Assembly: GCF_000718305.1 (NCBI RefSeq)
Contig: NZ_JOFQ01000001.1
Location: 62,001 to 126,000, forward strand
Reading direction: 5' to 3'
DNA from: Streptomyces niger
Lineage (GTDB): Bacteria > Actinomycetota > Actinomycetes > Streptomycetales > Streptomycetaceae
Length of the DNA: 64,000 nt
Positions 1 through 64,000 of this stretch are shown here, piece after piece (within the stretch, counting starts at the first letter, position 1; each line of letters starts with the position of its first letter). The notes beneath the pieces are model-generated. The model was not told where the DNA came from and did not search any database. It saw only the letters and a program-made list of their open reading frames with translations. Both the position numbers and the translations under genes were made by a program.

Positions 1-1298
1 CCGCACAGATCGGCGTCACCGGCCTCGCTGTCATGGGGCGCAACCTGGCCCGCAACTTCGCCCGCAACGGCTACACCGTCGCCCTGCACAACCGCACCGC
101 GGCCCGCACCCGCGAGCTCGTGGACCGGTTCGGCGACGAGGGCGACTTCGTGCCCACCGAGACCGCGAAGGAGTTCGTCGCCGCGCTCGAACGCCCCCGC
201 CGCCTCGTCGTCATGGTGAAGGCGGGCGATCCCACGGACGCGGTGATCAAGGAGTTCGCCCCGCTCCTCGAACCCGGCGACATGATCATCGACGGCGGCA
301 ACGCGCACTTCGCCGACACCCGCCGCCGCGAGAAGCAACTGCGCGAACAGGGCATCCACTTCGTCGGCGCCGGCATCTCCGGCGGCGAGGAGGGCGCGCT
401 CAACGGACCGAGCATCATGCCGGGCGGCAGCGAGGAGTCATACGCCTCACTCGGTCCGATGCTGGCGAGGATCTCCGCGAAGGCCAAGGACGGCGCCCCA
501 TGCGTCACACACATCGGCCCCGACGGAGCCGGCCACTTCGTAAAAATGACACATAACGGCATCGAGTACGCCGACATGCAGCTCATCGGCGAGGCGTACC
601 AGCTGCTCCGCGACGTGGCCGGGTACTCCGCCGCGCAGATCGCGGACGTCTTCCGCACCTGGAACACCGGGCGCCTGGACTCCTACCTCATCGAGATCAC
701 CGCGGACGTGCTCTCCCACGTCGACGAGGCGACGGGCAAGCCCTTCGTCGATGTCGTCCTGGACCAGGCCGAGCAGAAGGGCACCGGCCGCTGGACCGTG
801 CAGATCGCCCTGGACCTGGGCGTTCCCGTCTCCGGCATCGCCGAGGCCGTCTTCGCCCGCTCCGTCTCCACCCAGGGCTTCCACGAGATGGCGGCCGGCA
901 GCGCGGAGTACGACTGGCACCTCGACCTCGGCAAGGTCGCCGCGATCTGGCGCGGCGGATGCATCATCCGGGCCGCGTTCCTCGACCGGATCACCCGCGC
1001 CTACGAGGCACAGCCCCAGCTGCCGAGCCTCCTCGCCGACAAGACCTTCGCCGAGGAGATCGCCGCCGCGCAGGACGACTGGCGCGACGTGATCGCCACC
1101 GCCGCCAAGCAGGGCGTTCCCACCCCCGCGTTCGCCGCCACCCTCGCCTACTACGACTCCCTGCGCGCCGAGCGCCTCCCCGCCGCCCTCACCCAGGGCC
1201 AGCGCGACTACTTCGGCGCACACGCCTACCGCCGCACCGACCGCGACGGCGTCTTCCACACCCTCTGGGGCGGCGACAAGACCGAAGTCGACAGCTGA
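1..1298 (+). CDS. gnd: 6-phosphogluconate dehydrogenase, 5' partial, with internal deletion
   Basis: NADP-dependent oxidative decarboxylation of 6-phosphogluconate in the pentose phosphate pathway. The frame is open from base 3, so the true start lies off the left edge. The N-terminal Rossmann region is visible (GLAVMGRNLARN), as are the substrate motifs GISGGEEGA and the KMTHNGIEY lysine segment, and the C-terminal QRDYFGAHAYRR and FHTLWGG. Compared with the E. coli enzyme (about 468 aa), roughly 44 residues of the all-helical domain are missing between FARSVS and TQGFHEM. That stretch normally carries a helix pair and the YAQGF lead-in. The reading frame is kept, but activity is doubtful. 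A second, broken 3' copy lies at 55889-56639. IS debris begins about 100 bp downstream. It may be a decayed paralogue of a housekeeping gnd elsewhere. Confidence 0.9.
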   Translation, partial: AQIGVTGLAVMGRNLARNFARNGYTVALHNRTAARTRELVDRFGDEGDFVPTETAKEFVAALERPRRLVVMVKAGDPTDAVIKEFAPLLEPGDMIIDGGNAHFADTRRREKQLREQGIHFVGAGISGGEEGALNGPSIMPGGSEESYASLGPMLARISAKAKDGAPCVTHIGPDGAGHFVKMTHNGIEYADMQLIGEAYQLLRDVAGYSAAQIADVFRTWNTGRLDSYLIEITADVLSHVDEATGKPFVDVVLDQAEQKGTGRWTVQIALDLGVPVSGIAEAVFARSVSTQGFHEMAAGSAEYDWHLDLGKVAAIWRGGCIIRAAFLDRITRAYEAQPQLPSLLADKTFAEEIAAAQDDWRDVIATAAKQGVPTPAFAATLAYYDSLRAERLPAALTQGQRDYFGAHAYRRTDRDGVFHTLWGGDKTEVDS

Positions 1299-1308
1299 CG
1301 GGCGTTCG
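538..1308 (+). repeat. Direct repeat of gnd 3' part (left copy)
   Basis: About 770 bp from the GTA-AAA-ATG codons through the stop and 10 bp beyond (ending ggcgttcg) match 55886-56649 in the same orientation. By eye the first ~235 bp differ at about 20 positions, while the rest differs at only about eight plus an 8-bp gap. The left copy has an unusually A-rich patch at 541-556. Confidence 0.9.
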
Positions 1309-1398
1309 CAAAAACCCTGATGCTGCTGGCCCCCGGGCCAACCCCCCGGCATCACTTTCCAGCTCACTGACGCCAGACGGAAAGATTTGGACGACGGG

Positions 1399-1452
1399 CC
1401 TCTTAGACGCCGTTTCCTTTGGTGTCAGTGAGACGTTGAGCGCTTCATGAGG
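1399..1452 (+). repeat. 54-bp inverted repeat, left arm (IS end)
   Basis: This is the left end of the IS at 1406-2259 plus the first transposase codons. Its reverse complement recurs at 3392-3445 with two mismatches (52/54). The two arms face each other around the anti-sigma-like gene. Confidence 0.9.
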
Positions 1453-2259
1453 GGCTTGGGTGAGCGGTTAGTGCCGGACGAGTTGTGGGTGCTGTTCCGA
1501 CGGGTGGTGCCGCCCACGGAGGTCAAGCGTCCACAAGGTGGTGGCCGGCGGCGGGCGGGAGATCGCGAGACGCTGGCCGCGATCATCTTCGTGGCCACCT
1601 CGGGCTGCACCTGGCGGCAGCTGCCACCAGCGTTCGGCCCGGCCGGGCCGACCGTCTACCGGCGCTTGGCCCAGTGGAGCCGGGACCGCGTCTGGGCCAA
1701 GCTCCACCGCGTGCTGCTGGATGAACTCGGCGCCCGCGGCAAGCTGGACTGGTCGCGGTGCGCGATCGGCTCCGTCAGCGTGCGGGCGGCAAAAGGGGGC
1801 CCCGGACCGAATCCGACCGACCGCGGCAAGAGCGGATCGAAAATCCACCTGCTCACCGACCGCAACGGCGTACCCCTGTCACTGGGGATCTCCGCCGCCA
1901 ACACACACGACAGCCTGGGCCTGCAGCCGCTCGTGCGGGGCATCCCGCCCATCCGCTCCTGCCGCGGACCTCGCCGCCGACGGCCGGCCAAGCTCCACGC
2001 GGACAAGGGCTATGACTACGACCACCTGCGCACATGGCTCCGTGAACGCGGCATCCGCCACCGCATCGCCCGCAAGGGCATCGAACCCTCCAAGCGCCTG
2101 GGCCGCCACCGCTGGGTGGTCGAGAGAACCGTCTCCTGGCTGGCCGGGTGCCGTCGCCTGCACCGCCGCTACGAGCGCAAGGCCGAGCACTTCCTCGCCT
2201 TCGTCGGCATCGCCGCAGCACTCATCAGCTATCGCAAGCTCACCAACTGAAACAACGTC
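1406..2259 (+). mobile_element. IS5-family insertion sequence (IS427-like), 854 bp
   Basis: Terminal inverted repeats GACGCCGTTTC (left) and GACGTTGTTTC (right, read inward) are flanked on both sides by a TA dinucleotide (1404-1405 and 2260-2261), consistent with a 2-bp target duplication. The element encloses one transposase gene. A short related string (ctcactgacgccag) just upstream at 1362-1375 looks like another piece of the same IS end. Confidence 0.8.
1447..2250 (+). CDS. IS5-family transposase, first catalytic Asp replaced by Gly
   Basis: Single-frame DDE transposase of 267 aa that would catalyse cut-and-paste movement of its IS. The N-terminal helix-turn-helix region carries the familiar GCTWRQLP string. 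The RNase H-fold shows the second Asp in HADKGYD and the Glu in WVVERTVSWL. The first Asp, expected in a (V/I)D(G/S)S-VRA context, reads CAIGSVSVRA here, a Gly where GAC would be one base away from GGC. If the base is right, this copy cannot transpose by itself. The start ATG sits 41 bp inside the element. It matches the IS427/IS1031 type in length and motif order. Confidence 0.85.
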   Translation: MRGLGERLVPDELWVLFRRVVPPTEVKRPQGGGRRRAGDRETLAAIIFVATSGCTWRQLPPAFGPAGPTVYRRLAQWSRDRVWAKLHRVLLDELGARGKLDWSRCAIGSVSVRAAKGGPGPNPTDRGKSGSKIHLLTDRNGVPLSLGISAANTHDSLGLQPLVRGIPPIRSCRGPRRRRPAKLHADKGYDYDHLRTWLRERGIRHRIARKGIEPSKRLGRHRWVVERTVSWLAGCRRLHRRYERKAEHFLAFVGIAAALISYRKLTN

Positions 2260-2274
2260 TAAGCGCTTTCGTGC

Positions 2275-3165
2275 TTAACCGGGCCCGGCTTTGCCATCTC
2301 GGAGCTGACTGAACCACCCGTCGTAATGGCCGGTGAGGCGGGCCACTTGCACACATGCCGAGGCCAGACCTGGTGCATTGGCCTGCCAGTTCTCCGCGGT
2401 AACTCCCTCGGTGGCACCGGTGCCCCAGATGCCGGCGAGTAGACGGGTCGCGCTGACCTGGATGACGTGATCCAGCGAAATATGTTCGTCATCAGCGACC
2501 GCACGAATTTCCCGCTGGGCCTGCTCTGTGAGCTCCGGTGTCAAGAGGTCCTGCAGATCTTGGGTCAGGCCGCCCAAGACGGCGGTGAACACCAGCAGCA
2601 TCCGCTTTGACTGCGCGGGATGCTGCTCGAAGTTTGCGCAGGCCTGGTTCACGAAGTCGGAGATCATGTTGAGGCGCTGGGCGAGCAGGTCGGTGGGATA
2701 ACGGTTACTGTTCTCATTCTCGTCGGTGCGTCGCTGCTCAGACATGGGCGGGCTCTTCTCCCGTTGATGCAGAGGAATCCGGAAGCGAAGCAGGATTCCG
2801 CTGTGATGATCGTGGTGGATCTCCACTTCATCGGCACGGGCCGACAGATTGCCGGTGATTTTTTCCCGGTCGATCTTGTGATCCTTCTGGCCAGCACCCT
2901 CGGGCCTGGCCTTCGCCGGCAGCGTGAATCCCTGGTCGGTGACGTCCACGCGGCAAGACTCACCCTGCACGCTCAGCACTACCCGGAAATGCGGGGCCTG
3001 ACTATGGGCCACCAGATATCCCCCTGCCTCCTGCACACTCTGTTTCATGGCGCCAGCCGTTGAAGGGCTGACTCCAAGAGCAAGAACCGACGCCCCCGCC
3101 AGCCGCCCGGCCAGCAGTACGCTGATCTGCTCACGGGGGAGCGTCACGGACCAGAAGATGTTCAC
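2275..3165 (-). CDS. RsbW-like ATP-binding (anti-sigma type) protein with extra C-terminal domain
   Basis: Residues 1-150 resemble the HATPase fold of Streptomyces RsbW-type anti-sigma/serine kinase proteins: LPREQISVLLAGRLAG, then ALGVSPSTA, and VVLSVQGESCRVDVTDQG for the ATP-lid region. The N-box that normally reads EACANAV is degenerate (QEAGGYLV), so ATP binding is uncertain. Residues from about 150 (MSEQRRTDE) to the end are a helical segment I do not recognise. An internal ATG at 2744 preceded by GGGAGAAG could start this part as a separate gene. GTG start at 3165 with GAGG upstream. It is flanked by inverted IS ends, so it may be passenger DNA. No partner sigma factor is visible nearby. 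Confidence 0.6.
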   Translation of the reverse strand: MNIFWSVTLPREQISVLLAGRLAGASVLALGVSPSTAGAMKQSVQEAGGYLVAHSQAPHFRVVLSVQGESCRVDVTDQGFTLPAKARPEGAGQKDHKIDREKITGNLSARADEVEIHHDHHSGILLRFRIPLHQREKSPPMSEQRRTDENENSNRYPTDLLAQRLNMISDFVNQACANFEQHPAQSKRMLLVFTAVLGGLTQDLQDLLTPELTEQAQREIRAVADDEHISLDHVIQVSATRLLAGIWGTGATEGVTAENWQANAPGLASACVQVARLTGHYDGWFSQLRDGKAGPG

Positions 3166-3209
3166 GGTCCCTCACTTGGCCTTCCTCCGCGCCAACGAGG
3201 TATGCGCCG

Positions 3210-3392
3210 TCAGTATGCTCCTTCCAGCGGGTACCCGCTGAGCGCGTCTGCTTCCCCAGACAAATCGGCGCACTTGCCCGCATGTTCGACGAAGCCGGTG
3301 CCGACTCCAGCTCCAGGCCGAGCCGGACACGCGGCGTCCCACTGAGAGGACATGAGTGTCGCTGTCTGCGACGCCACCTGTGGGAGTCCCAC
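3210..3392 (-). CDS. Hypothetical protein fragment cut by IS end
   Basis: A 60-aa open frame ends 44 bp before the anti-sigma-like gene on the same strand, and its upstream edge coincides with the orphan IS end at 3392-3445. It could be the C-terminal tail of a gene whose 5' part was lost at the IS junction. I do not recognise the sequence. Confidence 0.3.
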   Translation of the reverse strand: MGLPQVASQTATLMSSQWDAACPARPGAGVGTGFVEHAGKCADLSGEADALSGYPLEGAY

Positions 3393-3445
3393 CTCATGAA
3401 GCGCTCAACGACTCACTGACGCCAAAGGAAACGGCGTCTAAGAGG
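3392..3445 (-). repeat. Orphan IS left end (right arm of inverted repeat)
   Basis: Reverse-complement match (52/54) to 1399-1452, including the transposase ATG region, but with no transposase body following. It is therefore a truncated second copy of the same IS in opposite orientation. The IS at 3442-4564 is inserted exactly at its outer tip. Confidence 0.85.
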
Positions 3446-4564
3446 TCGTTTTCCCCTTGAGTGCGGTGCTATCCGTTGTTTTGCGTCTGCTGATGATCTG
3501 ACACTGGCGAGCCTGCAGTGAAGGCCGTGGCTGGCGGAAAGGACGGTGCGGCGCCTGGGGCGAGAGCCCGCTTGCGTCTGTCTCATTCCAGGACGCCCGC
3601 TTCTGTTCCGTGCTTCCACGAGGCCGGACGCACGCCTGGGCGCACGCCCTCGACCGGCGGTATGCCCGGGACATGACCGCCCGTCGCGCGTATCCGAGTG
3701 ATCTTTCCGACGCCCGTTGGGAGTTGATCGAGCCGATCCTGTCCGCCTGGCGCTTCGAACGCCGCGGCCGGGCCCTGGACTTCGGCCGACCGCCCCGGCA
3801 CGACCTGCGCGAAATCATGAACGCGATCTTGTATGTGGACCGCACCGGCTGCCAGTGGGCCTACCTCCCGCACGACTTCCCGCCCTGGCAGTCGGTCTAC
3901 GGCTACTTCGCCAAATGGCAGACCGGCGGCATTTTCGCCCAGCTCAACGGGCTGCTGCGGGAGCTGGTACGCCAGCAGGAAGGCAAGCACCGCCACCCTT
4001 CCGCCTGCGTGATCGACGCCCAGAGCGTGAAGACCTCCACCTCCGTGCCCGCCCGGAGCCAGGGCATCGACGCGGGCAAAAAGATCGTGGGCCGCAAACG
4101 CAGCATCCTCACCGACACCCTCGGCCTGCTGCTGGCGGTGCTGGTCACCGCGGCCGGCGTCCAGGACTCCACCGCCGGCCGCACCCTCCTGGAGCAGGCC
4201 GCCGCCGACCACCCCAGCCTGCGCAAGGTCTGGGTCGACGGCGGCTACCGCAAACACTTCATCGACCACGCCGCCACCCTCGGCATCGACCTCGCAATCG
4301 TCCAACGCGCCCCCGGCGCCAGGGGCTTCACGCCCATCCCAAAACGCTGGACCGTGGAGCGCACCTACGGCTGGCTGATGCTGCACCGTCGCCTCGTCCG
4401 CGACTACGAGTCCTACCCGCACCGCTCCGAAGCCATGATCCACCTCGCCATGACCGATCTGATGGCCCGCCGCCTCACTGGCGAAAGCACCGTCTCCTGG
4501 CGCGACCCGGCATTACCGAATAAGAAGCGCATCTCGGGATGAAACAACGGGAGAAAACGACCTC
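3442..4564 (+). mobile_element. IS5-family insertion sequence, 1123 bp
   Basis: Inverted ends GAGGTCGTTTTCCCC (left) and GAGGTCGTTTTCTCCC (right, read inward) are flanked by a TAA direct repeat at 3439-3441 and 4565-4567, as expected for an IS5-family target duplication. It encloses one intact-looking transposase. It is inserted into the end of the orphan IS copy, so it arrived later. Confidence 0.85.
3673..4542 (+). CDS. IS5-family transposase (IS1031-like)
   Basis: DDE transposase for the surrounding IS. The start at 3673 (MTARRAYPSDLSDARW) fits the family N-terminus better than in-frame starts upstream. Conserved strings include LYVDRTGCQWAYLPHDFPPW, first Asp in CVIDAQSVKTS, second Asp in VWVDGGYRKHF and the Glu in WTVERTYGWL, followed by RRLVRDYE. 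All three catalytic acids are present and the frame is intact, so the element may be active. It is unrelated at sequence level to the transposase at 1447-2250 beyond family membership. Confidence 0.9.
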   Translation: MTARRAYPSDLSDARWELIEPILSAWRFERRGRALDFGRPPRHDLREIMNAILYVDRTGCQWAYLPHDFPPWQSVYGYFAKWQTGGIFAQLNGLLRELVRQQEGKHRHPSACVIDAQSVKTSTSVPARSQGIDAGKKIVGRKRSILTDTLGLLLAVLVTAAGVQDSTAGRTLLEQAAADHPSLRKVWVDGGYRKHFIDHAATLGIDLAIVQRAPGARGFTPIPKRWTVERTYGWLMLHRRLVRDYESYPHRSEAMIHLAMTDLMARRLTGESTVSWRDPALPNKKRISG

Positions 4565-4723
4565 TAAGAAGCTCTCCGGTTGAAGTCGATGGCGGGGCAA
4601 CTGGGCATCAGTGTCACCCATTCGGTGCAGCGCCACGCGAGATCCCACGGCCGGAGGAGCGCCGCCACCTCCGCTCCTCAGTAGCACGTCAAGGGTCAGG
4701 CACCACATGGCGCCCGGCGGCAT

Positions 4724-4951
4724 TCAGCGGATGCGCCGGATCATCACCGTGAGGCGGGGCGAGGCCGGTGAGGGCTGGCTGTGCCCGATGTCCTTGTAGC
4801 CCCAAGACTTGTAAAGGTCGTGGACCTTTCCATCTCCGGCCGCCTCATTGACCATGAGGGTCACGTACTGCTCGTCTCGGCTGCCGAGGAGCGTGTCGTG
4901 AATTCGCCGCGCGGTTCCGGTGCCACGCCACGCGGGCCGAACCCCGATTTC
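4724..4951 (-). pseudogene. GNAT acetyltransferase, C-terminal fragment
   Basis: The last 75 residues read as the acetyl-CoA-binding end of a GNAT N-acetyltransferase: EIGVRPAWRGTGTARRIHD (the R/QxxGxG/A-type loop), YVTLMVNEAAGDGK, then LYKSWGYKDIG. Upstream the frame stays open for another 200 codons, but the translation there is low-complexity and does not look like a GNAT. The 5' part is therefore taken as lost, with a junction near 4935-4951 where an oppositely oriented gene fragment begins. Confidence 0.65.
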
Positions 4952-5440
4952 ACGGGCAGACCGCGGTGGCGGGACGTGCATCCCTCGCGTCAGAGAGAGT
5001 GCATAAGGGGCCTGCGGTGCCAGGTGTGCGCGCAGCAGTCCAGCCGTACGGACAAGGGGTACCTCTTCCTGGCGACGCCGCCGGTCAGCGCACGAGCAGG
5101 CTGGGAAGGGCTTCGCACCGCTCAGCCGCCCCTCTGCCTGGAACACGCTCAGGAGTCGGTTGAGAAGTGCCGCCACCTTGTACGGAAGGGGGCTGTCGCT
5201 CTCCGCGCCCGAATCCCACGGCTGCACGGAGTACTCGGAACGCCCTACCGCTACGGCCCTCACGGCATCGAGCCTGTCGACCTCGGCGACAAGCCTGGGG
5301 CGGACACTCCCCTGCCGTACCGAGATCGTCGGTTGACCCATTGGGTCCTGGCCTCCCAGCTCGTCCGCGAGCTGCGCGGAGTCACCGTCGTGGACCTCGC
5401 TGAGGAAGCCGCGGCAACCCGTCGCGACTCCTCTGTCTGA
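4934..5440 (+). pseudogene. Conserved actinobacterial protein with CxxC motif, 5'-truncated
   Basis: From about 4934 the frame reads like a small conserved Streptomyces protein often seen beside transcriptional regulators: WRDVHPSRQRECIRG, LRCQVCAQQS (a CxxC pair), PPLCLEHAQES, a CRHL string, and LASQLVRELRGVTVVDL at the C-terminus. Its normal N-terminus is missing. The bases that should encode it belong to the GNAT fragment on the other strand. The function of this family is unknown to me. The paired Cys residues suggest a metal site. Confidence 0.6.
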
Positions 5441-5610
5441 TCTCCGTCCTCTCCGCCCAGCGTGACGGCAGCGGCGGAGAGGACGGGCACCACCCGGCAA
5501 ACCACACCTGACACAAGGCTCGGGGCCGGACGAAACGCGCGGGGAGGGCACCTCTTCCGGTTTCTCCCCGCGCACCTCCTTCAGCGCCGACCGCATCACT
5601 TGGAGCGTGC

Positions 5611-6066
5611 ATGCTCACACCCCCGACCTTCCGCAGCGTCGAAGGCGCCTACCTGGCGTTGCTCAAGCTGGCGACCGACGAGCACAAACACCACATCGCG
5701 GCCCGCGGGAACGAGGCCCGCGAGGTAGTCGGTGTTGGATTCCGGCTGCCCGACCCCCGCCAGAGACTCCCCTGTCTGGCGACCCGCACGACCAATCCGG
5801 CCTTCCAGTTCGCCGAGGCCCTCTGGTACCTGGCCGACCGCCGCGACCTGGAGATATCGGCTACTACGCGCCCACCATGCGCGCCAGCTCACCCGATGGC
5901 GTCAGCCTCGGCGGCTCGGCCTATGGCTACGCCCTCTTCAACCCGGCCGTCGGCGATACGGTCTCGCCGTTCGACCGGGTCCTGGAGCTGCTGCGCACGG
6001 AGACCGACAGCAAGCGCGGCTACCTCCCGATCTTCTCCGCCGGGAAGCTGGCCCTCGATGACAGCT
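5611..6066 (+). pseudogene. Thymidylate synthase-family pseudogene
   Basis: The first 80 residues (FRSVEGAYLALLKLATDE, FRLPDPRQRLPCLATRT, FAEALWYLADRRDLE) are the N-terminus of the thymidylate synthase/nucleotide hydroxymethylase family. At about 5853 one base is missing (GAGATATCGG where GAGATGATCGG is expected) and the protein continues in the next frame with IGYYAPTMRASSPDG, GGSAYGYALFNP and a SPFDRVLELL string until about 6066, where similarity stops. The catalytic Cys region is absent. This is a dead gene with a frameshift and a 3' deletion. Variants of this family modify pyrimidines in nucleoside-antibiotic clusters, but none is evident here. Confidence 0.75.
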
Positions 6067-6574
6067 GGCGAGCGGCCGACAAGCGACAAGACAAGCCCGT
6101 CGCTCGCCGACCGGCAGGCTGCGCGGCCCCCTCCGACCGAGCAGTCGGGTCGCCTGCGGGTCATCCAACGGGACCGACAACACAGGGGCGGGAAACCTTG
6201 CTCAGCGAATTGCGGGAGTCGCGCGGGAAGTCGCTATTGCAGTCGAGGGCGTTGTCTGAACGAGTCCTTGATCAGGCGACGCGGACGGCGGTTTCCAGTC
6301 TTCAGTCGCGCAACGGCGACGCCCGCCTCGCAAAGAGCGAGCCGAAGCGCGTATCGAAGGAGGAAACGATCACTTACCGAGTGTCTCTTCCGCTGGTTTC
6401 CCCTTTGGTTCCAACGGACGAGGGACCGAACGAACAAGAACCAAACAGAAACCTGCTGAGCGCGGCTCTGGATTATCCGATGATAATATCTGAGCCGCCA
6501 TCTGAAGTAGTTAGAGGCCGCAGCTGCGTGCGCTTTCGACCAAGAGGCTACTCACAGGCGCAGACTCATTCTTC
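6067..6574. other. Gene-free stretch with AT-rich patch
   Basis: No credible coding region. Bases around 6470-6515 are much more AT-rich than the surroundings (taataat-like strings) and precede the desaturase, so they may hold its promoter. No ribosome-binding site is obvious before the GTG at 6575. Confidence 0.5.
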
Positions 6575-7555
6575 GTGAGCTTCTCTCCTACTGGAACACG
6601 CCCCGACTCGCTTTGGCTCGACGAACTGGAACCGGTGGCCGGTGAACTCCTCGAGCGTCACTTGACCCGCGCGCAGGAGTGGTTCCCGCATCAGTACGTG
6701 CCCTGGAGTCAGGGGTACGACTTCGAGGGTCCGCTCGGTGGGACGGCATGGGAAGAAGGCCAGTCGGCCCTCTCCCCCACCATTCGTTCGGCTCTGGTGC
6801 TCAATGTACTGACCGAGGACAATCTGCCGAGCTACCACTGGGCGGTGTCGGACCGGATCGGACGGACGGGCGCATGGGGCGAGTGGCTTGCGCGGTGGAC
6901 AGCTGAGGAAGACCGTCACAGCACCGCTCTGCGTGCTTATCTCCACACCAGTCGCGCGGTCGACCCGGTGGCTCTGGAGCGCATGCGTATCGCGCAGATG
7001 TCCACCGGATACACACCTCGCCACGTCGGGATGCTGGTCAACCTCGTGTATCTGGCGGTGCAGGAGCTGGCCACACGGGTGTCCCACCGTAATGCCGGAC
7101 GGTACAGCGGCGATTCCCGTTGCGAGCGGTTGCTGTCCCGCATCGCCCAGGACGAGAACCTTCACATGATCTTCTATCGGGACCTGCTTCAAGCAGCGAT
7201 GCAGATGGATGCCGATGCGGTACTGCAGGCCGTTTCCGAATGTGTGCGGGACTTCCAGATGCCGGCCGAGCGCATGGCCGGCTTCCGTCCTCTTGCGTTG
7301 GACGTCGCTCTGGCTGGCGTGTACGACCTGCGGGTGCACCACGACGAGGTGCTGGTGCCGCTGCTGCGATCGCTGGCCGTGTGGGACGTGCGGGAACTGA
7401 ACCCGGCAGGGGAGCAGGCCCGCGACGAGCTTGCGGGCACGCTGCACCGCATCGAGGCGCGGGCCCGCGCCTTTGAGAACGTCAAGGAACGGTGGTCCGC
7501 CGGCCGTGCCAGCGGTCCGGGCGGGATCACCGACAAGGTGTCCGCAGCCTTGTGA
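6575..7555 (+). CDS. Acyl-ACP desaturase (soluble, ferritin-like diiron)
   Basis: 326 aa. Members insert a cis double bond into acyl chains held on acyl carrier protein, using O2 and a carboxylate-bridged diiron centre, in the cytosol. All six expected ligands are visible: E81 (LTEDNLPSYH), E112 and H115 (EEDRH), E164 (AVQELATRVSH), E194 and H197 (QDENLH). The length fits the DesA1/stearoyl-ACP Delta9 desaturase family. It is the first gene of a co-directional set with an MMPL exporter, ACP, ketosynthase and thioesterase, so the substrate is probably an acyl group on the cluster's own ACP. GTG start. The region just upstream shows no clear Shine-Dalgarno sequence. Confidence 0.9.
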   Translation: MSFSPTGTRPDSLWLDELEPVAGELLERHLTRAQEWFPHQYVPWSQGYDFEGPLGGTAWEEGQSALSPTIRSALVLNVLTEDNLPSYHWAVSDRIGRTGAWGEWLARWTAEEDRHSTALRAYLHTSRAVDPVALERMRIAQMSTGYTPRHVGMLVNLVYLAVQELATRVSHRNAGRYSGDSRCERLLSRIAQDENLHMIFYRDLLQAAMQMDADAVLQAVSECVRDFQMPAERMAGFRPLALDVALAGVYDLRVHHDEVLVPLLRSLAVWDVRELNPAGEQARDELAGTLHRIEARARAFENVKERWSAGRASGPGGITDKVSAAL

Positions 7556-7645
7556 CACGCGCCGCCTCACTGGTGGCAGGGATGACCCACAGTCCTCGGA
7601 ACGTCTGCGACACAGTTCTCACATCCCCGAGCAGGGACGGGACCC

Positions 7646-9958
7646 ATGAGTTTCTCCGTACGCCCGCCGGCGACAAAGCCGTCCGCTGCGGCTCGCCGTG
7701 CCGATGGCCGGCTCGGGAGGGTGGCCTGGTGGTGCATCCGCCGAGCACGCCATGTGCTGGCGCTCCACGCTCTTCTGACCGTGGTGGCTGTGGCGGTGGC
7801 GGCAGGCGCATTCGCCACCTTGTCCTCGGGCGGCTACACCGCGACCGGAACCGAGTCTGTTCGAGCCGAGCACGTGCTGACACACCGGTTCGCTGCGGGC
7901 ACGCCGGATGTTCTGGTCTATGCGCATACCGAAGCGGGGGTGGACGAACCGGCTGCCCACGCCTCCGGCAGGCACCTGACTGACTGGGCCCGAAGCCAAC
8001 CAGGCGTGCTGCACGCAACTTCCTACTGGACGGCCGGACAGCCTGAGTTGCGTTCCAAGGACGGACGAGCGGCCTTGGTGGCACTGGATCTGGGCGATGA
8101 CGAGTTCACTGCCATGCGCACCTTCGAGGCGCTGGCTCCCGGGCTGAAGCGGCACGCGGGTGAGCTGACGGTGAAGACGACCGGGTCCGCGGTGGTCAAC
8201 GCGGAAGCCACCCACAGAAGCCAGCACGATCTCCTGCGTGCCGAGCTGATCGTGTTGCCGTTGACCGTGCTGATCCTCCTGCTTGCCTTCCGGTCACTGG
8301 CCGCCGCGCTGGTGCCGACAGTGATCGCCGTGTGCGCGGTCACTGCGGCGTTCGCCGTGCTGCGGCTGGTGAATGCCTTCGTCCCGATGTCGGTGTTCTC
8401 CCTCAACATCGCTGCCGCCCTCGGTTTCGGCCTGGCTGTCGACTACGCGTTGTTCGTCGTCACCCGTTTCCGAGAGGAACTTTCGGGAGAACGTACTGTG
8501 ACGGAGGCCGTCATCCGCAGCATGGACACTGCGGGGCGCGCCGCGGCCTACAGCGCGGTCACGGTGGTGGCCGGACTCTGTGCGGTTCTCATGTTCCCCG
8601 TACCCTTCCTCCGGTCCTTGGCCATCTCCGGAATCGTCGTGGTGCTACTGGGGGCCGCGGTGACGGTGACCGCGCTGCCGGCGCTCCTTGGGCTCATCGG
8701 TCACCGTGTGGCGAAGGGGAGCGATCGGCGGCGACGGTGGCGGGCCGCCGACGATGAGGGCGCCCACGACAGTCGCGCGTGGCGAACGATCGCCCGTTTC
8801 ACCACCGCGCATCCGCTTCTTCTGCTGGGTTTCAGCGGTGTCTTGTTGCTCACGTTGGCCTGGCCGTTCACCCACGCCCGCTTCGGGGTGGTGGACGCCC
8901 GCGTGCTGCCGGCCACGGCGGACACCCGCGTGCTCACGGAGCGACTCCCGCAGCTGTTCTCCCTGGACAGAGAGCGCACCTTGTCGGTTGTCCTGCCTGA
9001 AACAGAGCGATTCGACTCGGCACAGCTGGGCGGCTATGCCAGGCACCTGTCCCGGGTCGAAGGTGTGGACGGTGTGCGAGCGCCCGATGCCACCTACCGG
9101 TACGGCTATCGAGTGGCTGGTGCGGGACCAGGGCATTCATCGATCGACGGTCGTGGGACGGTACTGTCCGTCGTGGTGTCTGCGCCTGCCCAAAGTGAGG
9201 CCGCCAAGGACACCGTGCGCCGTGTGCGGCAGGTACCGGCGCCGGGCTCTCCTCTGGTGACCGGCCGCACCGCGGCGGCCGTCGACACCGCTGCCGCGGT
9301 CGGCGACCGGCTGCCCTGGGCGATCGCGCTGGCTGTTGTGACAACCCTGAGCACCCTGCTGGTCTGCACCCGATCCGTTCTCGTACCGGTCAAAGCCGTG
9401 ATCGTGGGCGTGCTGAGCCTGACGGCCAGCCTCGGAGCCATGGTGTGGGTCTTCCAGGAGGGCCACGGGCGTTTCCTGATCGGTGACTTCGCCGTCACCG
9501 GGCAGTTGGAGTTGACGATGCCCGTACTGGTCCTTGCCCTGGCCTTCGGCGCGTCCATCGACTACGAGCTCTTCTTGATGACACGCATCAAGGACGAGTA
9601 CGTGTCCGGCAGCGATCACCGTCAGGCGATCATCACGGGTATCGCCCGCACCGGGCGCCTGTTCACCGCCGCGGCGCTGATCGTGGCCGTCGCCATGGCG
9701 GCCCTGGCGACCTCGGGGATCAGCATGCTGAAGGTGCTCGGCGTGGGGCTGGCGATCGCTGTCCTCGTCGACGCGACCGTCATCCGCGGCATCCTGGTCC
9801 CCGCGGTCCTCCAACTGGCCGGTCGCGCCAACTGGTGGATGCCTCGTTTCCTGCGCCGGCCCTCTTCTCCTCCGAAGGCACCTGACGGCGCGCCCGGCAG
9901 CCCGGCCGTGTCCCTCCGGCCTGCCGGACTGCCGAGGCAGCCCGAGCGGGAAGAGTGA
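7646..9958 (+). CDS. MMPL-family RND lipid/metabolite exporter
   Basis: 770-aa inner-membrane protein of the MMPL class, which moves lipids or lipophilic metabolites using the proton gradient. It has an N-terminal membrane segment after residue 30, an extracytoplasmic domain, a helix bundle with the GLAVDYALFVVTRFREE motif, a second periplasmic-type domain, and a second bundle with GASIDYELFLMTRIKDEY. The paired DY motifs are typical of MmpL proton relays. It lies 90 bp after the desaturase and before the ACP gene, which suggests that it exports the cluster product. ATG start preceded by GGGACGGGA. Confidence 0.9.
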   Translation: MSFSVRPPATKPSAAARRADGRLGRVAWWCIRRARHVLALHALLTVVAVAVAAGAFATLSSGGYTATGTESVRAEHVLTHRFAAGTPDVLVYAHTEAGVDEPAAHASGRHLTDWARSQPGVLHATSYWTAGQPELRSKDGRAALVALDLGDDEFTAMRTFEALAPGLKRHAGELTVKTTGSAVVNAEATHRSQHDLLRAELIVLPLTVLILLLAFRSLAAALVPTVIAVCAVTAAFAVLRLVNAFVPMSVFSLNIAAALGFGLAVDYALFVVTRFREELSGERTVTEAVIRSMDTAGRAAAYSAVTVVAGLCAVLMFPVPFLRSLAISGIVVVLLGAAVTVTALPALLGLIGHRVAKGSDRRRRWRAADDEGAHDSRAWRTIARFTTAHPLLLLGFSGVLLLTLAWPFTHARFGVVDARVLPATADTRVLTERLPQLFSLDRERTLSVVLPETERFDSAQLGGYARHLSRVEGVDGVRAPDATYRYGYRVAGAGPGHSSIDGRGTVLSVVVSAPAQSEAAKDTVRRVRQVPAPGSPLVTGRTAAAVDTAAAVGDRLPWAIALAVVTTLSTLLVCTRSVLVPVKAVIVGVLSLTASLGAMVWVFQEGHGRFLIGDFAVTGQLELTMPVLVLALAFGASIDYELFLMTRIKDEYVSGSDHRQAIITGIARTGRLFTAAALIVAVAMAALATSGISMLKVLGVGLAIAVLVDATVIRGILVPAVLQLAGRANWWMPRFLRRPSSPPKAPDGAPGSPAVSLRPAGLPRQPEREE

Positions 9959-10116
9959 ACCCGCCGGGGCCGCACATCGCGTCCGCCACAGGGCCATCGT
10001 ATGGAGCATTGTCCTCTCATCGGGCGACATTGCTACGACCCACCGAGACGGCCGTCCTGTGCCGCACGGCATCTTGTCAAGCTGTGTCGACCCTCCCTCT
10101 CCGTAGAAGGAAGCCC

Positions 10117-10410
10117 ATGCACGACACGTACGAGCTCATCACGAGATGCCTGGCCCAGCACTTGGGCATCGAGTCGGAGACGCTTGCTCCGCAACGCACC
10201 TTCACGGATCTGCAAATGGATTCCCTCGCCCTCGTGGAGCTGGTGGTGGTCCTTGAGGAAGAGACCGGCGCACAGCTGTCAGAGGATGCCTCCGCCTTCA
10301 CCGACGACATGACCTTGGAGCGTGCCGCCGAGCTGCTCGCCCAGGCCATGCGGACCGACGAGAGCACCACGCTGGCCCCTGCCGCCACGACAGCTGAAGC
10401 CGCCTCGTGA
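10117..10410 (+). CDS. Acyl carrier protein
   Basis: 97-aa free-standing ACP. The phosphopantetheine attachment serine is S36 in LQMDSLALVEL, and the surrounding helices (FTDLQMDSLA, LVVVLEEETG) match the four-helix carrier fold. The C-terminus has an unusual Ala/Thr-rich tail of about 15 residues. ATG start at 10117 with GTAGAAGGAAG upstream. Its stop overlaps the start of the ketosynthase (GTGA), so the two are translationally coupled. It probably tethers the acyl chain acted on by the neighbouring desaturase, ketosynthase and thioesterase. Confidence 0.92.
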   Translation: MHDTYELITRCLAQHLGIESETLAPQRTFTDLQMDSLALVELVVVLEEETGAQLSEDASAFTDDMTLERAAELLAQAMRTDESTTLAPAATTAEAAS

Positions 10411-11639
10411 CACAACATGACGTCGCCGTCACCGGCATGGGGCTCGTCACGCCCGCGGGAATCGGAACCAACGCCACCTGGTCAGGTTTGTGCGCAGGCT
10501 GGTCGACGGCCACCATCGACCCGGCCATGGCCGAAGTCGACCTCCCCGTCGCCTTCTCCTGCCGAGTGCCGGGCTTCGACCCTGATCAGCTGCTCGGCCG
10601 GCGAACCGCCTGGCGGATGGACCGCTTCACCCAGATGGCGTTGGTGGCCGTCCGCGAAGCCGTATGTGATGCGGGTCTGCAACCGGACAGCTGGGACGGC
10701 ACCCGTGTGGGCGTGGTCCTGGGCGTCGCAGCAAGCAGCAACGACACCGGTATGCCCACCTTCCGGAAACTGCACGACCGCGCGTACCGCTCCCTCTCTC
10801 CCACCGCCATCGCCCGCTTGTCACCGAACATGGCAGCCGGCGAAGTCAGCCTCGATGTCCGTGCTCTGGGGCCCAGCTTCGTGGTGAGCACCGCCTGTGC
10901 CTCCGGTACCACGGCCCTCGGCGTCGCACGCGACCTGGTGCGCTCGGGCACCTGTGACATCGTCCTGGCCGGGGGCAGTGAATCGCCCTGCACCAGCCCA
11001 TTCGCCGCAGCTGCCTTCCACCGCATGGGCGCGCTGTCGACCCGGCATGACGACCCCGGCAGCGCCTCCCGGCCGTTCGACGCCGACCGCGACGGATTCG
11101 TCCTCGGTGAAGGTGCGGCCGTCCTGGTGCTGGAGAACGCCCGCCATGCCCGGGCACGCGGAGCACGCCCCCACGCGTACCTGTCCGGCTACGCCGCCAA
11201 CGCCGAGGCCCATCACCCCACCATCCCCCGTCCCGACGGCGAGGGCCTGGCACGCTGCCTGGCAACCGCGCTGACGGACGCACGAATCGGCCCCGAGGCG
11301 ATCGATCACATCAACACACACGGCACCGCCACTCGCCTGAACGACGAGGCCGAGGCGCGGGCCCTGCATCGGGTCTTCCACCGACCACCGCCGGTGACCT
11401 CCATCAAAAGCGTCATCGGGCACTCTCTCGGCGCTGCCGGCGCCATCGAGGCCGCCGCCAGCATTCTGAGCCTCACGCATCAGCACATCCCGCCCACCGC
11501 GAACCACGACACCTTGGATCCCGCCATCGACCTCGACGTCGTGGCCAAGGTGCCCCGCCCCGCCCGTCTGCGGGCCGTCGTCAGTACCTCGGCGGGCTTC
11601 GGGGGACAGAACGCCGTGGTCGTGCTCACGGCCCCCTGA
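10407..11639 (+). CDS. Beta-ketoacyl-ACP synthase (KAS II/FabF type)
   Basis: 410 aa. Decarboxylative condensation of malonyl-ACP with an acyl primer. The catalytic triad is complete: C164 (STACASGTTA), H305 (THGTATRLND) and H339 (VIGHSLGAAG). The C-terminal GFGGQNAVVVL loop is also present. There is no chain-length-factor partner or acyltransferase next to it, so extender units would come from primary metabolism. The GTG start overlaps the ACP stop by 4 bp. The neighbouring ACP, desaturase and thioesterase suggest elongation of a specialised fatty acyl chain rather than housekeeping lipid synthesis. Confidence 0.92.
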   Translation: MTQHDVAVTGMGLVTPAGIGTNATWSGLCAGWSTATIDPAMAEVDLPVAFSCRVPGFDPDQLLGRRTAWRMDRFTQMALVAVREAVCDAGLQPDSWDGTRVGVVLGVAASSNDTGMPTFRKLHDRAYRSLSPTAIARLSPNMAAGEVSLDVRALGPSFVVSTACASGTTALGVARDLVRSGTCDIVLAGGSESPCTSPFAAAAFHRMGALSTRHDDPGSASRPFDADRDGFVLGEGAAVLVLENARHARARGARPHAYLSGYAANAEAHHPTIPRPDGEGLARCLATALTDARIGPEAIDHINTHGTATRLNDEAEARALHRVFHRPPPVTSIKSVIGHSLGAAGAIEAAASILSLTHQHIPPTANHDTLDPAIDLDVVAKVPRPARLRAVVSTSAGFGGQNAVVVLTAP

Positions 11640-11803
11640 ACCTCGGCAGCCCGCGGCCGCGGGCTGAAGGCTCATACCTGTCCTGCCGCAGTGCGTCTTC
11701 ACAACGCGCCCCGCGCCAGTGCCGCAGTACACATGATTCCCGACCCCTTCGATGCTCATGGCATGCGCTGTCCCGGACAGCTGCCCCGGACAATGGAAAG
11801 GCG

Positions 11804-12607
11804 GTGTTTCCCCTGTCCCTCGTCACCGGCCACACCGGGCATCCGCCCAAGGCCGCCCGGGCCGACACCACGGTACGCTGCGTGGTCCTCGCCTCCCGGC
11901 CTCAGGCCACTGTCCGTCTGTACTGCCTGCCTCCCGCCGGCTGCGGACCGGAGTACTACGAATTCTGGACACAACTGGTCCCGCCCTGGGTGGAACTCTG
12001 CTCCATCGAACTGCCGGGCCGGGGCCGACGGAGCCACCAGCCCTCTCTCACCGATCCCGACCAGTGCGCAGCCCACATCGCGGAGGCCCTCGAAAGCGCA
12101 ACCGACCCGCGGCCCTACGCACTGTTCGGGCACAGCGTAGGAGCCTTCCTGGCGTACATCGCCACGTGCCACCTACAACGCGTCCTTGGCCGCATGCCGA
12201 ACCTGCTGGCTGTGTCCGCGCTTCCCGCACCGCATCTGGACGCCTACACGGCCGCACTGCCCTCCCGCCTGGCGGCCGGCTTGGATGGTCTGAGCGACTT
12301 CGTCGGCCCCATCCCAGAAAACATCCTGAACACCCCGGAAGCGGCAACAGCATGTACGGCCATCCTCGCCGACCTACTCATGCTGCTCCACTACCGTCAT
12401 CACACAGTTCCTCAGTTGGAGGTCCCCCTCGCCCTCTACGGCGGCGACCACGACCCGCTGACCAGCCAGAACACTCTCGTGGCCTGGAATGATCTCGTCA
12501 CCGCCTCCACCACTCCCCGCCTCTTCACCGGCGCTCACACCTACCCCAACCAGCATGCCGAACTCCTCGTGCACCATCTCACCGACGAGCTGTCACGCTA
12601 CGTGTGA
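11804..12607 (+). CDS. Type II thioesterase (alpha/beta hydrolase)
   Basis: 267 aa. Type II thioesterases release or edit acyl groups on carrier proteins. Visible motifs are LYCLPPAGCGPEYY (oxyanion region), the substrate-side string ELPGRGRR, nucleophile S111 in FGHSVGAF, the acid in LYGGDHDPLT, and the catalytic His in FTGAHTYPNQH. GTG start at 11804. A 164-bp gap separates it from the ketosynthase and a hairpin follows its stop, so it likely ends the transcription unit. It is the only release enzyme in this cluster. Confidence 0.9.
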   Translation: MFPLSLVTGHTGHPPKAARADTTVRCVVLASRPQATVRLYCLPPAGCGPEYYEFWTQLVPPWVELCSIELPGRGRRSHQPSLTDPDQCAAHIAEALESATDPRPYALFGHSVGAFLAYIATCHLQRVLGRMPNLLAVSALPAPHLDAYTAALPSRLAAGLDGLSDFVGPIPENILNTPEAATACTAILADLLMLLHYRHHTVPQLEVPLALYGGDHDPLTSQNTLVAWNDLVTASTTPRLFTGAHTYPNQHAELLVHHLTDELSRYV

Positions 12608-12609
12608 AG

Positions 12610-12632
12610 CTTCGCCCGCGGCCCGCGCGAAG
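12610..12632 (+). terminator. Hairpin after thioesterase
   Basis: CTTCGC (12610-12615) pairs with GCGAAG (12627-12632) just past the thioesterase stop, between it and a convergent gene. There is no U-tract, as is usual in Streptomyces. Confidence 0.45.
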
Positions 12633-12782
12633 AGGTTTCCCGCAGTTGAGGACACCTTGCTCCTCGTGGATCGCCCCCCTGATCCCACCCATCGCCGACG
12701 GCGGCTACCGAAGCACCGGCCTGAGCGTCCAGGCCGCATCCGCCCAGAGGCGCGGTGGACCGTTCTTCTTTCCTGACAACGG

Positions 12783-14192
12783 TCACCCGGTGCCGCCGGA
12801 AGGCGGGGGGTCTGCGGGTACGGTCGCCTTGGCGACGGAGGCGGCCGGCTGATCGGAGTCCACGGGCGTGGACGCCATCGGCCGGTCGGACTTGCAGCGA
12901 GACTTCTCGTCCTTGGACATCGGACCGGTGCGCTGGTAGATCCGGTCGGGCACCTGCAGCGACGGCCCGTCGACGGTCACGTACAGCCGGTACGCATCGT
13001 CCTCGTACTTACCCACCTGATTGAGCCATCCTTCGACGCGCTGCCGGCCGGGCTGCACCTCGATCCAGCCGACCTCACCGGCCTCGATGATCTCGGTGAT
13101 CTTCCGTTGGGAGTGGGTCCGCCACTGCCAGGGCACCTGGTAGGCACGCTCGTACCCGGTCGCGATCTGGCGAGCGATGACGCGGCTCTGCGCATCGTCG
13201 TCCAGGGTGGGATCGCCGCTGGTGGGTAGCTTCGCGGACGAGCCCAGATTGAGGCCCTCCTTGGCATGTGTAGGCGCCAGGCTGTCAAAAGAGCGTTCGC
13301 GGTAGTTGAACCAGCGGGTGTGCTGGATCTGGTTGCGTGTGCAGTTGACGTATGCCTCACCGATGACGCGCGCCTTGTCGTAGTAGGCGTAGGAGTAGCG
13401 TTTGTCGACCTCGAAGGGGCAGTCGTCGAGTTTGCCGTCGCACTCTTCCACCGCCGATTTCACATCGCTGGGATCGTTGCCTTTGAACGCCTCGGCCCAC
13501 GGCAGGTTCGTCTTGGGTCGTGTCTTGTCGGCGGGCGGCGGTGCCTGTCGGATGTGGATGTTCGTGAGCATGGCACCGCATGTCTGATCGCTACTGGTGG
13601 TTTCAGAGACGAACGTCAGGGCCGGCTCGTCCTCCTTGGCGGTGAACTCATAGGTCCTGGTTCGCCAGTTACCTTCCTCCGCCCACTGCGAGGGCTTCCG
13701 CCCCGCAGGCGGTGCCTCAGTGGTATAGGAGTGCTTGCCGGCCTCACCGGATCCCTCAACGGTGTAGGACTGCCCGACCGTGGCAGCGGTCGCCTTGCAG
13801 GAGTTGGCGGTGCTCGGGCTGTCGTCGAAGGTGACGGTCACTTTCGCTCCCGCGCGGACGCCGCGCAATCTCTGGTACATCTTCTTCACGGGAGTAGCAG
13901 CCCACGACTTGTCCGTGCGCCCGTTCTTGGCGGGTGGAACGAGATAGGCCCTATCGCCCGACCACTGGGGCACGGCGACCTTTTCGGGGTCCTTCTTGCT
14001 TTCTCTCTTCTCCAGGAACCGTGCGTTGAGCACGGTGACATCTACCGGCTCGGGTTCCTCCCTCGCCACGGTCATGGATGTGCGCGGGCCGGCCGGAGAA
14101 GTGGCAAGCCCCGCCAGGACAAGGCACAGGCTCCCCGTTACGAGGACGGTGCCACGCACTACGGTGCGCCGTGGCAGGCGATGGCGTTCCAT
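12783..14192 (-). CDS. Secreted protein: jelly-roll-like domain plus beta-rich (pore-like) domain
   Basis: 469 aa from ATG 14192. An upstream in-frame start at 14285 would bury the signal peptide. Residues 1-40 form a Sec signal (RR, then GTVLVTGSLCLVLAGLA). Residues about 110-235 resemble a beta-sandwich: KVTVTFDDSPS, then RTRTYEFTAKEDEPALTFVS, then CGAMLTNIHI. Residues about 240-420 resemble the neighbouring gene product at 14392: a paired-Cys start (CDGKLDDCPFEV), EAYVNCTRNQ, then YQVPWQWRTHSQRKITEIIE and IEVQPGRQRVEGWL. The amphipathic Ser/Thr strands and a WxxxT/S-rich hairpin recall aerolysin/ETX-MTX2-type proteins. That comparison is tentative. It is the last gene of a five-gene minus-strand run. 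Confidence 0.6.
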   Translation of the reverse strand: MERHRLPRRTVVRGTVLVTGSLCLVLAGLATSPAGPRTSMTVAREEPEPVDVTVLNARFLEKRESKKDPEKVAVPQWSGDRAYLVPPAKNGRTDKSWAATPVKKMYQRLRGVRAGAKVTVTFDDSPSTANSCKATAATVGQSYTVEGSGEAGKHSYTTEAPPAGRKPSQWAEEGNWRTRTYEFTAKEDEPALTFVSETTSSDQTCGAMLTNIHIRQAPPPADKTRPKTNLPWAEAFKGNDPSDVKSAVEECDGKLDDCPFEVDKRYSYAYYDKARVIGEAYVNCTRNQIQHTRWFNYRERSFDSLAPTHAKEGLNLGSSAKLPTSGDPTLDDDAQSRVIARQIATGYERAYQVPWQWRTHSQRKITEIIEAGEVGWIEVQPGRQRVEGWLNQVGKYEDDAYRLYVTVDGPSLQVPDRIYQRTGPMSKDEKSRCKSDRPMASTPVDSDQPAASVAKATVPADPPPSGGTG

Positions 14193-14391
14193 GGGCACCC
14201 CAAGGTGTTGATGAATCAACGGTCGAGGTTTTGCTGGCATGTGGTGGGGTGGGTGCTGAGCTCTCTTGGCTCGTGAAGATCGCACCGGCCGTTACGCCGG
14301 ACATCGCCACGCGGGTCCGGATGACATGCGTGTCACGCTGCAACGCGTTGGCCGGCTCACCTGGGCACGGCGACTTGCTCAGCGGCCGTCC

Positions 14392-15309
14392 TCAACCCGG
14401 GTTCGGCGTGGGGTCGTTGCCGTGCGTTGGGCCGGGTCGGAGGATGGCGTCCGCGTGACCGCCGGGCTGATTGTCGCTCGTTTTGGGCGTCGGACTCCCA
14501 CCGCCTGCCGTGTTCCCCTGCGGACGCAGGTTTCCGCACATGCCCTCGGGCACCGAGTAAGTCTGTGCGATGAACGAGCTGGTGTTGATCGTGGACGGCG
14601 TGTCCACTCTAACGCCGCTGAGCTTCTTTCCGTTTTCGGTCACGATGTCCCCCACCACGCGCTGCATGGCGGCGCTGGCTCCGAAGACGAGCATGTCGTG
14701 TGACTTGACCGTGGTGTTGTAGGTGGTCGACTCGGTGTGCTCGGTCTGCCAGGAACGGGCGTAATGCGCTTTGAATGCCGTTTGGAAGGCAAGCTTTGCC
14801 GCCTGCGTACCGGAGGCCTTCGCTCCTTCTCGCACACTGCTCTTGGCTCCGAACTCAGAGGTGGGCCCCTCCTTGAGGTTGGGAGTCTTGTGGTTCTGAT
14901 GGCTTTCGGACGTGGCGTCTTTCGACACCTCCGCGGTGCCGCTGATGGACCCTTCGGTGGAGACGCTGCCGGTGATCTCGCCGCCGATGTTGTCGGTGCT
15001 GCCGGTGCGCAGGTCCACCTTGCGGTTCACGGTCATGTCGCTGATCGTGCAGTTGATGACCGCGTTACCGAGTGATTTCACCGCCGTGGTGTACTCCCGC
15101 GAGCGGGCGGGATCGATGACGAAGGAGCAGCCTTCGGGGGAGGACGCGCAGTACTTCACCACCTGGGTGATCCGGCCCTCATCCGGTTTCCGTGGTCGGG
15201 AGGACGTCGTGGCGTCGACGGGCGTGATGGTTGACGCCGCTACGGTCAGGCACAGGATCGGGACGGCGGACACGCGTCGGACAAGAGGCAGGAGTCGGTC
15301 GGTCGGCAA
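14392..15309 (-). CDS. Secreted beta-rich protein, candidate pore-forming domain
   Basis: 305 aa. TTG start at 15309 chosen because AGGAGG lies 6-7 bases upstream. Signal peptide up to about residue 33 (RRVSAVPILCLTVAAS). The mature part has CASSPEGCSFVID and AVINCTISDMTVNRKVDL, a Ser/Gly/Thr-rich alternating stretch (ITGSVSTEGSISGTAEV) like an amphipathic beta-hairpin, then ARSWQTEHTESTTYNTTV followed by MLVFGASAAMQRVVGDIV. This layout parallels the C-terminal half of the 12783-14192 product. The pattern fits an aerolysin-like insertion loop and strand, but I cannot assign a family. The tail is Pro/Gly/Thr-rich and probably disordered. Confidence 0.6.
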   Translation of the reverse strand: MPTDRLLPLVRRVSAVPILCLTVAASTITPVDATTSSRPRKPDEGRITQVVKYCASSPEGCSFVIDPARSREYTTAVKSLGNAVINCTISDMTVNRKVDLRTGSTDNIGGEITGSVSTEGSISGTAEVSKDATSESHQNHKTPNLKEGPTSEFGAKSSVREGAKASGTQAAKLAFQTAFKAHYARSWQTEHTESTTYNTTVKSHDMLVFGASAAMQRVVGDIVTENGKKLSGVRVDTPSTINTSSFIAQTYSVPEGMCGNLRPQGNTAGGGSPTPKTSDNQPGGHADAILRPGPTHGNDPTPNPG

Positions 15310-15396
15310 GGCAACCTCCTGGCGGAAGTGGGAACGGCGCGATGCACGCGCGGAGATGCGGCCGGCAGGTCCTGACCGATGTCGGCGGCCCGGAGG

Positions 15397-15909
15397 TCAC
15401 TGACCCAGCAGCTCACACAGACGCGACAGGGCGAACGGCATGTTCTCTTCCTTGTCCGCCCCCTCGGGCAGCGTTTTCGGGAAGTCAGTGCATACGTGGG
15501 TGCGCTGGGAGTCCGGTGCCGGTTCCGGCTGGAACTTCCCGATCGTTTCGGTCATCTTGTCGATGCCCTTGAGTTCACGGGCTCCTTGGCCCGCCAGTTT
15601 GTCCATGCACTCGTGTGAGTCAGGGGGGCACTGATCGATCTTCTTCTGCGTCTTGGCGATGTTGTCCTCGGTTTCATCGACATTCTTGCGGACACTGTCC
15701 GCTCGCTTGCCCACCTCCTCGCATGCTTTCCTCTGTTGCCGTTCGTCCGACTTATAGGTTTCGCAGGGTTCTTGAACCGGGGCCGCGGCCGGATACTGCT
15801 CGGGGGCGTCGGCAACGACGTGAGAGGACTGCGCGGTCCAGATTCCGGCGGTCACCCCGGCTACCACCAGCGATGCCGCGACAGCGGGCGCGATACGCGA
15901 GCGCTTCAT
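15397..15909 (-). CDS. Secreted cysteine-containing helical protein, unknown function
   Basis: 170 aa. ATG at 15909 preceded by GAGGAAGG. Signal peptide MKRSRIAPAVAASLVVAGV to about residue 34. The mature protein is strongly helical and charged with heptad-like spacing (KRADSVRKNVDETEDNIAKT) and carries six Cys (CETYK, ACEEV, QCPPD, ECMDK, VCTDF, LCELL) that could form three disulfides. I do not recognise it. It lies between two secreted beta-rich proteins and two lectin-like genes, so a chaperone, inhibitor or structural partner role is conceivable but unproven. Confidence 0.6.
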   Translation of the reverse strand: MKRSRIAPAVAASLVVAGVTAGIWTAQSSHVVADAPEQYPAAAPVQEPCETYKSDERQQRKACEEVGKRADSVRKNVDETEDNIAKTQKKIDQCPPDSHECMDKLAGQGARELKGIDKMTETIGKFQPEPAPDSQRTHVCTDFPKTLPEGADKEENMPFALSRLCELLGQ

Positions 15910-15991
15910 GGGCAATCCTTCCTCTGAGATGGCGGGGCAGGGGGGGCTGGCGTTGTGCGCCCACCGACCCGACCGGGCCGTTCAGTCCCGG

Positions 15992-16507
15992 TCATTCGCC
16001 CGCAGGACGGCTGCTGACGTTCTGGAAGAGCTGACAGAGATAGTTCTCGTCCCGGCTGAGAATGAGTTCCGACTTGGCGTACGTCGAGGTTTTCGGCGTG
16101 ATGGCCAAGTGGTCGTATCCCTCAGCGGCCGGTCGGATGGTGAAACCTCCCGGATCGGCGTGCAGGATGATCCAGCGCCGTTTCGTGTCGACGTCGTTCG
16201 CGCCCTTCGGCCGTGACTTCACCGGAAACTGTTTGGACCTGTCATCGTCGAACGACAGGTAGTCTCCGTTGTCCGCGTTCACGATGTACCAGGAAGCGTT
16301 GGGCGCTTCTTCCAGACGCCATTGATCGACGACCTTGACGGAGGCCGCCCAGTCCCGGTCAATGATGACCTTGGTCTTGTCGGTGGCGTCGAGAACGAGC
16401 CTGAGCCCGCTCAGCACGTGATCAAGATAGAGGTTGATTCCTGGTTGGAATTGCGCCGGCAGAGCCTCCCGGCTGCTGCGCGCGATACCTGCTTCCGGCC
16501 TGGGCAT
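15992..16507 (-). CDS. Beta-trefoil-like protein without signal peptide
   Basis: 171 aa. ATG at 16507 with AAGGAAGG upstream. No signal peptide or membrane segment. Repeating Trp-containing blocks (VVDQWRLEEAPNASWYIVN, DNGDYLSFDDD, then RRWIILHADPGGFTIRP and GYDHLAITPKT) have the spacing of ricin-type beta-trefoil lectin repeats, where W-x-(I/V) and Y-L strands alternate. Canonical QxW motifs are not seen. Next to genes for secreted proteins it could supply carbohydrate or lipid binding, but it would need another export route. Confidence 0.5.
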   Translation of the reverse strand: MPRPEAGIARSSREALPAQFQPGINLYLDHVLSGLRLVLDATDKTKVIIDRDWAASVKVVDQWRLEEAPNASWYIVNADNGDYLSFDDDRSKQFPVKSRPKGANDVDTKRRWIILHADPGGFTIRPAAEGYDHLAITPKTSTYAKSELILSRDENYLCQLFQNVSSRPAGE

Positions 16508-16569
16508 GGCTTCCTTCCTTGTGACTGGACGTGGTGCTGGGCGGTGGGCGGTGGCGGCCCGCCCGGATG

Positions 16570-17043
16570 TCAGCGCTGGGCGAGCTGCAGCGCGGCTCCG
16601 TGGTACTTGCCGAGCCTGACCCACTCGTCCTTGCCGAGGCGTCCACCCAAAGCAGGCGCCGTGTACACGTAGGCGTACCGGTCTCCGTCGACTCGCACTT
16701 CCACGCGGTGCACCTCCAGGTAGGAGTCATCCTCCGAGGAGGTATAACGGATGTAGTTGGGGAATTGATCGAGAGACCACACGTACAGCTGAGGCTTGCG
16801 CGGATCGTTCAGACCGGGCTGCATCACGTTCGGCGTATCCCCTAGGCAGTACGTGAAGGTGGAGCCTCCCTCTGCCGTGTACGTCTGCTCGGTTTCATCT
16901 TTGTGTTTCAGCGAAAATTCTCGCCCGCCCATCCCGAGGCGCAACGTACCCTTCACCTCCTTGGGCCCCCCTTGCGCTTTTTCGATGTACCCCAGAATCA
17001 CGGACACGGTGATTTTCCTGATGGTTTCCGGCGTCAAGGCCAC
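16570..17043 (-). CDS. Beta-sandwich protein (PLAT-like?), first gene of five-gene run
   Basis: 157 aa with GTG start at 17043. GGAGG ends 8-9 bases upstream, which supports it over the TTG at 17061. No signal peptide. After an N-terminal VALTPETIRKITVSVI helix/strand, the C-terminal half reads like a PLAT/LH2-type beta-sandwich: FPNYIRYTSSEDDSYLEV then HRVEVRVDGDRYAYVY and WVRLGKYHGAALQL. The family link is only by pattern. The gene is preceded by a markedly AT-rich block that likely contains the promoter for the whole minus-strand run. Confidence 0.5.
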   Translation of the reverse strand: MALTPETIRKITVSVILGYIEKAQGGPKEVKGTLRLGMGGREFSLKHKDETEQTYTAEGGSTFTYCLGDTPNVMQPGLNDPRKPQLYVWSLDQFPNYIRYTSSEDDSYLEVHRVEVRVDGDRYAYVYTAPALGGRLGKDEWVRLGKYHGAALQLAQR

Positions 17044-17721
17044 GGGACACCCGCCTCCCAAGTCAGTGTTTTTGGGTTTCCAGTGAGAATCGCTATCGAT
17101 TATGTTAATTCCCTTGCTTCATAGTTGTAATCTGTGATTACTCGTGTGAGTTAATAAGTGTGACGAGTTCCCGGTTTGAGAGTTTCAGGCGGTACTGATG
17201 TGAATAAAGACTCCCCTGAGGCCCTTCTGAGGCGGCCCTGAACGGAGGCGGGGACCCGGTGGGGTGCGGTCGGCAAAAAGCACGCACAGCGGAAGAGCAC
17301 CGAACGGGAGCGGTGCACCGCCGCCCCGGCCCGGGCGATCACCTTGGAACCGAACTTGCGGACGCGGGACACTCATCTGTCGTGCTGCACTACGTCGGAA
17401 CGGGGAGAGCCGGGGCGACGTCCCGACGTAGGGCCGATACGGGCCGCCTCCCACCTTTTCGTGAGCGATTCCGCTTCGACACGCGGAGAAATTCCGGGGA
17501 TATGCATCTGGCTACTACCAAGTTCACGTGCCGGCTCATTCGAGAGAAAGCAGTGATTTTCGTGTACAGCTGGGACACTGTTCTCCGAAGCCGCGTGCGG
17601 CACGCTATCGACCGCCGATATCCGTCGGGTTGGCACGCATGTATATTCCGGATGGTGACGCTCCGTCGTTCCGCTTGACCGAGCCGCACCCAACACCTGG
17701 AATCCAGTGCAGGAGGGCGCG
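17044..17721. promoter_or_regulatory. Divergent intergenic region, AT-rich
   Basis: 678 bp between the five-gene minus-strand run and the plus-strand diiron-oxygenase operon. Bases 17085-17165 are far more AT-rich than the window average (ttatgttaattcccttgctt, gtgagttaataagtg), and a second milder dip lies at 17495-17560. No gene is supported. It probably carries promoters in both directions. Confidence 0.5.
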
Positions 17722-18714
17722 TTGAGGGCACGTCCGAGAAGCACCGAATCGCCACAGCAGCAACGCGATGATCGAACCCCCGCGGAATCGCCCCGGACGG
17801 ACCCACATCACGACTGGTACCTCCGAGCGGGCGTACGCAGCGCGCCCCGTCGTGTCCTGACGGACGAACTCGCCGCCGGGCAACTGTTCTTCCCGCCCGC
17901 TCTGGTGCCGTACCTGGACCATCCGCTGGTACGTGCTCTGCCGGCGGACCGGCGCGATGAGCTGCTCGCCCGGCACCTCTTTCAGTACCTGAGCTTCACT
18001 GCCCATTTCGAGACCCGTGTGGTCAACCGGGCCACGGACAGCATCGCGGGCGGCCGCAGCGGGATCGGAGCCTCCGCCGCCGTCCGGCTGGACGCGTACC
18101 GGATCTACTGCGACGAGGGATACCACTCCCTGTACAGTTTCGACGTCGTCGACCAGGTGTCCCGGGCATCGGGCATCGCCGTGCTGCCGTACGACTTCAC
18201 ACCGTTCCTGCGGCGCCTCGACGCCATCGGGGAGCAGGCGTTGCCCGACGCTCCGGCCCTCGCCCAGCTTCTGCAGGTCGTGGTCTTCGAAACGCTGATC
18301 ACAGCAATCCTCAACGACGTACCCCGGGACGGGCGGGTGCTCACCGTTGTACGGGACATCGTGCGCGATCACGCCAAGGACGAGGGCTGGCATCACGTCT
18401 TCTTTTCGCGCTTCTTCCGCGAACTGTGGGCGCAGCAGGACTCCGAGCAGCGCGAACGCATCGCGCGATGCGTCCCGGACCTGATCCGCGCCAGTCTGCT
18501 GCCCGACCTGCGGCCGGTGCGCACCGCCCTGTCCTCGGCCGGGCTGGTCGCCGGGAAGGTGGAGGAGGTCGTCCGGGACGCCTACGCACAGCGGCGGGTC
18601 GATGACGGCATCAGGGCTGCTTCCCGGCATTCGGTGCGGCTGTTCCAGGAAACCGGCGTCGTGGACGCACCGGGCGCACACGATGCCTTCGCGGCGGCGG
18701 GATTGCTGCCGTGA
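17722..18714 (+). CDS. AurF/CmlI-type diiron N-oxygenase
   Basis: 330 aa from TTG 17722, chosen because AGGAGG ends 5 bases upstream (a GTG at 17707 lacks one). The AurF family oxidises amines to hydroxylamines or nitro groups with O2. Ligand-type residues match: E97 (HFETRVVNRAT), E132 and H135 (CDEGYHSLYS), E190 (VVFETLITAI), H217, E221 and H224 (RDHAKDEGWHHVFF). It heads a plus-strand set with a carbamoyltransferase-like, methyltransferase, aaRS-like and HAD gene. It therefore probably N-oxygenates an amino-acid-derived amine in a biosynthetic pathway. An aliphatic rather than aromatic substrate is a guess from the neighbours. Confidence 0.8.
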   Translation: MRARPRSTESPQQQRDDRTPAESPRTDPHHDWYLRAGVRSAPRRVLTDELAAGQLFFPPALVPYLDHPLVRALPADRRDELLARHLFQYLSFTAHFETRVVNRATDSIAGGRSGIGASAAVRLDAYRIYCDEGYHSLYSFDVVDQVSRASGIAVLPYDFTPFLRRLDAIGEQALPDAPALAQLLQVVVFETLITAILNDVPRDGRVLTVVRDIVRDHAKDEGWHHVFFSRFFRELWAQQDSEQRERIARCVPDLIRASLLPDLRPVRTALSSAGLVAGKVEEVVRDAYAQRRVDDGIRAASRHSVRLFQETGVVDAPGAHDAFAAAGLLP

Positions 18715-18878
18715 GGGGCCGGTGGAGGGTCTCCTCCTGGCGAAGAGTCCCGTCCGCAGCGTCCTCCGCTGCGTGAACGTCCAGCAGTCTGCACTCCATA
18801 GACCCGAAGAACCTTCACTTCGCAGAGCCGTCGAACAACGAACCGGTCACGTGCTGACCATTCACCGAATGAGGCCCG

Positions 18879-19838
18879 ATGGCAGACACATGCACTGCAC
18901 AGGACCCCGGCCTTGAACAGGGACTGTTCTCGCTGGCCGACTTGGAACCCGCGCTGATCAGAAAGCTGGCCGCGCGTTCGGTCGAACTCTTCCGGGCACC
19001 GGACGCGCACGAACGGCCGCTGGCCGGCCACCTCGTCGGCGTCCTGTTCACCAAGACCTCCACCCGTACCCGCACGGCCTTCACCGTGGGTGCCGTCCGG
19101 CTGGGCGCCGTGCCGGTCGCCTACGGCCCCGGCGACCTTCAGCTCGGCACCGGTGAGTCCATCGCGGACACCGGACGGATACTGGGAGCGATGCTCGACG
19201 CCCTGGTCGCCCGGACCGCCGGTCCCTTGGAGGAGCTTCGAGAGCTCTCCCGCCGAGGGCGTTTCCCCGTGGTCAATGCCATGGCGGCGCAGGAGCACCC
19301 CAGCCAGGGTCTGTGCGACCTGGCCACGCTCGAACTGGCCCTGGGCAGCCCGGAGGGTGTGCGACTGCTGTACGTCGGCGAAGGAAACAACACGGCGGTG
19401 GCGCTGGCCCACGGGCTCGCCGCCGTCCCCGGGGCCCACATCACTTTCGCGACCCCGCCCGGATACGGCGTTCCCGAGCCCGATCTGGCGGCGGCCCGCC
19501 GACGCGCGGAGCGGGTCGGCGCGGCCGTGGCACAAGTGCACGACCTCACTCAGGCACCGGACGAGGTGGACGTCGTCTACACCACCCGGTGGCAGACGAC
19601 CGGTACCAGCAAGCCGGACCCCGACTGGCGTCAGGTGTTCCGGCCCTTCCACGTCGACAGCGCACTGCTGGACCGGTGGCCACGCGCCGTGTTCCTGCAC
19701 GATCTGCCCGCACACCGGGGTGACGAGGTCGCGGGCGAGGTCCTCGACGGACCGCGCTCCCTGGCGTGGACCCAAGCGGCGATGAAACTGTCCAGCGCCA
19801 TGGCGGTACTTGAGTGGGCCGCGCAATCGCAGTACTGA
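18879..19838 (+). CDS. Divergent ornithine/aspartate carbamoyltransferase-like enzyme
   Basis: 319 aa. Transfers a carbamoyl group from carbamoyl phosphate to an amine. The phosphate-binding motif STRTR (61-65) and HPSQ (140-143) are intact. The second-substrate side differs from ArgF: the HCLP motif reads HDLP (274-277), losing the ornithine-contacting Cys, and the usual DxxxSMG loop is replaced by DVVYTTRWQTTGTSK. This is unlikely to be housekeeping ArgF and more likely acts on a different amine or hydroxylamine. ATG preceded by GAGG. It follows the diiron oxygenase by 164 bp and is followed by a strong hairpin. A resistance version of ArgF is a less likely alternative. Confidence 0.8.
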   Translation: MADTCTAQDPGLEQGLFSLADLEPALIRKLAARSVELFRAPDAHERPLAGHLVGVLFTKTSTRTRTAFTVGAVRLGAVPVAYGPGDLQLGTGESIADTGRILGAMLDALVARTAGPLEELRELSRRGRFPVVNAMAAQEHPSQGLCDLATLELALGSPEGVRLLYVGEGNNTAVALAHGLAAVPGAHITFATPPGYGVPEPDLAAARRRAERVGAAVAQVHDLTQAPDEVDVVYTTRWQTTGTSKPDPDWRQVFRPFHVDSALLDRWPRAVFLHDLPAHRGDEVAGEVLDGPRSLAWTQAAMKLSSAMAVLEWAAQSQY

Positions 19839-19859
19839 GTTGCCGCCCCGGCCCGGTCC

Positions 19860-19893
19860 GGCCATCGCGGGCCCGGGCGGGCCCGCGATGGCC
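19860..19893 (+). terminator. Perfect 15-bp stem hairpin
   Basis: GGCCATCGCGGGCCC (19860-19874), 4-base loop, then its exact reverse complement (19879-19893). It sits between the carbamoyltransferase and methyltransferase genes and could terminate or attenuate transcription inside the operon, or protect the upstream mRNA. Confidence 0.7.
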
Positions 19894-19963
19894 CGTCGGT
19901 TTGCTGGCGCCTGGGCCGCCCTACCCGCGCCCCTGTCGTCGTCTTCACGGATCGAGGTGCTCC

Positions 19964-20902
19964 ATGTCCAACGTCACCCGGGTATCCGCCTACCGGCATC
20001 TCCAGGAGTGCGACCTGGTGCCTCCTGGCTCCTCGTACGTCTTCTTCGAACCGGCCGACACCGAGATCGGCGTGTGGGTGGCCGCGGACCTGTTCTCGGA
20101 GGGCTGCTGCGTACTGGATCTCGGCTCGGGCAGTGGTGCCGCCGCGGCCGCGATGGCCCGGGCCGGCGCCGTGCGAGTGCACGGTGTCGACTCGGGCGCC
20201 GAAACGGTCGCCTGGGCACGTGCGCACTACGCCTCCCCCGGCGTCGGGCCCGTGACATTCGCGCAGGGCGACTTCTCCCTGTTGTCGAGCCGGGAGTTGC
20301 TGGCCACCGCCCCGGCCCCGCTGCACCGGCCCCTGATCGTGGCGAGCAATCCGCCCTACGTGCCGCTCACCGAGGGGGCCGCCGCGCTGCGCCGGTCGAT
20401 CAGCGGCGCCCAGGACGGGTTGAAGTGGGCGCCGGCGATCATCGGGCACGCCCATGCGCTCGGCAGTGACCTGGCGTTCACGATCGGCAGCTACTCCAGT
20501 CCTCGCAAGGCCGCTCGGATGCTGGCGAGGGCCGGGTACCGCATCGAGTCCGTGACCCTGTGCCCACTTCCGCTGGGGGCTTTCACGCTCGCGCACATGG
20601 AGCAGGTACTGGACCTGGAAGGCGAGGGCGAGGCGGTGCTCTGGCGGGCCGAGGGACGGGAGCCGTCCTACTTCGTCGTCGGACTGGCCTGTCACCGGGA
20701 CGGAGTGGACGGGAGGGACGCCGGGCGCCTGAGCGGGAGCGGTGCGCGGCTGACGGAAGACGGGCTGATGGCCGTGCTCCGCGCCGCGGCGCGCTCGCGT
20801 ACGTCTCATCTCGAATCCCTGGACGAGCCGGGCGCGCCGCACGTGCCCGTTCCGCTGCGTGTCCTGGATCTGCCCCATGCGGCCGTCCGTCACCACTGGT
20901 GA
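19964..20902 (+). CDS. SAM-dependent methyltransferase with NPPY motif
   Basis: 312 aa. The class I Rossmann fold is marked by VLDLGSGSGAAAAAMA (SAM-binding motif I), VHGVDSGAETVAWARAH and the catalytic-type SNPPYVPLTE. NPPY is characteristic of methyltransferases acting on nitrogen of amides, amines or bases (PrmC/HemK and N6-adenine types), so N-methylation of the pathway intermediate is the best guess. The C-terminal ~100 residues (from about 215) are a divergent extension. ATG at 19964 with GAGGTG upstream. Co-directional with the diiron oxygenase and aaRS-like genes, separated from the former by a strong hairpin. Confidence 0.75.
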   Translation: MSNVTRVSAYRHLQECDLVPPGSSYVFFEPADTEIGVWVAADLFSEGCCVLDLGSGSGAAAAAMARAGAVRVHGVDSGAETVAWARAHYASPGVGPVTFAQGDFSLLSSRELLATAPAPLHRPLIVASNPPYVPLTEGAAALRRSISGAQDGLKWAPAIIGHAHALGSDLAFTIGSYSSPRKAARMLARAGYRIESVTLCPLPLGAFTLAHMEQVLDLEGEGEAVLWRAEGREPSYFVVGLACHRDGVDGRDAGRLSGSGARLTEDGLMAVLRAAARSRTSHLESLDEPGAPHVPVPLRVLDLPHAAVRHHW

Positions 20903-20940
20903 CGCGGCCCGTCCCCTTCGCAGAGAGGAAGGACGCTCCT

Positions 20941-22062
20941 GTGAACGCAGTCCGTCCGGACCCGGTCCCGCCTGATCTGGTCTCCCCCGTCAGCGTCACC
21001 GTCACCGCCGTAACGCACAGCGCCGACTTCATCCGCCCCCGATTGCGTGCCGACAGGCGCGACCGTCTTGCCCTCCATGCAGGCGTGCAGATCAACGGTG
21101 CGCCCCACGTGGGCACCAACGTGATGCAGACCGCCGCCTTCTTACTGGCCGAGGCCGCCCGCGACCGGTTCGGCGTCGAGACAGTGCTGCGTTTCGGCGC
21201 CCTGGACAACACCGCCTGTGACACACGCACCTGCGCGCGTACCGGCACGCTCTACGAGAGGAGCTACCATCACGCCCTCGGACCGGAAGCGATCGGCGAG
21301 CTGACACGGCGCTACTACGGCGGACTGTTCGACTCGTTGTCCGCCGCCACCGGGGTCCCCTATGAGGTGCAGACTTACACGGCACAACAGTCGGGTTCCG
21401 TCTTCCGGGAGGAGTTCCTGCGGTCGCTCGTCCTGAGGGACGAGCTGCGCTGGGTGCTGGCGCCCTCCTCCGGGCGGTTGCCCTTGAGCTTCCCCTGCCC
21501 TGAGTGTGGCTGGTCGCAGAAGCACGGCGAAGGTACGGAGTTGCTGGAGGCGGGTACGCGGCAGGCGCGAGCGCGTGCCGTATGTCTTGACCACGGCACG
21601 TACGCCGTGGACGTCACGCCGGAATCGCAGGTGTACATCGGTTCGACGACCCTCCATCGCAACCTGGTCAAAGAGCGCGCTGCCGCGCGCGACGACGCCC
21701 TTCCCGTCATCGTCAAGGGAGCGGACTGGGCCGCCGGCTGCCGGCTCCTGGACGAGGCGTTCTGGTGTTACGCGGGAGCGACTCCGCCGCCGCGCGTTTT
21801 CACCCCGGTCATCCTGTCGGAGTCGGGGGCCAAGCTGTCCAAGTCGCTGATACAGGAGGGGAAGGCGGACCTGCCGGCCGGCATCGCTCCGTGGATGCTG
21901 GACGTCACCCTTTGGGAGGGGCCGGTGGAAGAGTACGCCCACCTGCTCCTGCGGCTCGTTTCCCTGATGCTGTCCGACCCGCGCCACTTCGAGCGGGGTT
22001 ACACCACGCGGGAGCTGGCCCGCCTCATCGGCTCCGATGGCGGTTCCGGAGCGGCGGCGTGA
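20941..22062 (+). CDS. Class I aminoacyl-tRNA synthetase-like ligase (LysRS-I related)
   Basis: 373 aa, far shorter than class I LysRS (over 500). HIGH-type motif HVGT at 56-59 (INGAPHVGTN) and KMSKS-type motif KLSKS at 298-302 (GAKLSKSLI) keep the adenylation site. A CPEC pair at 186-189 with a later Cys suggests a zinc knuckle. The anticodon-binding domain appears to be missing. Such stand-alone domains activate an amino acid as an adenylate for amide, ester or N-N bond formation in natural-product pathways (MshC and MetRS-like enzymes are precedents). GTG start with GAGGAAGGA upstream. It overlaps the HAD gene by 4 bp. The substrate is unknown, with lysine or a lysine-like amino acid only suggested by family. 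Confidence 0.75.
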   Translation: MNAVRPDPVPPDLVSPVSVTVTAVTHSADFIRPRLRADRRDRLALHAGVQINGAPHVGTNVMQTAAFLLAEAARDRFGVETVLRFGALDNTACDTRTCARTGTLYERSYHHALGPEAIGELTRRYYGGLFDSLSAATGVPYEVQTYTAQQSGSVFREEFLRSLVLRDELRWVLAPSSGRLPLSFPCPECGWSQKHGEGTELLEAGTRQARARAVCLDHGTYAVDVTPESQVYIGSTTLHRNLVKERAAARDDALPVIVKGADWAAGCRLLDEAFWCYAGATPPPRVFTPVILSESGAKLSKSLIQEGKADLPAGIAPWMLDVTLWEGPVEEYAHLLLRLVSLMLSDPRHFERGYTTRELARLIGSDGGSGAAA

Positions 22063-23063
22063 CGTCACTCGCCGGGCTCTACGATGCCGCTCTGCTCGAT
22101 CTCGACGGTGTGGTCTACGTCGGGCCCCGTGCCGTCGAGCACGCCACGGAATCATTGGTCCGGGCCGGCGAAGCGGGCATGCGCCTGGCCTACGTCACCA
22201 ACAATTCCTTCCGTACGCCTCGCACGGTGGCCGAGCACCTGCGCGAGCTGGGCGTGCCGGCGGCCGAGGAGGACGTGGTGACCTCGGCGCAGGCCGCCGC
22301 GCGCCTCGCCGCCGAGCGCTGCGGACCGGGCGCTCGCGCGCTCGTCATCGGCGGCGAGGGACTACTGTCCGCGGTGCGCGCACGTGGCCTGGTGCCGGTC
22401 CGGTCCGCCGATGACGGGCCCTGCTGTGTCGTGCAGGGCTTCGCGCCGTCGTTGAGCTGGCGGGACCTGGCCGAGGCCGGTTATGCCGTCGGCCGCGGAG
22501 TGCCCTGGATCGCCACCAACGCCGACCGCGACGCACCCACCGCGCGCGGGACCGCACCGGGAAACGGCGCCCTCATCGGCGTGGTCGAGGCTGCCACCGG
22601 CCTGGTGCCCACCGTGGCCGGCAAACCTTCCGCCGCGCTGCTGCACGACGGTGCGACGCGTACCGGCGCCCGGCACCCGCTGATGATCGGCGACCGACTG
22701 GACACCGATGTCCAAGGTGCGCATTGCGCCGGTTACGACAGTCTCCTGGTACTCACAGGCGCCACAACGTGGCAGGAACTCCTGATGGCCCCCGCACATC
22801 GACGCCCCACTCACCTGGCAGCGGACCTGCGTGGTCTGCTGGCGCCGGCCCGCGCCGTGGCACGGCACCCGGACGGGTCCTCGTGCGGTGGCTGGCGGGC
22901 CTCGGTCCGGGACCGCGAGTTGTTGGTGGAGGGGGACGGTGACCCGTACGACGCACTGTGGGCCGCGTGCTCGGCAGCCTGGGCGGCGCCGGAATTACCG
23001 GGGATGACGAAGGCCCTGGCGGTCCTGGACCGGTACGTGCGCCCGCTCGGCGCGGACGTCTGA
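22059..23063 (+). CDS. HAD-superfamily phosphatase, NagD type
   Basis: 334 aa. The nucleophile motif is LLDLDGVVYVG, motif II is VTNNSFRTPRT, and motif III/IV is MIGDRLDTDVQGAHCAG. The cap is of the C2 NagD/PNPase kind. It hydrolyses a small phosphorylated metabolite in the cytosol. The GTG start overlaps the stop of the aaRS-like gene, so the two are coupled and probably act in sequence. The C-terminal ~75 residues (from WRASVRDREL) lie beyond the usual domain. A convergent GNAT gene follows across a hairpin. Confidence 0.85.
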   Translation: MTSLAGLYDAALLDLDGVVYVGPRAVEHATESLVRAGEAGMRLAYVTNNSFRTPRTVAEHLRELGVPAAEEDVVTSAQAAARLAAERCGPGARALVIGGEGLLSAVRARGLVPVRSADDGPCCVVQGFAPSLSWRDLAEAGYAVGRGVPWIATNADRDAPTARGTAPGNGALIGVVEAATGLVPTVAGKPSAALLHDGATRTGARHPLMIGDRLDTDVQGAHCAGYDSLLVLTGATTWQELLMAPAHRRPTHLAADLRGLLAPARAVARHPDGSSCGGWRASVRDRELLVEGDGDPYDALWAACSAAWAAPELPGMTKALAVLDRYVRPLGADV

Positions 23064-23077
23064 CACCGCCGGAAAAG

Positions 23078-23098
23078 GCCGTGGTGTCCAGCCACGGC
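23078..23098. terminator. Bidirectional terminator hairpin between convergent genes
   Basis: GCCGTGG (23078-23084) pairs with CCACGGC (23092-23098) in the 38-bp gap between the HAD gene and the convergent GNAT gene. Confidence 0.5.
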
Positions 23099-23101
23099 AG
23101 G

Positions 23102-23641
23102 TCACCCCGCCGTACCACTGTCTCCGGGAGCCGGTACGGTGCGGGGCTCGGTACGTCGTTGGAACAGGGCCCCGGAGTGGCGGTGCGGCAGGTCCACGAT
23201 GCGCAGCAGCTGGAAGCCCTGAGCCAAGTAGTAGTGGTGCAGCAGGTGGTTGGTCTTCCACGCCTCCAGCCTGAGCCAGGTTTTCCCCTCCCCGGCGGCC
23301 AGCTCGCCCGCCCAGTCCAGCAGCCCGGCGCCGATCGCCTGCCCGGCTGCGGCTCTGCTCACCGCCAGGTCGTGAACGTACAGTGCGGACGCCGGATCGT
23401 CATCGGCCCACCATTCGGGGTCGCCCTTCTGCTGGACCGTGACGGTACCGACCAGCTGTCCGTCCCGATAGGCGAGGTGGCATTCGCGTGCCCGGATGGC
23501 CTCGGCCATGCGCCGGCGCCGTGGCGGGTACTGCCACTGGTCGCTGCCTTTGGAGGCCAGCCAGCGGCTGGCCTCGACCCAAAGCCCTTCCACGGTGTCC
23601 AGTTCGTCGGGGCGGGCGGGGCGGATGTCCAGAGCACTCAT
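23102..23641 (-). CDS. GNAT-family N-acetyltransferase
   Basis: 179 aa. Acetyl-CoA-dependent N-acetylation. The N-terminal strand is MSALDIRPARPDELDTVEG. The core reads LYVHDLAVSRAAAGQAIGAG (the V-x-x-x-x-R/A-G-x-G/A pyrophosphate loop) and LRLEAWKTNHLLHHYYLAQG. The ATG overlaps the stop of the upstream M20 amidohydrolase (ATGA), so the pair is co-translated. One adds and the other removes acyl groups, which suggests a protecting-group or resistance cycle for an amine-bearing product. The substrate is not predictable from sequence. Confidence 0.82.
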   Translation of the reverse strand: MSALDIRPARPDELDTVEGLWVEASRWLASKGSDQWQYPPRRRRMAEAIRARECHLAYRDGQLVGTVTVQQKGDPEWWADDDPASALYVHDLAVSRAAAGQAIGAGLLDWAGELAAGEGKTWLRLEAWKTNHLLHHYYLAQGFQLLRIVDLPHRHSGALFQRRTEPRTVPAPGDSGTAG

Positions 23642-24948
23642 GAGGCGGTGTCCTGACCGGAGGCGGACAGGTAGCGCAGGGCCACGGCGGCGTGGCAGGC
23701 GATACCCGACGCGAGGGCGTCCTCGTCGATGACGAGACGGCTGGAATGCAGTTCGGGGGCCTGGTCGGGGGTCAGACCGGGCGGGCACGCGCCGAGGAAC
23801 GCGAGCGCACCGGGCACGGCGGCCAGGACATAGGAGAAATCCTCCGCGGTCATGGCAGGGGCGGGCATCGCCTCGACGCGATCTGCTCCCAGGACGTCCG
23901 CCGCCACCCGCAGGACGAAGCCGGCGAACACGGAGTCGTTGACGGTCACCGGGTAGCCCGGCTCGACGGTGACCTCCGCCGCGGTACCGTGCGCCGCGGC
24001 CACACCTTCGGCGACCTGGGCGACCGCGCCGTGCAGGCGTTCCCTGGCGGCCTGCGACACGGTGCGAATGGTTCCCGTGATGTCGACCGTCTCCGGAATG
24101 ATGCCGGGGAGCGAGCCGGCGGACAGGGTACTGACGGTGAGGACCGCCGGGTCGTCGGCGGCGATCCTCCGGGTGACCGCGGTATGCAGAGCAAGCACGA
24201 TCTCGCAGGCGACGGGGATGGGGTCGGCAGCGGTGTGCGGGGCGGAGGCGTGGCCGCCACGTCCGCGTACGACGATGCGCAGTTTGTCGGAGGCGGCCAT
24301 CTGCGGGCCGGGCCGCAGTCGGACCGTACCGCTCGGCAGGCCGGGCATGAGGTGCAGCGCGAAGGCGGCGTCCGCCGCCCGCCCACCGGCCGTGAGGACC
24401 CCTTCCTCGATCATGTGGCGGGCTCCGTGGCGGCCTTCTTCGCCGGGCTGGAACATGAAGATGATCCGTCCGGCCAGCTCTTCCCGGTGCCGACTCAGCA
24501 GTTGTGCTGCGCCCGCCAGCATGGCGGTGTGCGCGTCGTGTCCGCAGGCGTGCATCGCGTCGGGCACCCGCGACGCGAAGTCCAGGCCGGTGGCCTCCCG
24601 TACGGGCAACGCGTCCATGTCCGCGCGCAGCAGAAGAGTGGGCCCCTCTTTCGCCCCGTCGAGCGTCGCGGTCACCGAGGAGAGCCGTTGGCCGGTACGC
24701 ACGTCCAGTCCGAGGCCGTCCAGAGCGCTCAGGAGACGCTGCTGCGTCCGCGGTAGGTGCAGCCCGACCTCCGGCCAGGCGTGCAGGGACCGGCGCAGAC
24801 CGACCGCGTCAGGTACCAGGCTGCGGGCTTCTTCGAGGAGCGTGGCGCCGCGCTGTTCCTGCTGTCGGGACTGCGGGCCGGCCGGTCTGCCGCTGTCCGT
24901 GGCGGCGGTGGATGCGTCTTCTGCCCCCGTACTGCCAAAGATCGTCAT
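23638..24948 (-). CDS. M20-family amidohydrolase/deacylase
   Basis: 436 aa from ATG 24948 (GGAGAG upstream). Metal-dependent hydrolase of N-acyl amino acids (hippurate/IAA-amino acid hydrolase group). Motifs: LHAWPEVG, RADMDALPV, HACGHDAHTAML (metal Cys/His pair), FQPGEEGRHGA (catalytic Glu), GGHASAPH in the lid domain, and MTAEDFSYVL near the C-terminus. The first 45 residues are a Ser/Ala/Gln-rich extension. Coupled to the GNAT gene and divergent from the PuuE-like deacetylase. Probably removes an N-acyl group from a pathway intermediate. Confidence 0.87.
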   Translation of the reverse strand: MTIFGSTGAEDASTAATDSGRPAGPQSRQQEQRGATLLEEARSLVPDAVGLRRSLHAWPEVGLHLPRTQQRLLSALDGLGLDVRTGQRLSSVTATLDGAKEGPTLLLRADMDALPVREATGLDFASRVPDAMHACGHDAHTAMLAGAAQLLSRHREELAGRIIFMFQPGEEGRHGARHMIEEGVLTAGGRAADAAFALHLMPGLPSGTVRLRPGPQMAASDKLRIVVRGRGGHASAPHTAADPIPVACEIVLALHTAVTRRIAADDPAVLTVSTLSAGSLPGIIPETVDITGTIRTVSQAARERLHGAVAQVAEGVAAAHGTAAEVTVEPGYPVTVNDSVFAGFVLRVAADVLGADRVEAMPAPAMTAEDFSYVLAAVPGALAFLGACPPGLTPDQAPELHSSRLVIDEDALASGIACHAAVALRYLSASGQDTAS

Positions 24949-25220
24949 GCGGTGCTCTCCATCCCGGGCGCGGCTGGACCGTCGGGTCGTCGGAGGGGCA
25001 TGGATGAACCGTCCGGCCATCGGAACCCACGTCAGGGGAGAGCGGAAACCGCGGTAGAGACCGTTCCGGTTGCCAACAGCTTACTGGGCAACAGTTGGCG
25101 ATTTTCGGACAATTTCCGCACACAACATGGCGCATTTGCGCTTTTGACACCCATCTGGCGCGCTGACATGCTCCTCACTGGCGCATCTCACGGACCCCAG
25201 GACGGGAGTGAGGACCGACC

Positions 25221-26162
25221 ATGACCGTGCCCGGTACCCGCACGGAAGCAACGGCGCAGCCCGCTTGGGCATGGGAAGAAGCCGAGTGGCGCAGACATGT
25301 CGAACGGGTCCGCGCCGGACGCAGCCTCAAGCCGTCCCGATGGCCCGGCGGAGCCAAGGCCGCGGTGGCGCTCTCCTTCGACCCGGATCACGAGACGATT
25401 CCGCTGCGGGACGGGCAGGTGCTGCCGGGCAAGCTCGCACAGGGCGAATACGGCGCACGGGTGGGTGTCCCCCGCATCCTCCGCCTTCTGGAACGGCGCT
25501 CCCTCCCGGCCACGTTCTTCATGCCGGCCGTCTGCGCCCTGCTGCGCCCGGACGAAGCCCGCGGTTACACCGAGCGTGGCCACGAGGTGGCCATCCACGG
25601 CTGGATTCACGAACGCAACATGGAACTCGCCTACGAGGACGAGCGGGACCTCGCTTTCCGGTGTGCCGACACCCTCGAACAGATCACCGGTCAGCGGCCG
25701 GTCGGCATCCGCACGCCGTCCTGGGACTTCAGCGAGCACACACTCGGCATCTCCCGTGACCTCGGCCTGTCCTACGACTCGTCCCTGATGGCCGATGACG
25801 ATCCCTACGAAATCCTCTCCTACGGCGAGCCGACGGGGCTGGTGGAGATTCCTCCGGAGTGGATTCGCGACGACGCGGTCTACTTCAACATGGACCGGTA
25901 CACCGCGGTGCGCCCTTACACCGTGCCGCGTCAGGTTCTGGGGCTGTGGCGGGACGAATTCGATGCCGCGTACGCCGAGGGCGGGCTGTTCGAGCTCACC
26001 ATGCATCCGCACGTCATCGGTCACCGGTCACGCATGGTCGTCCTCGACGAGCTGCTCGACCACATTGCCGGGCATCACGACATCTGGTACGCGACTCACG
26101 CGCAGGTCGCCGAGCATGTGAGGCAGCCGTCGGCGCTTCCCGCCGAAGCACCCGGAAGGTGA
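25221..26162 (+). CDS. Polysaccharide-deacetylase-family hydrolase (PuuE/HpPgdA-like)
   Basis: 313 aa, no signal peptide, so cytosolic. The NodB-fold signature is VALSFDPDHET (residues 49-59, metal Asp/His region), LPATFFMPA, and HGWIHERN (126-133, the second His pair), then GIRTPSWDFSEHTL and FELTMHPHVIGH. This subgroup includes allantoinase PuuE and cyclic-amide hydrolases rather than chitin or peptidoglycan deacetylases. In this setting it may open or deacylate a small amide. ATG start with GAGTGAGGA upstream. Divergent from the M20 gene across 271 bp. Confidence 0.82.
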   Translation: MTVPGTRTEATAQPAWAWEEAEWRRHVERVRAGRSLKPSRWPGGAKAAVALSFDPDHETIPLRDGQVLPGKLAQGEYGARVGVPRILRLLERRSLPATFFMPAVCALLRPDEARGYTERGHEVAIHGWIHERNMELAYEDERDLAFRCADTLEQITGQRPVGIRTPSWDFSEHTLGISRDLGLSYDSSLMADDDPYEILSYGEPTGLVEIPPEWIRDDAVYFNMDRYTAVRPYTVPRQVLGLWRDEFDAAYAEGGLFELTMHPHVIGHRSRMVVLDELLDHIAGHHDIWYATHAQVAEHVRQPSALPAEAPGR

Positions 26163-26544
26163 CGTGGCCGGGCGCGCACGGCGCGCCCCGTATCCGTCCC
26201 CCTATCGCCTCGGACTGCAGCCCAGGATCGGCACGGCGTGGGCCGAGCCCGGCCGCTCGGGACATCTGCTCACCGGTATGGCCGCCGAGGCAGCACTCGC
26301 AGGGGTGACCCTCGCGCGCCGACGGAGCAGCCACCGAGCGCCATGCACCGGGGAACCGGACGATCGTGGTACCGGCCCACAGAGGGTCCGTACTGATCCG
26401 AGGAAGTGAGACCAAGATGGCCTACCCCGCACGTGACGTACTCACCATGGCGGTGGGGCACCCCGGCCCGGTACGCACACGGCGCCTGAACGCAGGGGCC
26501 GCCGAGGGTACCGCGACCGGCGGAAGACGGCGGAGAGCACGATC
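26163..26544. other. Gene-free stretch, one doubtful 44-codon frame
   Basis: 382 bp between the deacetylase and the DUF4239 gene. A 44-codon frame starts at ATG 26417 with GAGGAAG about 9 bases upstream, but its translation is not recognisable and may be non-coding. Nothing else is supported. Confidence 0.35.
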
Positions 26545-27348
26545 ATGTTGATCTTCATCGTCGTGGCCGTGCTCGCGTTGTGCGTCGGCATCGCCCTCAA
26601 CCGGTTCCTGCGTCCGCGTCTGGGGATTCAGAACGAAGAATCCTTGCGCGTCCGCGACCTGGTCGGCCCGCTCCAGACCCTGACCGTCCTCCTCGTCGCC
26701 TTCACCCTCGCCATGGCATCCACCTCCCACGGCAAGGCCAAGGAAGCAGTGCGGACCGAGGCGAACGCCCTGGAGAACCTGGCCGAGGTCGCCGAGTACA
26801 CGCCCGCCCCACTGCGCCAGCGTCTGCGCGCGGATGTCGTCTGCTACGCGAGGGCCGTGCGCCACCAGGAGTGGCCGGCCATGGATGCCGGACACGGCTC
26901 CACGGCCCCCAACGCCTGGAGCACCGATATGCGCGTGGCGTTCAAAGACCTCAGCGACGGCCACCCCTCGTTCAGTCTGCTGGCCAACGCCAACAAGAAC
27001 CGGTCCGAAGCGCGGCAGACCCGGCTGGCCGAGTCCGCCCCCACCATCCCGGACACCGTCCTCGCGTTCATGCTGGCCAGCCTCGCCGTGAGCGTGGCCG
27101 CCATGGGGCTCGCCACGCCGCGCCAGAACAACAAGGCCCACCTGACCGCCATCACCGTGGTCACGGCCCTGCTGACCACTGCCCTGGTCATCATTCACGA
27201 CGTCGAGCGTCCCTTCGCCGGCACAGTGGCCATCCCAGCGACGGCGATGGCGAACGTCGAACACGAGACCACTCAGGAATATCGCGACGCACATGGAGCC
27301 GCCGACCTTCCGTGCGACCAACACGGCAATGAGACCAAGACCAAGTGA
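26545..27348 (+). CDS. DUF4239-type (bestrophin-like) membrane protein
   Basis: 267 aa. An N-terminal transmembrane helix (IFIVVAVLALCVGIALNRFL), a second near residues 50-65 (LQTLTVLLVAFTLAMAS), a soluble helical middle with EANALENLAEVAEYTP, and two more helices at about 175-192 and 208-225. This order matches DUF4239 proteins, which are remotely like bestrophin channels. The function is unknown. It lies between the biosynthetic-type genes and the ABC transporter genes without obvious coupling to either. ATG start with GGAGAG upstream. Confidence 0.7.
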   Translation: MLIFIVVAVLALCVGIALNRFLRPRLGIQNEESLRVRDLVGPLQTLTVLLVAFTLAMASTSHGKAKEAVRTEANALENLAEVAEYTPAPLRQRLRADVVCYARAVRHQEWPAMDAGHGSTAPNAWSTDMRVAFKDLSDGHPSFSLLANANKNRSEARQTRLAESAPTIPDTVLAFMLASLAVSVAAMGLATPRQNNKAHLTAITVVTALLTTALVIIHDVERPFAGTVAIPATAMANVEHETTQEYRDAHGAADLPCDQHGNETKTK

Positions 27349-27655
27349 ACGGGCGCCATCGCATCGTCACGGCTGCGCGGAAACACTCAGGCGCACCAGA
27401 TGAAGTCAACCGGAATACCCCGATCACCTGAAGAGGTGGTTGCCCGGCGCGGGAAGCGCTCACCGAAAACCCAGGAATACGCTGGAGCATGTGACCATCC
27501 GATCGGTGGATCGCGGTCACTGCTCCGCGTACTTCCTCGATGTCGAAGAGCGCGCGGCCGGTGCAAGAGGCGCAGTGCGGTGTCATGTACGCCCTTCATC
27601 CGCAGACCGAGGCGGCCCGGCCGGCCGGTGGCGGCGGCCCCACGGAGGAGTCGAG
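27349..27655. other. Gene-free stretch upstream of ABC transporter genes
   Basis: 307 bp with no convincing frame. It probably holds the promoter for the binding-protein/permease operon. The GGAGGAG at 27645-27650 serves the TTG start at 27656. Confidence 0.4.
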
Positions 27656-28573
27656 TTGAGACTGAGGACGACCGTCACAGTGACCGTCGCACTGCTCGTC
27701 CCCACAGCACTTGTGGCATGCGGCCGGGAGGGCTCGCCGCCGGGCAGCGTCACGGCATTACTGAGCGGTGACCGGCAGCGCCTCACGTACCCGGTCAGCC
27801 ATCACGCACGCGACACCGGCTCCCTCTCCCTGGCCCGTGCCGCAGCCAGAGGCAGAATCGTCATCGGGGTCAAGTCCGACCACCCCTTCCTCGGTTTCGA
27901 GGATCCGGTGACCGGTCAACGCGTCGGCTTCGACGTGGAGATAGCCAGAATGATCGCGGCGGACCTCGGATACTCAGCCGGGCGGATCACCTGGAAAACC
28001 GTCCCTCCCCAAGGCCGGGAGACCGCCATCGCCCAGGGGGACGTCGATTTCTACGTCGCCGCGTACACCATCAACGACGAGCGCAAGAAGCAGGTCTCCT
28101 TCGCAGGCCCCTACTACATCGCGGGCCAGGACCTCCTCGTCAAGAAGGAGAACCGCGACATCAACGGCCCCGCCGGCCTGAAGGGGAAGACCGTCTGCAG
28201 CGTCACCGGCTCCACGCCTTACCAGCGCATCCAAGAGCCCCGCTTCGGCGCCAAGGTCATCTCCCACGACAGCTACGCCCAGTGCGTACAAGATCTGATC
28301 ATTGGCGAGACCGATGCCGTGACCTCCGACGACACCATCCTCAAGGGATACGCGGCACAGAACGGCGGGCGGTTGAGGGTCATCGGCCGCCCTTTCTCCA
28401 CGGAGCCCTACGGCGTGGGCCTGGCGAAGAACGACAAGGTACTGCGCAGCGCCATCGACGACGCCCTGGAACACCACATGGCCAACGGCGACTGGCGACG
28501 CGCCTACGAAGACACACTCGGTCGGTCAGGAACCGGACCGGTCCCCCACCCACCGCGGATCCAACGCTACTGA
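27656..28573 (+). CDS. Amino-acid ABC transporter substrate-binding lipoprotein
   Basis: 305 aa from TTG 27656, chosen for the GGAGGAG just upstream and because it places a lipoprotein signal at the N-terminus (TVTVALLVPTALVACG, lipobox LVAC). The mature part is a SBP_bac_3 domain: RIVIGVKSDHPFLGFED, GFDVEIARMIAADLG, DFYVAAYTINDERKKQV, FAGPYYIAGQDLLV, and EPYGVGLAKND. It captures a polar amino acid or similar solute outside the membrane and delivers it to the two permeases downstream. No cognate ATPase gene is found in the window. Confidence 0.88.
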   Translation: MRLRTTVTVTVALLVPTALVACGREGSPPGSVTALLSGDRQRLTYPVSHHARDTGSLSLARAAARGRIVIGVKSDHPFLGFEDPVTGQRVGFDVEIARMIAADLGYSAGRITWKTVPPQGRETAIAQGDVDFYVAAYTINDERKKQVSFAGPYYIAGQDLLVKKENRDINGPAGLKGKTVCSVTGSTPYQRIQEPRFGAKVISHDSYAQCVQDLIIGETDAVTSDDTILKGYAAQNGGRLRVIGRPFSTEPYGVGLAKNDKVLRSAIDDALEHHMANGDWRRAYEDTLGRSGTGPVPHPPRIQRY

Positions 28574-28738
28574 CCGGCCGAACCATGTGCCGGGGAGTTC
28601 GAAGGCCGAGGCAAGAGCCCTTCCTCTGCTCGCCGAACGACACCGCTACCCCACCAACGACATCACTCCCCCACCATCGACCGATCTCCTTCCCGTAACT
28701 GCCGGAACCGCCGCCGGCCGTGGATCCCGGAGGCACAC

Positions 28739-29386
28739 GTGCACGTGCTGCTGGACAACACCGATCTGTTCCTCCGGGGCTTCGTGGGAACCGTGACCCT
28801 GACCGGCCTGAGCGCCCTGCTCGCCCTGACGGTGGGGACTCTCCTCGCGGTCTGCCGGGTCAGCCCGGTGCCGCCCCTGCGCGCGCTGGGCACGGCAGCC
28901 GTCACCGTGCTGTGCAACACCCCGCTCACCCTGTTGTTCTTCGCGGTGACCCTCGGCCTGCCCATGCTGGGTCTCTCCCGGCTCAGTTACTTCTGCCTGG
29001 CAGTGCTGACCCTGGGCTGCTACACCTCCGCGTTCGTCTGCGAGGCACTCAGATCCGGCGTCAACACGGTCGAGACGGGACAGGCCGAAGCCGCCCGCAG
29101 CCTGGGCATGTCCTTTCCGCAGACCGTATTCCTCATAGTCCTGCCTCAGGCGGGCCGGGCCGTGGTGCCACCGGTCGGCAGCCTGCTCATTACGCTGACC
29201 AAGAACTCCGCACTGGCCGGCGGATTCAGCGTCTACGAACTGTTCAGCACGGAGAAGACGTTGGTCGAGAACGGCTACGCCATCCTGACCGTCTTCGCCT
29301 GGATATCCGCGGCCTACCTGCTACTCATATCCTGCATCAGCGGTGTGTTCCGGCTGCTTGAACACCGGCTGTCGGTGGTCCGGTGA
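28739..29386 (+). CDS. Amino-acid ABC transporter permease 1 (HisM/GluC type)
   Basis: 215 aa with about five membrane helices. The EAA loop is EAARSLGMSFPQTVFLIVLPQA and is preceded by FVCEALRSGVNTV, as usual for polar-amino-acid permeases. GTG start with GGAGG upstream. Its stop overlaps the start of the second permease (GTGA). Forms the membrane channel with the next gene product and is served by the upstream lipoprotein. Confidence 0.88.
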   Translation: MHVLLDNTDLFLRGFVGTVTLTGLSALLALTVGTLLAVCRVSPVPPLRALGTAAVTVLCNTPLTLLFFAVTLGLPMLGLSRLSYFCLAVLTLGCYTSAFVCEALRSGVNTVETGQAEAARSLGMSFPQTVFLIVLPQAGRAVVPPVGSLLITLTKNSALAGGFSVYELFSTEKTLVENGYAILTVFAWISAAYLLLISCISGVFRLLEHRLSVVR

Positions 29387-30306
29387 CCTCCGTCCTGTTC
29401 GACACCCGCGGGCCACGGGCACGCCGCCGCCACGCCATTTACAGCGTCGTTGTTGTCGGAGGTGTCGCCGCGCTGCTCACCTACGTGTTCCTCCGCTTGC
29501 TCGACGCCGGACAATTCACCGCGGCAATGTGGCAGATGTTCTCGTACGAGGGCGTCCAGCGGCGCATTCTCGCCGGGATCCTGGACACTGTGAAGGCCTT
29601 CCTTCTCGGTGTCGCGTTCTCCCTCGTTCTGGGAATTCTGTTCGCCACCACCCGCCTCTCCGTACACCGCCTGGTGAGCGTTCCGGCCACCGTGCTCGTG
29701 GAGTTCTTCCGGGCCATGCCGCTCCTCATCATGATCTTCGCTCTGTACAACACCGCGTGGCTGCGCTCGTCCGTCACCGCGATCGGCGGTTCTCTCCGTG
29801 ACCACCTCGGCGGTCCGGGCTCCTGGCTGGCGGCCACCTTCGCTTCCCCGACGCTGTGGGCCCTGGTGATCGGCATCGCCCTGTACAACGGCGCCGCGCA
29901 GGCGGAGATTCTGCGCGCCGGTGCCCTGGCCGTACCGCGAGGACAACGCGAAGCGGCCGTCGCCTTGGGCATGCGCAAGGGCCAGCTGATGCGAGCGGTC
30001 GTCATTCCGCAAGCAGTACGTTCCATGCTGCCGAGCATCATGAGCCAGATCGTCGTCACGTTGAAGGACACCTCGTTGGGTTTCATCATCACCTATGAGG
30101 AACTTCTCTACGCGGGAAAGCTGTTGGCCCAGAATACGGCGACGCCCACGGGATACCCATATATTCCCGTACTGCTGGTGGTCGGCCCCTGTTACATCGG
30201 CATGTGTCTCCTGCTGTCCACCGCAGCCCGCCGGCTCGCCAGCCTGAATGGGCGCACCGCCACCGCCCCCATCCGGCGGGAGAAGGGTCTCCTGCGGCGC
30301 CGCTGA
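29383..30306 (+). CDS. Amino-acid ABC transporter permease 2 (HisQ/GluD type)
   Basis: 307 aa with an N-terminal helix and a BPD_transp_1 core. The EAA motif reads QREAAVALGMRKGQLMRAVV followed by IPQAVRSMLPSI. Before it stands AQAEILRAGALAVP. The substrate class is polar amino acids or derivatives such as ectoine or opines. A GTG start overlaps permease 1. After its stop there is no ATP-binding gene. An EctD-like hydroxylase follows 233 bp later, so the ATPase must be shared from elsewhere in the genome or has been lost. Confidence 0.88.
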   Translation: MTSVLFDTRGPRARRRHAIYSVVVVGGVAALLTYVFLRLLDAGQFTAAMWQMFSYEGVQRRILAGILDTVKAFLLGVAFSLVLGILFATTRLSVHRLVSVPATVLVEFFRAMPLLIMIFALYNTAWLRSSVTAIGGSLRDHLGGPGSWLAATFASPTLWALVIGIALYNGAAQAEILRAGALAVPRGQREAAVALGMRKGQLMRAVVIPQAVRSMLPSIMSQIVVTLKDTSLGFIITYEELLYAGKLLAQNTATPTGYPYIPVLLVVGPCYIGMCLLLSTAARRLASLNGRTATAPIRREKGLLRRR

Positions 30307-30539
30307 GAGAATGCAGCTGCCCGCCTCCGACGGTCACACACGGGCTCCATTGACACGGCATGCCGAAATGCGCTGCCTTTTGAGACGCATGCTGTGTTCG
30401 ACCTCCGAAGATGAAATCCCTACGCACCGCCCATGTTTTTCCCTGTGCTCCTCCGGGAAACTAAGCAGCGGAATCCAATGCGACGCAGGCGCTGCGGCCA
30501 CAGCTGTCCTGACGCCTGCGAGAAAAGAGGGAAGAGGCG

Positions 30540-31469
30540 ATGGCCTCCGCAGCCCGTTCCGCAAATGATCCGTACCCCACGCGCTACGTCACCGCATCGC
30601 TGCCCTTCGACCGCCGCCACCCCGTGGTGTGGGGCGAGGGGGCGGATGGTCCGCTGAGCACCGACGAAGTGGCGGCCTATCGGCGTGACGGTTTCCTCGC
30701 CTTCGGCGCGCTGCTCGCGCCCGAGGACGTGGCGAGGTGCCGGGAAGAGCTCCGGCGCATCGGCCAGGACAGCGACCTGCGGGGAAGTGAACGCTTGGCG
30801 CCCGAGCCGGACTCCGCGGAGATCCGCTCGGTCTTCGAAGTCCACGAGCTCAGCGAGGTGTTCGCCCGGATCGTCCATTCCGGGGCGCTGGCCGACAAGG
30901 CACGGCAGGTGCTCGGCTCGGACGTGTACGTCCACCAGACCAGGGTCAACTACAAAGCGGCCTTCGACGGCTCGAAGTTCGGCTGGCATTCGGACTTCGA
31001 GACCTGGCATTCCGAGGACGGGATGCCCGTGCCGCGTGCCCTCAGCTTCTCGGTCGCCCTGAGCGCGAACCTTCCGGTCAACGGACCGCTCATGATCATT
31101 CCTGGATCGCACCGCACGTTCGTCCCTTCCGTGGGCGAGACTCCGGTCGACTACCACAAGCTCTCGCTCCTGGGGAAGAACCTGCCGGCCGGCCCGGCGG
31201 ACCGGGCGGCGGTGACGGACCTGGCAGAGCGGAACGGCATCGAGTCCTTCACCGGAGCACCCGGCTCAGCCGTCATGTTCGACTGCAACTGCCTGCACAG
31301 TTCGAGCGGTAACGTTTCACCGTTCCCGCGGACCAATCTCTTCATCGTCTACAACAGCGTGGACAACCCACTGGGCCGGCCCTACGCCGCGCCGAAACCC
31401 CGCCCCGGCTACCTGGCCAGCCGGAACTTTACGCCAGTGCCACAGGACGCCCGCCGGCGCGACCGCTGA
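30540..31469 (+). CDS. EctD-like Fe(II)/2-oxoglutarate hydroxylase
   Basis: 309 aa. The EctD family hydroxylates ectoine to 5-hydroxyectoine. The signature block is nearly complete: VHQTRVNYKAAFDGSKFGWH then SDFETWHSEDGMPVPRA, giving iron ligands H150 and D152, with the third, H253, in DCNCLHSSSGN. NGPLMIIPGSHRTFVPSVGE and PFPRTNLFIVYNSVDNP also match. No ectABC genes are in the window, so ectoine would have to be made or imported elsewhere. Alternatively the enzyme hydroxylates another amino acid of the local pathway. ATG start with AGAGGGAAGAGG upstream. Confidence 0.82.
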   Translation: MASAARSANDPYPTRYVTASLPFDRRHPVVWGEGADGPLSTDEVAAYRRDGFLAFGALLAPEDVARCREELRRIGQDSDLRGSERLAPEPDSAEIRSVFEVHELSEVFARIVHSGALADKARQVLGSDVYVHQTRVNYKAAFDGSKFGWHSDFETWHSEDGMPVPRALSFSVALSANLPVNGPLMIIPGSHRTFVPSVGETPVDYHKLSLLGKNLPAGPADRAAVTDLAERNGIESFTGAPGSAVMFDCNCLHSSSGNVSPFPRTNLFIVYNSVDNPLGRPYAAPKPRPGYLASRNFTPVPQDARRRDR

Positions 31470-31675
31470 GCCGAACCCTTCGCGGCACGCAGCCACGACC
31501 GGCGTGCCCGGAAGCCGGAAAGACATCCGGAGCCGGGAAAACCGCCGGGCGCACGGCTCCCCACCGAGCAGCGCCCGGCCACGGTGCGGCCGCACCGGCT
31601 GCGCCCGGCCCACCGGTTGACGTGCGCCCCTTGCGGTACCCCGGTGTTTCCCACACGACCGGGGACACGTCGGGA

Positions 31676-32911
31676 TCACCGGTCGGGGCCTGGATCAAGG
31701 CCAGGGTCGGAATACGTGAGGACGGCTGATTCCGGCACAGCCCGGGTATCCGACGCGCACGCTCCGGCGGACGGAGCGCCGGCACTCCGCCGTCCGCCCG
31801 CCGATGGATCCGCATCCACGGCGCCCGCACTACCCTGCGCGGCACCGTACGAGGAACGGTCCACCGCCAGGACCTTCACCCTGTCAGTAATTCCCGTTGT
31901 GGTGAGCCGCTGCTGCTGCCGCCAGTGCCGCGAGTACACGGTGCCGAGGTACCGGTCGGCGCCGTCCGCGCAAAGACAGGCGGCCCTGGTACGCCGGGCC
32001 GTGGCGCGAAACAGCTGCAATGCCGCCGCGATCACCGCCCCGGAACTCGCGCCGACGCCCAGCCCTGCGGTCTCCTGAAGCCACAGGCATACGCTCACGG
32101 CCTCCTGCGGTGTGATGCGCACCGCGGGACGGAATCCGCCCGGCAGGAACGATGACGGACGGCTGGCACCGATTCCGGAAAGCACCCGCCGTCCGTGCGG
32201 GCCGCCGAGAGCGACCGATCCCGTCATGTCGACTCCCACCAGCTCCCAGTCGGGCACGGACGCGGTGACGAAGTCACGGAAGCCGGCCAGCGTTCCGCCG
32301 GTCGAGACCGCCACCAGCACGGTCGTCCGGCCCTCGGGGATCTGCGCCCGCAGTTCGGGGGCGGTGCCGGTGGAGTGGGCCCGCGGGTTCGCCGGGTTCG
32401 TGTACTGGTTGGGCCACACCAGGAACGGCTCGGCGCGCAAGCGCTGCCGAATGTAGTCCAGCCTGCTGAGCAGATATCCTCCCGCGCCATCCGGTCGGTC
32501 GACCATGACCACGGTGCCGCCGAGGGCTCGGATGCCTTCGATGACATGCCCGCTGGTCTTGGGGTCCACGACGGCCGTGAACGGAACCTGATGCGAAGCG
32601 GCGACTGCCGCCAGCGCGAGGCCGAGATTGCCGGACGTCGATTCGATGATGCCGATCGCAGGATCGACACGGTCGACGACGTCCTGCCACAGCGCTACAG
32701 CCGTTCGCCCCTTGACGGAGCCGAAGGCGTTTGCAGATTCCAACTTCAACCACAGCGTACGCGGTATGTCGTCAACAGATATATCGAGGGAAACAACCGG
32801 AGTGGCCGATGACCGTGGAGTTCCACCCGAGAGCAGTTCGCTACGGCCGTCCGAAAGACTCGGCAAAGCGCCTCCTCGCCGCCTGCCCCCCTTACGCCGT
32901 AGGCCAGTCAC
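31676..32911 (-). CDS. PLP-dependent cysteine-synthase-family enzyme (SbnA-like)
   Basis: 411 aa from GTG 32911. Beta-replacement enzyme. SbnA makes an intermediate of L-2,3-diaminopropionate from O-phosphoserine and glutamate. PLP lysine is K67 in ANAFGSVKGRT, the phosphate/substrate loop is STSGNLGLALA (91-101), and VVDPKTSGHVIEGIRALGG, FLVWPNQYTNPANPRAHSTG and AVSTGGTLAGF match SbnA more than CysK. No SbnB-like dehydrogenase is seen. About 70 C-terminal residues (from VKVLAVDRSS) form a low-complexity Ala/Ser/Gly tail that may reflect a lost stop codon. It probably supplies a beta-substituted alanine to the cluster. Confidence 0.8.
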   Translation of the reverse strand: MTGLRRKGGRRRGGALPSLSDGRSELLSGGTPRSSATPVVSLDISVDDIPRTLWLKLESANAFGSVKGRTAVALWQDVVDRVDPAIGIIESTSGNLGLALAAVAASHQVPFTAVVDPKTSGHVIEGIRALGGTVVMVDRPDGAGGYLLSRLDYIRQRLRAEPFLVWPNQYTNPANPRAHSTGTAPELRAQIPEGRTTVLVAVSTGGTLAGFRDFVTASVPDWELVGVDMTGSVALGGPHGRRVLSGIGASRPSSFLPGGFRPAVRITPQEAVSVCLWLQETAGLGVGASSGAVIAAALQLFRATARRTRAACLCADGADRYLGTVYSRHWRQQQRLTTTGITDRVKVLAVDRSSYGAAQGSAGAVDADPSAGGRRSAGAPSAGACASDTRAVPESAVLTYSDPGLDPGPDR

Positions 32912-33257
32912 GATCACTGCGCCGACCTCGACAATTAGACGTCTCAAAGTTAGAGAGTGAAGAGCGCACTGCCAAGGCAGCAAACGCGCCACGTTCCGCC
33001 TGCACGCCGGATGCTCACGGGAATTGCGCTCAGGATTTTACTCAGGTCACGTAAGTTGCCGATTGAGCGCTGTGTACATGACTGGACACCGCGTGTCCGA
33101 CAATCATCTCCTGAGCATTCGCAGGGCGTAGCGCGTGGTTACGCGTGGCAGGTAACGAATTCTTCGAGTAGCGGTGAGAGGGGCGCCGGAGGTCCTGGCG
33201 CCCCGTCCCTCGACGGAGACGCGGTGCCGGACACCGCCTCGTACGGCTTCGACACGC
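32912..33257. promoter_or_regulatory. AT-richer gap upstream of SbnA-like gene
   Basis: 346 bp between the minus-strand MFS and SbnA-like genes. Bases 32930-32965 (caattagacgtctcaaagtt) are AT-rich and may form the promoter of the SbnA-like gene. No gene is supported. Confidence 0.4.
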
Positions 33258-34580
33258 TCAGTGCGGCCGGTTCGCCTCCTCATCGAAGGCGTGAGCGGGC
33301 CGGGGCACCCGGCCCGCACCTGGGCAACTGCCCGTCTCATCAAGGGCCGTCGGGCCGGGCAGCGCGCCAGTGCGGTACAACCAGGCAACCGCCACGGCAG
33401 ATGCCACCCCGAAGAACACGCAGCAGCCCCAGGGAAGCGCCTCGTGACCGGTCCGCCATCCGGTGTCCATCGCCCAGCCCACCAGCGCGTTCCCGGCCGC
33501 CGCCGCCAAGCCGGAAAACATGGAGAACACCCCGAAGTACGTTCCCGTGAGCCCCTCCCGGCCGAACCTGGGAATCAGGCCTATGACAGGTGGCTGGGCG
33601 ATCATGACCCCGCAGTAGAGGAGCAGCGCCCCGGCCAGGACCGGGAGCGTGTGCAGGGCCGCTTCCACCGGACCGGCCGGCGGTACCTGGCCACGGACGA
33701 ACATGGGCGGCACGAACCCGCACGCCATGAGCGTCAGTCCGAGACCCACCCATCGAGTGCCGCCGCCACGCCGTTCCACGGCCCGGGTGACCCGCAGCTG
33801 AAGCCCCATGTTGATCAGCGCTCCCACGACCAGCAGCACGCTGACCGACTCCTCGCGCCCGGAGGCCCTGCGCGCACCTTCGGGCAGCAGCAGGTAGAGC
33901 TGGTTCTCCAGGGTGGCCATGCCCGCCGCGGCGATCGCGAAGACGAGGAACCTGCGGTTGCCGAACACCTCCCGCCAGTCCGCGCGCACCGAGCCTTGCC
34001 GCTCCGTCGCCCGGTACGCCGGAAGCGCGAACAACTGGGCCACGGTCAGCAGCGCGAACACCGCAGCCGCCACCAGCGCGCAGCAGCGGAAGTCCACCAG
34101 GACCAGGAGGCCGCCCAGCAGCAGCCCCACCAGCGAGCCGCTGGTGGCGAAGACGTTCAGCAATGCGAAGGACTCGGCCGCACCGCCGTCCGATGCGCGC
34201 GCGAGATAGGTACGTACGGCCGGGTAGAAGAGTGCCCCCGCGAGTCCGCTGAGCCCGGCGGCGACGAGCACGACGGGGAACGAACTCCCGATGGCGAACA
34301 GGCCGAAGCCGACCGTCCGCAGTCCACACCCGGCGATGATCACCGTGCGGGGTCCGAGCCGGTCGGCCGCCGAACCGCCCAGGATGAACAGACCCTGCTG
34401 GCTGAGATTGCGCAACCCCAGTACCAGCCCGACCAGCGCCGCCGACATGCCCAGGTCGTGTCCGAGGTAGGCCGCCAAGAAGGGAATGAGGAGGTAGAAG
34501 CCGACGTCCACGCCGAATTGGTTGATGAGCAGAAGCTGGACCGCCGGCGGGAAGCCGCGGACCACCTGAAGAGTTTTCAT
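33258..34580 (-). CDS. MFS transporter, drug/metabolite efflux
   Basis: 440 aa from ATG 34580 (MKTLQVVRGFPPAVQLLL). Upstream in-frame codons read as junk. Twelve-helix major facilitator with the loop 2-3 motif GGSAADRLGPRTVI (GxxxDRxGRR-like) and symmetrical halves, the second starting near VFGNRRFLVFAIAAAG. Likely exports the product of the neighbouring amino-acid-modifying genes or confers resistance. It is separated from a plus-strand NHL gene by a long divergent spacer. The Pro/Gly-rich tail after residue 410 is cytoplasmic. Confidence 0.88.
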   Translation of the reverse strand: MKTLQVVRGFPPAVQLLLINQFGVDVGFYLLIPFLAAYLGHDLGMSAALVGLVLGLRNLSQQGLFILGGSAADRLGPRTVIIAGCGLRTVGFGLFAIGSSFPVVLVAAGLSGLAGALFYPAVRTYLARASDGGAAESFALLNVFATSGSLVGLLLGGLLVLVDFRCCALVAAAVFALLTVAQLFALPAYRATERQGSVRADWREVFGNRRFLVFAIAAAGMATLENQLYLLLPEGARRASGREESVSVLLVVGALINMGLQLRVTRAVERRGGGTRWVGLGLTLMACGFVPPMFVRGQVPPAGPVEAALHTLPVLAGALLLYCGVMIAQPPVIGLIPRFGREGLTGTYFGVFSMFSGLAAAAGNALVGWAMDTGWRTGHEALPWGCCVFFGVASAVAVAWLYRTGALPGPTALDETGSCPGAGRVPRPAHAFDEEANRPH

Positions 34581-35346
34581 GAAGGTTCCCGTGCGTGGCC
34601 CGGGCGGCGCCCCGAAAGAATTTCCTGAGCACCGCAGGCAGACGATCGGCTGGAATTGCCGGGGACGCGCGAAGGGAAAGAAGCGGAACGCGAAGGAAAC
34701 ACATTTGCCCCGTAGCCGGATATATCGAGGGGGCGTCAGCTCGCGCTCGATCGGACTGCCAGCCGTGAGCATCGATGAGCATGGCGGTTGATCATATCCT
34801 TCGATGATGCACAAGCAGGCCTCGGGTGTGCGGAGAATGTACGTGCGGACAACCCTAGCAAAAACGCCATTACAGGCATCACGTCCTCGCGGGAAGGCAG
34901 GGCAAGGCAGGGCAAGGCAATTATTGTGTGACCGTCTGACTGCCCTCGCTGCCGCTTCGCAGCCGCGGAACGGTTCCGCACGTATCGAGCGCGCGAATAC
35001 TCGTATGCGGACCTGCACTCCAGCAGTCCGAGCGCCACCCATCGCAAGTAAGAGGCAAGAACTCTCGGGCAAGGCGATCGCGGAACAAGGGAGTTGGACA
35101 GTTTCCGGTTCACACCGGCACCGGCACCGAGTCCGCACTCCCTGGAGACGCTCGCCGGCACATGGCCGGTGTGTCACCCCGTCTGCGACGGGTACGCAGG
35201 ATCACCGCGGCGTGTCCGGAAGGGATGGTCCACTGCATGCGACGGGCGGCCGACCGTTGTATCCGGCGTACCGTGAAGACACGGTCGGCTTCCGGCCGGT
35301 GCCCGCCGCCGGGCGGCCCCTCCGTAGCGCGGAAGGAGACGGCACC
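34581..35346. promoter_or_regulatory. Long divergent spacer with short tandem repeat
   Basis: 766 bp between the MFS gene and the NHL gene. It contains GGCAGGGCAA repeated twice plus a partial unit at 34896-34920, followed by an AT-rich attattg. The open frame across it lacks coding character. Presumably holds both promoters. The RBS GGAAGGAGA for the NHL gene is at its right end. Confidence 0.45.
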
Positions 35347-37251
35347 ATGTTGGCCTCCAACGGTTCTGCCGCGGACCTGACTCCCGAAGCGGGACGCGTC
35401 ATCAGCACCCTCGCCGGCACCGGCCGGCCGGCGTCAGCGGGCGACGGCGGTCCCGCCGTACATGCGGCGCTCCACCAGCCCCGCGCCTTGGCGTTGGACA
35501 ACGCGGGCAACCTGTACGTCGCGGAGTGGAAGGGCCACCGCGTCCGGCGCATCACTCCGGACGGCCTCATCACAACCGTGGCAGGCACCGGCGAACGGGG
35601 CTTCGCCGGTGACGGCGGCCCGGCCACCGCGGCGCTCCTCGCCGAACCCGGCGGCCTCGCCGTCGATTCCCACGGCGCAGTGTTCGTCGCCGACTACTGG
35701 AACCACCGCGTGCGCAGGATCTCCCCGGACGGCGTCATCACCACCATTGCGGGCACCGGCGAACCCGGGCACGGTGGTGACGGTGGGCCGGCGGCTGCTG
35801 CCGCGTTCAACGAGCCCCGGGGGCTGGCACTGGACCACGTGGGCAACCTGTACGTCGCGGAGTGGAAGGGCCACCGCGTCCGGCGCATCACTCCGGACGG
35901 CCTCATCACAACCGTGGCGGGCACCGGGGAGCCCGGCTTCGGGCCCGACGGTGTGCCCGGCCCGGACAGCGCCCTGCGGAACCCCATTGATGTGGCGACC
36001 GACGTGAACGGCAACCTCTACATCGCCGACTGCTGGACCCACCGGGTGCGCAGGGTGACACCGGCCGGGCTGATCAGCACGGTGGCGGGTACAGGGCATC
36101 CTGGGCACGACCCGGACGGACGCCCTGCCGTGGCGTCCCGCCTGGAACAGCCGCGCGGTGTGGACCTGGACGACGCCGGGAACGTGTATGTGGCCGACTC
36201 CCTGAACCAGTGTGTCCGGCTCATCACCCCGGACGGCCTCATCACCACGGTGGCGGGCGGAGTTCCCGGCCACGAGGAGGAAGGCGGCCCGGCCCTGGGC
36301 GCAGACCTGTATCTTCCCCGTGCCCTGGTCGTCGGCCGGAACGGCTCCCTGATCATCGCCGAGTCGGACAGCAACCGCGTACGCCGGATCAGCGCCCGGC
36401 CGGGACCATCTCAGGACCACCCAGCGGACAACTCGGCCGCTGAGCACCTGCTCGTCGAGACGTACGCTCCCACCACCGTGCAGCGCGACCGGACGTTCCT
36501 CCTCACTGTTCGGATCAGTGCCCGGCCACTGCCTTCACCGGGAAACACAGAGGTCACCGTGGAACTTTCCCTTCCCGACGGGCTCACCACGCCGGCGGGG
36601 GACAGCACCATCACCGTCCAGCACCTCATCGCCAGGGCAAATGCCGACGCCACAAACCACACGGTTCAGCACAGCTTCGAGATCAGGGTGACCGAAACAG
36701 CCGCTCTCGGCCGCCATGAGGCCACCGTTGCCGTCGAATCGACGACCCACTCGGTCAACCGGCGCGTGGTGCGTACCGTCGCGGTGGTCGTCGCAGCCCC
36801 GCTCCCCGTCACGGATGAGCGCGGAATCACCGTTCTCCAGGAGAACGTCCCGCAGGCGGCACCGGGTGACGAAGCCGTCATCAACATGCGGTACACCACA
36901 CCGGTCGGCCAACCCGTCGTACCGGGGCGTGTCGCCCAGCGATTCATCGCCCCCACCGGCTTCGTCTTCTCCGGCCCACCGTGCTTCCGGCGCCCCGACG
37001 CCGCAGGGGGCGGGCAACCCGCCCGCGCCGCCCACCACATGGACGACGATGGCCGGATGCTCACTGTCGAGAGCAACCCGCACATGAACACCGTCCGCGG
37101 CGACCGAGGCGACCTGGTGTGCAGCCTGGCCCTGCGCGCCCTCCCCCAGGCGGCCCCCGGTCACTACACCGACGGCGCGGTCACCATCGGCGACCACGGC
37201 CCTTCCGCAGCCTTGACAGCAACAGTGACGGAGCCCCCGGCCCCCCGTTGA
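35347..37251 (+). CDS. NHL-repeat beta-propeller protein with C-terminal Ig-like domains
   Basis: 634 aa from ATG 35347 (GGAAGGAGA upstream). Residues 15-360 hold six NHL repeats of about 54-56 aa, each ending in patterns such as RVRRITPDGLITTVAGTG and beginning LALDNAGNLYVAEW, which should form a six-bladed propeller. Residues 375-634 look like two beta-sandwich modules (TFLLTVRISARPLP; GDEAVINMRYTTPVGQPVV). No signal peptide or anchor, so either cytosolic or exported by a non-Sec route. Repeats 1 and 3 share a 78-bp identical DNA stretch. A ligand-binding or scaffold role is likely. No enzyme motif is seen. Confidence 0.8.
   Translation: MLASNGSAADLTPEAGRVISTLAGTGRPASAGDGGPAVHAALHQPRALALDNAGNLYVAEWKGHRVRRITPDGLITTVAGTGERGFAGDGGPATAALLAEPGGLAVDSHGAVFVADYWNHRVRRISPDGVITTIAGTGEPGHGGDGGPAAAAAFNEPRGLALDHVGNLYVAEWKGHRVRRITPDGLITTVAGTGEPGFGPDGVPGPDSALRNPIDVATDVNGNLYIADCWTHRVRRVTPAGLISTVAGTGHPGHDPDGRPAVASRLEQPRGVDLDDAGNVYVADSLNQCVRLITPDGLITTVAGGVPGHEEEGGPALGADLYLPRALVVGRNGSLIIAESDSNRVRRISARPGPSQDHPADNSAAEHLLVETYAPTTVQRDRTFLLTVRISARPLPSPGNTEVTVELSLPDGLTTPAGDSTITVQHLIARANADATNHTVQHSFEIRVTETAALGRHEATVAVESTTHSVNRRVVRTVAVVVAAPLPVTDERGITVLQENVPQAAPGDEAVINMRYTTPVGQPVVPGRVAQRFIAPTGFVFSGPPCFRRPDAAGGGQPARAAHHMDDDGRMLTVESNPHMNTVRGDRGDLVCSLALRALPQAAPGHYTDGAVTIGDHGPSAALTATVTEPPAPR
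35505..35582 (+). repeat. 78-bp perfect direct repeat within NHL gene
   Basis: Identical to 35841-35918, starting gggcaacctgtacgtcgcgg in both. Spacing is 336 bp, exactly two NHL repeat units, so the frame is kept. Confidence 0.9.
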
Positions 37252-38207
37252 CCACACCGGCCAACGCAAATCTCCAGTTCCCGTAGGGATGCATCGCAAC
37301 GCACGAGGGACAGAGCTTGGAAACCCGCACTCCTACACCGCCTGGTACACCACCACGGGGGAATAATCAGCCGAATTCGCCGTTCCGCGCTCCGTCACGG
37401 AAGGTGATCCATTCACCGGCGGCTCGGCGCCCTGCGCAACCGGATCACGCACTGACGTCATGCTCCCCCTCCCGGCAGGTATGCCAACCCCAACAAGAGG
37501 CTCGCAGGCTCACAGAAGCTGGAGAAGCCCCTGACACGGCCTCTGTCATGGGCAATTCCAGAGCACGGGCGGCCGTCACCCCGCACGAGAGCGCCGGGGA
37601 ACCATGCTTACCGGTGGCGTCCGCGTCGCGCGCAGAGCCTTCCAGCATGCGCTGCGTCCCGGCGCCCGGATCGCTCTGCTGAACACCGACCCCGCTCATT
37701 ACGGGCTGACCTGCACCTTCATTCGCACCGGCGAGACTGACGTCCGGCATCAGCGCGGTGAACCTGTCCCAGTGCATCTGCGCGCCCGTGACGACACTTG
37801 GACGACCTTCACCAACTATCACTGGCCCCTGCAGCACTACCCCGATCTACCGGCCCGGGCCGGTCTCACCGACATCTCTCAGTAACACCCCCAGGTGGAC
37901 CAGGCCAGGCCCCTCGCCGACCAGGCACTCTTCCGCAGTAGCTCGTGGGAAACCGAACGCGCTCATCCCCATGGCCGTCACCGCCGCTACGGCCTGGGTC
38001 CGCAGGCGCCGTCTGCAGCACTGCCGGCTCAGCTGCCAGTCACGTCACCCCGTAGGTTCAGACATGAGTTTTCCCGCGGTTCCGTCACCGCCGCACGAAG
38101 CTCGCCGATCCTCACGATCGCGGAGAATCCGTCGGCGAGGGCGGGCCACGGAGTCGCCGTGCCGGGCGACTCTGCTGGCGAACCGGCGGCTGTCGAGGGC
38201 GCCGCCG
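37252..38207. other. Stretch with only a gene fragment
   Basis: 956 bp between the NHL gene and a small secreted-protein frame. Apart from the methyltransferase-like tail at 37604-37885 nothing coding is visible. Confidence 0.4.
37604..37885 (+). pseudogene. Methyltransferase-like C-terminal fragment
   Basis: 93 codons that read like the end of a class I SAM methyltransferase: HALRPGARIALLNTDPAHYG (strand 4/loop with LRPGG-like turn), then a stretch with WTTFTNYHWPLQHYPDL and ARAGLTDIS, the usual final helix-strand. The SAM-binding motif I region is absent upstream in any frame, so this is a 5'-truncated relic. The assignment is from pattern only. Confidence 0.4.
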
Positions 38208-38414
38208 ATGAAGGAACTCACGGGCGTCGTCCTCGGCGCGATGACCGTCATCGGCCTCACCACACTGCCGGCACAGGCCGCACAATCATGCTCGCCAGTC
38301 GCCCCACGTGCAGTAGCACCATCCGACCCCTGCGACTCGACGGAACCGGAAGCCGTGATCATGTGCGCTACCCAATCCTGGAGCCACAATCGGCTCGGTA
38401 CCCCCACCCTGTAG
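38208..38414 (+). CDS. Small secreted peptide, hypothetical
   Basis: 68 aa. MKELTGVVLGAMTVIGLTTL plus PAQA gives a clean Sec signal peptide with an AQA-A cleavage site. The mature ~43 residues contain three Cys (QSCSPV, DPCDST, IMCATQ). The Shine-Dalgarno region is weak. No family recognised. It might be a small exported factor of the terpene region or a chance frame. Confidence 0.4.
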   Translation: MKELTGVVLGAMTVIGLTTLPAQAAQSCSPVAPRAVAPSDPCDSTEPEAVIMCATQSWSHNRLGTPTL

Positions 38415-38676
38415 GTGGCGGCTAAAGGGTCGAAGCGGAACAGGCGCGGGCTCCACCGACGCGAGGAATTGCCTGCAGGCGCAGCGGTGTCACGCAGGGC
38501 GCGCGCTGGTACGGCCTGCACCTACTCGGTCGAGCGGAATGCGGTGCGGCCCCCTTGCCTGTCGTATCCGCCGCCTAGTCTCGAAGCCGAGATCACCGAG
38601 GGCCGGCGATGCTGCCTCTGACGTGGATGTGGCCGACTCCGGTGCGGGGCGTACCTGCTAAGGGCGGCGGAGGGAC

Positions 38677-39759
38677 ATGTTCGGCGAGGTGCAGCAGGTG
38701 ACATCCACAGGCAGGCAGGGGCGGGTGCCGAAGGTGTACTGCCCGATTCCGGCAGCCGTGCACCCTGAGGCCGCCGCGGCCGGTGAGCGCAGCATCAAGT
38801 GGTTGGCGTCTTTCGGGGTATTCGACGCGGACGACTCGGCGCGGGAGCAGACGGCGGGGAACCGGGTGGGGGAGGCGGCAGGCCGCGCGGCGCCCCACGC
38901 CGGCGGGCACGGCTTGCAGATTTTTTCGGACTGGGTCGCCGCGGCCTTCGCCCTGGATGACCTGTACTGCGACATGGGTCCTACCAGCAGGCGGCCGGAG
39001 GAATTCATTCCGCTGATGATGCGTCTGCTGCACCGCATGGACCATCCCGAAGCTCCGGGCTGGGACGACAGCCCTCTCTCGGCGGCCTTCGCCGACCTCT
39101 CACGCCGCGTCCGGGAGTTCGCTCCCGCCACCTTGACGCGGCGCTGGGTGGACGCACACCGCGGCTGGATGCTGGGGGCGGCGGCCGGCGTTGCCCAACA
39201 CGGCGCGGGCGGGAGCCCTCCCGAGATCGTGGACCATCTGGTGATGCGGAACTGGGACGGCGCGATGCGCGCGAACCATGCGCTCATCGAAATCGCCGAA
39301 AGCACGATGCTGCCGAGCGCCCAGAGCGAGCGGCCCGCTGTGCGGGCGGCGACGGAGGCGGCGTACACGCTCGTCCTGCTGGGCAACGACCTGTACTCCT
39401 ACGCCCGGGAGCTGGACGCCCAGGCCACCGGCACCAACTGCGTCGATCTCCTCACCCCGCCCGGCGGCACGGTCGAGGACGGCATGGATGCGGTCGTGCG
39501 GTTGCACGACCGCATCATGTGCCTGTTTCTGGCCCTGAGAGGGCAGCACGCCGCGCGGCCCCTCACCCGGTACTACCTCGACCAGTTGGCACAGTATATT
39601 CGGGGCAATCTCGACTGGTCCCTCACCGTCCCCCGCTACCGCACCGGCACCGCCGGCGACAGCGAGAGCGACTGGGCCGCCACAGCTCCTTCCGACGACA
39701 CGCTCGCCGCCCCGCGGATCCCCTCCATTGCCTGGTGGTGGGATCAGCTGCGCCACTGA
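38677..39759 (+). CDS. Class I terpene synthase 1
   Basis: 360 aa. Ionises and cyclises a prenyl diphosphate using Mg2+. The acidic motif is DDLYCD (in FALDDLYCDMG) and the NSE triad is NDLYSYARE, both intact. The C-terminal RY-like pair is in VPRYRTG. The N-terminus YCPIPAAVHPEA is typical of bacterial terpene cyclases of the monoterpene/2-methylisoborneol and sesquiterpene groups. ATG with GGAGGGA upstream. A second synthase lies 1.3 kb downstream with CRISPR and IS fossils in between. No prenyltransferase or P450 is adjacent, so the product is probably an unmodified volatile. Confidence 0.88.
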   Translation: MFGEVQQVTSTGRQGRVPKVYCPIPAAVHPEAAAAGERSIKWLASFGVFDADDSAREQTAGNRVGEAAGRAAPHAGGHGLQIFSDWVAAAFALDDLYCDMGPTSRRPEEFIPLMMRLLHRMDHPEAPGWDDSPLSAAFADLSRRVREFAPATLTRRWVDAHRGWMLGAAAGVAQHGAGGSPPEIVDHLVMRNWDGAMRANHALIEIAESTMLPSAQSERPAVRAATEAAYTLVLLGNDLYSYARELDAQATGTNCVDLLTPPGGTVEDGMDAVVRLHDRIMCLFLALRGQHAARPLTRYYLDQLAQYIRGNLDWSLTVPRYRTGTAGDSESDWAATAPSDDTLAAPRIPSIAWWWDQLRH

Positions 39760-39923
39760 AAGCGTCTGTCAGGAACGCGGAGAACGGGTTCGAAAACTGT
39801 ACGGCCAGCCCCTGAAGGTCGTTCCGTAGTTCATTTTCCTCATGTGCACTGTTCAGGCATGGGGGGCGACTGCGGAGACCGCCGGCACCAAAGGTGGCAG
39901 CCAACCGCCCTATCCTACGATGT

Positions 39924-40154
39924 CTACTGCTCACCTCCCCTCGCCCGGAGCAGTTCGAAGCCCTGTTCGTTGTCGCTGGGACAGGCCAGGACGGCCATAC
40001 CATCGCCTGTGCTCGCGGCAACGGAGGACCACAGTTCGTCGCGTACACGCGCGGAAACAGTGCCTACGTACAGCTCGGGGGTCACTTCCAGAAGCCAGCG
40101 TGTGAGGGCGCCGCGCAGATGGAGCGGGACTGCGGTGGCAGAGAGCACGATCAT
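39924..40154 (-). CDS. cas2: Cas2e, C-terminally short
   Basis: 76 aa. Cas2 bridges Cas1 dimers in the CRISPR spacer-integration complex. The Cas2e fold is recognisable: MIVLSATAVPLHLRGALTRW, then LLEVTPELYVGTVSARVRDE, LWSSV, and SDNEQGFELLR. Cas2e proteins usually continue for 15-25 more residues after NEQGF with a DFDG-type string, which is absent. ATG at 40154. An upstream frame shares it without a stop, so it may be translated as a fusion with the Cas1 fragment. No CRISPR array or other cas gene is in the window, so it is probably non-functional. Confidence 0.75.
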   Translation of the reverse strand: MIVLSATAVPLHLRGALTRWLLEVTPELYVGTVSARVRDELWSSVAASTGDGMAVLACPSDNEQGFELLRARGGEQ

Positions 40155-40508
40155 TGATCGTGGCAGCAGTTCGAACAGGTGTAGGCCGTCGCGGAAGGAG
40201 CGCCGGGCCTGGGCTTCGGGGTTGGTGGAGGCGTGGAGGGAGAAGGCAAGGGGGATGGTGAGGTCGACCTTGTGGAGGTCGGCGACGTCGTGAACGAAGG
40301 CCTGTTGGTTGCCGCTGTGAACAAAGCCAAGAGCTGGGGAACAGCCCAGCGCGAGAATGGCGGCGTGGACGATGCCGTACAGGCAGGTGTTGGCGGAGGA
40401 CAGGGCCAGGTTGACCGGGTCCTGGGTGTCCCAGGCGGCGAGGTCGTAGGCGCGGCGGAACCGGCCGATCTTGTACTGCTGGGCCAGGAGGCGGTAGTGG
40501 GGGCCTTG
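40155..40508 (-). pseudogene. cas1: Cas1e fragment (type I-E), both ends missing
   Basis: About 118 codons of the Cas1e catalytic region: HYRLLAQQYKI, AAWDTQDPVNLALSSANTCL then YGIVHAAILALGCSPALGF, VHSGNQQAFVHDVADLHKVD (the catalytic His and Asp), and ARRSFRDGLHLFELLPRS. The N-terminal domain is gone. The position of the third catalytic residue (Glu in the EGxxxR context) reads Gln at the very edge. It runs in frame into Cas2e without the normal Cas1 C-terminus, so an internal deletion has joined them. An IS remnant abuts the truncated 5' end. Confidence 0.75.
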
Positions 40509-40539
40509 ACGCGTTGGCCTTCCAGGCCGCGGAGTTGGG

Positions 40540-40939
40540 CGAGACCAGCAGGGACAGCGGGCGGCACCGGCCATCTGCGCTCAGGTGGACTGTGGTGGTG
40601 AATCCGCCTCGCGAACGGCCAGCCCTTTCACTTGCGGCACCACCACCGCCAGGTGGCCAGCCAGACCCTTCCACGCCGGATCGACCTGATGGCCCGTCAC
40701 GCCGGAGAAGCCGCTCCCGGGTTCCGTCAGGACCACTGCACATGTCGCTTGTGCACGGTCTTTCACGGACCGAACCGTTCAGGCACAGCACGCCACCACA
40801 CACCGGTCCGCGCTCGATACAGAACCCCGTTGATCACCTGCCGATGATCCCGCCATCTGCCGCAACGCCCGTCGCTCATGGGCAGCAGTGGCTCCAGGCG
40901 CGCCCACTTGGCATCACTCAGATCCCCCCGACCAGTCAT
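40540..40939 (-). pseudogene. IS5-family transposase remnant
   Basis: Starts at ATG 40939 with MTGRGDLSDAKWARLEPLLP and HRQVINGVLYRARTGVWW, the N-terminus of an IS5-family transposase. A TGG codon in the RFGPW-KTVHKRH context has become TGA at about 40763, a frameshift follows after HVQWS, and a later frame shows GGFTTTVHLSADGRCRPL before the sequence stops at the Cas1 fragment. The DDE core is largely lost. This IS probably caused the loss of the cas1 5' end. Confidence 0.75.
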
Positions 40940-41037
40940 ACCCGTACAGCGAGTCGCATGCTCGGAGAGCCGCAACATTGAACCTTTAAGAGTGAGCTCT
41001 GGCATCGCGGTGGCCAGGGGAGGGAAGCGACCCGGTT

Positions 41038-42054
41038 ATGGAATCCCTTCCACAGCCGCAGTTCCACATGCCGTTCGAGTCCCGCCTCAACCCTCATGTT
41101 GGCCAGGCCCGCGCACATGCCGAGGAGTGGGCCCGGCAGATGGGCATGTTCGATGAGGAGTACTTGCAGTGGCCGCAAAGGTGGAGTGAGGAGAAGTTCG
41201 GTGAGGCCGACTTCCCGTTGTTCATCGCCTTGACTCATCCGGACGCGGATGCCCGCGAGCTGGAACTGGTTACTGCTTGGCATGTTGCTCTGTGGTTCGT
41301 CGACGATCTGTTCCTACCGCTCTACCGGCGTGACCACGATCAGGAGTCGGCTGCGGCTCAGGTGGAACGGCTGATGCTGTTCTTGCCGTTGGACGGATTG
41401 CCGCGTCCGCTGAGCCCGGGCAATCCCGTGGAGCGGGCCTTCGCCGATCTGTGGACCGGCACGGCCGCCACCATGAGCCCGCTCTGGCGCGATCGGTTCA
41501 TCAGCAGCGTGCGGCGCTTCCTGGACGGGGTGCTGTGGGAGCTCGAGCACGTCGACCATGCCGTGACCGACCTGATCGAATATCTGGGAGCCCGCCGCGA
41601 CTTCGGCGGCCTGCAGTTCACCGCCGTGCTCATGGAGCACGCGATGGGTGAGCTCCGCCCGAACGTGCTGCGCAGCAGGGAGTTCCGCACCGCCGTTGAC
41701 GCGTTCGTGGACGCCATCAGCCTGCACAACGACATCGTGTCCTACGACCGGGAGGTCGATGAGGGCACAGTGGGCAACAACGGCGTGGAGGTTGCCCGCG
41801 AAGCCCTTCGGCTGAATCGGCGTGACGCTGCTACCGTCGTCAACGATCTCTTGACCGCCAGGGTCGACACGCTGGCCGAGGCCCCAGCGGCCGTCCCGCC
41901 CGAGGCGGTACGGTTCGTCAAGTCGCTCCAAGAGGCGCTGGCAGGCTCGTACCTGTGGCACGAGCGGACCGGCCGCTTCGGCCGGGCAACGGCTGGAACC
42001 CTTGGGAAGCCCCGCGGCATGGGCACATCCGCGGCATATGCTTTCTCAGGATAA
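41038..42054 (+). CDS. Class I terpene synthase 2 (germacradienol-type domain)
   Basis: 338 aa, one cyclase domain. It resembles the N-terminal half of germacradienol/geosmin synthases: FHMPFESRLNPHVGQARAHA, FIALTHPDADARELELV, the aspartate motif FVDDLFLPLY and NSE triad NDIVSYDRE. The usual third acid of DDHFLE is lacking (DDLFL). The second, geosmin-forming domain is absent, so a sesquiterpene alcohol or hydrocarbon is expected rather than geosmin. GGGAGGGAAG precedes the ATG. No tailoring gene is adjacent. Confidence 0.88.
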   Translation: MESLPQPQFHMPFESRLNPHVGQARAHAEEWARQMGMFDEEYLQWPQRWSEEKFGEADFPLFIALTHPDADARELELVTAWHVALWFVDDLFLPLYRRDHDQESAAAQVERLMLFLPLDGLPRPLSPGNPVERAFADLWTGTAATMSPLWRDRFISSVRRFLDGVLWELEHVDHAVTDLIEYLGARRDFGGLQFTAVLMEHAMGELRPNVLRSREFRTAVDAFVDAISLHNDIVSYDREVDEGTVGNNGVEVAREALRLNRRDAATVVNDLLTARVDTLAEAPAAVPPEAVRFVKSLQEALAGSYLWHERTGRFGRATAGTLGKPRGMGTSAAYAFSG

Positions 42055-42286
42055 TCCGGGACTCATCGCGCTCTGCAGGGCCGACCAACCGAGTCCAGTG
42101 ACCTGAGTCAGTGCCCCTTCGGCAGTAGGCAGTGACTGCAGCGACGAAATCTCGACGCCCGCGGCAGCCGTACAGGCGGGAGTAGGACCGACGCCGGTAT
42201 GGGCCGAGTGGCCTCGCGAGCGGGGTGCTGTGGGCCCGCGGTGTGGCCGGTCGGCCCATGCTCCCGGGCTCCGCGCGCGGGCAGGC

Positions 42287-42340
42287 TCAGCAGTAGAACT
42301 GCCGGTACCCGGTTCAGCAGTAGAACTGCCGGTACCCGGT
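42287..42340 (+). repeat. 27-bp perfect tandem duplication
   Basis: TCAGCAGTAGAACTGCCGGT plus ACCCGGT occurs twice in a row (42287-42313 and 42314-42340), about 45 bp before the small membrane protein gene. Each unit contains CCGGTACCCGG, nearly palindromic, so it may be a doubled operator or a replication slip. Confidence 0.85.
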
Positions 42341-42383
42341 GGGGCAGTTCCCGCCTGGTGACGGGGACGGAATAGAGGCCATC

Positions 42384-42623
42384 ATGAAGCGCACCACTCT
42401 CCCGCTGTACGCCATCGCCCTCGCGATCGCGATCGTCGGGCTCGTGGCGCTGGGAGTATCGCCCGGAACCCTGTTCCTGCTGCTCACCGTCGCCGTCTGC
42501 CCGCTGATGATGTTCTTCATGATGCGCGGCGGCCACGGACACGACGACACCGACCGGACCGGTGGCGATGCCGATCCCCTGCACAAGCACCACCAGGACT
42601 CTCCGGGCTCCCCTCGCTCCTAG
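42384..42623 (+). CDS. Small two-helix membrane protein (DUF2933-like)
   Basis: 79 aa from ATG 42384. Two hydrophobic helices (LYAIALAIAIVGLVALG and TLFLLLTVAVCPLMMFFMM) followed by a His/Asp-rich tail (GGHGHDDTDR, HKHHQD) that could bind metal. This layout resembles DUF2933 proteins found in heavy-metal resistance islands. It is the first of five co-directional genes that overlap or nearly touch, ending in an ABC exporter. Confidence 0.65.
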   Translation: MKRTTLPLYAIALAIAIVGLVALGVSPGTLFLLLTVAVCPLMMFFMMRGGHGHDDTDRTGGDADPLHKHHQDSPGSPRS

Positions 42624-42666
42624 CCACGGCGGCTCGATACCGGTGAGGTGCGGGAGGGAGGACAGC

Positions 42667-42951
42667 ATGGGCGGTCTCCTCGCGATGCTGCTCGGCCTGG
42701 TGCTGCTGGGCGTGCTCTACGACACGGTGCGCCTCATCGGGCCCGGCGAGTCCCGCTGTCCGCCGCCGGCCCGGTTGCGGGGCCGCCGCGCCGGACCGGA
42801 GGCCGCCGAACGGTGGCTGGTCGGCCGGCGGCTGCACGGCCGGATCGACGCGGCCACGTACACCCGCCGGATGGCCGTCCTCGCCCACGGCCACCGCACG
42901 TTCTCGACGAGGACGAAGACGCCGAGAACAACGAGCACGAGGAGGACGTGA
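42667..42951 (+). CDS. Small membrane-anchored protein (SHOCT-like tail)
   Basis: 94 aa from ATG 42667. One N-terminal helix (LLAMLLGLVLLGVLYDTVRL), then a charged segment AERWLVGRRLHGRIDAATYT and RRMAVLAHG that matches the short helical hairpin of SHOCT domains (LxxGxIxxxxYxxR). Its TGA stop overlaps the ATG of the methyltransferase-like gene. Probably an accessory subunit of the operon's membrane complex. Confidence 0.65.
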   Translation: MGGLLAMLLGLVLLGVLYDTVRLIGPGESRCPPPARLRGRRAGPEAAERWLVGRRLHGRIDAATYTRRMAVLAHGHRTFSTRTKTPRTTSTRRT

Positions 42952-43673
42952 TGGCCGACGCCGCATATGGGCTGTGGCCGTTGGTCGTGTTCAACACCCT
43001 GTTGTTCGTGGTGTTCGCGGCCAGCTTCTTCCATCCGAAGACAAAGCGGGACTGGCGGGCCATGGGCGCCTACACCGCCTTCCTGGTGGCGCTGTTCACC
43101 GAGATGTACGGCACCCCGCTGACCATCTACCTGCTCGGCAGCTGGCTCGGCTCCCGGTTCCCCTTGCTGAAGGACACCCATGCCGGCGGGCACCTGTGGA
43201 ACGACCTGACCGGCTGGTCCGGTGACCCCCACCTCAGCCCCTTCCACCTCGCCAGCTACGTCGCCATCGGCGGAGGATTCTGGCTCATCGCTGCCGCGTG
43301 GCGGCATCTGCACGAGGCCGCCCAGCACCACCGCCTGGCCGTCACCGGCCCGTACGCGAGGGTGCGGCACCCCCAGTACGACGGATTCCTCCTCATCATG
43401 ATCGGTTTCCTGCTGCAGTGGCCCACCATCCCCACCCTGATCATGTTCCCGGTCCTGGTGTACGTCTACGCCCGCCTCGCCCGCAACGAAGAACGCGACA
43501 TGGCCCGGCAATTCGGCGAGGAATGGGCCGACTACGCCGCCCGCACACCTGCCTTCCGGCCACGCCGCAGGGCTCCCCGCACCGGTGCTCCCGCTCCGTC
43601 GGCCGCCCCGCCGCAGCAGCGCGACACCGAGCCGGGCCTGTCCTCGCCGCCGTCCCGCAGGCGCCCGCGATGA
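42951..43673 (+). CDS. Isoprenylcysteine carboxyl methyltransferase-family membrane protein
   Basis: 240 aa. Four to five helices and the conserved SAM-site string of ICMT/PEMT-type enzymes: VTGPYARVRHPQYDGFLLIM (GPYxxxRHPxY), then RNEERDMARQFGEEWADYAA (EExxL...YxxY-like). In bacteria these enzymes methylate lipids or unknown substrates in the membrane and often accompany metal or stress genes. Overlaps both neighbours (ATGA with the ATPase). The C-terminal Pro/Arg-rich tail is disordered. Confidence 0.78.
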   Translation: MADAAYGLWPLVVFNTLLFVVFAASFFHPKTKRDWRAMGAYTAFLVALFTEMYGTPLTIYLLGSWLGSRFPLLKDTHAGGHLWNDLTGWSGDPHLSPFHLASYVAIGGGFWLIAAAWRHLHEAAQHHRLAVTGPYARVRHPQYDGFLLIMIGFLLQWPTIPTLIMFPVLVYVYARLARNEERDMARQFGEEWADYAARTPAFRPRRRAPRTGAPAPSAAPPQQRDTEPGLSSPPSRRRPR

Positions 43674-44329
43674 GCCTGGCCGGGCCACCCCTCGGTGGCA
43701 CGGTCCTTGAAGCGTTCGGCATCGAGAAGGCGTACACGCGCGGGGTGTGGCCCCTCCGCCGTCGGCTGCCGGTGCTGCGAGGCGTCGACCTCACTCTCGG
43801 CCCCGGTGAAGTGGTCGGCCTGGTCGGGGAGAACGGCTCGGGCAAGAGCACCCTGATGAAGATCCTGGTCGGTGCCCTGGCCGCGGACGCCGGCCGGGTG
43901 ACGCACACCGGGCGGCTGGGCTACTGCCCGCAGGAACCCGTCGTCTACGAACGCCTCACCTGCGACGAGCACTTCGAACTGTTCGGCCGCGCCTACGCCA
44001 TGGCCGAGGAAGGCGAGCGACGCGCCCGTCGGAGCCTCTACGCGGCACTCGGCTTCGAACGCTACGCCGCCACCCGTACGGACCGACTGTCCGGCGGCAC
44101 CCTGGCCAAGCTCAACCTCGGGCTCGCGCTGCTGGCCGACCCCGAGGTGCTGCTGCTGGACGAGCCGTACGCGGGCTTCGACTTCGACACCTATCTGCGG
44201 TTCTGGGACCTGGTCGGCGAGCGCCTGAAGGCAGGCCGCTCGGTGTTGATCATCAGTCATTTCGTGACGGACGAGGAGCGCTTCGACCGGATCGTGCAGC
44301 TGAGGGACGGACGGGCGGTGCCGCGATGA
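43670..44329 (+). CDS. ABC transporter ATP-binding protein
   Basis: 219 aa, shorter than most ABC-2 exporters' ATPases. Walker A GENGSGKSTLMK, Q-loop YCPQEP, signature LSGGTLAKLNLGLALL (variant of LSGGQ), Walker B LLLDEPYAG, and switch His in LIISHFV. Energises the permease encoded next, whose start overlaps its stop (ATGA). Part of the coupled operon starting at 42384. The substrate is unknown. Confidence 0.9.
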   Translation: MSLAGPPLGGTVLEAFGIEKAYTRGVWPLRRRLPVLRGVDLTLGPGEVVGLVGENGSGKSTLMKILVGALAADAGRVTHTGRLGYCPQEPVVYERLTCDEHFELFGRAYAMAEEGERRARRSLYAALGFERYAATRTDRLSGGTLAKLNLGLALLADPEVLLLDEPYAGFDFDTYLRFWDLVGERLKAGRSVLIISHFVTDEERFDRIVQLRDGRAVPR

Positions 44330-45861
44330 CGACCAGAATGGCAACGGTCACGACCAGAATGGCCACGGCCCTGTTCACCCGGCGTTTCCTGGTGGCGGCC
44401 GCCCGTAATCCGGTCAACGTGATGATGCTCGTCCTGGTGCCGGTGGTGTTCGTGGTGGTGGCCGACGGGGCTCTCGCGGACGCCGCCGAACTGCTCGGCG
44501 GGAAGGGCGGCCCGGCCACGCAGACCGCCACGGCCGGCTGGGCCGCCGGTTTCATCGCCGCCATCGCCATGTACTTCCAGGTGCGCGCCGCCCGTGCCAC
44601 CGACCGCCGCCTGGTGCTCGCCGGGCTCGCACCCGCCCGTCTGGTCGGCGCCCGGATGGCCGCCGGCCTGGCCCTGGCACTGGTGGCGGCCGCCGCTTCC
44701 CTGGCAACACTCGCGGCACGTACCGGTATCGACAATCCGGGGAGGGCCGTCGCCGGAACACTGATGTACGCCGTGATCTACCTCGCCACCGGAGCGCTCA
44801 TCGGCGCTCTGGTCGCCGGACCGGTCAACGGCACCGTCCTCATCCTGTTCGTATGGATTCTGGACGTCTTCTTCGGCGCCGCGTTCGGCTCGGCCGACCG
44901 CGTCGGCACCCGCGCCCTGCCGACGCACTTCGTGACGCTGTGGATGACGGACCTGCCCTCCCGCCACGGCGGCCGCATCGGCGACCTCGGCTGGTCCCTG
45001 GCCTGGACCGCCGCCGCAATCACCGTCAGCTGGACGGTCATCACCCGTACCAGCCGGATCGCCCGGCCGCGCCGCCGCTCCGCTCCCGGTTCCGTCGTGT
45101 ACCAACTGACGACAGGGGTACGGATGGGGCTGCGCGAAGTCGGCCGCAATCGCGTCCTGTGGGCGCTGCTGGTCGCCGTCCCCACGGTCTTCGTGCTCCT
45201 CACCGTGCCGACCACTCCCAAGCACTACCAGACTCTGGCCCTGCCCGAGGCGGGTCGCACGATCACCGTGCGCTTCTGGTTCCCCGACACCCACCCCGGG
45301 TTCATGGCCCCCACCGCCATCGCCTCCCTGGCGGCTCTCGTGGGGCTCTTCACCGTCCTGGACGCCCGCTCCGCCGACCGGCGCCTGGCCCTGGCCGGCT
45401 TCCGCCCCGGCCCGCTGCTCGCCTCCCGGCTGGCCACGATCGCGTTCAGCGCACTGCTGACGACCGCCGTCTCACTCGCCGTCACCGCGGCCGTCTTCGA
45501 TGCGCGCCAATGGGGCCTGTACATCGCCGCCAACACCCTGATCGCTCTCACCTACGGACTCATCGGCGTCCTGATCGGCTCGCTCCTCGGCCGTGTCGGC
45601 GGGGTCTTCATCGCCTTCCTGATCCCGTTCCTCGACCTCGGCATCGAACAGAGCCCCATGCTCAACCCCGAGCTCTCCGCCCTCGCCCACGCCACGCCCG
45701 GATACGGCGCGAGCCGCGTCCTCTACGACGCCGCTCTCACCCCCTCCTTCGACGAGACCGGCCCCCTCCTCATCGCCTTCGCCTGGCTCGGCGGCCTGCT
45801 CCTCGCCGCGGTAGTACTGTTCCGCCACACCGCGGCACCGTCCCGGCACGCACCGCACTGA
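44326..45861 (+). CDS. ABC transporter permease (ABC-2 type, two-half)
   Basis: 511 aa with about 12 membrane helices in two similar halves: MMLVLVPVVFVVVADGAL... and VLWALLVAVPTVFVLLTVP. Each half has a repeat of the pattern ARATDRRLVLAGLAPARLVG and ARSADRRLALAGFRPGPLLA, which shows internal duplication. Works with the upstream ATPase to export a lipid, peptide or drug. A 71-bp copy of part of its 3' region is found at 48280-48350. Confidence 0.87.
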   Translation: MTTRMATVTTRMATALFTRRFLVAAARNPVNVMMLVLVPVVFVVVADGALADAAELLGGKGGPATQTATAGWAAGFIAAIAMYFQVRAARATDRRLVLAGLAPARLVGARMAAGLALALVAAAASLATLAARTGIDNPGRAVAGTLMYAVIYLATGALIGALVAGPVNGTVLILFVWILDVFFGAAFGSADRVGTRALPTHFVTLWMTDLPSRHGGRIGDLGWSLAWTAAAITVSWTVITRTSRIARPRRRSAPGSVVYQLTTGVRMGLREVGRNRVLWALLVAVPTVFVLLTVPTTPKHYQTLALPEAGRTITVRFWFPDTHPGFMAPTAIASLAALVGLFTVLDARSADRRLALAGFRPGPLLASRLATIAFSALLTTAVSLAVTAAVFDARQWGLYIAANTLIALTYGLIGVLIGSLLGRVGGVFIAFLIPFLDLGIEQSPMLNPELSALAHATPGYGASRVLYDAALTPSFDETGPLLIAFAWLGGLLLAAVVLFRHTAAPSRHAPH

Positions 45862-46131
45862 CCCGTACGGCGGTAACGCGACAGGGCGCGGATGCTCAGC
45901 GCCGGCACATGCGGTGTGTTGCCACACGCCGCCGGCCCGGTGTTCACGTCGGTCCGCCGATCGGTCAGTCATCGGTGGTAGGGCTTCTTGGTGGAGCTTC
46001 CTGAGCGGCAGGGCGTCGTCCCCTGAAGGTGGCTCCACACAGGACGGGAGCGGTGGATGGCACAAGCGCACAGACCAGTCAGGACACCTGCGAGCAGCTA
46101 CCGGATCGCAGAGCAGCAGAGGGGCAGCCGG
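45862..46131. other. Gene-free stretch
   Basis: 270 bp between the ABC permease and a P-type ATPase relic. I see no coding or structural signal. Confidence 0.3.
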
Positions 46132-46585
46132 ATGCCTGATGCGGACGCCGACGGCCTCCGTAGCCCGGCACTGACCGCGGTGGGTCTGTCGCTGGAAAAA
46201 GCCACGCGGCGACTGGCGCGCTACGGGCCCAACAAGATCCCCACCGAGCCGCCGACCCCGTGTGGCGGCGGGTGTTGCAGTAGTTGCGCGACCCGCTGAT
46301 CCTGGTGCTGCTCGTGGCCGCCGCTCTGACGATCGCCACTGGTGATCTCTCCGACGCTGCCGTGATCCTGCTCGTGATCACGGTGAACACCGTGGTCGGC
46401 GTCGTGCAGGAGGTACGGGCAGAACAAGGCAGCCTCTGCCTTGTCTGCCATGAGTGCCCCGCCGCCAGGGTGGTACGGGGCGGTGCGGGGCGCTCCATCC
46501 CGGCTGCCGATGTGGTGCCCGGCGATCCTGGTCGCTGAGGGCGACATCGTTCCACGCGGACGGAGATGTGCTGGCAGCGTCTTTG
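46132..46585 (+). pseudogene. P-type cation ATPase, N-terminal relic
   Basis: Begins with ALTAVGLSLEKATRRLARYG and PNKIPTEPPTP, the N-terminus of P2-type ATPases. Near 46261 a base is missing and a CAG has become TAG. In the next frame follow RDPLILVLLVAAALTIATG and ILLVITVNTVVGVVQEVRA, another frame shift, RVVRGGAGRSIPAADVVPGD and finally LVAEGDIVP. It then breaks into an acetyl-CoA synthetase tail. All catalytic domains are lost. Confidence 0.8.
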
Positions 46586-46587
46586 CT

Positions 46588-46818
46588 GTCAAGGCGTTCG
46601 TGTCCCTGCGCCCCGGCACCGAACCAACGCCCGCGCTGGAGCGTGAGCTGCTGGCCTTCGGCCGCCGCAGGCTGGGTCCCGCCGTCGCGCCCCGGGAGAT
46701 CGCCTTCGACCAGAACCTGCCGAGGACCCGCAGCGGCAAGGTCATACGCCGGCTGCTGCGCGCCCGCGAACTCGGCCTGCTCACCGGCGACCTGTCCACT
46801 CTGGAGGGATCCGCATGA
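46588..46818 (+). pseudogene. acs: Acetyl-CoA synthetase C-terminal relic
   Basis: 77 codons match the last domain of acyl/acetyl-CoA synthetases: VKAFVSLRPGTEPTPALERE, VAPREIAFDQNLPRTRSGK (the catalytic-lysine motif of the mobile domain), VIRRLLRARELGL. It is joined directly to the P-type ATPase relic by a deletion. The 3' end is natural. An ATG overlapping its stop (46815) begins with MSPARGTRKAETAT, which may be the leftover N-terminus of a pyruvate-dehydrogenase E1-like gene. Confidence 0.8.
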
Positions 46819-46904
46819 GCCCCGCCCGCGGCACCCGTAAGGCCGAGACCGCGACCACCGCGAACGCGGCCCGGAGAGAGCTTGGGGCGAAGGAACTGCT
46901 GGTC

Positions 46905-47533
46905 CCGCTCCCGTATCGGCGTTCGGCGGCAGACTGGTGCGGTAGTCGAACTGCCCGATGTGGCGGGTGTTCCGCCGGACCACGCCGGTGCGTTCCTTCT
47001 CCTTGATCTCGCCATGGACGTCGAGCTCGCCGTCGGTGACTTCTACGGCGATCTGATCCTTGTCCACACCAGGAAGCTCCAGCTCCACCAGGTGGCACCG
47101 TGCGAAGGCGCGGAACGCCTCTTCCTCCGTCGGGAACGCTTCCACGTAGGAGTGGGCCATCGTGCCGACGGCAGGTATGCCCTCGGCAGTGGCGGCGGCC
47201 ACGTCGCTGGTACCGGCGAAACCGACCATGGCACCGAGCCGGGCGGCCTGGAAGCCTGCCTGCGGACCGGGTGAACTCCAGGCCGCGCAGTGGCTCAAGG
47301 TCCCGCAGGGGCCGGTGCAGCGCGGAGGCGAAGGCATCGATGTCGTCGCGGCCGATCCGGAAGCCGGACAGGTAGTCGGGTACCGGCTCCAGCCCCGCGG
47401 CGACCAGAAAGCCGCGGTCGGCGGGGAGGTCGCGGACGAGGAGGCTGAACGTGGCCGGACCAGTCATGTTCTCCCGCGGGTAGGACATGGCCATCGTCAC
47501 TTCGTACACATCGGTGGTCGTGGCGTCGGACAT
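46905..47533 (-). pseudogene. Nicotinate phosphoribosyltransferase relic joined to Hsp20 relic
   Basis: From 47533: MSDATTTDVYEVTMAMSYPR, RDLPADRGFLVAAGLEPVPD and YLSGFRIGRDDIDAFASALH are the N-terminus of nicotinate phosphoribosyltransferase (NAD salvage). After about 47261 an internal deletion with frame change leads to GPQAGFQAARLGAMVGFAGT and VGTMAHSYVEAFPTEEEAF of the same enzyme. At about 47100 that is fused to an Hsp20/alpha-crystallin piece (HLVELELPGVDKDQIAVEV, GEIKEKERTGVVRRNTRH) ending near 46912. Two deletions have stitched three segments together. No product is expected. Confidence 0.82.
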
Positions 47534-47572
47534 CGGCGTCGCCTCCTCGGCTCCCGTGCGGCCTGCTGTCGG

Positions 47573-48184
47573 TCACTGGCGGAAGCGCGCGGACCACCGC
47601 GGCTCCACCAGATCCCACTCGGCGTCCCACTGCGCGTACCTCCGACGGTCCAGCGCCAGGCGCATGCCCGCCCGTGCCGCGAAGAGTCCCGCGGCCACGG
47701 CGACCGCCGTCCCTCCGCCCGCCATCCAGCCCATGGCCATTGCGCTGTGCGCTGTCATCGGCGGACCGGTGATGGTTCCGTCCCGGTCCAGCCAGATCCG
47801 CACGGTGGCGCCCTCGGGCGTACCCGACTTCACCATGGCGGTTCCGGTGCGCTCCGCGCCGTTCTTGTCGGTCCAACGGACCTGCGCCCGTTGCTTGGCG
47901 TACGCGGCGTCTTGTGGTTCGTCGGCATGCGACGTCAGTCGGGCGGTGACCTCGTGCCGTTGCGCCGACTGGACGTGCACCGTGCGCAGCGAGGACTCGT
48001 ATGCGGTCAGTCCCGCGCTGAGCGAGGCCGCCGGCAGTCCGATGGCGAGTATGAGCATCAGGAACCGGGAGAGCCAGGATTCGATCCTGTCGGATGTCCG
48101 CCGCAGCGGGTTGGCTCCCTTGGACGGGTGGTCCTGATGCGGCGGATACGGACCGGATGCGTACGGCGAACCTTGTGCACCCAT
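47573..48184 (-). CDS. Rv1733c-family membrane protein
   Basis: 203 aa. Layout typical of the Rv1733c family (a DosR-regulated dormancy protein in mycobacteria): RIESWLSRFLMLILAIGLPA first helix, extracytoplasmic SAQRHEVTARLTSHADEP, VRWTDKNGAERTGTAMVKSG then TPEGATVRIWLDRDGTITGPP, and a second helix GWMAGGGTAVAVAAGLFAAR. Intact among relics of other dormancy/hypoxia-type genes (Hsp20, P-type ATPase, acetyl-CoA synthetase). Function unknown. Confidence 0.8.
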   Translation of the reverse strand: MGAQGSPYASGPYPPHQDHPSKGANPLRRTSDRIESWLSRFLMLILAIGLPAASLSAGLTAYESSLRTVHVQSAQRHEVTARLTSHADEPQDAAYAKQRAQVRWTDKNGAERTGTAMVKSGTPEGATVRIWLDRDGTITGPPMTAHSAMAMGWMAGGGTAVAVAAGLFAARAGMRLALDRRRYAQWDAEWDLVEPRWSARFRQ

Positions 48185-48567
48185 GATCTGGCCTTCAGCA
48201 TGTCGCTGGTCCGTGCACTCACCACCATGGAGCGGCAGCAGACCCGGCCACAGAATGCCGCGCGTATGCGTGTGGACCGCTCACCTGCGGCCTCATCGGC
48301 CTCCTGATCGGCTCGCTCCTCAGCCGTTCGGCGGGGTCTTCATCGGCTTCGCTACTTGGCGCTTACCGGCTCATCCCGGTGCACTGAAATCGGCGGATAT
48401 GCCGGCGAGTTGGTCCAGGCGGCACTGAAGGGTGGGATGGGTGAAGACCAGGGCGGGCGGCGGTCCCGGCCGCCGGAGCGGCGGGGCTGCTGGCCGCCCA
48501 TCGTCACCGCCATACCGGCCGTCAGCTGCCGGTCGGGGCGGAAGCGGCTGCCCATCGTCCCCTCATC
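48185..48567. other. Gene-free stretch with permease relic
   Basis: 383 bp without a gene. It holds the 71-bp copy of the ABC-permease sequence at 48280-48350. Otherwise nothing is recognised. Confidence 0.4.
48280..48350 (+). repeat. 71-bp relic of ABC permease gene
   Basis: Near-identical to 45547-45618 (shared strings include ctcatcggc, tcctgatcggctcgctcctc and cggcggggtcttcatcg) with a handful of substitutions and one 1-base deletion. Same orientation, 2.7 kb away. It is the only trace of a second permease copy. Confidence 0.8.
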
Positions 48568-48846
48568 TCATCCCGGGATCAGGCCCTCGTCGGCGAGCAG
48601 TTCCTGCAGCTCGTCCAGGCTGGTGTCCTCGTCGGGCAGGATCAGGTCGGACGGCGCCAGGTCGGAGTCGGGCAGGCGGGTGCCCAGGGCGCGTACCGTG
48701 TCCAGCAACTCCCGCAGGCCCGCGGCGAACTCCGCCTCGTCGCCGGAGGCAGCGGCCGCCTGCAATACGACGTCCAGTGCGTTGAGCCGGTCCAGATGCG
48801 ATGCGGCGATCTCGTATTGGCCCTCGCCCAGAATCCGCATGATCAC
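48568..48846 (-). CDS. pspAA: PspA-associated protein PspAA
   Basis: 92 aa. GTG start at 48846 overlapping the pspA stop (GTGA). An ATG two codons later is an alternative. MRILGEGQYEIAASHLDRLN and a Leu-rich acidic middle (EAEFAAGLRELLDTVRALG) are typical of the PspAA domain that partners PspA in actinobacterial envelope stress. It ends with an acidic DEDTSLDELQELLADEG. Translationally coupled to pspA. Confidence 0.85.
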   Translation of the reverse strand: MIMRILGEGQYEIAASHLDRLNALDVVLQAAAASGDEAEFAAGLRELLDTVRALGTRLPDSDLAPSDLILPDEDTSLDELQELLADEGLIPG

Positions 48847-49622
48847 GACAGCCCCTCCTTGCCCTCGCCCGATGTGTCCTCTGGACGGCCCTCCTCCAGC
48901 GCGGCCGGCGCGGGGGCCGACGGAAGCCGCTCCTTCATCCGGGCCAGCTCCAGTTCCACATCCCGGCCCGCGGTGGCCGCATCCAGCTGGGCCTGGATGT
49001 CGTCCCGGCCCGCAGGCAACGTCGCATCCTCCAGCGCGCCTGAGGCGATCAGCTCGTCGAGCGCACCGGCCCGCGCCTGCAGCTGCTCGGTCCTGTCCCG
49101 GGCCCGCTCGACGGCCATGCCGACATCGCCCATCTCCTCGCCGATCCCGGTGACCGCCTCGGTGATGCGGGTCTGCGCCTCGGCCGCGGTGTACGTGGCC
49201 TTGATGGTCTCCTTCTGGGTACGGAACGCCTCCACCTTCGTCTGCAGCCGCTGCGCGGCCAGGGTGAGCTTCTCCTCCTGCGCCTGCAACGACTCCTGCT
49301 GCCCCTGCAGATCGGTGACCTGCGAGGCCACCGCGGCCCGTCGGGTGAGCGCCTCCCGGGCGAGATCCTCCCGCCCGACGGCGAGCGCCTGCTGCGCCTG
49401 GTCCTGCAGGCGGCCGGCCGACTGCTCCAGCCTGGTCGCCTGCAGCTCGACGCGCTTGCGGCTGGTGGCCACATCGGCCACGCCACGCTGGACCCTGCGC
49501 AGCAACTCCTGCTGCTGCCCGTACGAATAGTCCAGTACTTCGCGCGGGTCCTCGGCCCGGTCCAAGGCCTTGTGCGCCTTGATCCGGAACAGCGCGGCAA
49601 TACGGTGCGCAATGCTGCTCAT
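48843..49622 (-). CDS. pspA: PspA/IM30-family envelope-stress protein
   Basis: 259 aa from ATG 49622 with GGAGG just upstream. PspA coats and repairs stressed membranes. Almost wholly coiled-coil: AHRIAALFRIKAHKALDRAE then EDPREVLDYSYGQQQELLRR, with the classical long helical hairpin and TYTAAEAQTRITEAVTGIG. The C-terminal 30 residues are Pro/Glu-rich. In an operon with pspAA. The lipid-kinase relic upstream is separated by about 200 bp. Confidence 0.92.
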   Translation of the reverse strand: MSSIAHRIAALFRIKAHKALDRAEDPREVLDYSYGQQQELLRRVQRGVADVATSRKRVELQATRLEQSAGRLQDQAQQALAVGREDLAREALTRRAAVASQVTDLQGQQESLQAQEEKLTLAAQRLQTKVEAFRTQKETIKATYTAAEAQTRITEAVTGIGEEMGDVGMAVERARDRTEQLQARAGALDELIASGALEDATLPAGRDDIQAQLDAATAGRDVELELARMKERLPSAPAPAALEEGRPEDTSGEGKEGLS

Positions 49623-49824
49623 GGCCCTCCACTTTCTCTCGGCCCGGAACCGGCCGGCCGGGCCACCGATGCCGGCACACGCCGCGGCCGCCGGCGGGAC
49701 TGTCGCGACGGGGCAGGACGGGGCAGGTTTGTGCATAGCCAGCTTCGTTCCGCCTCCCTCCGCTGCGGCCAGCCTGGGCCCTTCGAGGGGCGCTCCCCAG
49801 AGGTACGACGGACCCGGCGGTGGG

Positions 49825-50595
49825 CCAAAGGTCCCTCCCCGCCGGAATGACCAGCAGCGGTACGCCGTGCGCGGAGGCCACTTCAGCGACGACGGCCTGA
49901 GTGCCGTCCCCACCGGCCACCCCCAGCAGGTCGGCGCCCTTGGCGATCGCCTCCCGCGCCAGCCCGGCCACGTCGACCGTGCCCGGCCCTTCCAGCAGCG
50001 CGACGTCTGCGCTCAGCGCCTCCGCTTTCTGCCGCAGTCCACAACGCTCGACCTTGCCGCCACCGGAACGCGGATTCATGATCAGGAAGGGCTGCCGTGG
50101 CGGGAAGGCGGGGTACTCCGGCATCGCGGCCGGCCGGTCTACGCGCACCAGCGCTGTCCGGGCGGCGACGACGGCGGACAACCACAGCACGGCCGACAGC
50201 ACGGCGATCCATGTGACGTGGTGCCGCACGTACTGCACCAGCATCAGGGTCGGCGCGGCAACGGCCAGTACGACGGCGAGAATCCGCGGCACACCTCGAT
50301 GCGTGAGGGCCCACCAGATGGCGGCCACCGTCACCACCACGCCGCTGGTCCCCACACCGATCAAAGCAAACGCCCTGAGCCCCGAGGACACGAGTAGCAC
50401 GGTCACGGCCGCCGCTGCCGTCAGCAGCGACAGCCGTGCCCACACCGCTCCCCCGCTGCCGGCCGGGCCCTGGGCCCCGCGGGCTGTCCGCCCCGTGCCA
50501 CGGCGCTCCGTGGTGACCAGGCAGTACCCCGTTGCCGAGCGATTCGGTGCCAAGCACTCATCAGCGCCTCCCCCCTGCTCCGCCCAGCTCGGCAC
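49825..50595 (-). pseudogene. Diacylglycerol/lipid kinase, 3'-truncated
   Basis: Three or four membrane helices (AAAAVTVLLVSSGLRAFALI, ILAVVLAVAAPTLMLVQYV, IAVLSAVLWLSAVVAARTAL) are followed by a DAGK catalytic start: FLIMNPRSGGGKVERCGLR, then DLLGVAGGDGTQAVVAEVAS and HGVPLLVIPAG. The normal continuation (TRNHFALDLG-type) is replaced by unrelated sequence after about 49835, so the ATP/lipid site is incomplete. No clear start codon context. Probably an inactive relic of the lipid-kinase type that carries N-terminal membrane helices. Confidence 0.7.
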
Positions 50596-50855
50596 GGAGC
50601 CCGCCGCGCGGCACCCTCCGCGATTCCCGGCACCGCCGCCTTTTTCCCGTCCGGCTATGGCCCCTTCCGTACAGTCGCCCTACTGTCAGCAACAGGGTGT
50701 CCCAGGACCGCGGCCGTGAAGACCGTACGCCGGCCGTCCGCCTTCGGAACGAACCCGCATACGTTCTTCCGCGCTGCATGTCCCTCTCACGGCTCCGCCA
50801 CCGCCCCGCGCGGTCACACCGTTCCGGCGGGATGGGCGAGAGGAAGGAGAAGACC
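50596..50855. other. Gene-free stretch
   Basis: 260 bp between the lipid-kinase relic and the SHOCT gene. No coding frame is supported. It likely contains the promoter of the SHOCT gene. Confidence 0.3.
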
Positions 50856-51275
50856 ATGAGCGGTTCCGTCACCCTCGCGTACGACTATCCACTGCTCGGC
50901 GTTTTCTGGACCACGTTCTGGCTGTTCATGTGGATGCTGTGGTTCTTCCTGCTCTTCCGCGTCATCGGTGACGTCTTCCGCGACGACCGGCTGAACGGAT
51001 GGGCCAAGGCGGGCTGGATCGTCTTCGTCCTCGTACTGCCCCTCATCGGTGTCCTCATCTACGTCCTCGCCAGGGGCCGCGGCATGGGCCGACGCGAAGT
51101 GAGCAGGGCGCAGGCTCAGCAGGAGGCGTTCGACGAGTACGTTCGCCGGACCGCGGCAACGGGCACGTCCCGCACCAGTCAGGCCGAGGAGCTGGCGAAA
51201 CTGACCCGGATCAGGGACCGCGGCAACCTCACGGAGTCCGAGTTCCAGCAGGCGAAGGACAAGATCCTGCACTGA
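50856..51275 (+). CDS. SHOCT-domain membrane protein
   Basis: 139 aa from ATG 50856 (GAAGGAGAAGACC upstream). Two helices (FWTTFWLFMWMLWFFLLFRV and AGWIVFVLVLPLIGVLIYVL) as in PLDc_N/phospholipase-D-nuclease N-terminal membrane modules, then a cytoplasmic SHOCT hairpin: EELAKLTRIRDRGNLTESEF QQ. Proteins of this architecture are widespread in Streptomyces stress regulons. The function is unknown. Confidence 0.82.
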   Translation: MSGSVTLAYDYPLLGVFWTTFWLFMWMLWFFLLFRVIGDVFRDDRLNGWAKAGWIVFVLVLPLIGVLIYVLARGRGMGRREVSRAQAQQEAFDEYVRRTAATGTSRTSQAEELAKLTRIRDRGNLTESEFQQAKDKILH

Positions 51276-51350
51276 CCGCACTGGCCGCACTGGTCTCGGT
51301 GGCATCGGTGACCACGCTGTCTTGATGGACCCTTCCGGACGGAGGCAGCC

Positions 51351-53087
51351 ATGGCGGGAGAAGCATCAAGGCCGCGGACCGGTCCGTCCCGTGACGCAGC
51401 GGGCGCGGGTACCGCGCCGGTGAGCGAGAGCCCTGCTCAGCCACCGAGGTCCCGCAAGCACCGGGAACTGTTGTCCCTCACGCTCCCCGGCTGCTGGGGT
51501 GCGCTCCTGTTCGCCTGTCTCTCCTTCACCCCGTCGCTGCTGCCCCGCGGCGGCATCCTGCAAGGCTTGATCTGCGGCATCAACGCCGCCCTCGGTTACG
51601 GGGCCGGTGTACTCGCCGCATGGCTATGGCGCGCGTTCGCCGATCGCGAGCCACGGCCCGCACGGCGCAAGTCCTGGACGGTCTTCCTCCTCGGCGCGGT
51701 CTTCCTGTTCGGACTCTTCTTCGGCTTCGGGCAGTACTGGCAGCACCAGATCCGGCAGCTGATGGGCGTAACTCACTACAACGTCCCGCTCGCCGTGGTT
51801 TCGCCGCTGATCGCGGCGCTGGTCTTCTGCCTCCTGCTGCTGGCCGCACGCGGCATCCGCGCCTTGTACCGGCGCCTCGTGCGCCTGCTCAGGCGCTGGA
51901 TCGGACCGCGCGCGGCGGCCGCCGTCGGCTGGGCCGCGGTCGCCGCCCTGGTCTGGGCGCTCGTCACCGGCCTGCTGCTCAACGGCCTCGTCACCCTCGC
52001 CAACGACGCGTTCTCACTACGCGACACCACCACCGAGGAGGGGGCCCACCGGCCCACGACGACCCTTCGCTCCGGCGGTCCCGGCTCGCTCGTGCCGTGG
52101 GACACCCTGGGCCTGCAAGGACGCAACTTCACCGGCACCGGCCCCTCGACGACACAGATCGAGCGGTTCACCGGCCGTGCGGCGCAGGAGCCGGTCCGGT
52201 CGTACGCCGGACTGGAGTCGGCCGACAGCGCGGAGGCCCGGGCCGCGAAGGCGGTCGACGACCTGACCCGGCAGGGCGGCTTCCAGCGCAAGAACCTGCT
52301 CGTGGTGACAACGACGGGAAGCGGCTGGGTGGATCCCGCGTGCGTGGATACCTTCGAGTACCTCAGTGGCGGCGACTCGGCCACCATAGCGATGCAGTAC
52401 TCCTACCTGCCGTCGTGGCTCTCCTACCTGGTCGACCAGACCAAGGCCCGGGAGGCGGGCCGTGCCCTCTTCGACGCGGTCTACGACGACTGGTCGAAAC
52501 TGCCGCCGCGCCACCGCCCGCGGCTGTTCGTCGCCGGTGAGAGCCTGGGGTCCTTCGGCGGGGAGACCGCCTTCAGCGGGGAGTACGACCTGCGCAACCG
52601 CACCGCGGGCACCCTGTTCGCCGGTCCGCCCGCCTTCAACACCCTGTTCCGGGAGTTCAGCGACCACCGTGATGCCGGCAGCCCCGAGATCCAGCCCGTC
52701 TACAAGGACGGCCGGACCGTACGGTTCGCCACCGATCCGGCCGCACAGATTCCGCCGTCGGACCGGCCTTGGAAGGGCAGTCGCGTCCTGTACCTCATGC
52801 ACTCCTCCGACCCGATCGTCTGGTGGAGTCCGCGCCTCGTCCACAGCAAGCCGGACTGGATCGGCCAGCACCCGGGCGAGGACGTGCTCAAGCAAATGGT
52901 GTGGCTACCCCTCGTCACCTTCTGGCAGGTCACCGCGGACCTCCCCTTCGCCACCGGCGTACCCAGCGGCCACGGTCACACGTACACCACCGAATACGTC
53001 GACGCGTGGAACACCGTCATGCGGCCCCCGGACATGTCCGCCCACCAACTCGACCGGCTCAAGGACATCATCGCGGTCGGGAAGTGA
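51351..53087 (+). CDS. Membrane-anchored alpha/beta hydrolase (DUF2319-type)
   Basis: 578 aa. Four N-terminal helices up to about residue 215 (LLFACLSFTPSLLPRGGILQ; VFLLGAVFLFGLFFGFGQYW; LIAALVFCLLLLAARGI; AVAALVWALVTGLLLNGLVT), then a soluble alpha/beta-hydrolase domain with nucleophile elbow FVAGESLGSFGGE, acid in YLMHSSDPIVWW, and catalytic His in PSGHGHTYTTEYVDAW. The family is found in mycobacteria and streptomycetes with unknown substrate. ATG with GGAGG upstream. It ends 8 bp before the convergent CPBP gene. Confidence 0.87.
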   Translation: MAGEASRPRTGPSRDAAGAGTAPVSESPAQPPRSRKHRELLSLTLPGCWGALLFACLSFTPSLLPRGGILQGLICGINAALGYGAGVLAAWLWRAFADREPRPARRKSWTVFLLGAVFLFGLFFGFGQYWQHQIRQLMGVTHYNVPLAVVSPLIAALVFCLLLLAARGIRALYRRLVRLLRRWIGPRAAAAVGWAAVAALVWALVTGLLLNGLVTLANDAFSLRDTTTEEGAHRPTTTLRSGGPGSLVPWDTLGLQGRNFTGTGPSTTQIERFTGRAAQEPVRSYAGLESADSAEARAAKAVDDLTRQGGFQRKNLLVVTTTGSGWVDPACVDTFEYLSGGDSATIAMQYSYLPSWLSYLVDQTKAREAGRALFDAVYDDWSKLPPRHRPRLFVAGESLGSFGGETAFSGEYDLRNRTAGTLFAGPPAFNTLFREFSDHRDAGSPEIQPVYKDGRTVRFATDPAAQIPPSDRPWKGSRVLYLMHSSDPIVWWSPRLVHSKPDWIGQHPGEDVLKQMVWLPLVTFWQVTADLPFATGVPSGHGHTYTTEYVDAWNTVMRPPDMSAHQLDRLKDIIAVGK

Positions 53088-53095
53088 CGGGTCGA

Positions 53096-53839
53096 TCACC
53101 GCAGCAGGAAACCGACCAGGTAGCCGAACGCGTTGACCGCCCAGTGCAGGCCCATCGGCGCCAGCAGACTGCCGCTACGACGGCGCAACTCGCAGAAGAG
53201 CACGCCGGCGGCCCCCGTGAACAGCACTGCGCCCACGACGGCAACCGTCGCACCGTAAGTGGAACTGCCCAACACCGAGGTCAGCACGGGTTTCACGCTC
53301 GCCAGGTGCAGCGACGGCAGAACATGCCACAGCCCGAACAGCACGCTCGACACGGTCGTCGCCCACACCGCACCCCGTGCCCTACGCACCAGGCCGTACA
53401 GCACACCCCGGAAGGCCACCTCCTCCAGCAGCACCGTGCCGAGCGGTACCGTCGCCAGGACCCGCAGCGCCACCTGACCACCCGTCAGCGCGCCGTACCG
53501 CTCGTCCGCGAACGAGCCCCGGGTCGCCGGCAACAGGGCCGCCCCCGCGTACACCACACCGACCAACGCGACCAGCAACACGGCCCAGCGCGCCCCACGC
53601 CCCAGCGTGGCAGGAGCCAGCCCCGCATCCGCCCAGGTGCCGCCGGCCAGAAAGAGCACTCCCAGCAGCACCGCACTGACCACCACGGCGGTCAGCATCC
53701 CGAACGACGGCCACCAGCGGTTGTTGGCCAGGTTGGTGACCGCCAGCACGGCGACGGTGACGCCCACGGCCGTGCCCGTACGCATCGCCCGCGGCGCGCG
53801 CCCGGTGTTTTCTGCTGTGTCAGTTCCCTCTCGGTGCAT
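53096..53839 (-). CDS. CPBP-family intramembrane metalloprotease
   Basis: 247 aa from ATG 53839. Seven or so helices with the Abi/CPBP motifs in order: LLEEVAFRGVLYGLV (EExxxR), SSVLFGLWHVLPSLHL (FxxxH) and APMGLHWAVNAFGYLVGF (HxxxN). The family includes type II CAAX proteases and bacteriocin-immunity proteins. The N-terminal 15 residues are polar. Convergent with the alpha/beta hydrolase gene. The target is unknown. Confidence 0.87.
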   Translation of the reverse strand: MHREGTDTAENTGRAPRAMRTGTAVGVTVAVLAVTNLANNRWWPSFGMLTAVVVSAVLLGVLFLAGGTWADAGLAPATLGRGARWAVLLVALVGVVYAGAALLPATRGSFADERYGALTGGQVALRVLATVPLGTVLLEEVAFRGVLYGLVRRARGAVWATTVSSVLFGLWHVLPSLHLASVKPVLTSVLGSSTYGATVAVVGAVLFTGAAGVLFCELRRRSGSLLAPMGLHWAVNAFGYLVGFLLR

Positions 53840-54143
53840 GAACCGCTCCAGGAGGAGTGTGCCGGCGGCCCGGCGTGGGCCCCGGTCGTTGCGGTCATCC
53901 TGTCCCCGACGCCCGCCGCGGTCCGCCGAACACCGGGTGGCCGAGCGATCGGCCGCATTCGCCGGGCCGCATCCGGGACGGGCCACGAGCCGGATACCCT
54001 CGGCACACCCGCTTCGAGGGGTGCCGAGCAAGCCGCACGCCGTGGGATGCTGGTGCTCGATGCAGGGGGGTGTCGGGCATGGTGTGTCAACTGCACCTTA
54101 TCTGGCTCGTTGGACAGGGCGGTCCCGAGCCTCAAGGAGAGGT
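53840..54143. other. Gene-free stretch
   Basis: 304 bp between the CPBP gene and the integrase relic. No coding or repeat signal is evident beyond GC-rich short palindromes. Confidence 0.3.
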
Positions 54144-54380
54144 ATGCAGGACCACCACCGCGAGCTGATCGAGGGGCGAGCAACTGTCCCCCGCGTCGGC
54201 TCCGTCGTCGGGCTGGAGACCAGGTCCCCCGGATACGCCGTCCTTGACACCTCCGGTGATGTCGTTGAGTCTGTCGTCTCGTTTCTGCGAGAGCTCGCGC
54301 TCGACGACAATCGGCCGCTCACGGGCCGCAGTTATGCCTACGACATACTGCGCTGGTTTGGCAGTGGCACTCCCGAATGA
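54144..54380 (+). pseudogene. Tyrosine-recombinase N-terminal relic
   Basis: 78 codons from ATG 54144 with AAGGAGAGG upstream. After a variable start it reads [44 protein letters not shown], which matches the N-terminal SAM-like DNA-binding domain of integrases (PLTxRSYxxDLLRW). It stops after RWFG, well before the catalytic domain. A leftover of an integrated element. Confidence 0.55.
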
Positions 54381-54549
54381 ACAGATCGCCGTTGCGGAGG
54401 GCCGGTTCCCGAGGGGACGATGCGTGGAGGTGCCGGGCGGTCATCCCGGCGAAGTGTTGGAGGCGCTGCTTGTGAACACCGCACCGTGGTGCGCCTCGCT
54501 GTGCGCGCCAGACGCTGGCCACTTCGCTTCGCCCGCCGGCTGACGACAC

Positions 54550-54660
54550 GTCGCGCGGGCGACGGTACTCGTGCGAGTAGCGTTTGATCGCCTCGCCGAC
54601 CGTGGGGTCATAGACGATGGGCAGCAGTTCGGCCGGGTGGTCCCGCAGGATCTGCCGCCG
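54550..54660 (-). pseudogene. Malic enzyme fragment
   Basis: About 37 codons match the conserved N-terminal part of NAD-dependent malic enzyme: [20 protein letters not shown] then [14 protein letters not shown] (YTPTVG and RGL/RRPRG context). Sequence on both sides is unrelated, so only this internal slice survives. Confidence 0.7.
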
Positions 54661-54808
54661 TACAGCGTGGAACCGCGTGATGCGGGCACGGCAGGCCCGC
54701 ATCACATCCTTCCGAGCGGCGGGGAACAGCAGGAGCCACCGCATGCCTGCCGGCAGGCACGAAGAGCTTGGCCCCGTCCCGTGAAACCGCAGGCACGGCC
54801 TGCCGCGG

Positions 54809-55600
54809 TCAGTCGGCCTCCACTGCCTCCTTGCCACGCAGGGAGGTGAAGGCCCACAGCGCCACGGCGAAGACGGTGACACCGAGGCCCGTGAGGCAGA
54901 CTCCGGTCCACCCCGCCCGCGTCCACACGAACGACGCCACCGCCGAACCGAGCGCGCCGCCCAGGAAGTAGAAGGTCATGTAGATGCTGTTGATCCGGTT
55001 GCGCGCGGCCGCGTCGATGTCGTAGATGATCCGCTGGTTGAGCACATGCAGCCCCTGCACGCCGATGTCGAGGATCAGGATGCCGACCACGATGCCGACC
55101 AGGGTCCGGCCGGCGAACAGGAGCACCACGTACGCCAGGGCGATCAGGGCGACGGCGAGCGCGGTCGGCATGGGGTGGGTGTGCCGCTTCACGCGGCCGG
55201 TGAGGTTTGCGGCCATGGCGCCCGCCGCGCCCAGAAGCCCGAACAGGCCGATGACGGCGGGCGAGTAGTGGAACGGGGCCCGGCTGAGCTGCAGGGCGGC
55301 CGTGGACCAGAAGATGCTGAAGCCGGCGAAGCCCAGGGCGCCGTAGGCGGAGCGGACGCGGATCGCCGGGGTGGCGCGGTAGCTGCGGAGGGTGGAGCGC
55401 AACACCTCGCCGTACGGGGCGCGGTGCGGGATTTCGACGTCCATGGTGCGCAGGGCGCGGCGCAGAATGACGTTGACGATGCTCATCAGGACGGCGGCCG
55501 CGAGGAACAGCGGGCGCCAGCCGATGTATTCGGTCACCACGCCGGAAATGGTCCGCGCGAGCAGCATGCCGGTGAGCAGGCCGCTGATGACGGTCGCCAC
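54809..55600 (-). pseudogene. MFS transporter lacking its N-terminal third
   Basis: 263 codons read as the second two-thirds of a sugar/drug MFS permease, beginning mid-protein with VISGLLTGMLLARTISGVVT and EYIGWRPLFLAAAVLMSIVN, then the second six-helix bundle ([60 protein letters not shown]). No start codon context or first four helices are present upstream. The break at about 55600 lies 290 bp from the gnd relic, so the same rearrangement may have removed both 5' ends. Confidence 0.75.
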
Positions 55601-55888
55601 ACCGGATCGCAGAAGGCCCCCCGGCCTCAGCGAGCAGGAATCAGCAAACGGTTCGGTTCCGCTCCGTCAAATGATCTACTGCGCGGAGCGCCGACCCACG
55701 AAGGGGTAGTCGACTGCGACAGCTATCCATGACACCCCATCAGGGAAGTCAGCAACAGGTCAGCATAAGCCCCGCCAAAGCCCGTCTCGGACCGCTAGGA
55801 AACGCCAAGATCAACAAAGCAGAAGATGGCTTGTGACCAGGGGAAACACAGGTAACAGCGGCAGTGCTACCACCACGGACCAGCACTC
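55601..55888. other. Junction sequence, lower GC
   Basis: 288 bp between the truncated MFS and gnd relics. It is distinctly lower in GC than its neighbours (for example aaacgccaagatcaacaaag) and has no open frame of note. It may be an element end or a scar. Confidence 0.4.
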
Positions 55889-56649
55889 GTGAAGATGACG
55901 CACAACGGCATCGAGTACGCCGACATGCAGCTCATCGGCGAGGCGTACCAGCTGCTGCGCGACGTGGCCGGATACTCCACCGCGCAGATCGCGGACGTCT
56001 TCCGCACCTGGAACACCGGGCGCCTGGACTCCTACCTGATCGAGATCACCGCGGAAGTGCTGTCCCATGTGGACGAGGCGACGGGCAAGCCGTTCGTGGA
56101 CGTGGTGCTCGACCGGGCGGAGCAGAAGGGCACCGGCCGCTGGACCGTGCAGATCGCCCTGGACCTGGGCGTTCCCGTCTCCGGCATCGCCGAGGCCGTC
56201 TTCGCCCGCTCCGTCTCCCTTCCACGAGATGGCCGCCGGCAGCGCGGAGTACGACTGGCACCTCGACCTCGGCAAGGTCGCCGCCATCTGGCGCGGCGGA
56301 TGCATCATCCGGGCCGCCTTCCTCGACCGGATCACCCGCGCCTACGAGGCACAGCCCCAGCTGCCGAGCCTCCTCGCCGACAAGAGCTTCGCCGAGGAGA
56401 TCGCCGCCGCGCAGGACGACTGGCGCGACGTGCTCGCCACCGCCGCCAGGCAGGGCGTTCCCACCCCCGCGTTCGCCGCCACCCTCGCCTACTACGACTC
56501 GTTGCGCGCCGAGCGCCTCCCCGCCGCCCTCACCCAGGGCCAGCGCGACTACTTCGGCGCACACACCTACCGCCGCACCGACCGCGACGGCGTCTTCCAC
56601 ACCCTCTGGGGCGGCGACAAGACCGAAGTCGACAGCTGACGGGCGTTCG
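55886..56649 (+). repeat. Direct repeat of gnd 3' part (right copy)
   Basis: Matches 538-1308. Identity ends at ggcgttcg after the stop codon in both copies, then the sequences diverge completely. Confidence 0.9.
55889..56639 (+). pseudogene. gnd: gnd relic: 5'-truncated and frameshifted
   Basis: Starts at MKMTHNGIEYADMQLIGEAY in the middle of 6-phosphogluconate dehydrogenase. It shares the ~44-residue internal deletion of the left copy and has in addition lost 8 bp (acccaggg) after GCCCGCTCCGTCTCC, which shifts the frame. The C-terminal part then continues in another frame from HEMAAGSAEYDWHLDLGKV to GVFHTLWGGDKTEVDS. Codons in the first 235 bp are more standard Streptomyces usage than in the left copy. 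Non-functional. Confidence 0.9.
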
Positions 56650-56999
56650 GCTCGCAAGGGCCGACGCGGTCGGCGAGGGCCGGCACGCTGGTTCCTGCGC
56701 CGCCGCCGGAGCCGCCCGTACGGAGTACCGGGAGTACCGGGCCCTTCCGGGTGTGCGCGCCGTCCGGAAGGGCGGCGTGCGCACCGGCCGGCTTCGAGCG
56801 GCCGTAGGTCCAGGACGGCCGGTAGTGGGCGCACGCGATGGCCGCACGGCCCGAACGCTCTCGATGGCGCTGTCGGCCTCCTTACACTGGGCGCGTCCGC
56901 AAGCACGACGACCCGTGCAGCCGTGCTGACGCACCGGACATCCGGGCCGTGCACCCGCCCTGCTCCGCGTCATCGGCGCACATCCCACTGGAGGGCATC
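56650..56999. other. Gene-free stretch after gnd relic
   Basis: 350 bp. It contains a GCCGAC-gcg-GTCGGC hairpin at 56660-56674, which would be the natural gnd terminator, and otherwise nothing coding. The GTG of the next gene is at its right end. Confidence 0.45.
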
Positions 57000-57590
57000 G
57001 TGTCCGTCTCGGTCGAGGAACTCTGTGCTGTCGCAAGCCATATCCTGCGCACCACTCGCTACATGACGCTGGGCACCGCTTCGACCGCAGGAGTTCCCAT
57101 GGTGACTCCGCTGGCCCACGCCTGGGACGATCAGGACGCGTTCTACTGGTTCTCGGGAGCGGAATCCGTGCATTCCCTGAACATCGAGCGCAATCCGGTG
57201 GTCTCGATCGTCGTATTCGACTCCAATCCGCCCGACGGGGGCGGCCAGGGCCTCTACGCATGCGGCCGGGCCGAGGCGTTGCAGGGCGACGCGCTGGCCG
57301 AGGGATGCGAGATCTACTACTCCCGCCGTTACCCCGACCCGGCCGCGCGCTCCGAGCGGTACCGGCCGCCCGCGCAGTTCCGGGACCCCGCACCCAACCG
57401 GCTGTACCGGGCGCGGATCGAGTCGTACTCGGTACTGAGCCCCGAGGGCCACCCCGTGCACGGGGACACGGTCAGCCACCGGGTCGCCATCCCGTTCCGC
57501 ACCGGGCTCCTCGCCGGGCCGAGGCCGTCCCGCCGACCGTGCCCGACCGGCTCTGACCATGGCGCAGCTGGAGGACCTCGCCCTCGATGA
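57000..57590 (+). CDS. Pyridoxamine 5'-phosphate oxidase-family FMN-binding protein
   Basis: 196 aa from GTG 57000. Split-barrel fold: RYMTLGTASTAGVPMVTPLA (strand-turn with flavin contact), AFYWFSGAESVHSLNIERNP, VVSIVVFDSNPPDGGGQGLY and a GRAEAL strand. It is related to F420/FMN-dependent reductases rather than PdxH, since the PLP-binding C-terminal motif is lacking. It is first of the chromosomal-looking genes right of the accessory region. Its 3' end lies 36 bp from a convergent MocR gene. Confidence 0.8.
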   Translation: MSVSVEELCAVASHILRTTRYMTLGTASTAGVPMVTPLAHAWDDQDAFYWFSGAESVHSLNIERNPVVSIVVFDSNPPDGGGQGLYACGRAEALQGDALAEGCEIYYSRRYPDPAARSERYRPPAQFRDPAPNRLYRARIESYSVLSPEGHPVHGDTVSHRVAIPFRTGLLAGPRPSRRPCPTGSDHGAAGGPRPR

Positions 57591-57625
57591 GGCGTGGCTC
57601 GCCCGGCGGTGAGCGGCCCCGCCTC

Positions 57626-59173
57626 TCAGGCGATCCAGTGGGGGCGTCGGCGGGCGGAGGTGGGACGCGCCAGGGCGGCGGGGAGGGCCGTGGCCAGGCG
57701 GTGTACGGCCTCGCGGAGGGTGTCCGGTGCGGTGGTGTACGGGATGCGGAGGCGTTGCTCGAAGAGGCCCGGGTCCGTGGCGAAGTGGGCGCCGCTCTCG
57801 ATGCGTACGCCGTGTTCCCAGGCCCGTTCGGCGAGGGCCGTGGCGATCGGTTCACCCAGCTCGGCCCAGAGTGACAGGCCGCCGGGCGGCAGGTGCCAGC
57901 GCCACTGCGGGAGGTGTTCCGTCAACGCCTGCGCCAGTGCGGCCCGTTGGTCGCGGAGTTGGGCGAGGCGGTCCGGCAGGAGCGCGTCGGCCCGGTCGAG
58001 CAGGTCCAGCGCGAGGAGTTGGTCCAGCACCGAGCCGCCCATGTCGGTGGCGACGCGCTGACCGGCGAGTTCGGTGACGAGCTGGGCGGGCGCACGCAGC
58101 CAGCCGATGCGCAGCCCGGCCCAGTGGGTCTTGCTCATCGAACCGATGGTGATCAGGCGGCCGGTCCCGTAGCCCGCCGCTGCGTGGGAGGCGAAGGGCG
58201 GCGGAGCGGGCACGTCCAGGGCGAGTTCGGCCAGCGTTTCGTCGATGACCAGCCAAGTTCCGGAGCGTTCCGCGGCGCGCAGTACCCGGGCGCGTGCGTG
58301 CTCGGGCAGGAGGCAGCCGGTCGGATTGTGGAAGTCGGGGGTCAGGTAGGCGAGTCGGGGCACCGCCCGGTGGAACGTCGCTTCGGTGATCTCGATGTCC
58401 CAGCCGTCGTCGGTCACGGGGACGGACACGGTGCGCAGCCGGGCGCGGCGCATGGCGTCCAGCGCGTTCGGGTACGACGGGTTCTCGGTCATGATGCGGT
58501 CGCCGGGGCGGCAGAGGAGACCGAGGACGAGGGTGAGGGCGTGTTGCGCGCCGGCGGTCACCAGGATCTGTTCGGGCAGGGTGGGCAGGCCGCGTCGTAC
58601 GAAGCGTTCGGCGACGGCGGCGCGCAGTTCCGGCAGGCCGTAGGGGTGGTAGCCGGGTGTGTGCAGCTGGGCGGCCAGGTGAGGTGCGATTCGGGCGAGT
58701 GCCTCGACGATGGTTCCCTCGGGCAGGCTCGGGGCAGCCCTGGCCAGGTCGATCGCGGTCTCCCGGGGCGCGAGGAGGCGCGCGACTCCCCTGGGCGTGC
58801 GGCCTTCCGGCAGCGTCGTCCACGTACCGGAGCCCTGCCGGCTGCGCGCGTAACCGCCCTCCCGCAGCAGGTCGTACACGGCGGTGACGGTGGGCCGGCT
58901 GACGTTCAGGGCCGCGGCCAGTTCGCGCTCGGCGGGGAGCCTGACGTGCAGTGCGATGCGTCCGTCCAGGATCAGCGCACCGATCGCTCGGGCGAGATGG
59001 CGGTAGACGGGCCTCTCCCCCGCCGGGTCGGGCAGCAGCGCGGCGAGTCGGTGCCCGCCGAGGGCGCGTTCCGCGCGGCCTGCCGTGTCCGCGCGGGGAT
59101 ACGTCCGGGGAGGGGTGCACCGATGCTCGGGGGAGTCGGCAGGTGCCTGCGAAGGCGGAGACGCGTCAGCCAT
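57626..59173 (-). CDS. MocR/GntR-type regulator with aminotransferase domain (YczR-like)
   Basis: 515 aa. Winged HTH at about residues 50-120 (PVYRHLARAIGALILDGRIA, LPAERELAAALNVSRPTVTA, VYDLLREGGYARSRQGSGTW), linker, then a fold-type I PLP domain: PYGLPELRAAVAERFVRRG, TAGAQHALTLVLGLLCRPGD, TPDFHNPTGCLLPEHAR, and the PLP lysine in SMSKTHWAGLRIGW. MocR proteins sense PLP or amino compounds. The divergent YczE-type gene 110 bp away is the classic target of YczR-group members, so this is likely its regulator. Confidence 0.9.
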   Translation of the reverse strand: MADASPPSQAPADSPEHRCTPPRTYPRADTAGRAERALGGHRLAALLPDPAGERPVYRHLARAIGALILDGRIALHVRLPAERELAAALNVSRPTVTAVYDLLREGGYARSRQGSGTWTTLPEGRTPRGVARLLAPRETAIDLARAAPSLPEGTIVEALARIAPHLAAQLHTPGYHPYGLPELRAAVAERFVRRGLPTLPEQILVTAGAQHALTLVLGLLCRPGDRIMTENPSYPNALDAMRRARLRTVSVPVTDDGWDIEITEATFHRAVPRLAYLTPDFHNPTGCLLPEHARARVLRAAERSGTWLVIDETLAELALDVPAPPPFASHAAAGYGTGRLITIGSMSKTHWAGLRIGWLRAPAQLVTELAGQRVATDMGGSVLDQLLALDLLDRADALLPDRLAQLRDQRAALAQALTEHLPQWRWHLPPGGLSLWAELGEPIATALAERAWEHGVRIESGAHFATDPGLFEQRLRIPYTTAPDTLREAVHRLATALPAALARPTSARRRPHWIA

Positions 59174-59284
59174 ACCATTCTTCCGGGATTGGCCATGGGA
59201 ACGGAGCCGATCACTGTACAGAGTTGCCCGCAATGGCCGGCCACGAGGGCGCGGCGCACGAGACGCATTGCGGAGGCGGCAGGT
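59174..59284. promoter_or_regulatory. Divergent promoter/operator region of MocR-YczE pair
   Basis: 111 bp between the two start codons. Contains the palindrome CTGTACAG (59214-59221) and the related half-sites ATTGGCCAT (59188-59196) and CAATGGCC further right, possible binding sites for the MocR protein. Confidence 0.35.
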
Positions 59285-60034
59285 ATGGCACGGCAGCGGC
59301 AACGACGGGGGCAGCGACAGCGAGAGGGGCAGCGACAGCGGCGGGAGTTGCCCTCGCTCGGCTATCTCCCCCTGCGCGAGCGGCCGTTGCGTCGGCTGAC
59401 CCAGCTGTTCGTCGGCCTCGCCCTGTACGGGTTCAGCCTCTCGGTGCTGGTGCGGGCCTCGTTGGGCGTCAATCCGTGGAGCGTGCTGTACGAGGGGGTG
59501 GCGGAGCGCACGTCCCTGAGTTTCGGCACGGTCAGCGCCGTACTGGGCGTCCTCGTACTGGCGTGGTGGATTCCGCTCGGGTTGCGGCCGACGTTCGGCA
59601 CCGTCGCCAACATCGTCGTGCTGGCGTGCGCCGCCGACCTCGGCCTCCGGCTGCTCCCCGAGCACCTCGGGCTGGCGGTCCGGGTCGCCCTGCTGGTCGG
59701 CGGGGTGCTGCTCAACGGGCTGTCGGTGGCCGTCTACGTCGGTGCGCGCCTCGGCCCGGGGCCGCGGGACGGGCTGATGACCGGCACCGCCGCGGTGACC
59801 GGGCGCTCCCTGCGCCAGGTCCGCACGCTGATGGAGATCGTGGTGCTCGCGGTGGGCTGGCTGCTCGGCGGGACCGTCGGCGTCGGGACGGTGCTGTACG
59901 CGTGCGCGGTCGGTCCGGTCACGCAGTGCTGCGTGCCGTGGTTCGCGTACCGGGGCGCGGTCACACCTTCTGTACGGTCACGCCCGCGGCGATCAGGGCG
60001 TCCGTCTCCTCGTTCGGCGCCGACTCGTCGGTGA
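59285..60034 (+). CDS. YczE/YitT-type integral membrane protein
   Basis: 249 aa from ATG 59285. The first 35 residues are Arg/Gln-rich, then five to six helices: LTQLFVGLALYGFSLSVLVR, NPWSVLYEGVAERTSLSFGT (typical GxxPWxVLxxGL-type motif), VALLVGGVLLNGLSVAVYVG, LGPGPRDGLMTGTAAVTGRS, and VGWLLGGTVGVGTVLYACAV. The PWxV and GPRDGL motifs mark the YczE group, usually paired with a MocR regulator as here. The last 25 codons overlap the convergent DeoR gene. Function unproven. Confidence 0.82.
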   Translation: MARQRQRRGQRQREGQRQRRELPSLGYLPLRERPLRRLTQLFVGLALYGFSLSVLVRASLGVNPWSVLYEGVAERTSLSFGTVSAVLGVLVLAWWIPLGLRPTFGTVANIVVLACAADLGLRLLPEHLGLAVRVALLVGGVLLNGLSVAVYVGARLGPGPRDGLMTGTAAVTGRSLRQVRTLMEIVVLAVGWLLGGTVGVGTVLYACAVGPVTQCCVPWFAYRGAVTPSVRSRPRRSGRPSPRSAPTRR

Positions 60035-60743
60035 CGACGGTGTGCAGGGCGGTGGCCGGCGCGACCAGGGCGAGCGCCGTTCGGGAGAACTTGTCCGCCT
60101 CGGCGACGGCGACGACGCGGCGGGCCGAGGCGATGGCGGCGCGCTTGACCGCGGCGTCCTCCAGGTCGTAGGCGGTCAGGCCGTTCGCCGCCGACAGTCC
60201 GCAGCAGCCGATGATCGCGGTGTCGAAGCGCAGGGCGGCGAGCGATGCCTCGGCCAGGGGGCCAGTCAGCGCCAGTTCGCCCGGTCTGGGGCGGCCGCCG
60301 GGGACGAGCAGGGTCAGTCGTGGCGCACCGGTCAGCGCGTTCACCGCGTGCAGGGACAGCGGCAGCACGGTCAGCCGCCGGGATTCCAGCGCGCGGGCGA
60401 CCTCCAGGCAGGTGGTGCCGCTGTCGAGGACGATGGACTCGCCGTCGGCGAGCAGGTCGGCGACCGCGGCGGCGATCCGCCGCTTGGCGGCGACGCCCTC
60501 CTGGGCACGCAGTGCGAACGGCGGCTCCTCGCCGCGCAGCAGCAGGCTGCGGGCGCCGCCGCGGTAGCGCTCCAGGACGCCTTGGCCGGCGAGTGCTTCC
60601 AGGTCGCGGCGGATGGTCATCTCCGATGCACCGGTCAGCTCGGCCAGTTCGGCGACGCCCATCCGGCCGGCCTCGCGTACGGCCTCGGTGATGCGCCTCA
60701 GCCGGTCGGTGCTCGCTGTCGTGGTCACTCCCCGAGTGAACAT
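59961..60743 (-). CDS. DeoR/GlpR-family transcriptional regulator
   Basis: 260 aa from ATG 60743. A GTG at 60728 is an alternative start. N-terminal HTH: RLRRITEAVREAGRMGVAEL, AELTGASEMTIRRDLEALAG, QGVLERYRGGA. C-terminal sugar-phosphate sensor domain: ADGESIVLDSGTTCLEVARA, RFDTAIIGCCGLSAANGLTA, RRVVAVAEADKFSRTA. Represses sugar or polyol genes until a phosphorylated sugar binds. It overlaps the 3' end of the convergent YczE gene by 74 bp. No obvious target operon is adjacent in the window. Confidence 0.9.
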   Translation of the reverse strand: MFTRGVTTTASTDRLRRITEAVREAGRMGVAELAELTGASEMTIRRDLEALAGQGVLERYRGGARSLLLRGEEPPFALRAQEGVAAKRRIAAAVADLLADGESIVLDSGTTCLEVARALESRRLTVLPLSLHAVNALTGAPRLTLLVPGGRPRPGELALTGPLAEASLAALRFDTAIIGCCGLSAANGLTAYDLEDAAVKRAAIASARRVVAVAEADKFSRTALALVAPATALHTVVTDESAPNEETDALIAAGVTVQKV

Positions 60744-60941
60744 CCGACATGTTCGGAAAGCAAGCTCACGCACGCAGTGGTGGTTCGGTACGTTCGCTGA
60801 GAGGTCCTGCCCCCGCTCAACCTCACCTGCGCGCTGCCCGCCGCCCTGTGCGCCGTCGCCGCCTGCACAGCCGCGGTACTGCGCACGCCGGCCCGGCAAA
60901 CCGTCCGTGCGGAGGCCGGGCCGGTGTGGCGGCGGCCGGGC

Positions 60942-62210
60942 TCAGGCGGCCCGCTTCTCGTACCCCACGAGGCGGACGCAGACGGCGAGGCCCTCGATCG
61001 CCTGCTCCACCTCGGCCGGGCTCGGGTAGCTGGGGGCGATGCGGATGACCGCGTCGCGCGGGTCGTCGCCGTACGGGTGGGTGGCGCCGGCCGGGGTCAG
61101 CACGATGCCGGCCTCGGCAGCACGGCGTACGACCTCCTTGGCGCAGCCCTCCGGCACCTCCAGCGTCACGAAGTACCCGCCCTTGGGCGAGGTCCAGGTC
61201 GCGAGCCCGGTGCCGCCGAGCTCGGCCTCCAGGATCCGCCCGACCGCCTCGAACTTGGGCTTGAGCAGGGCGCACTGGCGCTCCATGTGGGCCCGCACCC
61301 CGTCGGCGTCCCGCAGGAACAGCACGTGGCGCAGCTGGTTGACCTTGTCCGGGCCGATCGACCGCTTGGCGTTGTGGGCGAGGAGCCAGCGCACGTTCTC
61401 CGGCGACGAGCCGAAGAAGGCGACGCCCGCGCCCGCCATGGTGATCTTGGAGGTGGAGCCGAACACGAACACCCGGTCCGGGTTGCCGGCCTCGGCGCAG
61501 GCCGCGAGCAGGTCCGCGATCTCGACGGGCTCGTCGGCGAGGTGGTGCGCGGCGTAGGCGTTGTCCCAGAAGATCCGGAAGTCGGGGGCCGCGGTGGGCA
61601 TGGCGGCGAGCCGCGCCACGGTCGCGTCGCTGTAGCTGTCACCGGTGGGGTTGCTGTACTTCGGTACGCACCAGATGCCCTTCACCGCCGGGTCCTCGGC
61701 GACGAGCCGCTCCACGGCGTCCATGTCCGGACCCTCGGGCGTCATCGGCACCGGGATCATGTCGATGCCGAACCGCTCGCAGAGCGAGAAGTGCCGGTCG
61801 TAGCCGGGCGCCGGGCAGAGGAACGCGATGCGCTCCTGGTCCACCCACCGCGTCTCGGCGCCGGGGACCACGCTCAGCATGGCGTGCACGAGACAGTCGT
61901 GCATCAGCTCCAGGCTGGAGTTGCCGAGCGCGAGCAGCTGCGCGGCCGGCACCTGCAGCACCTCGGCGAACATCTCACGCAACTCGGGCAGGCCCTGCAG
62001 GCCGCCGTAGTTGCGTACGTCCGTACCGTCGGCCGCGGTGTGCCGCCCGTCGGGCAGGCTGAGCAGGTCTTCGGAGAGGTCGAGCTGCTCCGGTGCGGGC
62101 TTGCCGCGGGTGAGGTCGAGCGAGAGTCCGCGACCGACGAGGGCCTGGTAGTCCTGGCGGGCTCGTTCGAGGAGTCCGGTCAGGGCGTCGGGGCTGAGCT
62201 CGGTGGTCAT
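60942..62210 (-). CDS. Class I/II aminotransferase (actinobacterial AspT-like)
   Basis: 422 aa. PLP enzyme exchanging an amino group between an amino acid and a keto acid. N-terminus LTRGKPAPEQLDLSEDLLSL, cofactor-phosphate site LALGNSSLELMHDCLVHAML, VDQERIAFLCPAPGYDRHFS, KYSNPTGDSYSD and the PLP lysine in FGSTSKITMAGAGVAFF, with Arg in RIAPSYPS for the carboxylate. This subgroup is the single-domain type Ic aspartate aminotransferase common in Actinobacteria. ATG start. Probably housekeeping. Confidence 0.9.
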   Translation of the reverse strand: MTTELSPDALTGLLERARQDYQALVGRGLSLDLTRGKPAPEQLDLSEDLLSLPDGRHTAADGTDVRNYGGLQGLPELREMFAEVLQVPAAQLLALGNSSLELMHDCLVHAMLSVVPGAETRWVDQERIAFLCPAPGYDRHFSLCERFGIDMIPVPMTPEGPDMDAVERLVAEDPAVKGIWCVPKYSNPTGDSYSDATVARLAAMPTAAPDFRIFWDNAYAAHHLADEPVEIADLLAACAEAGNPDRVFVFGSTSKITMAGAGVAFFGSSPENVRWLLAHNAKRSIGPDKVNQLRHVLFLRDADGVRAHMERQCALLKPKFEAVGRILEAELGGTGLATWTSPKGGYFVTLEVPEGCAKEVVRRAAEAGIVLTPAGATHPYGDDPRDAVIRIAPSYPSPAEVEQAIEGLAVCVRLVGYEKRAA

Positions 62211-62735
62211 GCGGTTTCCTCTCCCGGGTGGCGCGCTTGCTCACGGTGCGTGATCTTCGGCGGATGACGCCTGCCGAGGATACAAACCCGGGCGACGAAC
62301 GACCGTGGCCCCCATCACCCGCACAACGTCCGGTGAGCGGTGTACCGGCCCTCCCGGCGCTCAGTACCTGCTCCTGGAGTAGACATGCCAATAGCGGGCG
62401 CCTCTTCGCCCGTGGCGGGGTGTTGAGGGCGATCAGTGAAGGGCATCTTGGTGTCTTCCGCCGTGTGGCTCTGTACGTGTCTCCGGGGCCGTTTCGAAGT
62501 GATCGAGGGAGTCGCTATCTGACCGGGGCTGTGATGTCGGTTTGTTCTGACGTCGCTCGGGGTCTTGCGGTGGAATGGTGAGGTGCGCTTGTCCGCCGGA
62601 GGGGCAACCGGCGCGCGGCGCTTTTCGCGATCCCCGCCCCGTCGTTCTTCCCGGCCGGGCTGGGCGCCATGGGCGGCAGGTCCTGGCCGCCTGATGCGGG
62701 TGCCGGGGTGGGCTGGAGCAAGGGGGGCAGTCGGG
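62211..62735. other. Gene-free stretch
   Basis: 525 bp between the aminotransferase and the AfsR-like gene. No tRNA, repeat or credible frame is seen. It presumably contains divergent promoters. Confidence 0.4.
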
Positions 62736-64000
62736 GTGGAGTTCTACAGGGCGGGCTGGGCGGCGGGTGAGGCGCCGGAGGAGACCACGAGTTTCGTCGG
62801 CCGGCGAACCGAGCTGCTCGGGACCGCCCGGGCGCTTCGGGAGGCCCGGCTGGTGACGTTGACCGGGGTGGGTGGGGTGGGCAAGACCCGGCTCGCGTTG
62901 CGCGCCGCCCGCGAGGTGCGCGCGGCCTTCCCCGACGGGGTGTGGCTGGTGGGGCTCTCCTCGCTGGCCCGCACCGAGCAGCACGCCAGCGAGCTGCTCG
63001 CTCTCACGGTCATGGAGGCCCTGCATCTGGCGGACCAGACCACCTGCCCGGCCGCCGAGGTGGTGTGCGAGTGGCTGGCCGACAAGCACCTGCTGCTCAT
63101 CCTGGACTGCTGCGAACATCTCGCCCCCGCCTGCGCCCACCTGGCCGGGAACCTGCTGACCGCCGCGCCCGGGCTGCGCATTCTGGCCACCAGCCGCCAG
63201 CCGCTGGGCACCCGGGGCGAACGCGTGGTGGCGGTGCCCCCGCTGCCCGTTCCCGGGCAGGACCGCCCGCCGGCCGATGCGGAGGACGGGCAGGATGCGG
63301 TGGCGCTCTTCCTCCAGCGGGCCGCAGGCACCGCGCCCGGCCTGGCCGCCGACGCCGCAGCCCGTGAGGCGGTGGCCGAGATCTGTGCCCGCGTGGAGGG
63401 CATCCCCCTGGCGATCGAGCTGGCCGCCGCCCGGCTGCCCGACCTCACCCTCACCCAGCTCCGCGCCCACCTGAAGGCCCGTTTCGAGGTGCTCGCCACC
63501 GGCCCCGACGCGTGCGGCGCGGGCGAGCCGCGGCATCAGGCGCTGCGCACCACCATCGGCTGGAGCCACGAGCTGTGCGCCCCGCTGGAGCGGCTGCTGT
63601 GGGCCCGGCTGGCGGTGTTCGCGGACGGCTTCGGCCAAGAGGCGGCGCAGGCGGTGTGCGCGGGCGGGCCGCTGGCCGCCGCGGACGTGCCGCGGCTGCT
63701 GGACGCCCTGGTGGGCAAGTCGCTGCTGCAGCGGCGGGCGTACATGACGGGGTTGGTGCGGTACGCGATGCTGGACACGGTGCGCGAGTTCGGCGCCGAC
63801 TGGCTGGCCGCCCTGGGTGAGGAGGAGGCCACCGCCCGCCGTCACTGTGACCACTTCCTGGGTCTGGCCCGGCGGGCCGCTGCCGCCTGGATCGGCCCCG
63901 GTCAGGTGGCCCGGTACGTGCGCACGGTCGCCGAGCACGCCAACTTCCGGGCCGCCCTGGACTTCTGCCTGACCCAGGACGAGCGGCAGGCCGCGCTGGA
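62736..64000 (+). CDS. AfsR/LuxR-type NTPase regulator, 3' partial
   Basis: GTG start at 62736. Open to the right edge (over 420 codons). NB-ARC-like ATPase of the LuxR/SARP signal-transduction group: FVGRRTELLGTARALREARL, Walker A LTGVGGVGKTRLAL, Walker B HLLLILDCCEHLAP, sensor ILATSRQPLGTRGE, then GLxxP-like EGIPLAIELAAARL and TIGWSHELCAPLERLLWARL. The C-terminal DNA-binding or TPR part would lie outside the window. No N-terminal SARP domain is present, so a LuxR-C-terminal type is likely. Confidence 0.87.
   Translation, partial: MEFYRAGWAAGEAPEETTSFVGRRTELLGTARALREARLVTLTGVGGVGKTRLALRAAREVRAAFPDGVWLVGLSSLARTEQHASELLALTVMEALHLADQTTCPAAEVVCEWLADKHLLLILDCCEHLAPACAHLAGNLLTAAPGLRILATSRQPLGTRGERVVAVPPLPVPGQDRPPADAEDGQDAVALFLQRAAGTAPGLAADAAAREAVAEICARVEGIPLAIELAAARLPDLTLTQLRAHLKARFEVLATGPDACGAGEPRHQALRTTIGWSHELCAPLERLLWARLAVFADGFGQEAAQAVCAGGPLAAADVPRLLDALVGKSLLQRRAYMTGLVRYAMLDTVREFGADWLAALGEEEATARRHCDHFLGLARRAAAAWIGPGQVARYVRTVAEHANFRAALDFCLTQDERQAAL

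What the first reader, a model, noticed from the sequence alone, without database searches (positions are those of the whole stretch)
17722..34580. Undescribed-looking NRPS/PKS-free cluster for an N-oxygenated, carbamoylated amino acid
AurF-type N-oxygenase, carbamoyltransferase-like enzyme with a changed amine site, NPPY methyltransferase, class I aaRS-like ligase, HAD phosphatase, GNAT plus M20 deacylase, PuuE-like hydrolase, EctD-like hydroxylase, SbnA-like beta-replacement enzyme and an MFS exporter lie together. Each is a typical tailoring enzyme and none forms a known pathway that I can name. A product built from a diaminopropionate-type amino acid that is N-oxidised, carbamoylated and ligated is one reading. 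GNAT/M20 would be a protection pair.
Basis: inference. Interest (0 to 1): 0.8.

Follow-up and report, generated by a model that had tools for sequence, protein, structure and literature searches.

The report
Diaminopropionate-based antimetabolite gene cluster
A Streptomyces chromosome carries a conserved, so far unassigned gene cluster that appears to turn the amino acid diaminopropionate into a carbamoylated, nitrogen-oxidised and ligated small molecule without a peptide-synthetase assembly line, using an enzyme derived from a class I tRNA synthetase as the likely ligase.

Summary
In detail: all ten listed genes are there and form one real cluster. The unit is larger than claimed: it includes a solute-binding protein, two permeases and an NHL protein (to 37251). 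The Bestrophin-like gene inside does not belong. The carbamoyltransferase has both published signatures of L-2,3-diaminopropionate (Dap) transcarbamylase, TRWQTTG and HDLP, so Dap to beta-ureidoalanine is the anchor. The AurF clade holding the window's gene sits near SbnA-like and methyltransferase genes in 9 of 9 loci, and near the transcarbamylase in 8 of 9. Four of the nine are a smaller core without aaRS-like, EctD-like and PuuE-like genes; these three come together in the other five. The aaRS-like protein folds like the catalytic half of class I lysyl-tRNA synthetase, with no anticodon domain: probably a free ligase. SbnB, present in the three other full clusters, is missing here. Product, step order and N-oxidation site are inferred. 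No matching pathway was recognised in the papers searched.

The parts
17722..18714 (+). AurF-type diiron N-oxygenase (start codon uncertain)
   Evidence: Pfam AurF 85.2 bits; seven diiron ligand positions kept on alignment to 3chh (ligand list recalled) and in 10 of 10 aligned rows; one clade of 9 loci
18879..19838 (+). L-2,3-diaminopropionate transcarbamylase (DPTCase)
   Evidence: OTCace domains; TRWQTTG and HDLP signatures
19964..20902 (+). PrmC-like NPPY methyltransferase
20941..22062 (+). class I aaRS-like (LysRS-I catalytic-domain) protein, probable amino acid ligase
22059..23063 (+). HAD-IIA phosphatase with GNAT-like C-terminal domain; start GTG overlapping the stop of the previous gene (start inferred)
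   Evidence: conserved in L049, L084, L104
23102..23641 (-). GNAT acetyltransferase
   Evidence: next to M20 in L049, L084 and L104
23638..24948 (-). M20 amidohydrolase (start uncertain)
   Evidence: conserved in L049, L084, L104
25221..26162 (+). PuuE-like (polysaccharide-deacetylase family) amide or cyclic-ureide hydrolase
   Evidence: at 77% identity or more in exactly the five of nine genomes with the extended cluster
27440..28573 (+). family 3 solute-binding protein (start uncertain)
   Evidence: conserved in L029, L049, L084
28739..29386 (+). ABC permease 1
29383..30306 (+). ABC permease 2
30540..31469 (+). EctD-like 2-oxoglutarate hydroxylase, paralogue of the genome's stronger EctD
   Evidence: TIGR02408 354 bits; stronger EctD (493.7 bits) elsewhere in the genome; cluster type in exactly five of nine genomes
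31676..32992 (-). SbnA/CmnB-like PLP enzyme (start uncertain)
   Evidence: best PDB match CmnB 215.7 bits
33258..34580 (-). MFS exporter
   Evidence: MFS_1 109.6 bits; also in minimal clusters L087 and L088
35347..37251 (+). NHL beta-propeller protein, part of the conserved set
   Evidence: 60-70% identity over 335-375 residues in L029, L049, L084

Best explanation
This is a conserved biosynthetic gene cluster for a small, NRPS-independent amino acid derivative built on L-2,3-diaminopropionate. Proposed path: (1) the SbnA-like enzyme makes the Dap precursor; SbnB, present in relatives but absent here, is covered in trans or by an unknown route [inferred]. (2) The DPTCase carbamoylates the beta-amine to give beta-ureidoalanine (albizziine), a glutamine isostere [supported by signature motifs]. 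(3) The PrmC-like enzyme N-methylates it, most simply on the terminal ureido nitrogen, which mimics the glutamine amide of PrmC [inferred]. (4) The AurF-type diiron enzyme oxidises a nitrogen to N-hydroxy or beyond [reaction type from the family; site unknown]. (5) In extended clusters the aaRS-like enzyme adenylates an amino acid and joins it to this unit as an amide or N-O ester, as MshC and BshC do without tRNA or as hydrazine synthetases do [inferred from fold and motifs]. (6) The EctD paralogue hydroxylates a carbon, the PuuE-like enzyme opens or closes a cyclic ureide or removes an acyl group, GNAT and M20 add and remove an N-acyl group, and MFS and ABC parts export and re-import [inferred]. 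Steps 1-4 form a core module found without the rest in four loci; steps 5-6 are an add-on.
For: Fifteen genes conserved with changed order in L029+L104, L049, L084. DPTCase signatures. CmnB as closest solved SbnA relative. AurF clade of the window (9 loci): SbnA 9 of 9, methyltransferase 9 of 9, DPTCase 8 of 9; more distant AurF (7 loci, 53-58%): DPTCase 7 of 7; the window's clade is supported 95/93. Cluster-type EctD and PuuE copies in exactly the five extended-cluster genomes of nine, with one further 69% PuuE in G000. Folds of the aaRS-like protein and methyltransferase.
Against: SbnB has no close copy in the window genome: best 84.3 bits, 32%, beside a different SbnA and NRPS-like sequence (L105). 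L085 has neither SbnB nor DPTCase in the cluster; its genome's only DPTCase-like match at E 1e-30 is 51% identical and elsewhere, and it shows no HAD, M20, GNAT, MFS, NHL or ABC genes within about 30 kb, so carbamoylation may not be obligatory for the extended product, or that copy is reduced. SbnA falls below the curated SbnA cut-off (261.6 against 349.95). No product, substrate or order was tested.
Confidence: 0.75

Rival explanations
1. The aaRS-like enzyme aminoacylates the N-OH made by AurF, and the O-acylhydroxylamine rearranges to an N-N bond, as in cupin/MetRS-like hydrazine synthetases; the product is a hydrazine or azoxy Dap derivative.
For: An N-oxygenase and an aaRS-like ligase recur together (5 of 9 loci). 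The review PMC11705231 (passages) describes this chemistry for MetRS-like domains with N-hydroxy amino acids and mentions an N3-OH-DAPN substrate.
Confidence: 0.15
2. The aaRS-like enzyme charges a tRNA or modifies a nucleotide, as a paralogue of the ASCH-associated family, and acts as a self-resistance or regulatory factor rather than a ligase.
For: Its nearest outgroup is ASCH-fused or ASCH-adjacent proteins, and ASCH is thought to bind RNA (recalled).
Against: The cluster form has no ASCH and shows no anticodon-binding domain (372 aa, aligned to LysRS-I residues 3-337); it comes with EctD and PuuE in 5 of 5 loci.
Confidence: 0.15
3. Two or three unrelated units lie side by side (core AurF-OTC-MT, an amino-acid-type ABC transporter, an ectoine-type hydroxylase).
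For: Core found without the aaRS-like, EctD-like and PuuE-like genes in L086, L087, L088 and L094; mixed strands in the window; L085 keeps only six of the genes.
Against: The full 15-gene set recurs in four genomes (window, L029/L104, L049, L084) in three orders, and cluster-type EctD and PuuE are found only with it among nine genomes, apart from a second, 69% PuuE in G000.
Confidence: 0.03

Closest known systems
Dap to beta-ureidoalanine branch of viomycin and zwittermicin (and capreomycin)
   Same: SbnA/CmnB-like enzyme, SbnB in relatives, DPTCase with (T/S)RWQTTG and HDLP (PMC4581275 passages for viomycin and zwittermicin; CmnB; capreomycin recalled)
   Different: those pathways feed an NRPS (recalled); here none of the 15 cluster proteins scanned matched an NRPS family, and an AurF-type oxygenase, a methyltransferase and an aaRS-like ligase follow
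Cupin/MetRS-like hydrazine synthetase pathways (s56-p1, triacsin, azaserine)
   Same: class I aaRS-like domain used with an N-hydroxylating enzyme on amino acids (PMC11705231 passages)
   Different: LysRS-I-like rather than MetRS-like, no cupin found, diiron not flavin N-oxygenase, Dap not Lys expected
MshC and BshC ligases
   Same: class I aaRS catalytic fold used for ligation without tRNA (folds matched; function recalled)
   Different: no sequence match of the profile in PDB; closer in fold to LysRS-I; partner amino acid unknown
L-alanosine cluster
   Same: small Dap-derived, N-hydroxylated amino acid from Streptomyces (PMC11705231 passages)
   Different: there a flavin-type enzyme is proposed for N-hydroxylation; here an AurF-type oxygenase, a transcarbamylase and an aaRS-like ligase
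Aureothin AurF
   Same: diiron N-oxygenase family and ligands
   Different: 50.3 bits against the curated AurF cut-off of 620; substrate here is expected to be an aliphatic or ureido nitrogen

Membership tests
L-Dap transcarbamylase (DPTCase) | (T/S)RWQTTG in the 240s loop | tested here: met
   YTTRWQTTG in the window protein (sequence printed); definition from PMC4581275 passages
L-Dap transcarbamylase (DPTCase) | HDLP in place of HCLP | tested here: met
   residues 274-277; HDLP in 11 of 11 transcarbamylases examined
L-Dap transcarbamylase (DPTCase) | carbamoylates L-Dap | not testable with these tools
   needs enzyme assay
AurF family (Pfam PF11583) | profile score above cut-off | tested here: met
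   85.2 against 29.6 bits
AurF family (Pfam PF11583) | seven diiron ligands | tested here: met
   all seven positions aligned to 3chh and kept in 10 of 10 aligned rows (the truncated L094 copy not included); ligand list recalled
4-aminobenzoate N-oxygenase proper (NF045603) | curated cut-off 620 bits | tested here: not met
   50.3 bits
SbnA (TIGR03945) | curated cut-off 349.95 bits | tested here: not met
   261.6 bits; CmnB is the closer solved relative
Ectoine hydroxylase (TIGR02408) | curated cut-off 336.5 bits | tested here: met
   354 bits, but a stronger EctD (493.7) is elsewhere in the genome, so this is a paralogue
Class I aminoacyl-tRNA synthetase | HIGH and KMSKS signatures | tested here: met
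   P54, H55, G57 and G295-S299 invariant, K300 nearly so, in 62 rows
Class I aminoacyl-tRNA synthetase | anticodon-binding domain | tested here: not met
   372 aa; match covers LysRS-I residues 3-337 of a 507-residue chain
Class I aminoacyl-tRNA synthetase | Pfam tRNA-synthetase profile | tested here: not met
   no family at E up to 5
Cupin/MetRS-like hydrazine synthetase | cupin partner | tested here: not met
   no cupin family among the 15 cluster proteins scanned
Cupin/MetRS-like hydrazine synthetase | MetRS-like domain | tested here: inconclusive

The most novel reading that the evidence does not exclude
A lysyl-tRNA-synthetase-derived ligase, paired with an AurF-type diiron oxygenase, O-aminoacylates an N-hydroxylated ureido- or diaminopropionate unit and so drives N-O-acyl or N-N bond chemistry: an independent second invention of aaRS-powered heteroatom chemistry, outside the cupin/MetRS family, giving a new class of glutamine- or citrulline-mimicking antimetabolites.
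Probability: 0.2. Interest if true: 0.85.

Novelty: new variant of a known kind. Interest (0 to 1): 0.7.

Why it matters
It is a patchily spread and, as far as searched, unassigned cluster family in Streptomyces and probably one Actinomadura (homologues of both the aaRS-like protein and the methyltransferase in A. fulvescens; their neighbourhood was not seen), with no NRPS or PKS family among the 15 proteins scanned. It predicts a concrete first intermediate (beta-ureidoalanine), names the oxygenase and ligase to test, and adds an uncharacterised LysRS-I-like stand-alone family, with a large ASCH-linked sister group, to the enzymes recruited from translation into small-molecule synthesis.

Tried and rejected
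A known pathway by literature: nine of ten paper searches, on Dap, AurF, transcarbamylase, SbnA/SbnB, albizziine, alanosine, hydroxyurea, aaRS-like and ASCH terms, listed no paper that I recognised as describing this gene set (listings only, with passages read of three papers); the tenth, on a carbamoyl methyltransferase named in a PDB title, returned none. PMC11479980 holds all the terms, but its passages describe the AurF-domain protein, the SbnB homologue and the carbamoyltransferases as separate proteins.

Sequence-level identification of the aaRS-like protein: Pfam, NCBIfam, PADLOC, phmmer and profile search against PDB gave nothing useful. The genome-contig scan used a single protein and found only one locus. 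A genus search with the aaRS-like protein at E 1e-110 gave 4 of 392 genomes, one of them (G101, 49%) not of the cluster type; it missed G241, which has the gene, because only five candidates per genome were scored. The AurF search also scored five candidates per genome, so its 48 places are a lower bound. A plasmid search for AurF found five records, at 32-40% identity.

A YbdK/GCS2 ligase beside two minimal clusters (L086, L094; 60% identical) looked like a replacement for the aaRS-like ligase, but homologues occur in 10 of 15 genomes examined, so the neighbourhood is only suggestive. The label 'DPTCase nearby' did not come out as a single origin on the AurF tree (5 changes); some labels there were mis-set by overlapping loci and second AurF genes, so only the supported window clade is used. 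SbnB was looked for in the window by tblastn at 1e-4: none. A second PuuE copy (G000:C36, L138) has no other cluster gene around it.
Full report
WHAT IS THERE. The window is G000:C1:62001-126000 of an 8.5 Mb genome. The named proteins closest to its aaRS-like protein are from Streptomyces, apart from one Actinomadura. Gene calling and frame composition and family searches confirm all genes of the finding. Starts of AurF, M20, SbnA and SBP are uncertain. The NHL gene begins at 35347 (RBS-like aaggaga upstream).

IT IS ONE CONSERVED UNIT. tblastn of window proteins against loci fetched with the aaRS-like protein found the 15 genes in G093 (L029, completed by L104) and S. iconiensis (L049), and against AurF loci in G241 (L084). 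G093 and G241 share one order; S. iconiensis has another; the window a third. A search of 392 genus genomes with AurF gave 48 places in 38 genomes at E 1e-40, with five candidates scored per genome. Stretches around all 48 were examined, plus L049, 49 in all. Nine belong to the window's clade (67% identity or more, L094 partial; tree support 95/93): SbnA 9 of 9, methyltransferase 9 of 9, DPTCase 8 of 9 (missing in L085), aaRS+EctD+PuuE 5 of 9 (window, L029/L104, L049, L084, L085). Seven more (53-58%) have DPTCase 7 of 7, SbnA and SbnB 6 of 7, and no methyltransferase or aaRS match; six of these form a supported clade (100/99), while L093 falls weakly beside the window's clade. Loci looked at in this group carry a class III aminotransferase, a formyltransferase-like and an NDK-like protein. 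The other 33 places (35-52%) show no DPTCase in the fetched stretch, except L116; L116, L114, L115, L119 and L136 hold second AurF genes on the same contig as one of the seven, roughly 8-15 kb from its DPTCase. HAD, M20, GNAT, MFS, NHL, SBP and the permeases are all in the window, L029/L104, L049 and L084, but not in L085 within about 30 kb. Of the four minimal loci, L087 and L088 keep the MFS and L088 an M20 at 59%.

DAP AND CARBAMOYLATION. The review PMC4581275 (passages only) gives (T/S)RWQTTG and HDLP as the marks of Dap transcarbamylase. The window protein has both, and HDLP is in 11 of 11 transcarbamylases examined. The SbnA-like enzyme's best solved match is CmnB (215.7 bits), ahead of SbnA (139.1). 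SbnB is intact in L029, L049, L084 and L086 and split around the methyltransferase in L094; it is not found in the window, L085, L087 or L088. Genome-wide, G000 has only a 32% homologue beside another SbnA and NRPS-like sequence; G378 and G452 have none at E 1e-15; G018 has one beside another DPTCase in a separate NRPS-like cluster (NRPS-like by reading the sequence). So Dap may come from another locus in some strains; this is inference.

DEDICATED COPIES. Among nine genomes, PuuE-like (77% or more) and cluster-type EctD (70-78%) occur in exactly the five with the extended cluster; all five also have a second EctD-type copy at 49-52%, which in G000 is the stronger EctD match. G000 has a second PuuE (69%) without cluster genes.

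WHAT IS SHOWN AND WHAT IS INFERRED. Shown: the gene set, its conservation, the DPTCase signatures, the predicted folds. Inferred: every reaction beyond the family assignment, the order, the site of N-oxidation, the ligase's partner and the product.

Noticed in passing
L030-L048 (around the aaRS-like gene); P0042-P0131: A large actinobacterial family of LysRS-I-like proteins is fused to, or sits next to, an ASCH domain, often with an AAA_28 protein and an uncharacterised protein; in the members scanned, neither Pfam nor PADLOC names the aaRS-like part. Function unknown.
   Followed up: partly
L089-L093, L095, L096: Related clusters: AurF, DPTCase and (in six of seven) SbnA and SbnB; loci looked at also hold a class III aminotransferase, formyltransferase-like, NDK-like and LysE-like genes and some a second AurF, without methyltransferase or aaRS-like gene.
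   Followed up: partly
L105:14660-19899 (G000:C1:140660-145899): About 15 kb past the window end, a second SbnA/SbnB pair beside a TauD-like protein and NRPS-like sequence (read by eye): another Dap pathway in the same genome.
   Followed up: partly
L094:9602-13187: In this minimal cluster AurF is truncated and SbnB is split in two around the methyltransferase, as if rearranged or decayed.
   Followed up: no
window 38677-39759 and 41038-42054: Two terpene synthases (Terpene_syn_C_2) just downstream of the cluster.
   Followed up: no
window 10407-12607: A ketosynthase followed by a thioesterase, upstream of the cluster.
   Followed up: no
window 26545-27348: Bestrophin-like membrane protein inside the cluster but without a counterpart in the related clusters.
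   Followed up: partly
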